Shown piece by piece: positions 1 through 64,000 of a stretch of 64,000 bases of DNA (positions within the stretch are counted from its first letter, which is position 1; each line of letters opens with the position of its first letter). Below the pieces are notes generated by a model. That model was given only the letters and a program-made list of their open reading frames with translations. It was not told the DNA's origin and ran no database searches. The stretch lies in assembly GCA_921293015.1 (NCBI GenBank), contig OV121081.1, positions 29,949,158-30,013,157 on the forward strand, in the 5' to 3' direction. Position numbers and translations under genes: made by a program. This stretch comes from Phorcus lineatus. Taxonomy: Eukaryota > Mollusca > Gastropoda > Trochida > Trochidae.

Positions 1-702
1 CTTAAACACGAAGAAGTTGTCATCCAGAAATCTTATTTCTCTTACCATTCAAAGCAGTTAAATGCACAAATGTAAGTAATTTGCTTTATTTTGCCATGCT
101 TCTGGAGCCTTTGATTGCACTTGTGCACATAATATAAGATTAATCAAACTGAAGAAGATTAATTACACACTTCCCCATATTTGAAATTATTACTCAATAT
201 TAATCATTAATACTAAAGGGGTTAATACTACAATGAGTATAACTGCAGGAAACTAAACAAAGAGAAAAAAGAAAAAGATGAAAGAAAAGAACCATTGGCT
301 CAGTAGCTCATCAGCCTATTATTAAGAAAATAGGATTTTGCTTTCGCCTATTGAAAAAGGGGGGGGGGGGGTGGTGTCACTGTTTTTATATATAAGAGCG
401 CTGAGTGGGGTTCTAAGCCCTTCACATACACCGATGTTACACTTAGACCTTTCAGACTATGTAATTTGACTGTTTGACAAGTGTTTCTTTGGCAACATTT
501 TTGAAAATGATACATTGGGTTATTACTGAAGAGTTTATTGGTTCTCATATCTGTAGACATGATGTCACCTGAAATATACACTTTAATATGAATATTAATA
601 TCTAATATCCATTTTTTAATCATTTTGGTCATTGAAAAAGCAGGTGTTGCAATATTTTTTCCAGGTGTATATTTTCCAACCCCATATTTAGAATGGGTCA
701 GG
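1..702. other. Non-coding flank with G-run and possible poly(A) signal
   Basis: No coding segment is visible here. There is a run of 13 G at 359-371. On the minus strand an AATAAA hexamer (TTTATT at 534-539 on the plus strand) lies about 165 bases past the stop of the candidate exon at 703-856, which would suit a 3' end for it. Confidence 0.4.
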
Positions 703-856
703 TCAAAATGAACAATCTTGAACTCCATATGTGCATGTTATTCTCCCATAGAATCCAAGCACTCGTGGTGCAGCAGCAATGTAAGAGAATTTAGAATTGT
801 TATAACGAACCAATGAGAGATAACGGCTCATGCCAAGAACCCACCAAGCTGTATGC
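703..856 (-). CDS. Candidate terminal coding exon of an unrecognised gene
   Basis: The minus strand shows a pyrimidine-rich acceptor (TTTCTTGGCCTTTCAG) ending at 857, then an open frame of 50 codons and a TGA at 703-705. The peptide contains HTAWWVLGMSRYLS and, further on, AAAPRVLGFYGR; it is rich in aromatic and basic residues. I do not recognise the family. The segment is less AT-rich than its surroundings, and an AATAAA follows downstream, so it looks like a last exon. No partner exon was found between 857 and 5394, so this may be a relic or a chance frame. Confidence 0.3.
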
Positions 857-1497
857 CTGAAAGGCCAAGAAATCAAAGTGTATTAAAGGTATTTGAAAAT
901 AAAAATCAAATTAAAACTGTTTTTGCAAACAGACATTTACCAAGGTCAAAACTGTAAAAAAAAAAACACAACTCAAAAGACACTGGCAATTCAATTGCAA
1001 ATATTGGAGAGATAAACATAAAAACATGTTACCAGTCAATAATAATGCTGGTAAAATTTCTCACAATAATGGCAAGTAGTTGCTAAAAGAAACATTCCTT
1101 TTGACACTTGGAATAATGAAATCTGACAATGAATGTGCAGGGCAAAGTGAATCCACAACCTATAAATGTAAACCTGTTCTGCTTACTACAAGGTTTGGAA
1201 ATGTAAACTGAGAATAAAGTTGCGAGTCCAAAATTCTTTTTGAACAAAAGTCATCATACCTGTTCTAATAGAATTTGTTGAGAGATACAAATTACATAGA
1301 CTCTCATTGACAATGATAGGAGTAAATATCAAAACAAGTACTCCAAAATACAATTTCTGTTTGCATGATTGCAAAAGAATTATTTCGCAGGTTTCAACTT
1401 CATTATGTATTCATTTTGAACATTTTATAAAACCATTTTTTGAGAATCCATCACAAAACAAAATTTATCAATTCTAATCATGTTAGAGTAAATGCAT

Positions 1498-1910
1498 TCT
1501 CTCCCAAAGAGGTAGCTTAAGTCATATTTTCCTACACTAACCTATGTATCAATTTGAGCCGCTACCTGGCTTCCAGCAGGTGTCACCAGACTTTGAAACA
1601 CACATTTACTTCCAAATTTCAACAATAATAAATTCTTTTTCAAGGCTAGCTTGTTTGAAGTCGCTAAGGCCGATACCATTATTTAGTCAACTTATCCTTA
1701 TGTGCGTAGTTCATAGTTGGATCAAATCTAATTTTCCCAAAGCTTACTGAACTGATAGAGGATTTGTAAAAGATCACATTTGACATCAGGGAATTTTGTG
1801 TCACTGGTGGCTGTTTGCAAATCAATCAGATGTTTCCATTTCAACCCCAGAAAGTGCTTGAATTAAAACAGAGGTTAGCAGACTTGTGCTTCCTCTTTTG
1901 GGAGAGAATG
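1498..1910. repeat. Foldback MITE-like element, copy 1
   Basis: The left end reads TCTCTCCCAAAGAGGTAGCT and the right end carries CCTCTTTTGGGAGAGA in inverted orientation, about 410 bases apart. The right part also has AAAACAGAGGTTAGCA, which recurs at 63011 in the copy at 62611-63068. A compact palindromic relative lies at 37868-37970. No transposase is seen. Confidence 0.55.
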
Positions 1911-4900
1911 GAGTTATTACAAAACAATTTTTGCTTGAGATCAAAGTGACCATTTTGAAATGGAATGTGGAAACATTATATGGATGTTGAAAATACCAAA
2001 CTCTGATGCATATAATTTCGCTCATAAACATCTAAAATACCAAAGCATTGGATAAAATACTAGCCTATACATAACATATATGACTTCAAGCCACTCAATG
2101 TTGATACCAAAAACATTGACGATAATGTGATAATTATACAATACTATAAGCTAACAGGCACACATAACGACTGACATATGGCTACTGAATCTCTTGAAAT
2201 GTAAAATATAATACTTCATGATCTTCTTATGGATTATGTATAAAACTACATTAACAAACCATAAGTCGGCCAATACCTAGCTTCTAATAATGAGAAAATT
2301 TTCCTCAAAGGCTAGGTCATTCTTAAGGTCACAATCGATGCATTTCCATATTTATAATTTATCCTTCTCATATAGAAATTTAGAAAGGATAATAATATTG
2401 ACAAAACTTCTTGCATTAACATTCTGGTATGTCTAAATCCTTCCTCAAAGGTCTCATTAAGTTTACACAAGATCATGTATAAATTTCCCCTTTTGGTATG
2501 CAATTTTAGAGTTATCTCGCTTACAGGAACAGCGGCCATTTTTATATACAATTTAGCATTACATGGAATTTTTTAAGATAAAATACTTTTGGTAATATTG
2601 CATGTCTTATAAATCTTAGGCAATATGTAACAAAATATGAATGTCACTTATATGCAATTTTTTTTTTTTAAAAGTGAAAGTGATCATAAAGAGTGTACCA
2701 GAACATGAAGAATTCCTCTTTTGGATATGAAATAGCACCTCAAGAGTATGTGCACATTTTGCCCATCTGATAAACTGCTTACACTGTCTTAGCAACAAAA
2801 AACTTTCTACAAAACAATGAACACGGTCTATCATTGTTACAGGACATTTACATATTGACAATTGAACTGAGTTGTCCAAGCAAGCAAAACACACATACAT
2901 CACCGAGAATCACTTCCAGTCAGGAAGTCAAGAAAGAACAGCAGTATTGGAAATGTAACCTACATGGCCTGAATATTGCAAGTACCCAAAACAGGGAAAG
3001 ACAGTGAAAACACAGTACATCGTATGCGTGCTTCTCAAGACAAGATGTATGGATACCGCCAGTGGAATCACATATATTAATTTGCGTGATGCTTAACAAA
3101 TTTGTAAAATTTTGGCTCAATAAATAGAAAAAAACACATATCAATTAAGGGAACTGCATCATGACTTATATATTCACAAATTTGTCAAATTTCGAGTCAA
3201 TAGATAGAAAATACCAAATAAGGGAATGGCATGTCTATATCAACTTGGTTATGAAATGTACTGTGCCTGGTAGTTCAAAGGTCTGTAAAAATAACAGCAT
3301 TTCGAACAACCAGAACATTCGGTAATTCAAACATAACTCATTTAAATACCAACACTTTTTACGATACTTGTGATACCATTTAGATTTTTCATCTCATGAA
3401 TAAATTATCAATCAGTTGAATTATCCCTTGATAATGGAGAATTCTTATAAAACTATAAAATAACACAATCATTAATCAATGCATTAAGTTATCACTAGAT
3501 AGTGAAGGAAACTTTCACAGAAATAGTTTTGCTTCGATTCATTTTTTTGTTGATTCTAATTTTTTATTATTATGAATATTACCCAAAGCTTTCAATCATT
3601 TTGCCAATTTAATAAATAGATAACTAGAAAGTTTCAATTGCCCTTTCTTTGTTTGCAACCTGAGTTTCAACAGAATTCTTTTGATACCAAATCTACTTTA
3701 AATCTATTAATTTGAACTCAAAGTTTTGATTTACAAATACTAAAATGCAACATTTCTGTGTAAAAATAATTTGATAAAATCAAAAAAAGGGGTAATTTTG
3801 ATTAAAGTTCAATCTATTGAAAAAATGCATGTATAAAAGGGGTGCAAGCAGTACAATTACATTTGTTTTTGATGTTTTTTAACACAAATATAAAACAATC
3901 ACTTAATAAATTAAAAATACATAAAATTCATGTAAATTGCACATCATAATTTGGATTAAAATCATATCACAACAAACTACTAAAACATCACTAATTAATC
4001 TACTCTTAAAACTAAATAACACTAACAACAAATGCTTTGTGATATACAGAATCCATGAAAATGACATGAATTGCTCATTTGACATATTAGAATAAGATAT
4101 AGCAAAGTGATATGTATACATACATATATATATATCTTTGTCATATCAAGACACCCTCAAAATAAACACGTCCCATTGGCTTATTTTCCCAAAACAAATG
4201 ACTAAATCTTTTGATCAAAAATTTACACTTAAACTTTCCTAGTACAAAGTATATTTCTACAAAGTTGTCGGTGGTAATAATCATTATAGGGTTAAAAAAC
4301 AATACACATGAAATCAAACGTTTCTGATTTTTGCAAAAATCAAGGAAGGCGAAGAAAAATGTTTGATCACACATATTTCAATATTTTTTCTTGTATCAAG
4401 AAGTAACCTTTCAAACAGTTTTCTTTTAAAACTCATTATATTAAATCTGTCCTTTTCTTCACTTTTTGTCACAAACAATTGATAAAAAAATAATTTGATT
4501 AAAAACACATCAAACTACTTCTTACCCTGTAATCAGGCCCATTTGCCCAAGTAAAATCCTTGTACAAACCTATGTATCACCTATATTGGACTTCGCTTTC
4601 AGTGCTTACGACAGTCTGTTGGGGTTAAGTACTACCTCGACAACAGACACCTCTTGAATCAAAAACATCACACACCCACTCATCTAATGTGTTGAAATTA
4701 CTCTCGTACACCACATGGCAGTAGAATTGGGCAGTTGGAACACGATACCCCTTCAACATCTTCAAAATATCAACCAGAATAACCTAATATCAAATTCTAC
4801 AAATTTTAACTTTGTTTTTCAAATGAAATCATGAAGTTTTTCCAAAACGATGATTCCAAGTCTATATAATTCTCCAAGGGATAACATGCGTAGTCCTTCT

Positions 4901-5144
4901 TGCTTTAGTATGTCATCAGGTATAGTAAATTCTTCTTTGTGAACCTTTGGGTTCCAGATACATGATGATTATGCCAAAATAAATGAGCCCTCAATGGTTA
5001 TTATAACCTCTAGGTTTCTGCTATGACTATTAAGTCCAAGTGCATTACGCATAAGAGCTTGCACAGACAAGGGGGAAAATGTGTCAAGGCTTCAATTATC
5101 TAGTGATTAAGACTTGGTAGGGGGATATGACTTTTATACAGGAA

Positions 5145-5150
5145 TTTAAT
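5145..5150 (-). terminator. Possible poly(A) signal of the MBOAT gene (ATTAAA)
   Basis: TTTAAT on the plus strand reads ATTAAA on the coding strand, about 245 bases past the MBOAT stop codon. It is the nearest common variant signal found; no AATAAA was seen closer. No transcript evidence is available. Confidence 0.25.
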
Positions 5151-5394
5151 AAGTATCAGCCAGCAATTTTATATTTCTCATTCTCAAGCAAAATGTTTAG
5201 CAATTGGATTATGTTGAAGCTGTACCGTTTTCCGACTGCACAGCAGAGAGTTTGACTGCTAAAAGTTTACCACATGGCAGACAGTCTCTAAAGCTTAGGT
5301 TATCATAACTTTGTCTCATAATAAAAGGCTAAGGGGACCCTTAGCACTTAGGGACTTTGTGCAAATGTGTCCCGTGCTGCCAATATCTCAATGT

Positions 5395-5569
5395 CTACGA
5401 GAGTTTATGGTGAGCTGCACTGGAGTTGCCGTTAGACAGAGGGGCGTGTCTGATGTCCGTGTCCAGGGGCAGAGCTGCCGGGCGGGGCGCACCCTCCTTC
5501 GGTCTCAAAGCATCGAGGGGAATGATGAGGATGAGGGCCACAATGACGTGGAAACACCAGAAGACGCTA
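5395..5569 (-). CDS. MBOAT2: MBOAT gene, exon 13 with stop
   Basis: 175 bases including TAG at 5395-5397. Encodes the last membrane helix SVFWCFHVIVALILIIPLDA and a polar tail rich in Pro, Ala, His and Asn ending HHKLS. The tail has no ER-retrieval KKxx motif. Confidence 0.9.
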
Positions 5570-8500
5570 CTGTAAACATAGGAGAAACACGATGTGAGGT
5601 TTATAGTTCATAGAAATGGAGAATGACCACCATATTCTGTGTACGAATCTTGCCATGCTAGTGTTATAATTCATAGAATACAGAAATGACTATTTATATT
5701 CTGTTTAAGAATTCTTAGGATAAATGATACATCAAAGAGAAGAGTGGATTGGAAATATAGGCCATTAGCTAGCCACCAGACGGTGATGTTTCTTTCATAT
5801 TTGTGGGACATTTTGGACATAGGTAAGGAGCTTATGGAATTGATCTCTACATTGGTGAGTGGCAGCAGACCTCTAAAACAGAGAATCAGATATTTGTGAT
5901 CAGTATGAGATGTCATGTAGAAATTGGCATTCAAGATGTTGGCAGTTAAAAAGGTACTAAGTTGGCTTATCAGTATGCTAAAGTGTTTTTCTATGCATCA
6001 TTTTCATGAGTTTTACAATCAAGTATATCTTAGCGGTTGTACCGTTTATGACCAGGTCTATTTTCAAGGAGGACCAAGAGTTACAAACTTCAACAAGAGA
6101 TCTAGTGTGTGATGTACATACTTGTAGAAGTAGATGAAAGGCGCGACGGTGTGGTAGATGAAAGGCAGGACGATGTACGCCATGGGCACCTGTGTACCCA
6201 TCCACGTCAAAACCTCGTACACAGCACGCCGCGTCGCCGATACTTGGAATATTGGCCGTATGTTCTTCCGGATCTGAAGACAAAATATTGAATGATTTGA
6301 TCAGCACTGATTGTACAAGAATCTTTTCATTTAGAACACTTTATAAAATTTGCATCTGCTTTAAGGTTTCCTATGAATTTTTTTTCAAAACTGTTTTTTT
6401 AAATTCTTTGCTTACATGTAAGAAATACTATATAAAGGAGCTTATATCTTCATTCATAACCTTCTGTGGAATTAGTCATTGTAGAAAAAGAAGACTTCCA
6501 GCATTGATGATGCAGATGCATGATGCATCACATATCACTCTGCATTTTAATCTTGATATTTTCAGTTTCCCTCATACAATTTAAGAAAGTTGCTATATTC
6601 TCTGGCTTCTTCATAGGCACCAAAACACACTTTTTCAGTTCACTTTAGCTTTCTATCAATGCAAAAAAATACTTCTTATTCTTTACAATAAACTGGCAAC
6701 CAACAAAGAAAATATTAAGATGAGCAATGTCTGATATGAAAAGTTTATGGTCAGCTGTGCACATTTGAAAAAGGCTGAACTAGTAATGTGCAGTGTGGAG
6801 CTTTTGAATTTACCTAAACACTGAACTGAGAATGAGAAGATCTTGTTTTTTGCAATTTTGTAACTTCACCGATTCAATAAACACAGTTTTAGCATAGTTA
6901 TTGGATAAACAATAGTGGCTGTTGTTTTTGCTCTACTGGTCTTAAGCAAAATTTGAATATTTCCAATATCATAGTTCATGCTGATTAAATGCATTGTTTT
7001 ATTAAATACTTCTGATCATTAAGAATCAATTTTATAACCTGAATACGTACATATTTGCTGAACAACTTACATGGTACATTGCCTGGGTGCCGATTGTTGA
7101 TGATGTTGACATATCTATTATCGGTGTATTTATTGTGTTTACAAAAGATCGGGGTGCACTAGTAAAATCTCTTCTTTAATTAAACAATTAATTTTCACTT
7201 TGGCGTTCTTCCTGACACTGACCTTTCGACCTGCGAGAGTGAACCAGATAGCTGACAGGAAGGTGCAATAGAACCCTGGGTAAACTCCATGCCAGATGGC
7301 GCTGAGAAGATACGTGAGATGAGTCCGCAAGAAGGGTGCACGTTCATAACACACATAACGGAGCCAGTGGGTAGTCATGATGTTCCAGTTGTCAATAAAT
7401 GATTTGAAACTTGTCGCAGTCTGCCAGATAAACAGTGATAATTTTATTGTGTTATTTTGGAAGTCATAGTCAGCCAGATAATAAAATTGTTAATTTAAGT
7501 AAAATATAGTGGTCAAACTATGCAAAAGTTACAATTTTAGTAACAATTAATTTGTCAGTCCCAACCTGCCAGATATACAATTAAAGTAAAGTGACCTTTG
7601 ATTAATCACAATTGGCTGCAAAACCTTTCCAAATGTTGAAGACATTTAAATGGTCAGTCCAGATAAACAGAGTGATTTTTTAAATGTAAGTCTACTACAT
7701 AAACCGAGAGCTTATTTGAGTGATATATAAAAGTTGCAGTCTGCCAGGTTAATCTAACAGACTGCTAATCAACTTCCCTAATACATCATCCTTTAAGGCC
7801 TTTACTCATACACGTATCAACATCTTCAAATTTTCTTTCATTTAAATCCAATATTCATCACTATCAACAGAAAAGTTAAAACCTCAGGAACAAATGACAA
7901 CAAACAAAAGATTGTTTGACATACGTCATATTTCTGTAAGATTTAAATTGAAATAAGAAACATCACTCATCTCATAATTAAGATATTGAATAACATAAAA
8001 AAAATTCAAAAGAGCTACATACCTCTATTTTTTCCACTCGGATATTTGAAAGCATATCCCATTTGGAGTTACCATGCTTGTCTATTCCATTGAAACCAAA
8101 TCCAGATGCATTATATACAATATCAGCTGAAAGAAAAACATTCATAAGTATAATCAACATTTTTATGATGAATATTAAATCCACAGGTACTATTAGCTAG
8201 TTCGCTGAATCTGTTAAGTAATCTGATACTGCTTGAGCGTGTTTGTGAGTTACTTTTAACGCGGCTCAGGCAATATCGCAGCTATGAACACATATGGAAC
8301 AACTGCTATATATAACATGTATCTGTAATTGCTATACACAACACAGGAGTTGAGTCGGGGTTTATAGCTTTGATTTGCTGTGGAAAGTTTTTATAGCAAA
8401 ATAAATTAAACATGATGGAGTTGATGGTATGGACAAAAATAAAGTTTACTGTTTTGTGCACAACGATGTAGTTAAAACTAGATGTTATGATCCGTCAATG

Positions 8501-11500
8501 CATCTAGAGAATTACTGATTGCAGTAATGTTCAGCTAACCTTTGACAAATTTTGACCAACTAATAAAATGAGGGCAGGAAGTCAGCTTTCAACCAATCAA
8601 AGACGAGCTTCTTTTGCATCTTTGTAAATGTCACATGCTGACCTTTATCGTCAAATTGTCTATATTTATCCTTAAAGACTTTTTAGAGATTGTTTGGCCT
8701 AAATTGTTTGTTTTGTACTGCACAAATAAATAATTACACTACACACACAAATTCTGCACTGATATCTGCACAGAATTGATATTGTCATCATATTTTTCAA
8801 CATAATTCTATGCAATGCTACCTGTAACATTCAGAATTTGTAATCGAGGTGCTAAAGGACAGAAAACATTCGCATTGACCCATGATTCAAAGTGCTGGGC
8901 CAGCTCTTTTTTGATTGATGTTCGTGTCTGCACGACATGGAATAGGTGTGTAATTTTCTAGATGTAATAACGGACTTCAGGACTTATCATATTAAAGCTA
9001 GTTTTAACTAGATTGTGTGTAAAAATGCCCTTTTATAAGCAAACATTTGTTTGTCACCAATGACATATAATGGAGTTCTAGGGGTGTATAGATACATCAA
9101 ACTATCAATTGATCACAAAAGTCAGCTTTGCAATAGTAGCATAGTGATAATGAATAAAAAAACATGATGATTTCAACAATAGTAAGGTAAGCTATCAATA
9201 GTTTTGATAATGTCGTACTAGTTTTTCTGAAACAAGAATCTATTGAAAAAGATTTTCACATGTTTTTCATGCATATTAATACAAATTCATTTCACGTTTA
9301 AATATCTTAGGATTAGGAAAGTCGTTTTCAAGTGATGCACCCTCGTTGATACAGTGCAAAAAATTTTTAATCTTTTTCATTAGGCGTTTTTTATAAAACC
9401 TTTGAGAATCACAACTGATATATATACGCTTTTGTTTAGATCCTAACAATCGCAATGGCAGGTCTCAATAGACTATCACATTAGTAGATTGTAATAGAAT
9501 TTGGCTGTCACAATGGTAAAATCAGACTCAGTAGAATCTTTATGGATTAAAATTGATCAGTATTTGCAGGAACTCACAGAGGAGCCAGGTGAGGTAGTAC
9601 TTGGAGCGGTGGCACAGCATGGAGATGTACAGGTAGCCGATACGAGACAGCAGGCCATGCCTCTTTATAAACTCTGGATCTGTAATTACATGTAATGAAA
9701 CATTTGACATGGGTACATCAATAAATAAAATGTAAATGAAAACAAAATGAAAACCAAGTAGAGAATTGTTTTCATAGTTTTGACCCTAAAATATTTTTTT
9801 ATCATCTTGAAAGATGTCTTCAGATGACCTTAAAATATATCTCAGTTGAATCGTATGAGCATCAAATTGGGAATCATTGAACACTTATCAAGTTATCATA
9901 ACTACTTATCAAAATGTCTGCTCAAAGACTACCCATACAATTTTTTCAATGGGTTCAACAGTGTTTCCGCTGGCATTTTTGACAGCCGGTCATCATGTCC
10001 GACGGCTTTGAAAATTACCGGACATTTACATTTTTTACCGGACAGATAAATGTAGCTAATAAATGTTTCATTTGCTGATTTTTTGCTAGTAATAATATTA
10101 CCTGCGTCATCTTCTGATTTTCTCTTTCGTTTAATTGGCTGTTTTTGCCACCAAAGTAGGAAGAAAGATTCGTCTGCTTTCTCATTGTCGAAAAAATGTG
10201 TTGGAATAAGTCGATAATTTCCGTATACATTTCACGCATACATTGAAACTGAGGTCAATAATTCAGCATCAGTTATTCGAATGATTATGTCATGCGCACT
10301 TCGTTGCGTTCTATTTCAAGCTACAGAAACGAGTGGGATTTCCAGACAAATATGATCGCGGTATCGCATCACTAGATGTTACGAGTGTTTTTTTCAAATA
10401 AAGGTTTATGAAATGAGTTTGACAGCTTGTTATTTAATCGGACATCATGTCCGACAGGTTTTTTAAATACCGGACAATCATATTTTTTATCGGACTATGA
10501 CCGGTATTTACCGGACAACGGAAACACTGGTTCAAAGCTTCTTATAAGTTAACAAGTTCGTGTACTATACACTAGGGCTGTAACAACACTGAAAGAGTCT
10601 GCACACAAAGCTAACTCCAAGGTTTTTACATCCAGTTGAAGGTGAACACGAAGCCAGACATTATCATTGACAAATTGCCAACAGATCACTTAATTCAAAC
10701 ACTCTTTAGAAAGCAGATGATGATATTGAAAAGAAGTTGAGGACTACAGACCTGAGTTGAGAGAGGTGGGAGCGAGGACCGGAGAGACGTAAGTGAACAT
10801 GAAGATCCAGATGAGCAGCAGAATCAGCTTCAGACTCACCACCCTCTGTAACACGCAGAAGATTGTAACTGTAGAATGATAACTCTTTATTCCCTCACCA
10901 CCCTCTGTAACACGCAGCAGATTGTAACTGTAGAATGATAACTCTTTATTCCCTCACCACCCTCTGTAACACGCAGCAGATTGTAACTATGGAATGATAA
11001 CTCTTTATTCCCTCACCACCCTCTGTAACACGCAGCAGATTGTAACTGTAGAATGATAACTCTTTATTCCCTCACCACCCTCTGTAACACGCAGCAGATT
11101 GTAACTATAGAATGATAACTCTTTATTCCCTCACCACCCTCTGTAACACGCAGCAAATTGTAACTGTAGAATGATAACTCTTTATTCCCTCACCACCCTC
11201 TGTAACACGCAGCAGATTGTAACTATAGAATGATAACTCTTTATTCCCTCACCACCCTCTGTAACACGCAGCAGATTGTAACTATAGAATGATAACTCTT
11301 TATTCCCTCACCACCCTCTGTAACACGCAGCAAATTGTAACTGTAGAATGATAACTCTTTATTCCCTCACCACCCTCTGTAACACGCAGCAAGTTGTAAC
11401 TATGGAATGATAACTCTTTATTCCCTCACCACCCTCTGTAAAACGCAGCAAATTGTGACTATGGAATGAAAACTCTTTATTCCCTCACCACCCTCTGTAA

Positions 11501-14500
11501 CACGCAGCAAAATGTAACTATGGAATGATAACTCTTTATTCCCTCACCACCCTCTGTAACACGCAGCAAATTGTAACTATGGAATGATAACTCTTTATTC
11601 CCTCACCACCCTCTGTAACATGCAGCAAATTCAAACTATAGAATGATAACTCTTTATTCCCTCACCACCCTCTGTAACACGCAGCAAATTGTAACTATGG
11701 AATGATAACTCTTTATTCCCTCACCACCCTCTGTAACACGCAGCAAATTCAAACTATAGAATGATAACTCATTATTCCCTCACCACCCTCTGTAACACGC
11801 AGCAGATTGTAACTATAGAATGATAACTCTTTATTCCCTCACCACCCTCTGTAACACGCAGCAGATTGTTACTATAGAATGATAACTCTTTATTCCCTCA
11901 CCACCCTCTGTAACACGCAGCAGATTGTAACTATAGAATGATAACTCTTTATTCCCTGACCACCCTCTGAAACAGGCAGCAAATTGTAACTATGGAATGA
12001 TTACTCTTTATTACCTGACCACCCTCTGTAACACGCAGCAGATTGTAACTATAGAATGATAACTCTTTATTCCCTGACCACCCTCTGAAACAGGCAGCAA
12101 ATTGTAACTATGGAATGATTACTCTTTATTACCTGACCACCCTCTGTAACACGCAGCAGATTGTAACTATAGAATGATAACTCTTTATTCCCTGACCACC
12201 CTCTGAAACAGGCAGCAAATTGTAACTATGGAATGATAACTCTTTATTACCTGACCACCCTCTGTAACACGCAGCAAATTGTAACTATGGAATGAAATAT
12301 TCAATTTTCAGGGTACATATCACCAACTATAACCACCACTAACAATAACAACCACACACTACAACATTGAGAGTTACACTTATCATGGAAGTGTTAAACC
12401 CAAGTCAAAATTTTTTTATAAGTTTCATAAACAGTCATAACTAATTAACTCAACACTGGATAAGTTATGAATTTTTCATGGTTCAGTAGAAAGTTATTTA
12501 ATGAGTTACAACTATCACATTTAGGAAATTCCTTTGATATCCTACTCTCTCAAAAATGATCTTCAGTCAGCGCCATTTACATTGAGGGAATCATATGATT
12601 TTGATAAAGTGTCTCAAAAATAACATTGAACCCTATCTATACTGCTTCCATTGTAGTGGGAACTTGGCCCCAAAATGAGTACATGAAAATTAAAGGCTGG
12701 TTTATCAAAAAAATCTTGCTCTTAAGTTTCCCCTTGAAAATGCCCCTTAAAGTTTCCATAGAACAACAAAAGAAATTTCACATTACTTAACCATAGCCCT
12801 GTTCTAAGCTGACAAGGTGTTACTTTTATGAAAAAGGATTGAGATAATGACAAAAAGTTACTCACCATGGGAGATATTGACTTTGGATCAACTTTAATTT
12901 TTTCTTTTCCTTCTGCATTCTGTTCACAAAGGAAAAGAAATCAACACAATTATTCATGCCACTTATTAATAATAGAATAATATAAATCATGATCATTTAC
13001 AATTTTATTCATATTTGAATAGCAACTTGGGGAATGCATACCTGAGCATTTATTCTTGTTTCGATGTGGCGACCTTCGATAAAATCAATATAGTCATTGT
13101 AGAAGCTAAAAGGCCCAGCCAGAATTCCTTGGAAATAAAAGACGTAGCTGAAGAACTGCAACAGGTTGGGAGGGCGACTGAAACAAAAATAATTTCACTT
13201 AATGACAATTGTTAGTTCTTGATGCACTAGACAAAAGTGAGCATGGCTCACATACCTTCACCATTACTCAGTCCATCATAACAGCATTCACAGTCAAGAC
13301 AGCAAATTTTATTCATTTATCAATAGTTTTTTCTTAACTCTTATCTTTCAGGCCTTGGTAAATAAAGTGATAATAATGCAGGGAGCGCCTTGAGCTTGTG
13401 GATATGTGCGCTATAAAAATAACCTTATTATCATTATTATTATTATTATAGAAATGACATTCAAAAATGACAACAAGAATACTGAATTTAACTTAATTAA
13501 TATTCAAAATAATGATAACAAGGATTACCCTATTTCAACCAAATAAACTCCTTTCAGTTTTACCTTATTGCTCTTTTCCTCTGCGACTCGGTGAGGCTGT
13601 TCTTGTCGAGTTTGTATCGGCTGTAATCTGTGATACTGAAGGCCAGACTAGAAAGCTTCTGCACTGACATGGTGATTGGGCTGCAACACAATATCATGGT
13701 GCATTATAAAAAGTCTATAAACATTGTATATTGTATTGAGGGGCACTTGGTCATTAAAAACGAATATCAGATGTCACTGAAACCCTGACAATGTGATTGG
13801 GCTGTACTATCACAGTTAATTACAAACATAAAGAGAGAGTATGTATAGAGAGGATACTAAACTATCTTACATTCAATCCTATTTTATTATTATGAGTAAA
13901 TGATTTAGCATGAAACAAGGGAGGGTGAGTTTAATACCAAATCATGAGTAGGAAGTTATGTAGTCTATTTTTTACTCATCCGCAATCAAGCATTGTTGCT
14001 GATATGTGGTGAAAATATCATAGTAGGTATAAATGGGAGTTCTTGACCAACAGAAACCAAATGGTAATTTTTCATATCAGAAACATAGTTTTTCTCTGTA
14101 ATGATAAATAATACCCTTCACTCACCGTTTGCCAATGGCAATGCTAATATTATGACATATCAGAGACACACACTTATGACATCATATGGCAGTAGTATTA
14201 CACAGGTTTCATATGGCCGCATAAATATTTAACTGAAGTATCTCACATGGTTGAGTAATGAAAAGATTGTATTTCATACTGATTGGTAATGGTTTCATGA
14301 AAACAAGAGAAAATTCAAAGTCTGACTCAAACCTCAAACTCAAAAATTTGTACGCAACAGAAAGCTGGATGTCTAGTATTTGGACAACAGTTCTGTTCCC
14401 CCTTTTTATTCACCTACAGGAGTGGGAAGGAGGGTTTACATATGAGTCCCCGCACTGGACATAGTAATCATTATTCATCACTTATTACTTACAATGTAAT

Positions 14501-17500
14501 ATCAAGGAACTGCATGTCTTCAGGCAAGATGTAGCGATACAAACACACAGTCACCAGGTATGATAGACTGAAGATGAGCACACATCTGAAAGAAACAACG
14601 TAGAAACTGTCAGTACTAATGTACTTTATTACAATCTAAAAGAAAATCTTACTTTCAAATCTAATCATTCCCTTTCAATTTATGTTTAGATCAATTTGCT
14701 TCAAACATGAAAATAAAACATGTCATTTAACATCATTTGGGAAAAAATAAGACTGCTTTAAATTGTTCAATAGTAAAACTTTGATATAAATCGTTCAATG
14801 GTAAAACTTTGATATAATAATAACATGGGATTGGAATTTTTGTTTTTACTAATCATATAATTTTAAATTTCAGCCTAGTTGTCTTTTAAATAAATGAAAG
14901 GAGCAGGGCTCGTTTTACATAAAACTCCACGATAGCCTTAGCATTTCACCAAGGATAACATTGGTGTAAAGTAGTTTTGTGCTGACCCAAAGAACCACAA
15001 CAATAAGGTAGAATAGGTTAGGTCAGGCGTCAGAGTAACAACTGTTTGTGTGGTACTGACATGTGCATGATCTGGGGTGGTAGGGTGTTCATCAGCAGAT
15101 AGCAGACACCAGCCTGTAGCACCAGGTGCCATGTCTCCCTGAAACAGTCATCAGTAACAACATGAAAATCATTTTATAGAGATTATTAGGGGTGAACCTG
15201 TCATAGTAGTTTAACAATGGTTTTGTTATTTTGGTTTCGTTGCAACGTTGTAACAACAAGTATATGTAACAGAAGTGATTGTGAGATCACCTCCAGTGGG
15301 AATAGAACCCGGTACCTCCGGGTGAGAGTCCTACACTCTACCGATTCAGCCAAAAAGATATCCCTCTGGCCAAAGCCAGTAGGAATGCTTTTAGGGAGTT
15401 GCCCCGGCCCCACGTTGGGCACCAAATGTAACAGAAGTGATTGTGAGATCACCTCCAGTGGGAATCCAACCCGGGACCTCTGGGTGAGAGTCCTACACTC
15501 TACCTATTCAGCCAAAGAGATATCCCTCTGGCCAAAGCCAGTAGGAATGCTTTTATTTCACCCTGCCACATATACACGGGTCTAACCCACAATTATCTGT
15601 CAGGAGATAGCCCGAAGTACCATTGTGGCTTTGCATTGCGGTGTAACCTACAAGTATTGGCTGGAACTAGCAAACAATAGGTGGTACTGTGCTGAAATAC
15701 AGTGTAGCATTGCACCCAAACACAAAACAGTTCTCTATTGGCGGGATTAGAATCACGGACATCTTGATCCGAGTCGAACGTGCTAACCACTACGCTAGCC
15801 TGCCCCATGTTTGAAATAGAAACATTTATCAAATACAATGTTCAGGATGTTGTTGAATTGCTTAGCAGTTATTCATTAATTTTTTATGTTTTCAATCTGG
15901 TAACCATTTATTTCTTTCATAAAATGTTTGTCACATTGTAAATGATACCATATTTTAGAAATGTCTGCATGCAAACATTTGCATATTCAATTGTTGCTTG
16001 GCAACCAATGAATTCTTGTGCAGTAGTTGAAATAAACAAAGCACTGTATAAGCAAATTGTACATCCGCTGTTGCTTTACAATAGCCATTTAGAACCATGT
16101 ATTTTTCACAGATATGGTAGAATAATTATTATCTGATTTGAATGAACGAATGTGAATTACATAATTTTACATCACTACACTCCATATCAGCAGCTGCTTG
16201 ACCTTCAGATGACCTTGGTATTGACAATGTGATTGTTATAGAACATTAACACCATGAGTATTATAAATTAAGTAGTAATTTAGCACTGCTAATATCAGTG
16301 TCAGTGACCTATTGTCTGTAACAGTTCTCACTGAACTCTAACCTTCTATTACTGTTATACCACTATTCATCTGAACTTGCATAACTTTTCACTCTGGTGT
16401 ATGGCAATATCAACTTTATATCATCATGCCTGATTTTTTCTTGAATTTTTATCCAAACCTTTTGTACATTTTAATCTATGGGACAAATCAATTCAGTTAT
16501 ACTGGACATCAATTGTAGATTAAATCTAACTTTGAACAATGTTGTCAGACTGCTTTGCAACTTGCAATGAATAGACCACTAATGTGATATTTTCAATTTT
16601 GTGACCTGATCGTGTTTGAAATATATACACCGGTTTTTCAACATTTAGTCTAACTAGTCTGGGGGTTTTTCACACAGGGAACATTGAAGACTTTCTCTTG
16701 TTTGTTTTTCAATCATTCTTTTGGAAACTGGAGAAAATATTTATTGAGAAATCTAATGTGTTTGAAGCTCAGAATGTTGACAATTTTGACATCAGCTATG
16801 TTCTCATTTATTTGAATTTAGATGTTTTAAAAATAAATTTTAATCTTGCATCTTGCTATTCAAAACAGATCATGATATCATTACTATAATCAACCAAACA
16901 CAAAATATTTTTAGAGCAACACAGATCAAACAGACTTTTCAAACTGTTCTACTTAAATACATAATGTAATGACATCACACAGATATAGTTGGTTAATCAA
17001 AATAAAGTATCTGTCATTGTTCATTGTGACATGTTTACAAAACACAAATAATTTGAACTTTGAACATTGCACTTAGAATACTGACCATCCATTGCAGACC
17101 CATATTGTGACTAGCCCGACGATGAGGCAGTAAAGATGGCGGAGTGTTGGACTTGTTTCGGGCCCCCGGAGACGCACGTAGAAGAACAGGCTAAACAGAA
17201 TACCAGCAAACTGGATTGCTACAAAGTTGAACTGAAACAAGCAAAATTTAATTACAAATAATGGAGGATGAGTTATACAAATAAGTGTAGTGACCTTTGA
17301 CTGTGTATCATATTTCTGACTTAAATCATGTCAAAATAAAATCAAGTCCTTACAACATTTGTTGATAATAATGAAACAATTATGAGGATACTTTTTTGAA
17401 GAATGATGAAGGCAAGTGTATGGATATTAGGGCTGGGAAGGGTGAACAGATACTCGGGCTGGGTGGGTAAAGACTTAGACCTTGGTACCCATCATATTGC

Positions 17501-19038
17501 CCGGACTCGTTTTGATCATGTGACAAATAAGTGAAGAATAGAATTCATTAAAGTTTTAGTGTATGTTATGTTTTTATTCACATCAAATTTTCAAGTAGTC
17601 CTTGCAATTAAATAATATTTATATTGTGTGATAATTCGTTTTGGTCCAAATACATGCAACTGCAGGAAGCCAAGAAGGTAGGGTACAATATTGTTTTTGT
17701 TTACATTGGAATCATGGCCAACACCGGGAGACCCACTTTCCACTTATCATACTTGATTATATTTTCTTGTAGCTTAACTTAGCGTTGAGACTGTACAGCT
17801 TTTTAACCTTAGTAGTGTACACACAATGTTTTACAAGCATTTCATATGTAAAATGAGGTTAGACATAAATATCTGTCTTGTTAAATCAATTTAATATAAT
17901 AAGCTATCAAATTCAACGTACACTTGACTAGATCAGACCAATTGCATTTTGCTGCAAAAAGAAAACCATCTTAAATAATCTAAAGCAAAAACCTGTGATT
18001 GGCTAATGAGGGAAATCTGCATAGGCTGTGAACTTTTCATCAAATCAGCAGAGCTTATATGACAAGACGATTGCTATCAAGAAACATTAGAAGGGACATA
18101 CGGTAACTGTCAGGGTTTACTCAAATGAATTCTTAAAAATGAAATGGTTATTGATCATGATGTATCATGAAAGGTAATGTTTCTGTGCATATCACATATC
18201 AATCTTTATCAGATTCATAATAGGAATAACAAACAAATTTGCTACAAACTACTGCCATTTCCACAACGTGCACGCAAAACACAATTGAAGGCTTAAATGT
18301 GTAATGTTATGCCGCTATTTGTATGTTGCCAATGTTTTTTTTCAAAATTATTTCACATCAACAATTTGACCCTTCCTTTCAGGCCAAGCTGAATCCAAAT
18401 CAAAATAATTTTCTTCTCTCCTAAAGAATAATTAACAATAGTGTTATGACAGGTATCCGGGTCGGGTAGGGTAATTTAGACTCGTCCTAGCCCTAAAAGA
18501 TACACAGCTTCTTTGTTCTGGGTGGGCAACATTTCAGCATAATGTCGTTTTCAAGCATGTGATACAGGAGAAGTTGTTAGCGAGAATATATACACAAATT
18601 ATTGTTACAATAATACAATAAATTAGAAAAGACTTGTTTCTATAACAAATGAGGTTGAAGTACCAGCATACAAGATTAGGAGGTGATTTTTTTAATGTAC
18701 ATCTATGTATAAGGGATTATGCAGATGGTTGGAGGCCAGATAAAAGATGAGATGATTTATTATGTACCCATTTCATGTCACAATTGGGCATGCTTAAACA
18801 CCACACACATTATTACCCTTGTGTAATCAAGTTCCTTCAAGAAATCTGATTTGCCTATCTTAAGCCACTGACCAAACAAAGATTATTCTGTTAAATTTGC
18901 ATATTACTCTTGTGACTGTTATCACCAAAAAATCAAACTTAACATCCTTGTCATTGTGGTAGTGCTGATATTGCTTGATGATAGTCATTAACAGGTTGTG
19001 TACATATTGATACATACATACATACATACATACATACA

Positions 19039-19072
<34 letters not shown>

Positions 19073-19348
19073 CATACATATATATATATCTATGTATCAC
19101 AAAATTAAAATCCACAAAGTTAGTTAGTCAGGAGCCATTTGTCACTAATTATATGAGCGGGTCAGCTGAACAAGGAAAGTGATGGTGATCAAAACAACAC
19201 CTACATTAGACTAAAAGGATCAAAATCTTAAACAAGCAAGCAGCAAATAATGACCCATTCCTGAGCATTATGGCAATAAACTTACATTGGCCAGGGGCCT
19301 CAAGAGTCCATATGTCATTGACGCCGCTATTCTGAGCAAACTATCCAT
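5395..19348 (-). CDS. MBOAT2: MBOAT1/2-type lysophospholipid acyltransferase, complete 13-exon gene
   Basis: Family knowledge: MBOAT1/2 (LPEAT1/LPCAT4; fly oysgedart) are multi-pass ER enzymes that move acyl chains from acyl-CoA to lysophospholipids in the Lands cycle. Joining 13 minus-strand exons (19348-19286, 17231-17086, 15138-15061, 14585-14493, 13680-13564, 13177-13042, 12919-12866, 10845-10752, 9679-9578, 8126-8023, 7420-7223, 6273-6122, 5569-5395) gives 1512 bases, i.e. 503 codons plus TAG, close to the usual length of about 500. Every intron is GT-AG and every phase matches. Family motifs in order: QFNFVVCQ-like FNFVAIQFAG (from residue 22), QGILAGPFSFYNDYI (about 181-195), ASGFGFNGIDKHG (about 300-312), SFKSFIDNWNI (333-343) and LSAIWHGVYPGFY (368-380). 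Asn342 and His373 are the likely catalytic pair. The C-terminus is short and polar. Several introns carry transposons and minisatellites. Orthology to MBOAT2 rather than MBOAT1 cannot be settled, since invertebrates often have one gene for both. Confidence 0.93.
6122..6273 (-). CDS. MBOAT2: MBOAT gene, exon 12
   Basis: 152 bases between TCTTCAG-type acceptor and GTATGT. Encodes IRKNIRPIFQVSATRRAVYE and the membrane segment TQVPMAYIVLPFIYHTVAPF, as in the C-terminal part of MBOAT1/2. Confidence 0.93.
7223..7420 (-). CDS. MBOAT2: MBOAT gene, exon 11 (catalytic core)
   Basis: 198 bases, phase 0 both sides, donor GTCAGT. Encodes TATSFKSFIDNWNI with the conserved Asn, then VCYERAPF, and LSAIWHGVYPGFYCTFLSA with the invariant His. 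This is the longest and most conserved exon. The acceptor region ('tctgccagataaacagtgata' on the plus strand) recurs in degenerate form up to about 7755. Confidence 0.96.
7416..7755. repeat. Degenerate tandem copies of the exon 11 acceptor region
   Basis: The exon 11 acceptor context (GCAGTCTGCCAGATAAACAG on the plus strand, 7416-7435) recurs in diverged form near 7472 (GCCAGATAATA), 7565 (CTGCCAGATATAC), 7656 (GTCCAGATAAACAG) and 7733 (GCAGTCTGCCAGG). Spacing is uneven, about 55-100 bases, so this is an old and decayed array. Confidence 0.45.
8023..8126 (-). CDS. MBOAT2: MBOAT gene, exon 10
   Basis: 104 bases between TTTCAG and GTATGT. Encodes DIVYNASGFGFNGIDKHGNS then KWDMLSN, a hallmark of MBOAT1/2 (N-(A/S)-GFGF-x-G-x-D-x-x-G). 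Confidence 0.95.
9578..9679 (-). CDS. MBOAT2: MBOAT gene, exon 9
   Basis: 102 bases between TTACAG and GTGAGT. Encodes PEFIKRHGLLSRIGYLYISM and then RSKYYLTWLL, matching the family's 'RxxYLYxxxxxxRPKYYxAWxLAD' block. Confidence 0.92.
9959..10529. mobile_element. Non-autonomous DNA transposon with CAGTGTTTCCG inverted ends
   Basis: The left end CAGTGTTTCCG (9959-9969) and right end CGGAAACACTG (10519-10529) are perfect inverted repeats, flanked by GTTCAA on both sides (9953-9958, 10530-10535). CCGGACA and CATGTCCGAC motifs repeat near both ends. On the minus strand around 10130-10190 a frame reads MRKQTNLSSYFG, like the N-terminus of some hAT or zinc-finger-MYM-type proteins. hAT origin is likely but the matched duplication is 6 rather than 8 bases. 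It lies in intron 8 of the MBOAT gene. Confidence 0.7.
10752..10845 (-). CDS. MBOAT2: MBOAT gene, exon 8
   Basis: 94 bases after TGTTACAG. Encodes the membrane segment RVVSLKLILLLIWIFMFTYV and a short lumenal or cytosolic loop. Its acceptor and first nine bases are the terminal copy of the 59-bp tandem array at 10837-12296. A strong internal donor-like GTGAGT begins six bases into the exon. Confidence 0.9.
10837..12296. repeat. 59-bp minisatellite, about 25 copies, built on the exon 8 splice acceptor
   Basis: The period is 59 bases and copies are near identical. Each unit carries CACCACCCTCTGTAACACGC, which on the coding (minus) strand is the exon 8 acceptor TGTTACAG followed by AGGGTGGTGAG, and each also carries AATAAAG on that strand. 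Variants toward the distal end (about 11950-12240) alternate between two subtypes (GAAACAGGCAG versus GTAACACGCAG), a higher-order pattern. The genuine exon boundary at 10845 is the last unit met by the polymerase. Confidence 0.93.
12866..12919 (-). CDS. MBOAT2: MBOAT gene, exon 7
   Basis: 54 bases, in phase 0 on both sides, between GAACAG and GTGAGT. Encodes the variable charged loop NAEGKEKIKVDPKSISPM. The acceptor lacks a long pyrimidine tract but the frame and position fit the family. Confidence 0.82.
13042..13177 (-). CDS. MBOAT2: MBOAT gene, exon 6
   Basis: 136 bases between TTTCAG and GTATGC. Encodes RPPNLLQFFSYVFYFQGILA then GPFSFYNDYIDFIEGRH, the strongly conserved MBOAT 'GxLAGPxxxYxDYxxFIEGR' block. 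Confidence 0.94.
13360..13449 (+). repeat. SINE 3' tail with (TTA)n
   Basis: AATGCAGGGAGCGCCTTGAG, then GGATATGTGCGCTATAAAAA, and a TTATTATTATTA tail. The same tail recurs at 58724-58805, showing a dispersed SINE family. It lies in intron 5 of the MBOAT gene, antisense to it. Confidence 0.7.
13564..13680 (-). CDS. MBOAT2: MBOAT gene, exon 5
   Basis: 117 bases after TTGCAG. Encodes PITMSVQKLSSLAFSITD and LTESQRKRAI, equivalent to the ITQKITSLAxxIHDG and LTxxQRxxA segments of human MBOAT1/2. The donor is GTAAAA, weaker than the others. Confidence 0.92.
14493..14585 (-). CDS. MBOAT2: MBOAT gene, exon 4
   Basis: 93 bases between TTTCAG and GTAAGT. Encodes the hydrophobic stretch VLIFSLSYLVTVCLYRYI and then PEDMQFLDIT, where the family has its conserved '(Y/T)xxDFSGPxM' region. 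Confidence 0.9.
15061..15138 (-). CDS. MBOAT2: MBOAT gene, exon 3
   Basis: 78 bases between TTTCAG and GTCAGT. Encodes ETWHLVLQAGVCYLLMNTLP, followed by QIMH; it fits between exons 2 and 4 in phase 2/2 and matches the family's third membrane segment. Confidence 0.9.
15264..15556 (-). repeat. Tandemly duplicated tRNA-related element
   Basis: ATGTAACAGAAGTGATTGTG begins two copies 162 bases apart (15264 and 15426). On the minus strand each copy looks like a tRNA 5' half: an A-box-like GAATCGGTAGAGTGTAGGA and a B-box-like GGTTCTATTCC or GGTTGGATTCC. The body is not a foldable functional tRNA as far as I can see. It lies in intron 2 of the MBOAT gene. Confidence 0.65.
15598..15808 (-). repeat. 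tRNA-derived SINE, 5'-truncated tail, copy 1
   Basis: The minus strand begins with the tRNA-like head GCTAGCGTAGTGGTTAGC, with the B box GATTCTAATCC. The body (TGGAACTAGC, GTAGCATTGCACCCAAAC on the plus strand) matches the fuller copy at 23624-23931. Confidence 0.75.
15809..17085. other. MBOAT intron 2, remainder; nothing recognisable
   Basis: AT-rich intronic DNA. The open frames on the plus strand at 15942-16136 and 16698-16889 have no motif or splice support. Confidence 0.5.
17086..17231 (-). CDS. MBOAT2: MBOAT gene, exon 2
   Basis: 146 bases between TTTCAG and GTCAGT. Encodes the first conserved membrane segment (FNFVAIQFAGILFSLFFYVR) and the second (LIVGLVTIWVCNGW). Ends in phase 2. 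Confidence 0.92.
17428..18495. mobile_element. Old non-autonomous hAT-type element
   Basis: The ends TAGGGCTGGGAAGGGT (17428) and ACTCGTCCTAGCCCTA (18480-18495) are diverged inverted repeats of the same type as the intact element at 51201-52603. Shared inner text includes ATCATGTGACAAATAA and GCAGGAAGCCA. The flanking 8-mers no longer match cleanly. It lies in intron 1 of the MBOAT gene; no coding capacity is left. Confidence 0.75.
19011..19090. repeat. (CATA)n microsatellite
   Basis: A pure TACA/CATA tetranucleotide run of about 60 bases followed by TA-rich sequence, in intron 1 of the MBOAT gene close to its first coding exon. Confidence 0.95.
19286..19348 (-). CDS. MBOAT2: MBOAT gene, coding exon 1
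   Basis: 21 codons beginning MDSLLRIAASMTYGLLRPLA, ending before GTAAGT with phase 0. This ATG was chosen because it is in frame with exon 2; the ATG just upstream (at 19356) is out of frame. The upstream 5' UTR and promoter could not be placed. Confidence 0.85.
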
Positions 19349-21741
19349 AATGTCATAATGTCAGGCAATCAGGTCATTAAGTGACCTAAATTCTCTCATG
19401 CAATGCTGCAATATAGTCCGACATAATATTTCATTCCATTTATTAAATTAACTTGATTATCCATGCCATTGATCCCTACACTTTGTAGGTTATTGTGTCA
19501 TGAGGAACAAGACCAATAAGATATTTACAACCAGAAATTTTTTAAAATTGAACTACTAGATATGAACTTAATATAGTACGTATTCATAACAATACATATT
19601 CAAAATAAACAATCTGCAACAAATGGCATGAATCTCCGGTAAGTTAGGGGAGTTAAAGAGCTGTTTGACTATGGATATAGAATTTTCAGTGTTCAAATCT
19701 CACTTTCACTCCATATACATATACAAAATTTCATTTAAAATTGTTGAAACTTTCAAATTTTGCAAGTCCATAACATTTCATTGCATGTCATATCATCTAG
19801 CCATATAAGTGTATCTACTGATTGTCTTGTCACTATTTGCCTCTATTGGCTAAGCTCCTGTTACTCTTACAAATCACCAAAATGCTCACTCATCTGAGCA
19901 CTGCCAATTTGGCTCAACAACAGGTTAGTAATAGGCTGTTATTAGTTTCAAATAATAATATATAATAAAATTTAAAATCTTAAAATTTTGTATTTGGTTT
20001 CTTAGGCAAGAAAAAAGTGAAGCCGACATTTATTGATAATCTAATCTCTACAAATTTTCCATAATGAAAGCTTAATCACACAAAATATACCATTTTTGGG
20101 TGGCTGAACAACTCCTTAATCAATCCGATGTTCCTTAATACTAGAAGAAATTAACACATATCAAGCATAAACTGCATGCCAACATTTTATTGTGAATATC
20201 ATTTAATCAATTGTGTAATCGAAATCAGATTGCTTTAAGCAAAAATTGGATTGTTTGTTGAAAGCCTCATTTTTAGGTTTGAAATTTTTTTGCAATTGGT
20301 AACATGTGTTTTCCTTTTCATAAGTTTACTTTATTTCCCTTAAAAATCTGCTAAAGTGCTTTTAGGGCACATATGAGGCAAACGGGCACAATAAAATCAG
20401 GGAATTTAGGAGCCTAGAACAGACATACACTGATATTGAAGGTAGATCTCATAAATGACCAAGGAAATCTTCAAGCTGGTTATGACTTACCCCCGACTTA
20501 AAGAAATAAATTCCCAAGAGAAGTAAGATGAAATATTGACCTCTAAAAAAGAAGTTCCCCTAATCTATCTTGCCTGTATGATGAAGCAGCCTCTAGTCTC
20601 ACTGCGGCCATCGGAGATCACTGGGCTTCAAATACTCTACTCCCAAGATTAAAGTGCCTCATTAATATTGCATTCAACTTATTAACACAGGCTCCATGAA
20701 CTGGGAATATGTCATTACCTTTTCCGCTAGTGTCAGAAAAACAGTTACAAGACTTGGAAAATGCCCATCTCTTTCTGGGTAGTCAAACTTAAAACCGGTA
20801 TTAAAAAATCATGCAAAATTTATGATTTTTTTAAATGAATTTACTTTTACTGTCTGAATAATGGTATTTAAAATATAATAATTTGGAAATTTGAAGTTTA
20901 TTTGTTTTAAGACTGAGATATTTAGTTCAAGTAAATTGCAATTATTTCTTATACTGTTTTAATTTTTTTTCTTTTTTCATATATATATATGCAAATCTAC
21001 TTGCAAGTTCTTGGATTTATTGAGGTCAATAGAGATAGCTTACATATTTATTGAAACCTAGTGGTCTAATAAATCTAATATTGATTACACTATTGAAAGG
21101 AAACATCACTCAGCATTCAAAAGTGTGAATACAAATACTGCTTTTTAATGAGAGGCTACATCTATAAAGATGAGCAAAGTTGGCCAGCTGTGGCATGCCG
21201 AGTGTTAATCAGACTGTTGTTAATGTCACACCAGGTGTTGAGTAGAGTTACAGCCATGTTTCTGAGTTACATTCTCATACTAGCTGGTCATCATTGTACA
21301 TTGATATGTGGTGATGTGATCTGTTAATCCGCTGATAAATAGTAGCATAAAAGAGCAGGTACTGTCGGCTATTGGTCCACCATTTCATTTTCTGGCATGA
21401 TAATAACAAAAACCTGCTGTACTTTACACTTCTACTTCTATAAATTTTACAATAAAAGAAAGATAATTACATTTATACATTTTCCATGCATCAGCAAATA
21501 ATTATAAATAACTATTCGGCAAATGCCTTGGCATGCCTTAGCAAATCTTTTCAGTCATAACACTTTGGAATGGCTTTGTTACAGAATTGTTTTCTTTTTA
21601 AGAAAATTCCAAGCTGTTCTTTGTCAAATCATACTGATAACCCAATCAAAAATGTAACCAAATAAAGTAACCAAAATGTTACACCCAGTAGCATGCTGGA
21701 AGTGAATTGTGAATATATTCAATTAATAATGACTTTAATGA

Positions 21742-21862
21742 GTTTAAACCAGTGAGGTGAGGTTATATGATATATCTCAAGAGTATTTCACTTATATAAC
21801 GGCTGCTAGTATTATTGCAGGGAGAAAGCCTGCAACATCATTGTAGCTATGCATTGCGGTGA
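21742..21862 (-). repeat. SINE tail fragment
   Basis: TGAGGTGAGGTTATATGATA, then GGCTGCTAGTATTATTGCAGG and TAGCTATGCATTGCGGTGA (read in pieces) match the tail half of the SINE at 23624-23931. The tRNA head is missing. Confidence 0.7.
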
Positions 21863-23623
21863 TGCCGGAATGTCTACTCAAATTTCGTTTTCACCAAAAA
21901 TAACAAAACATCACTGTCTCTTTAATTACCCAACTAACAGGATATACAACAGACAATATAACAATGTCCTTGTCGTACTATTTTACAACATAAGTGCCTA
22001 ATTCTAGGATTTCCTGAGCAAGAGCGAGGGATATGATATCAAATATGTCAACACTCGACAATGAAAGAAAAAAAATTCAGCAAGGCAGAGCTACTTGTAA
22101 CTTTTATCAACCAGCGTTGACATAATTGATATCAGAGGAAACTGGGGAATCTCTATATCAAACTGTGGTGATCTCTTATTCAGATTGATAAACTCTCCAA
22201 CCACTTCATATTATCATGTCTATCATGTCTTCTTCGATGAGGACATGCACTTGATATAGCCTAACAGACTGATGTCACACTGAATATCATCGTGTCATAA
22301 AGTTCATTGATACACTGTTGGCAAAACTAAGCATCCTACTTTGAGAATACATAATTGCTTTAAAGAGACACTCCAAGATTTTCATGAAATTTATTTGCTA
22401 TGTAAAAACATCAATTATTCACAGAATCTCAAGTATCCATCATGTTGCTGTTTACACAAAAATTATTAGTTTTCAATGAAAATAAAACAACAGAAATGTT
22501 AAACCGATTAAGTTAGCATCACAGTAAACATCAGTGATTGTCAACATTTCAGTCCCCACCCCCCCCCCCCTCCAAGGCCTCTTCAATTTTCTTGTTCCAC
22601 CATTGTGCATGTATTGGCAAACAAAATGTCAAGGAAGGGTTTGTTTTCATCAAATTCTGTTGAAGGGAATTTTGAAAGAGTATGTTTGATAAAATTGATT
22701 AAAGTTAGATAAAATATATTGACTTAACATGGTCATCAGACCTGTGGAAAAGGTAGGCATCACAATTTTTGACAGTGTTTATCACATAAATCTTATATTG
22801 TATTCGAAGTTTAAAGTGCTCTTGGGGCTTATAAAATGGATTACCATTCAATTAAATGAGTAAAATGTCTAAAAGAGAATAACAAATTGTAGATTATTTT
22901 TAACAATTTTGTTTTCTCCTTTTGAACCTTCCTGTCTATTATCTGTCATCAAATTTATTCAAATGTATTCAATCATCAACATACAAAGAAGATATTCAAG
23001 TAATTGATTTTTTTAGCAATTCTATTCCTTCTAAAGAGAATTTCAATATTTACCTAATTTCTTGATGTAAGCAGAGACCAATCTTGTCATTACATTCAAA
23101 CGCCCACACAAAGGGTACTTAAAAAATACTTTTATCAATTATCAGAAAACTTGATAAAAATACTCTCAAAAGCGGCAAGTTTTTAAAAAAGATACCTCCT
23201 CCTCATTTTAATTTCCTTTTACATGACTTATGTAATGTTTCACGTATTATTGATTTTCTTCAATCTTACCAAGTTCTAATTCAGCATCTTGTCAATAACT
23301 TACTGCGGCATTCATGACTGAACAAAACCAGAGAATTAAGATTCTTTTCACCTTGAACTTCTAGATTGATTAAAATTTGACAACTCACAATATCATTTCA
23401 TATACTTTTTATATACTTTTCATACCCATATGGTAATTGGTAAGACATAAGCAGTGTCATATTTTCATATGTGCACATGTTAATCACTGGAATAACACTT
23501 TGCACAAAAACATCAAATTGATCCATTTCTCGTTATTTTCATATCATGCATATAATGTTACCAAAGTGTCTTGTCATAACAAACCTATGCAAATCAAAGA
23601 ATATTTTACCTTCTTTTTTTTTA

Positions 23624-23931
23624 GGTGAGGTGAGATGGTGTTTAATGCCGCTTTCATGATTATTTCACTTATATCATGGCTGCTAGTATTATTGCAGGGA
23701 GAAAGCCCGCAACACCATCGTGGCTATGCATTGCGGTGAAACCTGCGAGCATCAGCTGGAACTAGCGAACCATGGGTGGTACTGCACTGAATTTCAGTGT
23801 AGCATTGCACCCAAACCTGACTGCGTGTAGAACAGTTCTCTACTGCAGACAAAGTTGCCGAGCCCCTGGCGGGATTCGAACCACAGACCTTCTGATCCGA
23901 AGCTGAACGCGCTGACCACTGCGCTAGCACT
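23624..23931 (-). repeat. Full-length tRNA-derived SINE, about 300 bp
   Basis: The minus strand begins with a tRNA-like head GCTAGCGCAGTGGTCAGC, and carries a perfect B box GGTTCGAATCC. These are RNA polymerase III internal promoter elements. The body follows, and the far end is GGTGAGGTGAG on the plus strand. Related pieces lie at 15598-15808 and 21742-21862, and GATTCACCTCACCTCAC at 30524 and 30909 resembles its end. Confidence 0.85.
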
Positions 23932-26900
23932 ACAATTGTTTGGATGTCATGTCATTGTGATGACATCATGTTTACGACATCATGACTGTACTAGTATGAT
24001 GTCACAGTCTTTTGACGTCAACACATTGCAGTGTGTTGTAATCATGTCACTGACGATGACAGAGCATTGAGAAAAAGTTGATTGTCAAAATGACGTTCAG
24101 TGGGAGATATTGCATGCTTTCACATGTGAGATATATCCAACAGAAAACGTTTTTGAATGATAGACAGATTTATCATTTGAATTCTATCCACTAAAATTAA
24201 AACTAATCTGCTTATATCTTCAACAATAACAAATATCAGATGTATTGACTAAAAAGTGGGTACTTAATAAGTATAGTTGTGATAATATATTGTAGTATTG
24301 AGAATTGTGATACTTAATCTGACAATAAACATCAGTTGATACATTGCTGTGCACTGATGACTTTAGAAATGTTTATTTTGCCTGAAAATCATAAAAATTA
24401 ATAAAAAAATCAATGATCGTCAAAATATTTCTATAAAAAAACGATAAATAGGGTATTGTTACAGGTATTGTATCAAATCGTTCCTAAATATCATTATACT
24501 TGTTGTTAAATGTCTGTATTGTTACATCTCTACATTCATACGTGGAATATGCTAGATGCGAAAGCAACTTACAAAACCCTGTACGTCTTAAAGGGCCATA
24601 AAAAAAGGGGGTAGGGGGGGAAGAGTTGGAGTCGACAGCCTTAAACTCAGGAATCCACCATTTGTTACAATTGTACCAGATATCGCAAATATATTTCCTT
24701 ACAAAATGATTTCTATTCAGCAGCTGCATGATTTTAGTATACTATATTTTCAATGTTTTGATATACTGAAATTGAATGTTTTTTATAATTTTTTTATTCA
24801 GTTCAACGATCATTATAATGTTGACATGGATTTTAAATACATTAATTTCAAAATCAGTCACCATTTAGACAGGGATTACAGATACTTATCATTCATATTG
24901 TACAGCCGTGTCGGGTAAAGATATGAGGGTAAAGAAAGATACGCACTCGTACAAAACTTAACCTAGTAAATCAGCATCCGATGAGTGTAAGCTTGTAATA
25001 GATTGATGTCTTTGCATCCTTAGCCAATTTGGAAGATATCATGAATTTTTAAAAGGTAAAAAGGACTTACATGTTGATTAGTCGCACAAATGATTGACAA
25101 ATTGGTAAAAACTGAAAGAATTCCTAGCAAACATGGCATCACCAAACAGTTTGCCTTCTGACATAAAAATTGTCAATGGAAATCAAAATATTGATCTGAC
25201 TATCAGTTTGTCCTTACCTAAACTTCAGAAAACAGATTTAAAATCTATCAAAATCATAAAAGTGGAAATGTTAGATGTATTCAAACCCCGCCTGCTTATC
25301 TTTAGCCTACATATGCCGACCTTTGGGAATAGGGGGGTAGTCGTTTGAAAACTTATACTGTCACTGACAAACACATTTCAACACGTATATTTTACATTAA
25401 TATTATCAGTGAAGTTCTAAACTTTAACAATGACTTGGTTTTTATCCCATGCACTGTATTTGTAATGAACGAACATATATTTCTTATGTGCTTAGCTTTA
25501 CCTGACAGCACTGTATATATTCTTTACATAGTTCTGTCATGTTATAAAGATTGACACCCTTTGACAAAGCTTTCACCAATGGTCTCGAATTTTGGTCAAA
25601 TATGTAATGATTTGTTTTTTTATGTTGGAATATACTTGGAATATGCTTGGACTATACTTGGAATATACTAAAATTTGTAAAAATACTTTCAATGCTCAAA
25701 ATATGTATATATTTCTTGGCCAGTAGAATTATATGATTTGAGAGATAGTTTGAATCTCGTGAGCAAATGAAGCCAACTTAATTAAGACAAAATTGGGTAA
25801 TTTGTATTTTGAAAAAATATGAAAAAGAAGCTGACTTTTAAGCAGATTTATATTCCCATATTCTGAATACTTTTTAGTCAGTGAGTACATAATGACTACC
25901 ACGACCTCGGTCAGTGTGCCCTATCTGATAAACGTCCCTTGCCCTCTACTTCAAACTCGTACGAGCTGGTAATATATGTTGTCAATGTGGACGGATGTTA
26001 TAATTATAAGACTAAATTCTCTTTATCGTAATCCTTATTTTGTGAGATGAAAATGAACAAAAGTGACGAAGGTGTAGTAATCAAAAGTGTCATAGCAAAG
26101 TGTTGGCAATAACTGTTTTATTTGGTGACACCATCTCAGGAATTTGGACATGATTTATTGTTCAGTATGTAAAAAAAAATTTATTTTTTTTTTAATATAG
26201 CTGACTACACCTAACAAATAAATGATAATGAGAAAGACCCAAGAGCATATGCCCTACTTTGGAAGATTTGATTCTATTCAATGCCTTTCTACCCGGGGTA
26301 AACACAAACAATGGACACCGTAGACATGACAGGACTAGCCTAAACATTATGTTCAGTGACCATGCTTCAAATTCAGTTGTTACGACCGGACGATAACTTC
26401 ATCATACCATCTTTCGTAAACCATTTTCAAAATTATAAAATATATTTCATTGCACTGGATAATGCGAGGTGAGGGTGATTCTGAGTGAAAACTCACTCAA
26501 AGAGTCAAAAGACTGAGATTGGTGCCAAGCAATTTCGGAATGGACGCAATCTCATTACCCCATGTTTCATTACCGAAATGCCACAAAAGCAACAAACCTG
26601 ATCTACTTGTAGTCCAAATACGTTCGCTAATGGTTCCGTTTGCTTACAACCTGCATAAGATGGGTGGACCATCGTACTTGGTGGTGTACCAGCTGATCAT
26701 AGACGGCAGAGGAAATATTGGTGTTATCGCTCTTTTCACCGGTGTCGATGTATTTTGATCTCTCTAACAAAGGATCCTAGTAACGAAAGAATGGGAACAA
26801 TGTGACAAATGTAGAGAATCGTGGGAAATATGATACGAACAAGTGTGTTTTTTTATATTGATGAAAAGAAGGTGTTTTATAAACTAATTTAATTAATGGA

Positions 26901-28679
26901 CTTCATTCTAGAATGACTTAATATTATTTTTAAAGGTTAAAATGGGGAATAAATATAATCATAAGTAGGTCAAAATTTGTCACACACAAAAATTTATAAA
27001 CTTGAATTATACATTTTTTGTTGGATATCTTTATAAGATAACTATACATCGCTTTGTCAGTCGCGTTAACAATTTATTTGCATACCATTTCGATATATCT
27101 AGACAAACCTAGATCTATCCTTTTATTATTTTCATCCGTTTGTGATGAAAACACATAGCAAATCATATTGATGTGGTAACACATTTTCAATTATTTATTA
27201 ATTTATGTTTTTATTTATTCAAATATTATTACTTCAATAACATGAAAATAAGAACACAGAAAATACAATAAAATTAATATCAGAGTTCGCTAAGCATGAA
27301 AAATACAGGGCAAATAAATCAAACAATATTTATGAATAAGGGAGAAAAGTATCTCAATACCAAATGATATTTATTTTACAAATACAACTTGTCTGATAAG
27401 AATGAAGAAAATATTTCAGCAAAACCAATCGTATGAAATGAATGAAGAATAATTATGTAGCAGTTCAAGAACGAAAAGCCATTCAAGGTTTCCAAATTCT
27501 GGCATTTGCTATTTTGAAGGAACAATATTTTGGTGTCAACAAATTGTGAACATTTTAGCCCAACAAAAGTGCGCCAAGCTACAAATCTAAGTATTGGGTC
27601 TTCTTGTCTCCCATTTAGTAGTTCTATGTTTAAAGGGACAGTAGCATGTTTTTGAGATATTCTATTTCTTCAGATTTTCCTCAATAAATGTATCTTTATG
27701 CCAAATGCATAATCTGCAAATTGTCAAACATCTCATTACTCAACCAGATTGTCTGAGTCGCTGAAGAAAGTATCGAGTATCGAGCGAAAGTTGCTTGCGG
27801 CCATTATGACGTGAACACCTTTCAATGATCAAAGGTAGGAAATGGCGTAGCTTAATCGAATATTTTACCTTAATTAGATAACTGCTTCTTTTGATTAATA
27901 AAACAATGCCTTGAAATTGGTAACATTCATTTTCGTTTTCTAGAGATCACTTTTTTAACCACCTACAAGTCAGGGCGCCTTCCCTTCGAGTACCTCTACC
28001 GTATAGGCTATAAGTGACGTCACGGAGCGGATAATCGCTGTCTGGAGCTAGTTTTTTACCTGAAAAAGGTGCTACTTCCCCCTAAACATATTAACATTGT
28101 TAGGTATCGCAAAGTAAGATACTTTGAAGCCTTTTTGTCATTAATTGATAATAAAAAGTACAACTTTACAACTTTTGAAGATTTTTTGTGTAAAGTTTAT
28201 CATGCAACTTCCGCACAGATATTGTGGAATAGAATTTCAGTAACACCACAATGCTTTTCATCTGACATCGTTCAAACAGATTTCTCTTATTCTAATAAAT
28301 ACGTCACATAGAAATAAGTTTTATATCAGGATGAGTCATTTAGTAAATGTATCGTACATCATAATTTAGATTGACATAAAAATTAAATTTTCATCCAAAT
28401 CTAGACTTGCATTTCAAGAGGCTATGTACGGGCTTGGGTAAATCCAAACTCAAAATAGTACGAACACCGTTCTGTGGATTCTTGGATTAAGTTAAGTAGA
28501 TGAAGAATGAAAATTATTTTATATTGGTATGCAAATAAATTGTATATTATACAAGTTGTATATTAATAAATAAAATCTTATTTCTACCTTCTGTGGGTTG
28601 AAAAACTCATATTCGAAAAGGGGTGTCGATATATTTTCTTCCGCCTCGATGTATAGAGAGTTTTGAAATACCATAGCAA

Positions 28680-29075
28680 TAGGGCTTCCACGGGTCCAAA
28701 ATATTGGACTCGAGTACTCGAGGGGTCAGACTCGACTCGGACTCGAGTACTCGAATTTGTCACATTTCAGAAAAAAAGATGTACATGTAAGTGTAACTGT
28801 GTAATCAATTTTAAAACAACGACATTTACCTAAGAGATCAGGCATACACATATGCCATTTTAAATCTTCAACTGACAACTTGGTAAGTCAATCACGTCCA
28901 AGTTCCGACGATACGACAATGTATCCAAGTTTATTCACTATTCATCATTTGTCGTACTTTTACATTTTAAATTTGCATTATTTCCCTTTGTCGAGTCCTC
29001 GAGCCCAAGAAAATGGACTGGAGTCCAACTAAACCCGACTCGTACTCGAGTACTCGAGTTCCCGTGGAAGCCCTA
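28680..29075. mobile_element. hAT-type MITE with perfect ends and 8-bp duplication
   Basis: The ends TAGGGCTTCCACGGG (28680-28694) and CCCGTGGAAGCCCTA (29061-29075) are perfect 15-bp inverted repeats flanked by the direct repeat CATAGCAA (28672-28679 and 29076-29083). The interior has inverted CTCGAGTACTCGAG blocks and no coding frame. It ends about 260 bases upstream of AIG1 first exon A, so it may overlap that promoter. A degenerate relative is at 52630-52933. Confidence 0.92.
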
Positions 29076-29338
29076 CATAGCAAAGATAAGAGTTAACAGG
29101 GCCGAGGTCAATATCAAGGTCTAACTAAGGAAACGAGGAGGTAAATCAAAACTGACAGAAATTCCTTCATTCAACCAAGAGTCGATCTATATCTTACCTA
29201 TTGGTATAGGTCAACCGGCGTTATCTAGCAAACATACTCACCACAACAGTATAACAAGGCGAATCGCTGACAACCGACAAATGTTGAATAACAAGAATTC
29301 ACCTTTGAACCATGCAACGACGAATCACAAATAGAACA

Positions 29339-29476
29339 ATGGCCGTGTTCAATGGATGCTTGTTTTGTGTACTGAGTGTGGTGTATTCATACAGTGTCAC
29401 GTACGATTACATATACGTCACTATAAACGCACAGCAGTATGGAGGCAAATTCAGGTTTCTCACCTTTCTAGATGTG
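29339..29476 (+). CDS. AIG1: AIG1-type gene, alternative first exon A
   Basis: 46 codons: a hydrophobic helix ([20 protein letters not shown]), then a short loop and [13 protein letters not shown] before GTAAGA. The frame is open upstream to an ATG at 29312, but the ATG at 29339 gives the same 46-codon length as exons B and C and puts the helix at the N-terminus. Predicted catalytic residue Thr42. Confidence 0.85.
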
Positions 29477-32400
29477 GTAAGACATTCCTACAAGCAATAT
29501 ACTACAATGTATATGTCTATGACATACAACAATATATGCTGCTAATTTTGCATTTATAGAAATGTAGCCCTATAGATACTTAATTATCAATAATTAAAAA
29601 ACTTATCTACCCGTGTGTCTATTCAACGGATAAACATGATTATCAAATACCTGTGTAATCCATGATCACAAAAAAGTCATTATATATGTATACGTGTACA
29701 TCTAAATTTATAGGAAGATTGAAAAACATAAAAACACTTTGGGTTTGTTTTATACTTTATGTTTGCACTTATAGGAATGAGCAAATATGCAAGCATGCAG
29801 CAACCAATCAATTTATCCGTCAATCCAACCTTTTATAATTTTCAAACATGTACATGGATTTATATGAACGCAGGTATCCATGAATATATCTATGCATGCA
29901 TCCATGAATATGGCGATGCATGTATCCATGCATCCAGCCATCAATCCATACATACATTCATACGTACATACATAACATTCATACGTAAAAAAAACATACA
30001 TACATTCATTCATACGTACATACATAACATTCATACGTGCAAACATACATAACATTCATACGTGCAAACATACATACATTCATACCAACATACATAACAT
30101 TCATGCGTGCAAACATACATACATTCATACGTACAAACATAACATTCATGCGTGCAAACATACACACATTCATAGGTACATATATACCATTCATACGTGC
30201 AAACATACATACATTCATACCAACATACATAACATTCATACGTGCAAACATACATACATTCGTACGTACATATATAACATTCATACGTGCAAACATACGT
30301 ACATTCATACGTACATACATAACATTCATACGTGCATACATATTTAACAATTATACGTACATACATAACATTCATACGTGCAAAAATACATACATTCATA
30401 CGTAAATACATAACATTCAAATGTACATACATATTTAACAATTATACGTACATACACATCATACGTTCACATATATCTACATGTGCATTGGTATATATAA
30501 ATGCATGCATGAACTCATGCCCGATTCACCTCACCTCACATACATACATATTACATAACTACTTACATATATACCTACATACATACATACATACATACAT
30601 ACATACATACATACATACATACATACGTGCAAACATACACATATCATACGTACATACATAACATTCATACGTGCAAACACACATACATTCTTACGTACAT
30701 ACTTAATATTCATACGTGCAAACATACATACATTCATACGTACATATATAACATTCATACGTGCAAACATTCATACATTCATACGTACATACATAACATT
30801 CAAACGTACATACATATTTAACATTAATACGTACATACACATCATACGTTCACACATATCTACATGTGCATTGGTATATATAAATGCATGCATGCACTCA
30901 TGCCCGATTCACCTCACCTCACATACATACTTAATTACCTACATACATACCTACATACCTACATACATACATACATACATACATACATCCTTACCATACA
31001 TACATAAAATCCATACGTTCATACATTTTCAACATTTTTACGTACATACCATACATACATATATAACATTCATACGTACCATTCTTACGTACATACATAG
31101 TTTAAATTCAAAGAAGTGTTACAATTCACCTGATTTCAAGCACAGTGGTGTCGCAATGCACCTGATACTAATTCATTAGCACATGCATGTATAATTTTGT
31201 AGCCACTCTCCATCCATTTCTACACGTGTATTGAATAATTGTAACTGAAACTTCTCATAGATGGGTGAGCTGTGCGCTTAATTAACATAAATATACAATA
31301 AGTATATGTATAACCTTACATCCGTTCAAGAGACAACAGAGGCGAAATCTATGTTAATCAAGTAAATTGCAAATTGTTGATGCTCGTCCCAAATTGAGTG
31401 AAATTAAATCATCAATCCTGATGTAAACTAAGCCTAATTGCCTTATAAAACTAATCATCCAAACACTTGGCTAATTGAAAACAACATGAAAAAGCTGTGA
31501 CATTAATCGTTTGAAATCTAGCGCCTTTCTTATTCATCATCTGTAAAGTTGTGCTATAGATATGTAGACTTCACATCCAGTTTGTGTGCTACAAATGTGT
31601 AAACTCAAATACTATAGTCCAGTAATATTATGAGAATACCAACCAAAAGTTTATATGCTTATCATGCTCTGTAAAATATTGATTGATAATAATGTTATAA
31701 AGTAATGATCCAGGAACTTAAAACAGTTGACATCATTTCTGTTGCAATTTCTGGCGGGTTTGGTCACATTTTTACCAGGATTACTGGTCTACGATGCGTG
31801 TGTTCTGTTTGGGTGGTAAACGTTATCAAGTTATGATAAAATGAAAACAACTGTATTCGTCTTGAATTTTACAACGAAATCCTGAATATGTTCAAATATA
31901 TTGCCCATTATTTCAGAATAATTCGGGAAACTTATCTAAAGTAGATAGAATTGCAGATTGAATTCATACTGTAAGATTGGTTATATATCGAATATTTATG
32001 GCAATGTGACTAGTGTTTTCGGTGATGCACGTGCTGTTGTAAAGCTGGTGTTCTATTTCCAATCAAATTGTCATATAGTTTGCATTTGGGGATGGCATAT
32101 TGACAATGCAATGATAAATCTTCAAATCATATCAGCACATGCATATGCTATTTTTTTTACACTTATCAAAGCCACAAAAGTTTATTAATATCGTTGGAAG
32201 TCCTTTTTTACACCTATTGATCTCTACAAAGCAAAGTGGTGAGTATCGGTTGAGTGTACTATGTGTAATACAAGTGCTGACCTTTTCATTGTTTATAACC
32301 ATGAACAAGCTATAGACTTACACTCAGTCCCCGAGACTTTTCAAAGAATGATTATCTTATTTATCATTGAAAGGATTCCTCAGAGACATGGCTATTTCTT

Positions 32401-35400
32401 GATCAATCTAGACTTGTTTATAATTTATATTTCTTGCAAAGTGAATTTCAGGTTAAAACATTATGAAAAATTTTCTGTTAGTTAGGGTAACATATACAGC
32501 ATGCGATCTGTAATTTTTAAATTATGACTCAAAAGATCTAGATGATAATTAGTTATAAAACGTTACATTTTGCTACTCTTAATCCGCACAACGTGTTGTT
32601 CATTGTAATCTCCGAATCTCCAGCTACGGCCAGAATCGGATTACTAATGAATCAGTTTACATCATAGACTCTCAAGTCTAGATAGAGCATGTGTCCAACA
32701 AACAGGCCAAAAGTGTACAGCGTTGCCTCGGAGAGTGCATCAACTAAAGAACAAGGATGATATTGTGTTTGAATATTATGAACTTACTTACCTCTCATAT
32801 CCGCCTATCGTTTTTGCAATATAAACTAAGTACGGACATACACTGTGTATGCCAACATAGTAAATTTGATATTGTCTAATAGAATTATACACACGAGATA
32901 AAAAAAATCAAAGTTGTTTATACGCGTGAAAAGGATATTGGATGGCAAGCATTGATGTGTTGCATACTTTTATATAGGTTTCTCATCTAATAAGGATGGT
33001 TATTTCAAACATCATAAACGTATTTAGAAAGTTGGATATAAAAACTGTCTACTTTCATCAAATAAGAATTAACAAGTTATATAAAAAAATCTTAGTAATT
33101 TTGTATTAAGTCGACATATGCATTTCGTGTTATAGATCATGCCAGTAAAAAGTCAATGGACCTTAATGGAGCGAACAAATCATGGTTATGCAATTGCAAC
33201 CGAAAGCTAGGGTATACAACTATAGGTCCTTGGTTCCTGTGACCAAGGTATATAGAATATACAACTGTACGTCCTTGAAACCTGTGACCGGGGTATATAG
33301 AATATACAACTGTACGTCCTTGAAACCTGTGACCGGGGTATATAGAATATACAACTGTATGTCCTTGAAACCTGTGACCGGGGTATATAGAATATACAAC
33401 TGTATGTCCTTAGTTCATGTATCCATTGTATATAGAATATACAACTGTACGTCCTTGGTTCAGGTAACCATTATATATATAGAATATACAACTGTACGTC
33501 CTTGGTTCCTGTAACCATTGTATATAGAATATACAACTGTCCGTCCTTGGTTCGTGTAACCATTGCATATAGGATATACAACTGTACGTCCTTGGTTCCT
33601 GTAACCATTGTGTATAGAATATACAACTGTCCGTCCTTGGTTCGTGTAACCATTGTATATAGAATATACAACTGTCCGTCCTTGGTTCGTGTAACCATTG
33701 CATATAGGATATACAACTGTACGTCCTTGGTTCCTGTAACCATTGCATATAGGATATACAACTGTGCGTCCTTGGTTCCTGTAACCATTGCATATAGGAT
33801 ATACAACTGTACGTCCTTGGTTCCTGTAACCATTGCATATAGAATATACAACTGTAAGCCCGTGGTTCCTGTAACCATTGCATATAGAATAAACAACTGT
33901 ACGTCCTTGGTTCATGTTACCATTGTATATAGGATATACAACTGTACGTCCTTGGTTCATGTTACCATTGTATATAGAATATACAACTGTACGTCCTTGG
34001 TTCCCGTAACCATTGTATATAGGATATACAACTGTACGTCCTTGGTTCGTGTAACCATTGTATATACTTTAAACAAATGTACGTTCTTGGTTCATGTAAC
34101 CATTGTCTATACTTTATACAACTGTACGTCCTTGGTTCATGTAATCATTGCATATATAGAATATACAACTGTACGTCCTTGGTTCCTGTAACCATTGCAT
34201 ATAAAATATACAACTGTACGTCCTTGGTTCCTGTAACCATTGTATATAGAATATACAACTGTACGTCCTTGGTTCCTGTAACCATTGTATATAGAATATA
34301 CAACTGTACGTCCTTGGTTCCTGTAACCATTGTATATAGGATATACAACTGTGCGTCCTTGGTTCCCGAAACCACTGTATATAGAATATACAACTGTACG
34401 TCCTTGGCTCATGTAACCATTGTATATACTTTATTCAACTGTACGTCCTTGGTTCGTGTAACCATTGCATATAAAATATACAACTGTACGTCCTTGGTTC
34501 CTGTAACAATTGTATATACTTTATACAACTGTACGTCCTTGGTTCAGGTAATCATTGCATATAGAATATACAACTGTACGTCCTTGGTTCATGTTACCAT
34601 GTATATAGGATATACAACTGTACGTCCTTGGTTCTTGTAACCATTGTATATATGATATACAACTGTACGTCCTTGGTTCCTGTAACCATTGTATACATGA
34701 TATACAACTGTACGTCCTTGGTTCCTGTAACCATTGTATATACTTTATACAAATGTACGCCCTTGGTTCATGTAACCATTGTATATACTTTATACAACTG
34801 TACGTCCTTGGTTCATGTAACCATTGTATATATGATATACAACTGTACGTCCTTGGTTCCTGTAACCATTGTATATACTTTATACAAATGTACGTCCTTG
34901 GTTCGTGTAACCATTGTATATAGGATATACAACTGTACGTCCTTGGTTCCTGTAACCATTGTATATACTTTAAACAAATGTACGTTCTTGGTTCATGTAA
35001 CCATTGTATATACTTTATACAACTTTAGGTCCTTGGTTCATGTATCCATTGTATATAGAATATACAACTGTACGTCCTTGGTTCGTGTAACCATTGCATA
35101 TAAAATATACAACTGTACATCCTTGGTTCGTGTAACCATTGCATATAGAATATACAACTGTACGTCCTTGGTTCTTGTAACCATTGTATATAGAATATAC
35201 AACTGTACGTCCTTGGTTCCTGTAACCATTGTATTTAGAATATACAACTGTATGTCATTGGTTCTTGTAACCATTGTATATAGAATATACAACTGTACGT
35301 CCTTGGTTCCTGTAACCATTGCATATAGGATATACAACTGTACGCCCTTGGTTCATGTAACCATTGTATATAGGATATACAACTGTACGTCCTTGGTTCC

Positions 35401-38400
35401 CGAAACCATTGTATTTAGAATATACAACTGTATGTCCTTGGTTCCTGTAACCATTGTATATAGGATATACTACTGTACGTTCTTGGTTCCTGTAACCAGC
35501 CAACTGTTTTTACTGACAGAGGATATAGATTGCTTAAAATGTCCTCATTTTTATGATATTGAAATTAATGAAATAGCAAAAGCATGATCTATTGCGTTAG
35601 TTCCTATGTACCACTATCTGTTTGTGGTAGTGACACATTACAAACGTTATCAATTGCATGCTGTTATTGATAAGTGCTGATTGTAATTGTATATGAAAGC
35701 CTATCTGTTCAATATATTGTGTCAATATGTACTGTCGTGTATTTTTATAGAAAACATGCGCCATGCAAATTGTCTTTGAGGCATATTTTTTTATTTGATA
35801 GTTAAGTTATACTAAAATGTTCGTTAGCCGAGTAGTGAAGATCGAATATGTATACGCCAGGATGAGGCTGCAAGTAACCCGAGTATATGGGAGGGATATC
35901 GCTGATTGGCTAATTTGATCGTTGCCAGAGATGAATCTGATGGCTTGAGTACTTTGGCCTCGTTTGAGCTATGCAGCAAAATTATTTCATTTTAATTACC
36001 GGTATATTGATACAGACAGATTCGTGTAATTAATATTCACATGGTTTTATATTCATCCATTAGATCTGAATACTAATAATAGTAAAATAACTTTATAGAA
36101 AAACATAGGTTTGCCTTATATACTTGGATATGATCTCTATTTATGTATTATGAAAAACACATAATTTTACACACAATGGCAAAATGTTAATATTTTATTC
36201 ACGTAGAAAGAACCTGTTTTGAATTTTGCGATAGATTTAATGTCGCCATTCATATTCATGCCGTTATATCCCGTTAATCACGTTGCTTACACTTAGTTTT
36301 TAGAAAATAACGTTAATAATATAATTCTTTATGGTTTAGAAAGTGTAACCTTTTAGTATATGAATTCTGGAGAAAAGTTGAAAAATTTTATGAATCAGCA
36401 TATTACACATCTGAATATTGTCATCTCTGACTTAGATATTTTATTCTGTAACAGTTCAGCCAGCCTTCTGGTATCTCATGTCATACTAATTGCTAAAAAA
36501 TATATAGATATCTCAAGTATTACGAGAAACAAACTTTCTATTGAGTGTTTTATAAGTGTTGTCAAGAATGATTTTAATGTTGAAAAAATTATTGCATGTA
36601 AAAATAATGCACTACCATCTTTCAACATTAAATGGAGAGCTTTAAATAGTGTTTTACATTAGTGACCTTTATTTATATTTAATGATTGCTTTATCATTTT
36701 CCAAACTAGTGTTTGATATGAAGTGTCTCTGTATGCTATCAGATGTACACCCGCTGAATATAAATGAATAAAAAGATTTGAAAAAAAAAGAAAAAGTGTT
36801 ACCTTTCGATCTAAATGTAATAGAAAACCTATATTATTTGGTTAAAATAGAGTGTTTGCTCCACATATGGCGTTTCGACACAAATTCTTGTTTTGTCGTC
36901 AACCAGAATAATCGAATGGTGTAAATGTGAATAAAATCTATGAAGAGATGAAATAAAATAACAGTAGAAAAATCAAAATTGTCAATGTCATTATAATATA
37001 TATCGCATCCTACTTATATCTGATTTTGTTTTGTATCACATTGGGAATATTTTGGTGTTTTTAAGATGATCTTTGAAATTTCGTACAGGGGTGTTCTGAT
37101 GATTTTACGAGCACTTCATTTGCAGTTGTCACGTGATTTACGTGTTTTGACTGTAAAAGTTGTGACAACAGTACACTTCAGATAAACTATTAACAGCTAT
37201 GGAGATATGGCAGTGTTTTGTGTGGGAAGTGTTCTTTGTTATAGAGGCATATGCTGTGCAATACCAATGGAGATACGTTACCGTCAGTGCACACATTATT
37301 GGAGGAAAATTCAAGTTCCTCACTTACTGGAATGCGGTAATTTTATTTTTTGTACATCTCACCTTAACATAAATAACTAAATTACTATGCAATCAACATA
37401 TCTATATGCAAAAGCGTTCATAGGTTCCATACGATTAATTCATAAAATATTGACCAATAGAATAACTAAATCATATAGGTATATATAGGAAGTATGTATG
37501 TTTTGACACGCGTTGACCTAACTGATCACCAAGCGTGTTACGGGTAAATATAGACAACCAGTCAAGTTGACGGGCTTTCAATCTCTGAATAAACCCGAAC
37601 AAGTCTGGTCAAAACTCAGTAGTGTGAATAAATTATTGCATGTGGAGACCGCCGTTCAAGTTATCATTATACTTTTGAACAAATCCTTAACAAGCCATAA
37701 CAGCGTATTTAACAAAGGAAAATATTTCTATCTAGTATTAGAATAGTAATGAAATATTCTCAATAGTTGTAACCTTTTGGCTTCTTTTATGATTATTTTA
37801 TTGAAAGCAATATTCTATTTCCCTATCTAATGTTGGCTTTTTGAAAGGTTCCTATCGCTTACATTTCTTAAACGTTCTCTCCCCCACAGAGTTAGCTCAA
37901 GTCATTAAGTCCCACACTAGGATTTTATAACTTGAGCTACCTGTGTGGGGAGAGGATGGTTCTTAAAATGAGATTTAGAAGAATTCAAATACAATTGTTG
38001 GGGTACGGAATATACATGAAATAAACATTTTGAAAAAAAAAGTAATTATTTAGCCTCTCTGGTCGGAGAGAATAATTCTCTTCCTCTAGCTTGTAACATG
38101 TTAGATGTTTTGTGTATTTTAAAAAAAAACATTTTTTTAGTCCCTTATACTTATATTACGATATAATTTGAGGTGTACAATTAGGTTCATTTCTTTCATG
38201 ATACATTTGTATGCATAAGGAATATTTCTTCCTATTTTTGCATATCAAAACTATGTATATGAATCTAACTAATTTCAACACTCACAGTTTATCAACACTT
38301 GTGATTTAACAGTTTGTTTGTTGTTGGATCCTACTTACAGTTTCCATGGTAACCGCTTACATATCATGACCCGAATGGAATACGCTGTATTAATAGAACT

Positions 38401-41400
38401 TTGTTATCATTTGTGTATTAGTGCTTTCATTCGTTGATAACGAGAAGTTAGAATGTGAACACGTCAGACTGGTTTTATTGCCGTAAAGAAGATGTCTAAA
38501 TAAATCAACGTTTCATAAAACTGAATAAATCGGTGCAATGGTGTGAAATGACCGTAAAACACACAAAAACACTTATTGTCATTTTATCACATGATAAATT
38601 GTTTATATTTTCGCAATTTATACAACTGACAAATCATATGAATAACAATTTTTAAAAAGATTTACTGTTAAGCAATTGACAGTTACTACGCATTCACACA
38701 ATTATAAGCTAACGGGAATAAGAAACGATACAAAATGTACCCACATTAAAATGTAATATTAATTCAAAGAACATTTGCAAATTGTAAACAAATGACAGAG
38801 ATATAATTGCCCCGCCACAGCATTCATGCGCTTGCCAAGAACATATTGGCGATCTGTTTTCGGGAAAATGGTAATTTGATTCTTCAAAACACACATAAAA
38901 CAGGTGCATCATTGAAGTAAAAAAGTTGTGTCGACTTACTCAGTGACACACCACCATTCAACTGCTCCAAGAACAAGTATTTGTGACAACCATGTTCCCC
39001 GCCGCAATCAAGAAACGAGCTATAATGAGGGCCACACATCAGAGTTTCTACAGAGTGATGAGCTCGAAATGTATGATTTCATATTTATTATCCTTGTGAA
39101 AAAAGGTATTCAATAATGAGAATGCCAACAGCATAGACTCAGGGTCTGCACCTTGTGAGCATAAACAATCCTCGAAGTTTAGTTTCAACGTTACCACAAA
39201 CATGTAAAATGTGTTGTCTCCTCTTGAGATATGTCATTAATAAGCTGTAGAAAACATAAATGAATTTAAACTAGTCAATCACTTACATCAAACACCAAAA
39301 AAATTGAAGACTCTAGGTGCAGCGGTTCATGAGATATGCCACTAGAGACATTTTATAAAATGGTCAAAGTGACCTAGTGACCTTGAAAATTAGGCCAAGG
39401 GCAACAAAACCGATTAATAGCTGGGTGCTAGCCGCAATGAAGTATCATGCTAAAGTTGAAGGCTCTTGGTGTAGTGGTTCGTTGGTTATTGAGCAAACAA
39501 CATTTTTTTAAATGGCCAAAGTTTTGTAGTTCACCCCAACCGAGTGTGTCTTGGTACTTCTCAACTGAATTCTGACACCAAAATGTTAAGACTCTCGGAG
39601 CAGCGGTTCATGTTTTATCGGGCTAACAACTTTTTTTTTAATGGCCAAAGTCTCTTATGACCTTGAAAATGACGCCAAGGTCACCAATCGATGGGGTGTC
39701 TACGTATTCTCCAAATGAAGAAATTTGAAGACTCTAGTTACAGCGGTTCATGTGATATCGCGCTTTCATGGGACGGACGTAGGGAGATTCCGCTGGCTGA
39801 ATACAATTCATAAACCTAAAGTGACGTAATTTTCCTCAAACCTGATTCAGTCACGCTACCCCGGGCAGTTATCTTAATAATTTTCCTCTAACCCGGACAA
39901 TTATCTTGATAATGCCTTCTGCCCCGGACATTTATCTTAATAATGCCCTCTGCCCCGGGAAAAAATCTTAATAATGCCCTCTGCCCCGGGCAATTATCTT
40001 AATTATTTTCCAATGCTATAATTGATTTTTTGTTAAAGTCAAAGTGTAGACTTACTATTACTTTTGGAAAATAACACAAAACTTGTTTTCCCATCTGCAA
40101 ATATTTGTGGTGATATGCCGTCTCGAACCAGCAATCATCACACCCCCGAACGCTGAACCCGACAGGGAAATGTTTAAATTTTTATTTTTGATCTCCTTAA
40201 GCTAATTTGTTTTTTCTTCTTGTCTTTATTTCTTTCTCGCTATCGCTCGGGAAATACTAATATTTAGGAACTCGTGTCGTAAACGTGGTAAGTGATGGAC
40301 GCTCATTAAATTATCCTCTATTTCATTACCTAAGAGGGCAATCATATTTGCATTGATATTTTATCATATGATTCCCTAGAGCAAAATATCACATTGTGAC
40401 GTCAGAGATCGCCTATGACTTTGCGTTCCAAAAGTGACGACGGTGGGTAAACTGCCTATTTTGGGAGGTTGATTTTGATCATTTTCTTTGATTATGCGAC
40501 GTCGGTAATTAATAGAACATCATGTTCGTGACCATGACATAATATGTTCACGACACTCGGGCCTAGATATAAGTATATCCCTCGCTATCGCTCGGGAAAT
40601 ACTAATATTTAGGCCCTTGTGTTGTAAACATAGATTTCATTGACACTCATATAATATCCTCTATTTCTTTTCTTCACTCTTAAAGAATACATTATATATA
40701 TCATCGAGTGAAGGAAAAGAATTAGTTGCCAATTCGGGCAATTGATGGCCTTATTAAAGTTTTTACTGCAGGAATGATATTTCGCTTTAAACGACTTTCT
40801 CTTCGAGTGGTTGACAATATTTTCTACCTCCATTTGTAAACTGCCAATAGAACATCGACAACTTGCAGCTCACATAATCACATATCATATTGTATGTCAT
40901 CAGTCAGTGAATTAAATAGAGGACACTTAAAGTCACCCTGGCACGTTTGCTTAGGGAAATAATGTGATCGTACAAAAAGGAAAAAAAAAATTACCGATTG
41001 CAAGAAAAATTCAAAACCAATTTTAAAAAGTTCTAAAACGAGCGTACCGACTTCGCTTACGCTAGCCGAATCCATTTTCCTTCCTCAAAAGATTAAAAAC
41101 TGATCAATGTCGATTGCCATTTATATTACATCTAGTGAAGACGATTCTTCTATCTCTTACTGCATGGCACACTTGCACGCCAAAGAGAGCAAATTTATAA
41201 AGAGATGATACTTATCTAATGTTAAAGAAATACCAGCTGTTCTGTCGGTTATAGTAAGAAACAATTGCGCCTACTGAGCGACGGTCATTTTTAAAGGTTT
41301 GCTTGATATTTTTCATATTTTATATCAGTTTTTTAGTTTGAAAAAAAGTGTATGCAAAATAGAAAAGAACATTGGGAGATAGTTGTCCTGCGTATAAAGA

Positions 41401-43689
41401 CCGCTCTCATGTTCACTATGACGTCATCCTTTTGTCGATTAACATTTTTGATGACGTCATTTTTTATAGCAATATTTCACATGTTGATATAGGAGATAAA
41501 CGTAGTGTGTATGAAAATCAGAAACATGATATACTGGATTGATAGCGAGTACATTTTGAATTGAAACCGAACGCGATTATTTAACTAAATTAATTTTTCT
41601 TTTAGTTTTACCCATAAATATCGTTACTATTGAGAAAATGTGATATCCCGGTAAGCGTATTTCACCAGATTTCAATAGATTAACATCGTTATTATAATTA
41701 TGAATTAAATATTGAACGGCCTTATTTTAACGAAGAACAGAGAGGAAACTCATGCAGTCTGCACAATTCCCTCCCGTCTGTAAATCAATACCGTGTAGGG
41801 GCGCTTCTTTATTCTGAATGAAGTCATCCGTCACGTGACTTGTTGATGGACGCCAATAACCGACCGGTGCACATACACCAAGGCTATGGATATTCTCCAG
41901 TGTTTGATATTCTCAGTATTCTTTGTGGTGTATCTATTTTCCCTATACACCGACTTATTCCTCGTAAATATCACACGGGATGGACCAGGCGGGAAACTGC
42001 AGTTCTTGACGTTTTGGAACGAGGTATATTTCAGCCGAATTCTCTAGCCAAAGGACGCTGTAGTTTTAATTGTGAAAATCACACAGACGTGTTTCGCTTA
42101 GAAACGGCGCTGGAGTGTCATAGATGTCTATAAGCTTTCCTGTTTACGCAATAGGTATACGTTAAAGGATATAGGTATGTAGTATCGAGGATAGTAAACG
42201 ACCTTCCATTTGATACTATTTTTATGAAACGAGTTAATGATTAAGTATAAAACGAGCGAAAGCGAGTTTGATACGACATCAATAACGAGTTTGAAAAAAC
42301 TAGTATAAGAGAGTTTAGTATTTTTTTTATTACCTGACCTCAGTAATCAAGCATAATTGTCGAAAGTGTGCTGAAGGAAACATTTCTGTGACTTGGCTGC
42401 CATTGTGACGGCGGTGCTAACATTGTGACGTCACAACCACACACTATTGTGACGTCATACACGAAGCGGCATTAGTTTATTATCGCCTTATAAATATTAC
42501 ATAGAGGATATTTGACATTTCTCGTCGAATACCATGGATATCTCATCGAGTGAAGTAGAAATTTATATTTTATTTATATTTAAATATATGATTTTCTACT
42601 TCACGAGATGAGATATTCATGGTATTCGACGAGAAATGTCAAATGTTCTATTTATTATGTTTCCCAAAACCCCGTAAATGACCCTAACTATATGAATGGA
42701 GAAGCTAAAACGCTTCGCTAGCGCGGCCGTCGCATGACGTAATTCAATTGTTTCATGACGTCACAGATTACGTCACATAATTGTTGAATCATTTCACTGA
42801 GTAGAATACCATAATTATTTCACTCAGTGAAAATACGGGTTTTATTTTCACCGATAAATGGCATATTTCACCATTCGAAATATAATAAACTGCAGTATCT
42901 TACACGGGCGAGTAATAAATATATTTATACCACTGTTATAACAAAATAATGGTATTATTTAATGAACTTTGATACTTAGTTCTCAAAAAATTCTTAACTG
43001 TATCACTGTGTTGCTTGAAACCAGTAAACTCAACGTTTACCTGAGACATTAATCTTTTTAATTGATACAATGTAGTCAAAATGGCAACAGATGTATGCAT
43101 TTTAAAATGAGCACCATGGTAACAGAAAACATAAATGAATCTTGTTATTTATGAAGTTTTAATTCAAATAGGATTATGAATAGTACATATAAATTAGCAT
43201 TAAATGTGCAATTTATTCGATTATTTGCTCCCATTGGAGACATGAAATATTAGCACTAGCAACCAATTAGTTGAAGTTTAGTTTCAAAAGGACAAAGAAA
43301 GATGCTAACGTTTAATATGATTTTTTTAAAGAAGTGAATTTTTATGCCAAGTCTATTTTGTGTTGGAATGTGAATGACAACGTAGATCTGTGAATGCAAT
43401 AGCAAGAGTTACCTCCCTTGTTACATCAGTCCGGTTGCAGGGTTGACATCCATTTGAGTTTCACGCTTTCGAGATGTTATCGTGTTTATTTGTAGCGTGT
43501 GTGTTTTGCATGTATTTAGCTAGTGTTCTTTACGATATGAACTATGTAAGAATAGGGGATCCGAACAGTCCAACTTTGTTTATCATCTTTCACTACAATG
43601 GATACGCTGGAAAGTTCAAATATATGACTTTTATCAATTTGGTAAGCATTATCATTATATGATAATTTGTAACTATAACCTACTATAAC

Positions 43690-43747
<58 letters not shown>

Positions 43748-46700
43748 CATATATATGTATTTATTTATTTATTTATTTTTATATTATGATAATATTAATT
43801 ATTAGTTCCAGATTAGTTGATGGTTTTACTGTTAAATTGTTATCTTTGCATGTATTATTTAGTAATTCATATTTCATTTCTTTCAGTATATTTCATAAAT
43901 ATAAAATACTAGTAGATGATTAGATGCACAATGCTGACTTATTATCACCTACATGGCAATTTTCTTTTATCATTGAAAACAAGAAAATATCCTTATTTGG
44001 GCATTTAGAGATAATGATGCAATTTGATTTGGGGACAATATTTTAATTGAACTAAAGACAGATATATTTTGGCTGTTATTTCAGCCAAATAAAAATTTAT
44101 GAAACATATTCTGTCACTTTAGTTGGAGTTATTCTTTGTAGGAATTAAATCAAAGGAGAGAATTCTATTTCCTTACTTATTTATACCTGATTATTTTTGA
44201 ACCCGTAATGCTACTACTAAATTGGAATATTTTGTTTACTTTGTGCATTTAACATTTGACAAAAGATGGCATTCATTCAAAAGACTTAAACATCAAAATA
44301 TGAAGCATATTGGCAATAATGAAAAATAATTGCTGCAGACTATCAGTGTATTGTGTATCATATCCTAAACGGTTAGTGACTGAGTTTATTGAGAAACGAT
44401 ATTGCAAATCACGCAATGTAGTCTATCTACTAACTTGCAAAAAATGCAAAATGCAATATGTAGGGGAAACTAAAAGAGAGTTCAAGACACGATTGTCTGA
44501 ACACTTTGCAGATATTACTCACAAAAGGGATAAACCTGTACCCCATCGCTTCAACCTCCCTGACCACACCAAGAGCGATCTCACTTACAAGATTATTGCC
44601 CAACTTACACAAAATCCTGAAACAGAGAGGACCACTCAATATAAAAGAGTACTTGAACTGAGATGGATTTTTGAGCTCCTAATGTTCCACCTGCGAGGCC
44701 TCAATGATAAGATTGCTGGTGGAAACTTCCCGCCTTTTCAACTTTGAGTTTATTCAGTTTAAGAAAAGTGTTTTCATTACCGCAGTTTGATATCCCCTTC
44801 TCACAATGAAAAATCACAGAGGGTATGAAGTAACTTGTACTTAGGTATGACGTCAGTTTTACAATGAGCATTTTGTCATTGCTGTTGCTAAGTGACGATG
44901 AAACAATGGTCTGACATCACAAGAAACCCATGAAGTGAAGCATTTTTGGATTTAAATCACCACATTTTAGGCAACATAAGGATATAAGAAACAAATGTTT
45001 TTGAGTTTCATTGGATATCACTTATCTCCCATCTTGTGATGGTGTGAAGCATATATTTTTTCACTTCTGGCTGCACCACTTGTATTAAACTTTTGGTGAG
45101 AGTTAAGTTAAGTGATGTCACGCTGAAAACAGTTTTTATCAGTATAATGATGTAAATTTGGGGTTATTAAGTCAATACATATTTTACTGTTAATACTAAG
45201 TAATTTGTGAAATTAATGAAAATTCTGATTCACATACTGCAGGAAATAACAAAGTAGTTGATTATGGCTGATAGAATGATCTCTTAGTGTATTCATCAAA
45301 CTTTCCTGTCTGATTTGTGTTTTATGAAATTAAACCATTTCATCATTTTGATACTTATGTTTTGGATGACACTCTGTTAGAAATCTGAAAGTGAGACAAG
45401 TTTGATATCTTGTTTCACTTAAGTTATTTTGGGCAAAATATATATAGACTTGATGTTTGAAAAAATAGAATGAAAAAAATTGGACAAGCAAAATAATGTT
45501 ATCTTTTTAAAACATTTATTTTCCTGATTTCCAGTAAATTATGTAGGTCATCTAATAAAACAAGCATGTTCTTAAATCCTAATAAACAATACAAAGTGAA
45601 CCAATAATTATATAACCTAGGACCTGTCAGTAGTCTTTTGTCAAAAGCAATAATAAGTCTTTTAATGAAATTATTCTACTTTCTTAAAATATTATTTCAA
45701 GAACACTTGAAAATTAACATTCCAAAGGGTGATTATGTACTGTGTGAAATTAAACAGTGCAACGAAATAACAAAGTGTTTTTATTTAGTTTCCAATGAAA
45801 ATGATTTTTTAAAAGTTCTGGTCATCTCTACACAACACACTGGGAAATTAGTCTTTCATTGCAATACAATATAGCCAATTATTTGTATTAATCAAACAGA
45901 TCATAATAGCTTATCTTTATCTATAAATTGTCACATGAAATACCAACTATATCTACGCTTGTAAAGTTCACTTGAACCTGTGTATCATGTCTGTCATATC
46001 TATAAGTTCAATATTTCTCCATGGTTTTCTTTATTATAGTATTATATTCATGTACATTCTGTCTGTCAAATCCATCTTATGTATTTTGCCAAAAATACTG
46101 GGGGAAAAAATGTATTCTTCTGTTTGAGATGACATACAGCTAGATCTAAAAGTGAGATAAGTTTGATAACTTAAGTCCATCTAGTCTAACAATTAGACTT
46201 TGAAATGAAAATTTATCAGTTGATGAAAACTTTAAAAAAATATTAAATGAAATGAAAAGGAGACTGAAATTTCTTCATTTTCAGAAATTAAGCTCTCAAG
46301 TCTTTGTATAGACTTGCTTAGGCTTCTTACAAATTTCAGGATCTGGCCTAAAGACTAAAGTCCATCTTATGAATTTGTTTGACTCTGCAAAGAAGGCAAA
46401 AGCAATGAAGAAATAAATGAAATAAGAAACTAAACCACTTCCCATATAACATTTTGTTAATGATTTAATGTCAAACTAGCAATAACAAGCTTTGTTACCA
46501 AATCATTCACAATTTTAATAATAATTTTATCATATGAAAGGAGATAAGTACTCTGTTTCTCACTTGGATCTATTAAATATAATTGGCGAGGGTACCAGTG
46601 TGATAACTTTACTTGCATTGTAACACCACAACTGACATCATCCTAGCAGCAATTTTGTAATAATTTGATATTGTCACATATAGATTATTTTTTATCACTT

Positions 46701-49700
46701 TATTTCTTTTTTTATGGTCACTTTTCTATGTCACATAGATATTACTGTGCAGTATCGTTTTTAATTCCATTTATCAAGAGTAAATACTATGAAAAAAAAA
46801 AATATTGTTATTTTATAAATAACTAGTTACTGTTATTTGAATACCAGTAAGAATGCACTTTGATATATTTTATGCCCAAAAGTTGTATAGGAATCCTTGG
46901 AGGAGACAGTGCAGTTTTGGATCCATGGATGTGTTTGGAAACGAAGGAAGGGGAATTCCCCTTATCTCTTAGACCCTTCCTGCTATTTATCTATAGAATT
47001 TTCAAGGGTTTTTTTCATATCATGTGACCAATGAAATTAAGTGTAATTTAATAAATAGTTTTGAGTCTAGAAAATGTTGGCAAGTCTAGCTGCCTTAACT
47101 TTATGTATTTTTTTCCCATATAAATATTTTGAAAATAATATATTACACACATAAAAAATAAGTCAGGAATTATGTTTTTGACTTCTTCTCATCAGACTCA
47201 GTTAGATTAACCTAGCTGATAAGATAAGAGGCCTGTGCAGGTGGAGTTACCTCCCTTGACACAGGTCTAAGTCCATTCAAGTTTACAGCGGATAATTTAC
47301 TTCTTGCTTTTGGCATTGTTTTCCTTCTTCCAAGATGTTAGCTAAGCTATATTTAGCATGCATGTTTGGCATGTATTTAGCAAGTTTTATATACAATATG
47401 ATCTATATCAGAAAAGTTGATCCAAAAACTTCAACGCTGTCTACTGTTTTCAACTATAAGGGATATGGGGGCAAGTTCAAATATATGACTTTCATCAACT
47501 TTGTGAGTATAAATCCAAATAAGATGTGAACTGAAATTAAATACTTTTAAAGTTCACAATGTCTTACATTGTATCTCTTTTGTATTAAAAAATGCCAAAT
47601 CTTAATATGACATAAAAATGTTAAGAAAAAATATTCTTGAATTTGAAAGAAGTTTTCAAAATTGATAATGGTGTTAAATGATTTTAGTATTAGATAAAGG
47701 TATTCAAAGAAAAGTCCCCCACCCCCCTCCTCTTTTGTATGCAAAATTCATTCAAAGTTCTTTGATCTGCAACTAGAAGTTTGTAGTTGTTAATTTTCAT
47801 GAAACCAAGTAGGTTACCTTGATCTTAATTTTTTTAAAATCAAGTTTAATTAACAATATCATAAGCTATAAAGTTTGCAAGTCTGGATTCAGCTGTCCCA
47901 GTATCAGTGGAGGAATTTTTTTTTAAAAATCTACCATAAAATGGGGTTTGAAAACTGGTAATTCACGTATACAATGGAACTTAGTGCATAAATGCAACCC
48001 AAGGGAACGACCAAAAGTGGCCCTCATGTACAGGTGGCCTTTCTAGAGAGGTCTTGGTGTTAAGTGATAGTCACAGACAACTAACACAAATTGTAATAAC
48101 ATATCTTTATAATTACAAAATCATGTTGTTATACGTTCTTCGGCGATTCTGATTGGACGAGAGCTCTCAATAACATGCAACCATGCAACATGCAATTTTG
48201 CTGTTATACCTCGTGCATTCATACTTTATGACGTCACAATCTAACAGAACAAATTGACGCAACGGCTAGTCCGGTTATGACAACATCGCATTACTTTTGT
48301 TTTTTTTGCAAAATAAGAAATGTACGCATGTTATCATCTTCATAACTGAGTGGATAACCAGATAATAATAAACAAATTTTGTATACAATTTGTTGCTGTT
48401 ATACATCGATAGAGGCACAAAAAATGTAAAACAATTCTTAAATAAAACCAAATGAGCACACTCACACATGTTGATTCAGTTACAATAGTTTAGATAAAAT
48501 GTATTATTCAACATATTAAAACAATCATTAAAAAGTGTTGTTATAAAGGTCCAAAAAATGTTTCTTAGTGAATTCAATTTCCTGATTTTGTATTGCTAGT
48601 TTGTTAATTTATTTATTGTAAATTCATTAAGTATTCCTTTAACTCCTTTGCAAGTCTCAATACATTTTACTTGCATTTGCATAATTAAAATAATTGTAGT
48701 ACCAACTCAAATCACACAAAAGAATATGTATACTCACCCTACTGTGTTATTGAGTGAGATTACAGTGTACCTTCATTACATTGACAATTATGACCCTACA
48801 CTCGCTTGCTGGCACAGAAAACAGTCTCTTGGCTGTTAGTTCAAGTGTACTTCCCGATCATGTGACAGTCACATGTATTCAAAATATAAAACATTAGATA
48901 TAAGGGTCATTCTCAAAATTTGCCCAAATTTGAGTCAGTAGCACATTGCTCAGAAAGTGTGATTTCAACATTTTTTATGTTAGGATTTCATTCTAATCAT
49001 GTCTAGATTATTTTTTTCTTTTGAAAATAATCAAATAAGTGGACTCATATTTGATAAAATATGTTTATTTCTGATGATGACAACAGTGGAAATATTCCTT
49101 ATTCAACATCAAATTGAGAAAATATTCACATTTAATTAAGCTTGTTACACCACTGACAATTTTTTTCAAGTTGATAAATTGTAAAATTAATTCCCAAAAT
49201 ATTTTATCACCTTCCAATTGGTTGATCATTGCAAACAATAAAGAAATCATATATATAGAAACTGAATTTGTCTGTATTTTCCATGGTTTAAATGTGGCCA
49301 TTTATGAGAATGACTCATTACATAACATCAGTCAGGAGGACTTTGCAGCAGATGGCCGTGCTTTGGAGGTGGTCGTTGATACAAATTTGACTGTACTTTT
49401 TGAATTTTTAGATGAATATATGGGATGCTTTGAAGGAATTTCATCATAATTTCTGTCCATAATTTTGGACTCCTTTAAAAGCTAAAATAATTATCCTGAA
49501 ATAGAGTTCAAGGGTGACTTATACAGTAAACATACAGCACTTGCTCAACTGAAGTTAATGGCTATTGACTGATGAAATGGTTAAATAATTGTTCGGAGTA
49601 AGCAATAACTTCCTTTCATTGAAATACAACATATGTTAGCATTTATGTTATTAATGTATCTAATTATAATTTCATGTATTTCAATAAAAGGTCCCCACTC

Positions 49701-52700
49701 TATCCCATGCTAGTTTCATTCATTTGGAGGTTCATATGACCAAGGGCTATGTCAATCTCTGCTGTCTTTAGTGTGTGCGTGTTTACACTGAATTTGGCGG
49801 CTTTGATATCTTACACTCAAAAATCATTCACTTTCAAAGATATTTCCATTGTAGACGGTTCTGGGTATGGAGGGTTGTTCAAGTTTCTAACGTATCTCTG
49901 TTTGGTATGTTTACGAGTGTATATCTTATACAAAATGTTTGTAATTTGATTTGTTTTTAATCGATGTATGAATATGTTGTTAAATTTATGTCTCACATTT
50001 TTCTTCCTAGATTCTTATATAATGTTGATGACATTTTTATTACAGATTCTCCAGACATTTTACTATGGACTGTGTGTAGTTAACGCCCTGTTTGGTACCA
50101 ATGGCGGCCCAGAAGTCAGTCCAAAGAAAAGATCTTCTCTCCAGAAGTTGCGAGATTACATCCATTCTACTCTAGCCTTCCCAGTAGGATCTGTAAGTTC
50201 TCAATGCTTCTCACTTCAAACAATCTTATGGCGAGGTATTCTTCTACTAATTCCATCCTGCTCCACCAGGGAATATCTGTACATGCGGATCCTTCAATCC
50301 CCTGATAGCCTTCACTGCTTTTCCTCTGTATCCCTAACAAAGGCTAATCACAGCTATGAAGACTCATCAGTACTCTCATCCAGGCACTGCCAAAATTGGT
50401 TCATTTTTTATCATTTCATTGGTGGTTTATTCATGGAAGATAAGAGGGAAATCCAGTGAATGCAATTAGGGGATTGAAAGGTATGCAGGCCTATCCTCTG
50501 AAGCTCATTTTCAACAAATAGTCCACAAATGTGGCAAGAATCAAATACCCAAGTCTCTAGTTTAACAAAGTGCAAGTACTGGTAAGGTCAACTTTAATCC
50601 ATAGCTATAAGATTGACACTAAGTTATAATACTCATCATGTAATCATGAATTATTTCTTGACAATGGATTCAATATTAGTAAATAAAACACTTTTACACA
50701 TTGTCTTGTAATGACTAAAATTGTTTGTGAAAAGTGGCAAAGAAGAGAGTCATGTGAAAAATTAAAAAAAAATTTTTAAGGGGGGTTTTGAACCCCTTTT
50801 ACCCCAAACTAATTGGATCTGTCACTAAATGCTAGACTTAACATATGTTAATATTTTTGCCTGTATGTTTTCAGTTTGTGGTGTTAACGTTCTGGTCCAT
50901 CTATGCAATTGACCGTGAGCTGGTGTTCCCCCGAGAGCTGGACAAGATAATCCCTGTCTGGCTCAACCATGTCATGGTGAGAGTCAACTGTTGGTCAAAT
51001 TTGCCTATTCAATGACTTGCTTTAAATTTTCTCTCCATCAACATTATTTAAGTTATTTCTTTTTTTGCGCATTCTGGACTAGTAAAATCTAATCCTGTTT
51101 GTTTAAATCAAAGTTGGTGGTGCAATCAGTGAGGTTTCAAACTGATCATTTAAACTGTTCTTTTAGCCATTGAAAAGCATTTGGAACACTGTCAGTCTGT
51201 TAGGGCTGGGACGGGTAACCCGGATACCCGGGACGGGTGGGTATATAGTAGGACCCGGGTACCCATAACATTACCCGGACCCGTTTTAATCACGTGACAA
51301 ATAAATAACGAATTTATTGAAAGTGTTTCAGTGTTTGTTGTATTTTCAATTACAACGAAGTTGTAGCATTTTGGTCGAAGTTCATGCAGCAGCAGGAAGC
51401 CAGAAACGTAATACGAACTGTCGGCATCGTTGTCAACAATAACAAGAATTTCAAGAAACATGGTCAGCCCGGGAAAGTCGCTGTCGACACCTCATATTCT
51501 ATGCAAATATCATTAGCTATCAAAAATAACGTGCATGATAACAACTGGATCAGACCTTTTCATTACAAACAGAATGTTAGAAATAGAAACCAACCTTAAA
51601 TACTTAGAAAACGAATCCATGTTGAAGGAAGTTCAAGGAACATTGCCATCTAATTGCCATCGATCTGATGTTACCGCGACTCATGTAACCTACATTTTCA
51701 TTGGAAGGCTAATTATGATATAAATGATGTATGATATTTACCTCTGACGTATCGCTTGGTGATTGGTAACTTAGACCAACCCTTCATCCAATCAGCAACG
51801 CATATGTGACAGAATGATTGTCATCAGGAATTTCCCCACAAGAAACATATATATATATATAAATAGTGTTTAGAGAATCAATTATTGTCAATAATATCCA
51901 CTTAAAATAATTTAAGTTTCTTTTTATTCATCTTTTTATTAATTAATATTATTTTAAATGATTAATATATCTCCTTTCATTCATAGCGAAAAATACTTTT
52001 CAATGCAATCAAAAGCAAATCTTTCTGTGATTTGAACGCGATTCCGAAACACTAAAGCTATCCTACTTTGAACCGTTCTATTTGTGTTCGCAAGAGTTAC
52101 CTCCCTTATACATTCATAGCGAAAGTAGCTGAATTGTGATTGGATATTTGGATATATTTACTTGACATGAGGCAAGCCATTTGTTGTGAGACAGGTAAGG
52201 ATATCTATTTATTATTTACTTTGAAAGCGTTAACTAAACTTAACTTATCTTAACATTATTTATTTATACCTTCAATTGTATTTTGCCTGTACACCGTTGA
52301 TTGAAGGACGGTAGTTTGAAGCCGTTTGTTTGTTACAGAGGGGTGTTTGTTGTTCAAATGCTTCCACATCGATGATGTACCCCCTCCTTTGTGGCTTAGC
52401 TGAGTTGAACACAAAATGCATTTTGTTTTCGTGCCTGATGCCACCGATTCAAAATATTTCCACACGCCACTCTTGATCTCGGCCATGCCGGTTTTTATTG
52501 AAGGGGAATAACTCACAATTAGTGTATTGACGGGTACCCGGGTCGGGTCGGGTAATAGGGGGTCGGGTACCCGGGTAGAAAATTTAGACCCGTCCCAGCC
52601 CTACAGTCTGTCTCCATATGGCATTTTGATAGGGCTTCCACACATAAAATAAATTACTCAAGACCTCAAGGGGTAAGATTCGACTCGGACCCAAGGACCC

Positions 52701-54296
52701 CAAATTCTTATCTTTACACAATAGGTCATGTATGTATTGTTGGTCAGCCTAGATATAATATGCATACAGTAAATTTTGGCACGGAAGTCATGACGTGATC
52801 ATCTTCATCATCTTACTTCACATATCACAGACAAACAGTCTAACATTACTTTAATAAGTTACAATGATCTCATCTTACCGAGAATGAAGAAAATGGACTG
52901 AGCTAGTCCAGCTCGACCTGACTTGTAGCCCTACTTGTAGATATTTCTAGCATGCACCAACTAGTTGAGTATATTTGTCCTGCTTGCAGCACACGTTCAT
53001 CCTGCCCATCCTACTGGTGGACAAGTACCTCAACTACCACCATCTACCCAAGAGGAAAAATGGTATCCTTGGTCTCCTGGTTTTTGGGCTTGCATACCTT
53101 GTTTGGTAAGTATTATTTGACATGGAGCATCTTGTAATGATCAATTATGTGATAGGTTATCAATTGTGTTAGGGACTTTTCATACAATCAACTACAACAG
53201 TGTTTGCTTTTGGATGCAGCCATCTTTATTCCAGTAAAGTTACTTAAATCTTGTTATTACTCGCCCATGTAAGATACTGAAGTGTAATATTTATACGGCA
53301 ATATTAAACTAGTGTAATACTGCTGCCGCTGCTTGCAATATAGTTTGGTTGTGATGTCACAAAGTTAACACTGCCGTCACAATGGCGGCCAAATCGCTGA
53401 AATGTGTCTTCAGTCGTTTTGCTTGTTTTATACTTAATCATTAAGTCGTTTGATAAAGATAGTATTAAATGGAAGGTAGTTTAGTATCCTGTATGTACCA
53501 CGCTGCGTACCGCAAACAGAAAAATCAGATAAACCCTATTGATGAACCATCTTCTTTGCCCATCCCAAACCACCTCTTCCACCTCTCCATTTTTGACTTC
53601 TAGTGTAAAAGCAATGACTCTATATTTCAGGCTGCTGTGGATAGCGTACTACGCTGGTATCTGGGTCTATCCTATACTCCGAGTGTTGGAGCCGTATCAA
53701 CGAGCCATCTTCTTCGCCTTCCTTCTCATGCTCTTTATAAGTTTATATCTACTCGGAGAGTCTCTAACTAGATTTTTGTGGAGTAAGTGAAATCTTTAAT
53801 TCTTTGTTCTCGGCATGCATTTTGATGATTGCCTTCATTATCAATGCGATTCTTTGTCATTTTATGAATTTGAGAGTCTACTTGAGAATTGAAGATACTT
53901 TCATTACATACTGGAAAAAGAAATAAGGACATTTTTTTACATTTAGAATATCAAGAATAATTATTCAATTCTATCTTTTAATTAACACACTAATAAAACA
54001 TTATTAAAAAAAATTCCAATATCCCAAAGTTATTTTGTCTAGTACAGCAAGATTTTCATTATCAAGTATTGAAATATTAAAATTACTTGATTCAATAACT
54101 TTATGGGTAAAATTATTTAACATACATGTATTATCAAGTCAATAAACTAAAAAAAATTTAAAATGTATTTTATTTGAGTGAAGAAATGCTAAACATTATG
54201 TTATCTTTACTTTCAGGGAAAGAAATAGGAGCTGCCCTTTATGCACCAAGATCTAACAAATCTTACAAATCTAGTAAAAGCAAGAAGAATCATTGA
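29339..54296 (+). CDS. AIG1: AIG1/ADTRP-type membrane hydrolase with six alternative first exons
   Basis: Family knowledge: AIG1 and ADTRP are multi-pass membrane threonine hydrolases that cleave fatty acid esters of hydroxy fatty acids (FAHFAs); human AIG1 uses Thr43 and His134. Seen here: shared exons at 50046-50192, 50875-50976, 52990-53105, 53631-53782 and 54217-54296 join in frame into 198 codons plus TGA. Upstream are six separate coding exons (29339-29476, 37199-37336, 41886-42023, 43474-43641, 47335-47502, 49749-49904), each starting with ATG and ending in phase 0 at a GT donor. Any of them fused to the shared part gives 244, 254 or 250 residues, against 245 in human AIG1. All six keep the (F/Y)(L/M)T threonine; the His is the first residue of shared exon 4. 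Alternative promoters are inferred. The alternative view, that some first exons are dead duplicates, is less likely because none has a frameshift or stop. Confidence 0.9.
29477..29945. other. Start of the intron after exon A; nothing recognisable
   Basis: Donor GTAAGA begins this intronic stretch. It is AT-rich and leads into the CATA array. Confidence 0.5.
29946..31101. repeat. CATA-based minisatellite with 383-bp higher-order repeat
   Basis: Built from CATA tetranucleotides and longer units such as CATTCATACGTGCAAACATA. A unique block (ATCTACATGTGCATTGGTAT, then CATGCATG and GCCCGATTCACCTCACCTCA) occurs twice, at about 30470-30545 and 30853-30930, showing a 383-base higher-order duplication. 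The array gives long but meaningless open frames on both strands. Confidence 0.9.
31102..33209. other. Intronic DNA, nothing recognisable
   Basis: About 2.1 kb between two tandem arrays, AT-rich. Open frames at 31958-32188 and 32261-32485 lack motifs. Confidence 0.5.
33210..35505. repeat. 45-bp minisatellite, about 51 copies, palindromic core
   Basis: The period is 45 bases. A typical unit contains GTATATAGAATATACAACTG, then TACGTCCTTGGTTCCTGTAA and CCATT. GTATAT-AGA-ATATAC is an inverted repeat with a 3-base loop; many variants change only the loop (AGG, ATG) and keep the arms. As 45 is 15 codons, open frames run through the array on both strands (up to 319 codons), encoding a 15-residue repeat with no known fold. 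It lies between first exons A and B. Confidence 0.95.
35588..36359. other. Intronic DNA, nothing recognisable
   Basis: AT-rich sequence between the 45-bp array and the possible retroposon end; no motif seen. Confidence 0.5.
36360..36797 (+). mobile_element. Possible retroposon 3' end with poly(A)-like tail
   Basis: A 100-codon open frame (36360-36662, containing [20 protein letters not shown] and a C-terminal [12 protein letters not shown]) is followed about 100 bases later by AATAAAAAG and an A-rich tail with nine A in a row. That layout resembles the 3' end of a non-LTR element or retrocopy. I do not recognise the protein. Confidence 0.35.
37199..37336 (+). CDS. AIG1: AIG1-type gene, alternative first exon B
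   Basis: 46 codons starting [20 protein letters not shown], ending [12 protein letters not shown] before GTAATT. Predicted catalytic residue Thr42. Compared with exon C it shares the QC and VFFV positions, GGK, FLT and WN, which suggests B and C are sister duplicates. Confidence 0.85.
37868..37970. repeat. Palindromic foldback element
   Basis: GTTCTCTCCCCCACAGAGTT and, inverted, GTGTGGGGAGAG flank a short centre; GCTCAAGTCATTAAG on the left pairs with ATAACTTGAGC on the right. It is a compact relative of the elements at 1498-1910 and 62611-63068. Confidence 0.75.
38000..39280. other. Intronic DNA, nothing recognisable
   Basis: Open frames at 38709-38912 (minus) and 38928-39116 (plus) overlap one another on opposite strands and have no motif. 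Confidence 0.5.
39290..39790. repeat. Dispersed repeat with recurring 'GCGGTTCATG' phrases
   Basis: TTGAAGACTCTAGGTGCAGC and close variants occur three or four times with GTGACCTTGAAAAT-type text between them. A similar phrase (GGCACCTACCCACAAAAATT, then GTACAGCAGTTCTTGAGAAT) lies at 57700-57830. Such repeats are common in molluscan intergenic DNA. Confidence 0.5.
39856..40012. repeat. 31-bp tandem repeat, about five copies
   Basis: Units contain GCCCCGGGCAATTATCTTAA and TAATGCCCTCT, with internal variation. The unit is GC-rich in part, against an AT-rich background. Confidence 0.8.
40240..40665. repeat. Direct repeat pair, about 340 bp apart
   Basis: CGCTATCGCTCGGGAAATAC followed by TAATATTTAGG occurs at about 40243 and 40586, each time followed by related text (GTCGTAAAC or GTTGTAAAC, then ATCCTCTATTTC). 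It is probably part of a dispersed element related to the one at 42175-42925. Confidence 0.6.
40397..42763. promoter_or_regulatory. Cluster of TGACGTCA (CRE-like) palindromes around exon C
   Basis: Perfect TGACGTCA occurs at 40397, 41419, 41452, 42426, 42450 and 42756; a TCACGTGA E-box-type palindrome lies at about 41832, just upstream of exon C. TGACGTCA is the consensus for CREB/ATF-type bZIP proteins. The sites at 42426-42763 sit inside a repeat element, so part of the cluster may be carried by transposons rather than selected. Confidence 0.4.
41886..42023 (+). CDS. AIG1: AIG1-type gene, alternative first exon C
   Basis: 46 codons starting [20 protein letters not shown], ending [14 protein letters not shown] before GTATAT. 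Predicted catalytic residue Thr42. The ATG at 41846 is out of frame with this exon and opens a different, overlapping frame; it could act as an upstream ORF. Least like the others in the loop, but the frame is intact. Confidence 0.82.
42175..42925. repeat. Dispersed element with internal large palindrome
   Basis: Its left part (GACCTTCCATTTGATACTAT) and right part (CAGTATCTTACACGGGCGAG) recur in inverted orientation at 53257-53500. Inside, 42501-42562 and 42593-42651 form an inverted repeat with arms of about 55 bases around a roughly 30-base AT centre. Confidence 0.7.
43474..43641 (+). CDS. AIG1: AIG1-type gene, alternative first exon D
   Basis: 56 codons starting [20 protein letters not shown], with a ten-residue longer loop, ending [14 protein letters not shown] before GTAAGC. 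Predicted catalytic residue Thr52. Identical to exon E at 33 of 56 residues, and both have GAGTTACCTCCCTTG about 60-100 bases upstream of the ATG. Confidence 0.87.
43692..43780. repeat. (TA)n microsatellite
   Basis: About 50 bases of uninterrupted TA followed by CATA and TTTA short repeats, just after exon D. Confidence 0.95.
44310..44747 (+). mobile_element. Penelope-like element fragment with GIY-YIG endonuclease domain
   Basis: An open frame of 145 codons holds the PLE signature: [20 protein letters not shown], then [14 protein letters not shown], with the CxxC pair and downstream His, and an Arg in the R-x-x-x-H helix. A conserved C-terminal region ([19 protein letters not shown]) follows and it ends in TGA. 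This is the C-terminal endonuclease part of a Penelope-like retroelement; no reverse transcriptase was found upstream, so the copy is 5'-truncated. It lies between exons D and E. Confidence 0.85.
44748..47334. other. Intronic DNA, nothing recognisable
   Basis: AT-rich sequence after the Penelope-like fragment up to exon E. The open frame at 45638-45874 has no motif. Confidence 0.5.
47335..47502 (+). CDS. AIG1: AIG1-type gene, alternative first exon E
   Basis: 56 codons starting [20 protein letters not shown], ending [14 protein letters not shown] before GTGAGT. Predicted catalytic residue Thr52. Clearly a duplicate of exon D, with the same loop length. Confidence 0.88.
48904..49318. repeat. 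Possible MITE with GGTCATTCTCA ends
   Basis: GGTCATTCTCA near 48905 and TGAGAATGAC near 49305 are inverted copies about 400 bases apart, enclosing AT-rich sequence. No target duplication is visible, so this is uncertain. Confidence 0.3.
49749..49904 (+). CDS. AIG1: AIG1-type gene, alternative first exon F (nearest the shared exons)
   Basis: 52 codons starting [20 protein letters not shown], ending [14 protein letters not shown] before GTATGT. Predicted catalytic residue Thr48. Only 141 bases separate it from shared exon 2, so it is the default first exon by position. Confidence 0.88.
50046..50192 (+). CDS. AIG1: AIG1-type gene, shared exon 2
   Basis: 147 bases, phase 0 both sides, between TTACAG and GTAAGT. 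Encodes [17 protein letters not shown], a charged loop, and [15 protein letters not shown], matching AIG1's LRDWMLAVLAFPVG. Read-through past the donor gives the longer open frame ending at 50459, which is not coding. Confidence 0.93.
50875..50976 (+). CDS. AIG1: AIG1-type gene, shared exon 3
   Basis: 102 bases between TTTCAG and GTGAGA. Encodes [20 protein letters not shown] and IPVWLNHVM, matching AIG1's FWIIYAYDRE and IPGWLNHGM. Phase 0 on both sides. Confidence 0.94.
51201..52603 (-). mobile_element. Well-preserved hAT-type element with BED-finger exon
   Basis: The ends TAGGGCTGGGACGGGT (51201-51216) and its exact inverse (52588-52603) are flanked by the 8-bp duplication CAGTCTGT (51193-51200, 52604-52611). 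Inside, the minus strand at 52256-52516 encodes an 86-residue frame with GVWKYFE, then CILC and WKHLNNKHP: a C-x2-C / H-x4-H BED zinc finger, the DNA-binding part of hAT transposases. The RNase H-like catalytic domain is absent, so the element is non-autonomous. It lies in the intron between shared exons 3 and 4. Confidence 0.93.
52256..52516 (-). CDS. BED zinc-finger fragment of a hAT transposase
   Basis: About 77 residues from the internal Met ([20 protein letters not shown]) hold a complete BED finger with intact Cys and His ligands, and then a polar tail ending TIEGINK. BED fingers bind transposon ends; this one has no transposase body attached. It belongs to the element at 51201-52603 and is not a host gene. 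Confidence 0.7.
   Translation of the reverse strand: MSYSPSIKTGMAEIKSGVWKYFESVASGTKTKCILCSTQLSHKGGGTSSMWKHLNNKHPSVTNKRLQTTVLQSTVYRQNTIEGINK
52630..52933. mobile_element. Degenerate hAT-type MITE
   Basis: TAGGGCTTCCACAC (52630) and GTAGCCCTA (52925-52933), with inner text like that at 28680-29075 (GATTCGACTCGGAC, GAAAATGGACTGAG). It lacks a recognisable target duplication and lies just downstream of the intact element. Confidence 0.65.
52990..53105 (+). CDS. AIG1: AIG1-type gene, shared exon 4 (catalytic His)
   Basis: 116 bases between TTGCAG and GTAAGT. The first codon is the His equivalent to AIG1 His134 ([15 protein letters not shown]). Then [11 protein letters not shown] and the hydrophobic [14 protein letters not shown]. 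Ends in phase 2. Confidence 0.94.
53257..53500. repeat. Shorter inverted copy of the 42175-42925 element
   Basis: TTATTACTCGCCCATGTAAG at its left and AAATGGAAGGTAGTTTAGTA at its right are the inverse of text at the ends of 42175-42925. Confidence 0.65.
53631..53782 (+). CDS. AIG1: AIG1-type gene, shared exon 5
   Basis: 152 bases between TTTCAG and GTAAGT. Encodes [20 protein letters not shown] then [15 protein letters not shown], matching AIG1's VTGMWVYPFLEHIGP and LYLLGEVLNNYIW. Confidence 0.95.
54217..54296 (+). CDS. AIG1: AIG1-type gene, shared exon 6 with stop
   Basis: 80 bases including TGA. Encodes a basic cytosolic tail [20 protein letters not shown] then SKKNH. A KKxx-like lysine pair near the end might favour ER retention, but the spacing (KKNH) makes this a guess worth noting only. 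Confidence 0.9.
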
Positions 54297-56480
54297 ATTG
54301 CCAAAGATGAATGGACCCTAAACAAATATTTAGACATCTACTTCATGAAGCTTTTGTAAGACCCCCTCAGTTTCAAATCCTGCTTGTTGGTCTTCAGGGA
54401 ATTGGTTCAGTCAATCCATGAAATGGAACTTTGTTACCGTTAAGTGTTTCTTGGGGCATTTTTCACACTTTTATGTTAATTTCATGTAATTCTAATTGAT
54501 GTATTGTTGCAAGTGAAATATAGTTGTCATCATATATATACTAAAGGCTGCAAAACAGATTTTAGTCCATCCAATCCTGACAGCGCCAATCAAAGTCCAT
54601 TGAGCACCATCTGGGTATTTATATCTGATTGCGATTTCTACAATCCCCAGATTGTCTTGTTACCGTTTCCCACAAATCAACTAACGAATGGTCACACCAA
54701 GTTATTCATAACATTTAGAGGCTTAAGGGTACTGCTTGATTGTAAGTTATACCCTTGCTGTGACAAGACAAGCAGGGGATTATGGGATCTTTTAAATTCT
54801 AAATAGCCTTGCATCGACTTGTTCCTTCCAGCACATGATAGAGACATGTATATGAGGCTAACATCGACAAGAAAATCAGGGAATTGTAAAAGCCTTTAGC
54901 AGTTAACCTTCCAATGGCTGGTTACCTATAGTGCATGAGGCAAACATTAACAAGAGAATCAGAGGATTGTAGAAACTTGCAGCAGATATAAATAATCTGA
55001 CGGAGAAGGATGATTGAAGTCCTAGTTTCAGGTTCTGGGATGTATTGTTTGTCTAGAGTCATTGAATGAATGTGTTTTGATGGTCTGTTCTGTATATAAC
55101 AGAATAACCTAAGTTGGTTATGTTTGTGTTTGATTAGGTACAGTTATCAAGGTGTTTTTTTTTCTTTCTCTATCCCTTATATATAAGCCAGTATATTTTC
55201 ACTCTTTAACCTTTTTGCATGTTTCAATTTGTTTACATGTGCAGCAATAGCTATTCATCCTGCTACATCAATGTATTTGTGTCCAAAAGGCAACTGTGCA
55301 TTAAGGAATGTTTACGTCCCTCTTCTTGTATCAAGCCATTTCATTGGCTGAACAATTATAGGCATCAGTACAAGACTTGTGGCCTATGAATATCATTATA
55401 TCTGGATATTGTAGGCTTTACACAGATCCAAATACACTGATGTAGTGGGATCTATCCATTTTGTGCATTAGAAATCTAACTTTTTCTTTCACATACAACT
55501 TATCAAGTGTTATTTCTAATTTAATAACAGGAAGTCACGAATTTTGTTTTTTAGAAATAATTAATACAGTCAGTCCCATATATTTTAGGCCTTGAAATGC
55601 CTGTTAGTCTCTGTTATAACTCATGACATCTGTTTCAGGAAACCTATAGTCATGTCTATCACTACATTGTTGTTGATGATCAAGCTGATACTTGTTTTAA
55701 TCACCATTATCATTACATTACTTAATGTCATAGGATCACTTTTACAAGGCAATTTTGATAAACGTGTACGCCAGTCAAATAGTTCATCACTCACATCAAT
55801 CTTTCCCCTGACGTTTGCAACAATCTTCAGAACTTTGCCTGCATTCTAGACCTCAATGTTGAAATTTAAAACACCCTCCATTCACCGGGCTTACCACATC
55901 ATTTAGCAAAAGCCATGACGTAGAACACATGAAATTTCCCAGTTGAATATGCAATGAAAATAGTTAACGTCACCTTTTTCATACACAGATACAGAGTGAA
56001 AATAATAGGGTGATAAACTCAATGAGGAATGTCATAAGTATTGGGGATGCAATTATTAGATTTCTGGTAGAAAGCATTGTGGATTGGGTGCAATTGATTT
56101 GTGGCCCTCAGAGCTGAAACGGCAGGCGGCGATGAGCAGCGTCCCCCTTTAACTGTAGAACAGGCATAAAGTGAAAATCAATTCCTACTGACAGGATGAA
56201 GAATGATTAGTTCAGTTTAGTTGCCTTGCAAAAGTGAACCCAGGACTTTAAAGTTGAATGAGATGTTGATCTATCTTGGGTGTACATTTCAGTATTCTTG
56301 TGACTACAATTTAGCTTGCTTATAACTAATTTCAGTCCAATCCTAATTACCAAATAGTCTCTACTTTTCATGATGTTTATAGGTATCTAGTATATTTATG
56401 TATGGAAATTAGCCTTCTGTTCTCATGATTTATAATCGTTTTGTATTAATGTTTAAAATAAATGATATTTACTTATCCGT
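54297..56480 (+). other. 3' UTR and flank of the AIG1-type gene
   Basis: No conserved coding frame. Two diverged tandem copies of a dispersed repeat (ATGAGGC, AACAT, GACAAGAAAATCAGGGAATT) lie at about 54855-54985; related text is at 20370-20415 and 60915-60975. AATAAA appears at 56457-56462. Confidence 0.45.
56457..56462 (+). terminator. Possible poly(A) signal of the AIG1-type gene
   Basis: AATAAA about 2.2 kb past the stop codon. Another lies near 56557. No transcript evidence, so the true 3' end is unknown. Confidence 0.3.
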
Positions 56481-58207
56481 AAATAGTGCCAGTTTGTAAA
56501 ATATTTCGAGATTATTTATCAGTTTGACTAATTGAGATATTTTATCACTCAAAATAATAAAACAAAACATTCATAAACACTAAGATATAAATATTTGTAT
56601 TTAAGATATTATCTATCTATAGTAAGTATGCAAGTTCTTCAAGTCAGCTTCATCTTAATAATAGATACAATTTTAAACGGTATTGAAAGCAAAATTGCTA
56701 TATACAGCGGGTGACCATATTTTTACGTACAGGTGATGTAATTGACTTGCATGTTTAATAACTGTTGCAAGAATAATTATTATAGATAAGGCAACAGTCC
56801 TTTTACTGCCATATATGGTAGACAGCTTTGGGATACATGATTTCCATTTAATTTCCAGATGATTGTTAAAAAAAGTGTTATGTTTAACATGACCGTCAAT
56901 AGGACAATGGATTCACAAGTTGTACAAACGATGTTTAAACAAGTGCCATTCAATAGCTATACACAACTGCTAGATGAAAAGGAATTATGTACCTATCTCT
57001 GAGATGATTAACAAGTTGTCTTCAAATATGACGGCAAAAGGACTATTACTTAATTTATTATATTTATTCTTGTAACGGCTAGTTATCATGTAAGTAAATT
57101 GGAAGTAGGTCTTATGTGTTTAATGATATGGCGACCGATTGTTTAGCATAGAAACCTGATGTTTGTTTAACTTTCATTGTGATTGTCATTTTGGCTATGA
57201 AATTTCTATAGAGTAATTCAGAAATAAACCAACATTCCATGATTTAAATTATCCAATCGGTTTATGCTTCCTTTTATGCCAATTGTTCCCTGTGATTATC
57301 TTAAATATTTATTAATTTTCTGTGGTTTTTAAGACTAAAATGCTTTGAAAGTGACTTTTGCTTCTTATTCCTCACACTCTGCAGATAGTCAATCTTAAAA
57401 AGAAAAGATAGTGCAAAGTATCGTCAAGTGAAAACAGCATTGATGTCACAACAGAATTGCATTGATTTTGATCAACAAACCTTACAAAGGGAAAGCCGTT
57501 GAATCGGAAAGGGTGATCACAAATGTTTTGTGCAATTTAAAAATTAAAAGGGGGGGTCCCAAGTTTGAGCTCACATGTATCCAGGTATAAATTCCTTGGA
57601 GTCGGCTTTGTATGCAGACTCTTTAAGTGTTGTTGCAACCTCTTGTGTAGGGTACACAACCCTTAACCTACAAATCTGTTGTTAAGTGACCCGATGAAGG
57701 CCACAAAATGGGGAGAAAGGTCAAAGTCTACAAATTCTCATTCCCTAAATCGATGGCACCTACCCACAAAAATTTCTGCTTATTGGTACAGCAGTTCTTG
57801 AGAATTTGAAAATGTGAAAAGTTTATAGAAGGACGACAGACAGATGCCTATGTTTTGATTTTGCAATACTTACTTCTTGCTGTAAATACATAAGTATTTG
57901 GTAAAGTGTGCCTTTCAGTGCCCTCTGGATATTTTGACCCTTCTCTTAGTCTTTCAGCGTCTTTGCCAGAGGGAAAGTTATGTTGAATACTTCAAATAAG
58001 ACTACTCACAATGTTCATTAGTTCATCACTGATGCCGACTTGTGCTTAAGTAACTTTCGTTTGGTTGTGCAGTGTCAAGTTTTAAGTGCATTGACAGTGT
58101 ATCTCTTTATGTAATCTTTGCAACAAGCCTTATCAGCTGGTGGCAACTGGTGCACCATTGTGCTTATGTGTGGAACATTGTGCAATCTAGTCAATGGCAG
58201 ACAAGGT
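56481..58207. other. Intergenic DNA, nothing coding
   Basis: AT-rich. Contains a dispersed repeat at about 57640-57860 related to 39290-39790. Confidence 0.5.
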
Positions 58208-58346
58208 GTGAACTTGAGGGACACTTTGCATAGTAAAAATGTGAACTTGAGGGACACTTTGCATAGTAAAAATGTGAACTTGAGGGACACTTTGCATAGT
58301 AAAAATGTGAACTTGAGGGACACTTTGCATAGTAAAAATGTGAACT
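58208..58346. repeat. 33-bp tandem repeat, four copies plus part
   Basis: GTGAACTTGAGGGACACTTT then GCATAGTAAAAAT repeats without a mismatch, so it is young or recently homogenised. The unit is 11 codons, which keeps frames open on both strands by chance. Confidence 0.95.
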
Positions 58347-58469
58347 AAGATGGAGAATTTATGCAAACACTGCTGGTCTGCTTGACACGATATAATTTAA
58401 TTGACAGCTGCTAACACTTTTCTGTGGCGGCACGTGGTCCTGTGCAAAGCTCAGTTGACCACTATCAGT

Positions 58470-58805
58470 GAAGTTCAGCAACATCTGGCATGGCTCGCCA
58501 GATGGGTGGGTTACCCGATCATTGCTGTATTAACTGAGACTTCAAGGGTTATTCCCTGCCCCACACTGAGGCACAAGTTGAGAAGCTTGTGGTGTCTCCT
58601 TAGGCAAGAGACTTTATTCAAAATGTGCCTCTGTTCACCCAGCAGTACTAATTTGGTACCTGGTGTAGATTGTGTTGGAGGTGACCTTTAAGCGATGTAA
58701 CCGGCAGCTTGGGTTAGACCAGGGTAATAATGCAGGGAGCGCCTTGAGCATGCATTCGGTGTGGATATGTGCGCTATATAAATACCCTAATTAATATTAT
58801 TAATG
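58470..58805 (+). repeat. SINE with CACCCAGCAGTA core and TTAATATTA tail
   Basis: Contains GCCTCTGTTCACCCAGCAGT, GGTACCTGGTGTAGAT, then TAATGCAGGGAGCGCCTTGA and GTGCGCTATATAAATAC. The last part matches the tail at 13360-13449. The open frame at 58401-58691 lies within it and is not a gene. Confidence 0.75.
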
Positions 58806-59877
58806 GGGCATATAAATTGGTTATATATATATACCTCAACATCCCATGACTGCCCAGGTTGTATTTGAGGAAAAATGGTAACTCAATTCAATCTTCTCCC
58901 AACACAGGTGCAACACAGGGTTGTTTGGTATGAAGCAATATTTTATTCTTGATAATGTAGATGACAAATAATGAAACTGTACAGCTCTAGTTTCGCTGCA
59001 GTTACAGTAACCATGGCAACTTCAACCTATCACCACACAAGATGAAAACAGAATTGTAAATAGAGCAACAGTGTCAAGATTAAAAACTTGACAGGTTGCT
59101 GGAAAAGATATTTCAATCACAAAATTAACTTCAAAGATGACAGGTTTTGCATCAATATTAGATATTCTTCATTACTAACATTATACAACCTAAACATTGA
59201 AGTTAGAAAGGCTTTATCACAGTAATGGGCGTGGAATAAAGCGACACAATTAATTGATTTGTGAAAGCTCACATTCTGCCCTCTTGCTTAACATTTAAGC
59301 CTTTGATATTAACATAATCAGCTTATTTTCAATTTCAATCATCAATACTAGAAATATAAGCAGATTTAAACCATTAAGACTAAATTGAAGTCATAGATGG
59401 CTGCATCTATAAACCAAAGTGCTAGTTTCTATTCAGGTATACTTAATCATTAAAATAATGTGACAAGTTTGTACAACAATGTATACGTACAAACAAGTTT
59501 AATTTTTAGATACCCAAATAATAATTGCAACAATAAATGCATCACAATAAAGAGCTAACAACAAAACATAAATACATAATCAGCAAAAGTAAAAATTCTC
59601 ACTGGAATAATTAATTTAGGTAAATAAATTGGCATTTATTTACATATTTGGTCAACCATTAGGACTTATTTTGCTAGATTTCTCTTTTTACTATATACAA
59701 ACTAAAGCCTGGAAACTGCTATACTCAGTAACATTGGAAGCATCCAACATAATTATAATTTATATTCAAATGTTTAAGTCATTGTCATCTTGGCAAGGCA
59801 AATCTTGAAGCTGGTCAAAAGTGGCATTTTTTTCACAGAGGTAGTTAAAAGTATGATGAAAATGTGAAATATATATT

Positions 59878-60072
59878 TTAGCACTTTAAAACCATTTTTG
59901 AGAAGATGCTTTCTAAAAATGTTTCCCAGGACTTTTGGGTATGAGTCCAATCAAACTCATTTGAATATGTCCTGATTGTTTGAACCAGGCTGTTTTTGAT
60001 AGTACATGCTACCTCATGTATGATGCCCACATCAATTTCATCTATCCACAACGGATCATATCCGGTCGAATT
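59878..60072 (-). CDS. Candidate terminal coding exon of an unrecognised gene
   Basis: The minus strand shows an acceptor-like TTACATTTGGCAG near 60083, then an open frame through WNSTGYDPLWIDEIDVGIIH, then SNEFDWTHTQKSWETFLESI, and a TAA at 59878-59880. AATAAA (TTTATT near 59634 on the plus strand) follows about 240 bases later. The composition is protein-like (acidic, Trp-rich, few runs). No ATG opens the frame, so if real it is a last exon. I do not recognise a family. Confidence 0.3.
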   Translation of the reverse strand, partial: NSTGYDPLWIDEIDVGIIHEVACTIKNSLVQTIRTYSNEFDWTHTQKSWETFLESIFSKMVLKC

Positions 60073-62610
60073 CCATGTGTCTTCTGCCAAATGTAATGTT
60101 GAGTAGAAAGAATTCTCAACAAATTATTTGTGGATATAAATCACTTCAAATCATGAGTTGAAAGTTGGGATTTTTGTTCTCAATTGATTCAATCTTAGAC
60201 GATTTATCTTACTGTAGCAGCTATATGTTTTTATAGAGGAACCCATTATCCAAATTACACTCGGTCAACGGACTCCTTTCTTACTAAACCATTTACTTAA
60301 CAATTGGTTTCTTTTTCTATGAATTAATCGAATGACTTTTGAACTGTCTAAAAAATGTTTCAATCAAGTGAGGAATGATTCCCAAACAACTCCTTCAGGT
60401 CACTAAAAGTTGAAATACTTTCAAAGTAAGCATCTAGGAAATAAATAAAGCCAGGTTCAATGGTTCAGCACTAATGAATCTCATCATTTGCTAGACTAGA
60501 TATCACTGATTACCATTTGTTGGTATGACATTTCACCATAATATTACCAAACAAGAGCCTCAGACTTGACTTCAGCTCAGGAAGACCTGTAAAAAACAGC
60601 TGTGCATTCAGAGCCTAACAGCTCTTGTACATACAAGGGTTCACTCTCTAGAATACTCATAAATTCTTTGCCTGAGGACTGGCTCATCTGTCACTAAAAC
60701 TTAATTTCCAAGACTACTTCTAGAATCTTATACTGCTAAATCTGGGTCTTCAAATCTGTGTGAGGCCCTCCAATCTCCTGATTGTCATGTCAGCATTTGC
60801 TTCGTATAAACTATAACAACTGATTACTCGTAGCTATAAAAAGATGTTGATGACCCTCTCATCAAGGCGCTGCTACTAATGCCAGATTGAAGTTATATTA
60901 ATGATTCATTATACATAATGCATATGAAGCAAACACTGACAAGACAATAAGGGGATTGGAGGAACTTTGAAGAGATTCCAGAGGATCACATGTTTGAGAA
61001 AAGGAAGAGGTGAAGGCTAAAGTTCTATGCTAAGTATGTGAAGAACGCTAGCTGTGACTACACTGAAAAGTCACATTCATTTAAAGAAAGAAGTTGACCT
61101 ACTTATTTCGTTTCCTTCAACTTCTTATACACAACTCAGCACTTAGCTTTTCAAACTCTCAATGGCACTCTACATGTTTTTGCTGATAATGCCTTCCGTA
61201 ATGTATTTTCTACAACAATTTCTAAAGTTACCACTGATTGGTCCTAAGCACTCATTTTGATATAGCTAGAGACGGTATTGAAGTTATTTGTTGCACTCAT
61301 TCTGAAATATATATCATTATATAGAGAGATGGTGTTTCAAGCTACATCTTACTAAAGCAACACAAAAGCACTGCTGGAAGATCAAATATCCGAAGCGGCA
61401 AAGCACAACCATAACTACATACTGGGTATTCCTGCAACAACATTAAATACTTCAAACAATGGGTCAACATCACTTCAAACTACTGGCTTGACACATTCTT
61501 AAGCTTCAGGTATTCGCTCACACATCAAGCATTGGGGTTGAATAAATAAATATATACATAAAATCTCAAATATTTTTCAACAGATTCTGTGCTAAATTCA
61601 GCAATATCGACAAACTGGCCAAGAAGCATAATTCATAGTGATTGGATTTTGTCACCAATTACTGTAATATTCACTATCAATCTCATTGAAATAAGTTGAA
61701 ATCTATAACATGCATCTTCCTGCAGTTTAAGTTTTTCCCCATAAGGATAGGTGTCAGGTGACCTTTTCACTACAGCCAATCAGAGACGAGGCATTTTAGT
61801 AAACCTGTTATTGTTTTAATTTATGGAAGGTAAAAGGTCACATTTCTGACACACGACCCTTATGGATCAATACTTAGATAAAAAATGCAGCAAGGTGATG
61901 GGTTCTATCTGATTCCAATGACATTTTATTCACAATTGTCTTTCGCAACATTGCAAGTTGTAATTTTGAAATGCATATTCAAAGGTTTAACAGGTAGTCA
62001 CAAGATGAAATGACAAAAAAAATTCAAAATCAAAGTTTGATGAAATGTCAAAAGATAGCAACAAACTTGGGTGCTTATTATGAAGATAAAATTGTAAGAA
62101 ATATATTAGAAGTTGCAGTACATCAAAAAAGCTCCTTAAAGAGGTGGGACTAGGAATGTAAGTAGAGATAACAGGGACGTATTACTATGATATTTGTTAA
62201 CCATCAAAATGATCCATTGTGATGGTAAAGGTTCTTTACTGTAAAGACCTGAAAATTCCAGAGAAGCTTTAAAATATTTCAGGGGTGTAGTAATAAGATT
62301 CTACTAGCATGTTACTAAGAAACGACTGTTACTTTTCTATCCAATGAGTTTCTAAATCTTACACTTCGTGCTGAAAATGAATTAAAAGTGTCACTTCTAT
62401 ACAGAATACTGAAAACAAACAAAAGAGGACATTTTTCCTGAATAAAACAAATTTGGAATGTCTCACTCAAAAATATCAATTATGTTATCACACTAACACA
62501 ACAAATGTTGAAATATTAAAATGCACAATAAATGCATAGAAAACATTAAGAGTGCAATGCATCTAGAAATGTGGGTCATTTGAGAAATCATATTGTGACA
62601 TATGACTTCA

Positions 62611-63068
62611 TTCTCTCCGAGGTAGCTGAAATCATAAAATCCTATGTAACGTCTGATCTAATATGAACACTTCTTGGATTTAAGAGAAATTCCCTCGCAG
62701 CAACAAAATTTTAACACAAACTTGCTGTTAAATTTCAGCCAATAAAAAATCTCTCAAAATAAAAAGTTTGTTTGTTTACCAAGGCAGATTCCATGAATCA
62801 GTCGCCATTTAATGTAACCATGTTCTTTAAAAAAGTCAATTTATTATGTGCAATTTACAATAAAATGAATTCAAATTTTCTTGGAGCATAAAGAAGGCTA
62901 AACAAGGTCTTGTAATGATACCTTTGAATCAGCTTTGCTGAGTGTATCACTAACATTGATTACTTCCAATCAGACTTCTTCATTTTAAGCCAAGAGAAGC
63001 ACTTGTACTAAAACAGAGGTTAGCATACGACTTTATGGTCTTGAGCTGCCTCTGTTGGGAGAGAAAGA
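62611..63068. repeat. Foldback MITE-like element, copy 2
   Basis: The left end ATTCTCTCCGAGGTAGCTGA and right end GAGCTGCCTCTGTTGGGAGA are inverted copies. AAAACAGAGGTTAGCA precedes the right end as in the copy at 1498-1910. Confidence 0.6.
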
Positions 63069-63447
63069 GATGACTTGAGATCGCTTGATATTATTCCAAT
63101 ATTGAAAAGGAAGTTTTCAAAGTTTTTCACACAAAACACTCCAGTTTGAATCTCAACCTTATTCTTGGTGTCACTCTTTTCAATCGGAAGTTGCAGATAT
63201 ATCCAAACAAGATTTATCAACTGTAACATATCACCTTTCCATCAACCAAACTGACTTGCTCCATGGCAAATAACTCTGATTCTATTAATGGAAATAACTT
63301 TTTTCAAGGGGATAATCATAATCCCATTCAAGAGGAATATCAGTGACTCACTTAAATAGTGATAACGCAAAGATTTGGTTCAAGAAGGATAACTCTTGAT
63401 CTCCTTTCAAGGGAAGTAACTCTGGGTATGCTTAAGGGAAATAACTC

Positions 63448-63670
63448 TCAGACAACTCCTGCTCCACAACCAGCACGACTGACTAGCATGTTGCTAAGCA
63501 ACGACCACTGATCAGATTCAGGATCGTAAACCTCAGCACTTCTTAATCGACTCTGTCCGTCAAATCCTCCAACTACATATATCCTGCCGTCGAACACAGC
63601 GATACCAGGCCAGGCTCGGGGAGTGTTCATTGGTGTGATAGTCGTCCACTGGCGGGTCAATGTGTTGAAG
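63448..63670 (-). CDS. Kelch-repeat protein, terminal exon (partial gene)
   Basis: After the acceptor AAATTTCAG, an open frame encodes FNTLTRQWTTITPMNTPRAW, then IYVVGGFDGQSRLRSAEVYD and WSLLSNMLVSRAGCGAGVV before TGA at 63448-63450. This is one full kelch blade (VVGGFDG, Tyr, Trp) plus the closing strand of the propeller. It most likely belongs to a KLHL-type BTB-BACK-kelch protein (a Cullin-3 substrate adaptor), but only the C-terminus is in view, so the member cannot be named. The remaining exons lie beyond 64000. Confidence 0.88.
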
Positions 63671-64000
63671 CTGAAATTTTATAATTACAGCAATGACAAT
63701 TATGATCATCTTAGAACTAATGCAGACTGTGAAATATTGTTTTGGTGAGGTTATTTTGAGGCAAGATATAATTAAATACTCTCCTCTGTGTAGTGATTAC
63801 AGTACAGTACGACACGAGCATTATGCCAATTGTGATCCCGCTGTTACTCTATCAAAAGGTTTTAACTGGTACTGAAATTTGTCACTTTAATTCTAATCAT
63901 TTTTGTATAGCAACAATATAAAGCCATTATCAAAGAAGTGATTTTGATCAAAACTAAATTGTGTAACTCAGCTGCCAAACCTAAAATATTTGTTTGACAT
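63671..64000. other. Intron of the kelch gene, nothing recognisable
   Basis: Intronic by inference from the acceptor at 63671. The short open frame at 63693-63875 on the plus strand has no motif. Confidence 0.5.

Follow-up and report, generated by a model that had tools for sequence, protein, structure and literature searches.

Our preferred reading of this locus in Phorcus lineatus, to which we assign a probability of about 80%, is that it holds one FAR-17a/AIG1-family gene with a cluster of variable first exons, each of which would have its own promoter and be spliced in phase 0 to a common exon 2. Within the 64,000-nucleotide stretch of DNA that we analysed (the window), six homologous first coding exons, here called A to F, lie in tandem on the forward strand between positions 29339 and 49904, with start-to-start distances of 1.6–7.9 kb. 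On direct reading, all six begin with an ATG, are free of stops and end at an in-phase GT donor (phase 0). Exons A (29339–29476, donor GT at 29477), B (37199–37336, donor GT at 37337) and C (41886–42023, donor GT at 42024) are each 138 nt long and encode 46 aa with a shared threonine at position 42; D (43474–43641, donor GT at 43642) and E (47335–47502, donor GT at 47503) are each 168 nt long and encode 56 aa with the threonine at position 52; and F (49749–49904, donor GT at 49905) is 156 nt long and encodes 52 aa with the threonine at position 48.

Downstream of F, on the same strand, lie the predicted constant exons 2 (50046–50192), 3 (50875–50976), 4 (52990–53105), 5 (53631–53782) and 6 (54217–54296, ending at the stop codon). 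An AG precedes all five, a GT follows the first four, and when joined they form an open constant part of 198 aa with its stop at 54296. All six donors are phase-compatible with the common exon 2 acceptor, and the spliced proteins A to F would measure 244, 244, 244, 254, 254 and 250 aa. An earlier, sequence-only reading of this DNA had given the same first exons and donors and had seen no stop or frameshift in any of them, and in this we agree with it; its exon 2 acceptor, given as 50045, had to be corrected, as the AG ends on that base and exon 2 starts at 50046. The motif it described in each first exon, GG-x(3)-(F/Y)(L/M)T, is present in five of the six, D having AG instead of GG, so that the form common to all is [GA]G-x3-[FY][LM]T. 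It had also assigned one hydrophobic helix to every first exon, and we found this to be clear in five (best 19-aa Kyte-Doolittle averages of 1.64–2.39) and weak in B (1.22). In favour of the ATG as the start, all six exons have an in-frame stop 12–42 bases 5′ of it and a purine at position −3.

Several other features were observed around the array. A frame at 7139–7489 on the reverse strand, approximately 22 kb upstream of the array, matches the MBOAT O-acyltransferase profile PF03062 (E = 1.7e-12) and would be a membrane lipid enzyme, and a Kelch repeat frame at 63448–63678 on the reverse strand (E = 1.4e-20) is probably the edge of a neighbouring gene. Between D and E, a frame with a GIY-YIG domain at 44304–44747 on the forward strand (E = 4.6e-7) is probably the remnant of a retroelement, which we take to be Penelope-like, and a BED zinc finger frame at 52256–52600 (E = 1.6e-10), antisense between constant exons 3 and 4, is likely a transposon remnant, presumably hAT-like. 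A long tandem array of 45-nt units, to which a 300-nt reference aligns in 49 registers, occupies approximately 33114–35587, between A and B, and has several open frames, one of 340 codons; a second array, of 59-nt units, lies at 10717–12432, and here a 300-nt reference aligns in 25 registers with up to 98% similarity.

To place the encoded proteins, we compared them with the Pfam profile PF04750, whose FAR-17a/AIG1 family we take to be unrelated to the AIG1-type GTPase (GIMAP) family. All six spliced proteins matched it with 201.7–212.4 bits (cut-off 24.5), over a span running from profile position 2–15 to position 205 of 206. The constant part alone scored 182.6 bits, and each first exon contributed 19–30 bits more. 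By hydropathy alone, isoform A displays nine runs above 1.5, several of them overlapping; the family has about six membrane helices, and hydrolysis of FAHFA lipids is one of its traits. A search of the PDB with isoform A returned no match up to an E-value of 10.

The first exons are divergent (22–59% pairwise amino-acid identity, E being nearest to D at 59%), and across A to F only three alignment columns are invariant, namely Met1, one Gly and the Thr. The loop that precedes the motif is 10–12 aa longer in D and E, and 6–7 aa longer in F, than in A to C. Hydrolase activity depends on T47 and H131 in ADTRP and on T43 and H134 in AIG1, as stated in part of PMC8123165. Against a human AIG1 sequence typed by hand, whose Thr43 and His134 agree with the numbering in that part of PMC8123165, the invariant threonine aligned with catalytic Thr43 in all six first exons, and the first codon of exon 4 encodes a histidine that aligned with catalytic His134. 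The two residues are 88 positions apart here, compared with 91 in AIG1 and 84 in ADTRP. Because of this alignment, the variable exon would carry the nucleophile and the shared part the histidine, such that the array is predicted to exchange the nucleophile-bearing half of the active site while the partner His stays in the shared part. That the threonine occupies the catalytic-nucleophile position had not been recognised in the sequence-only reading, and it is unusually clear which part of the active site falls to the variable exons and which to the constant ones.

To see whether the six exons resemble each other beyond chance, we extended the window by 80 kb at either end and ran leave-one-out profile searches over the 10,118 six-frame pieces of the resulting 224 kb. 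Five of the six were recovered at E = 8e-4 or better, above the best non-member, and F was not, reaching E = 0.21, below a non-member at 0.084 in the same 224 kb. Support for F comes from its own Pfam match (15 bits, or 43.4 with its neighbour in frame) and from its position directly before exon 2. The first-exon profile picked out the six exons and detected no seventh in the window and its 80-kb flanks, where the next best piece had E = 0.47. Searches of the whole genome with the B protein matched A, B and C only; the D protein matched D, E and three other places at E = 1.2–4.3 that we judged to be chance, and A as a DNA query found only itself. These first-exon genome searches are low-powered, as neither protein query retrieved all six.

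The upstream regions bear on how the six exons would be brought into transcripts. We observed CpG observed/expected ratios of 0.96–1.48 in the 500 bases before A, B and C (window median 0.46), and ratios of 0.56, 0.14 and 0.23 before D, E and F, which are not clearly raised. With one mismatch allowed, we found no 8-mer that recurs in every one of the six upstream regions, against a mean of 3.1 for random stretches, and TATAWA was found within 250 bases upstream of two of the six, in both cases beyond −200. Shorter-range sharing was seen within pairs, in candidate promoter elements that were picked post hoc. The element GTCACGTGA is common to the regions 47–71 bases before the ATGs of B and C, where it stands at 37128–37136 on the forward strand, 63–71 bases before the B ATG, and, before C, as GTCACGTGAC at 41830–41839 on the forward strand, 47–56 bases before the ATG; TCACGTGA occurs at seven places in the 224 kb. 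The 15-mer GAGTTACCTCCCTTG has two copies in the 224 kb, both on the forward strand and both upstream of D or E: one at 43406–43420, starting 68 bases before the D ATG, and one at 47244–47258, starting 91 bases before the E ATG.

We rejected GAGTTACCTCCCTTG as an element specific to D and E, since the 958-Mb genome has 607 copies of it, 290 on the forward and 317 on the reverse strand, with 0 copies of the reversed control, and it is thus common and weak evidence. Among 20 of the 607 copies that we compared, all on contig C1, the flanks were mostly unrelated, with similarity across the motif in 3 of 190 pairs, and the element showed no clear orientation, the longest ATG frame being longer downstream than upstream in 11 of the 20. 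It resembles a widespread short cis-element more than it does a transposon. A second, related GAGTTATCTCCC was seen near one of these 20 copies, and GTCACGTGAC lies 20-odd bases downstream of one of them.

Kilobase spacing, the CpG-rich stretches before A to C and the elements common to B and C and to D and E together fit separate promoters, which we consider the likelier mode, above all for A to C. The alternative, which we regard as unlikely while giving it some weight, is that one upstream promoter, or in any case fewer than six, drives a shared noncoding 5′ exon, and that some or all of A to F are mutually exclusive exons carrying the start codon. We scanned for acceptor-like sites by the pyrimidine fraction before each AG (background median 0.47, 99th percentile 0.82), and within 60 bases upstream we found such AGs, with pyrimidine fractions of 0.71–0.88, at D (0 and −44), E (0) and F (−35 and −19). 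The tract of E reaches 0.88 and ends in AAG directly at the ATG; of the two D sites, the one at the ATG is a GAG with 0.71 and the one at −44 a CAG with 0.76; and of the two F sites, the one at −35 is a TAG with 0.76 and the one at −19 has 0.71. As these values match those of the predicted exon 2 to 6 acceptors (0.59–0.76), a noncoding first exon may stand in front of D, E or F, which would make some of them second exons. The sites at −44 of D and at −35 and −19 of F led us to weight this alternative up and our preferred reading down. On the other side, the 60 bases before A, B and C offer no good acceptor-like site (best 0.35–0.53), yet two of the predicted acceptors themselves reach just 0.59; all five predicted acceptors end in CAG, an ending shown by a single D site and by no site of E or F; and the spacing and the CpG-rich stretches suit separate starts better than a shared promoter.

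To determine whether the first exons have been under selection, we fitted codon models. Synonymous sites were at or near saturation in most pairs, D and E giving pS = 0.63 and pN = 0.18, and the pair A/F was exceptional in having pN above pS. A one-omega model was run on three trees for the six exons, two of which are identical once unrooted, and on the two distinct unrooted trees it gave omega = 0.177 and 0.171, with omega = 1 rejected in both (LR = 37.2 and 40.5); the exact omega is soft, given alignment gaps and saturation. Of six pairs fitted individually, D/E gave omega = 0.198 (p = 8.5e-5) and D/F was also significant (p = 0.014); the test of omega = 1 was not significant for A/B (p = 0.054) or E/F (p = 0.064), and A/C and B/C hit the branch-length bound (t = 33) and were unused. 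The exon DNA of D and E is 73% identical, and the similarity between them spans the exon and extends 8–15 bases 5′ of the ATG and 8 bases into the sequence after the exon, falling to chance, with values in 30-base windows of 0.2–0.4, from 45 bases upstream outwards and just beyond the donor. Because this similarity ends approximately 8 bases past the exon end, read-through peptides in place of splicing are disfavoured. Taken as sequence, A to F look like old exons that have been retained as coding and spliced.

We next asked whether the constant part is single. With the constant part as a tblastn query, the five known exons were recovered and no extra copy of exons 2 to 6 was found in the window (best other match E = 0.46) or in the 224 kb (best other match E = 0.53). 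Searching the 958-Mb genome exon by exon and following the best candidates only, PF04750 gave six matches up to an E-value of 10, of which five are at this locus (F and exons 2 to 5), and the sixth, on contig C5 (E = 0.22), contains four stops and was judged to be chance. The constant protein gave seven matches genome-wide, five of them at this locus, and the two elsewhere were likewise judged to be chance, the one on contig C16 (E = 0.033) containing six stops and the one on contig C5 (E = 5) two. Scored singly with the Pfam profile, this gene's own exons reach only 15–44 bits, so that a divergent paralogue could escape detection, and as far as an exon-wise, best-candidate search can see, the locus appears to be the genome's only FAR-17a/AIG1 gene. 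As a separate observation from the genome, the mollusc-type haemocyanin domain PF14830 has 16 matches, eight in each of two runs on contig C12 (7646582–7661095 on the reverse strand and 16557773–16572398 on the forward strand, approximately 9 Mb apart), and none in 14 control genomes, which points to a mollusc and probably to a gastropod. The sequence-only reading had proposed that the first exons are under selection, that a single downstream set of exons 2 to 6 exists and that no exon 2-like copy follows A to E. An omega of about 0.17 with omega = 1 rejected upholds the first of these, no second set turned up in the window, the 224 kb or, exon by exon, the 958-Mb genome, and the leftover tblastn matches were at chance level.

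These results also weigh against A to E being relics of whole-gene tandem duplicates that have lost exons 2 to 6, with F alone functional. The tandem, same-strand layout and the adjacency of F to exon 2 are what such a history would leave; against it, all six exons are open and have donors despite near-saturated synonymous divergence, purifying selection is detected even in D/E, a pair without F, and traces of exons 2 to 6 between the first exons were found neither in the window nor in the 224 kb, and we therefore hold it to be very improbable. An assembly error that collapsed several full genes onto one constant part is the least probable of the alternatives. Long arrays of 45- and 59-nt units nearby are sites where assemblies can fail, but the 224 kb contain no N, no other constant exons were found among the best candidates genome-wide, and the flanks of D and E do not align together.

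The reading of the locus as a cluster of variable first exons thus holds in its sequence-level predictions: a single constant part, six intact and phase-compatible exons, and selection on them. In the mechanism that we propose, each first exon would be transcribed from its own nearby promoter, with transcription of A to E presumed, translation would begin at the ATG of that exon, and the exon would be spliced in phase 0 to the common exon 2 acceptor. The outcome would be six membrane proteins with an identical 198-aa C-terminal part, in which the variable part gives the first transmembrane helix, a loop that differs in length and the invariant threonine aligned with Thr43 of AIG1 and Thr47 of ADTRP, and the shared exon 4 gives the catalytic histidine. 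The choice of first exon may then alter which lipid the hydrolase acts on, where it is located or in which tissue it is expressed. That one gene yields a repertoire of AIG1-type lipid hydrolases in this way, six promoters picking the helix, loop and threonine that are joined to the histidine core and so producing six hydrolases that differ in lipid specificity or tissue, seems to us evenly balanced between true and false.

The best reading of the layout is a variable-first-exon cluster like those of UGT1A and GCNT2. The vertebrate UGT1 (UGT1A) locus likewise has tandem variable first exons and one downstream constant set; it encodes an unrelated enzyme, a glycosyltransferase, and varies a whole domain, whereas here a helix, a loop and the nucleophile are varied. 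His39 of UGT1A1 sits in the variable exon. Clustered protocadherins are adhesion proteins without catalysis and have many more variable exons. Vertebrate AIG1, ADTRP and AIG-L genes belong to the same PF04750 family and have the same Thr/His pair as the gene described here. Sections of PMC1885805 give His39 of UGT1A1 as a proposed catalytic residue (a general base), assign the acceptor-binding half to the variable part of UGT1, name as similar the clustered protocadherins, which likewise join variable first exons to constant 3′ exons, and term the organisation of Ugt1, Gcnt2 and Ugt2a vertebrate-specific. The same source, in part, describes GCNT2 (IGnT) as having, likewise, a few similar variable first exons with an N-terminal transmembrane segment and shared 3′ exons; this gene encodes a glycosyltransferase, and in human, mouse and rat its variable exons number three and its constant exons two.

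Vertebrate AIG genes diversified into paralogues by duplication, according to part of PMC8394805, and human ADTRP has three described and four computed isoforms in UniProt, according to part of PMC8123165. The portions of these two papers that we drew on make no mention of a homologous first-exon array for AIG or ADTRP genes, and in the open-access literature covered we found no report of alternative first exons with ADTRP or androgen-induced gene 1. The statement that no such arrangement had been reported for AIG1/ADTRP is consistent with this search of one open-access literature collection.

If the proposed reading is true, P. lineatus would have an enzyme cluster of the UGT1A design in an invertebrate, and this in a family that vertebrates diversified by gene duplication; a molluscan enzyme so organised would suggest a further origin of the design. 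With the aligned threonine in the variable exon and the histidine in the constant part, the locus would also offer a natural domain-swap experiment on the choice of substrate by AIG1 and ADTRP.
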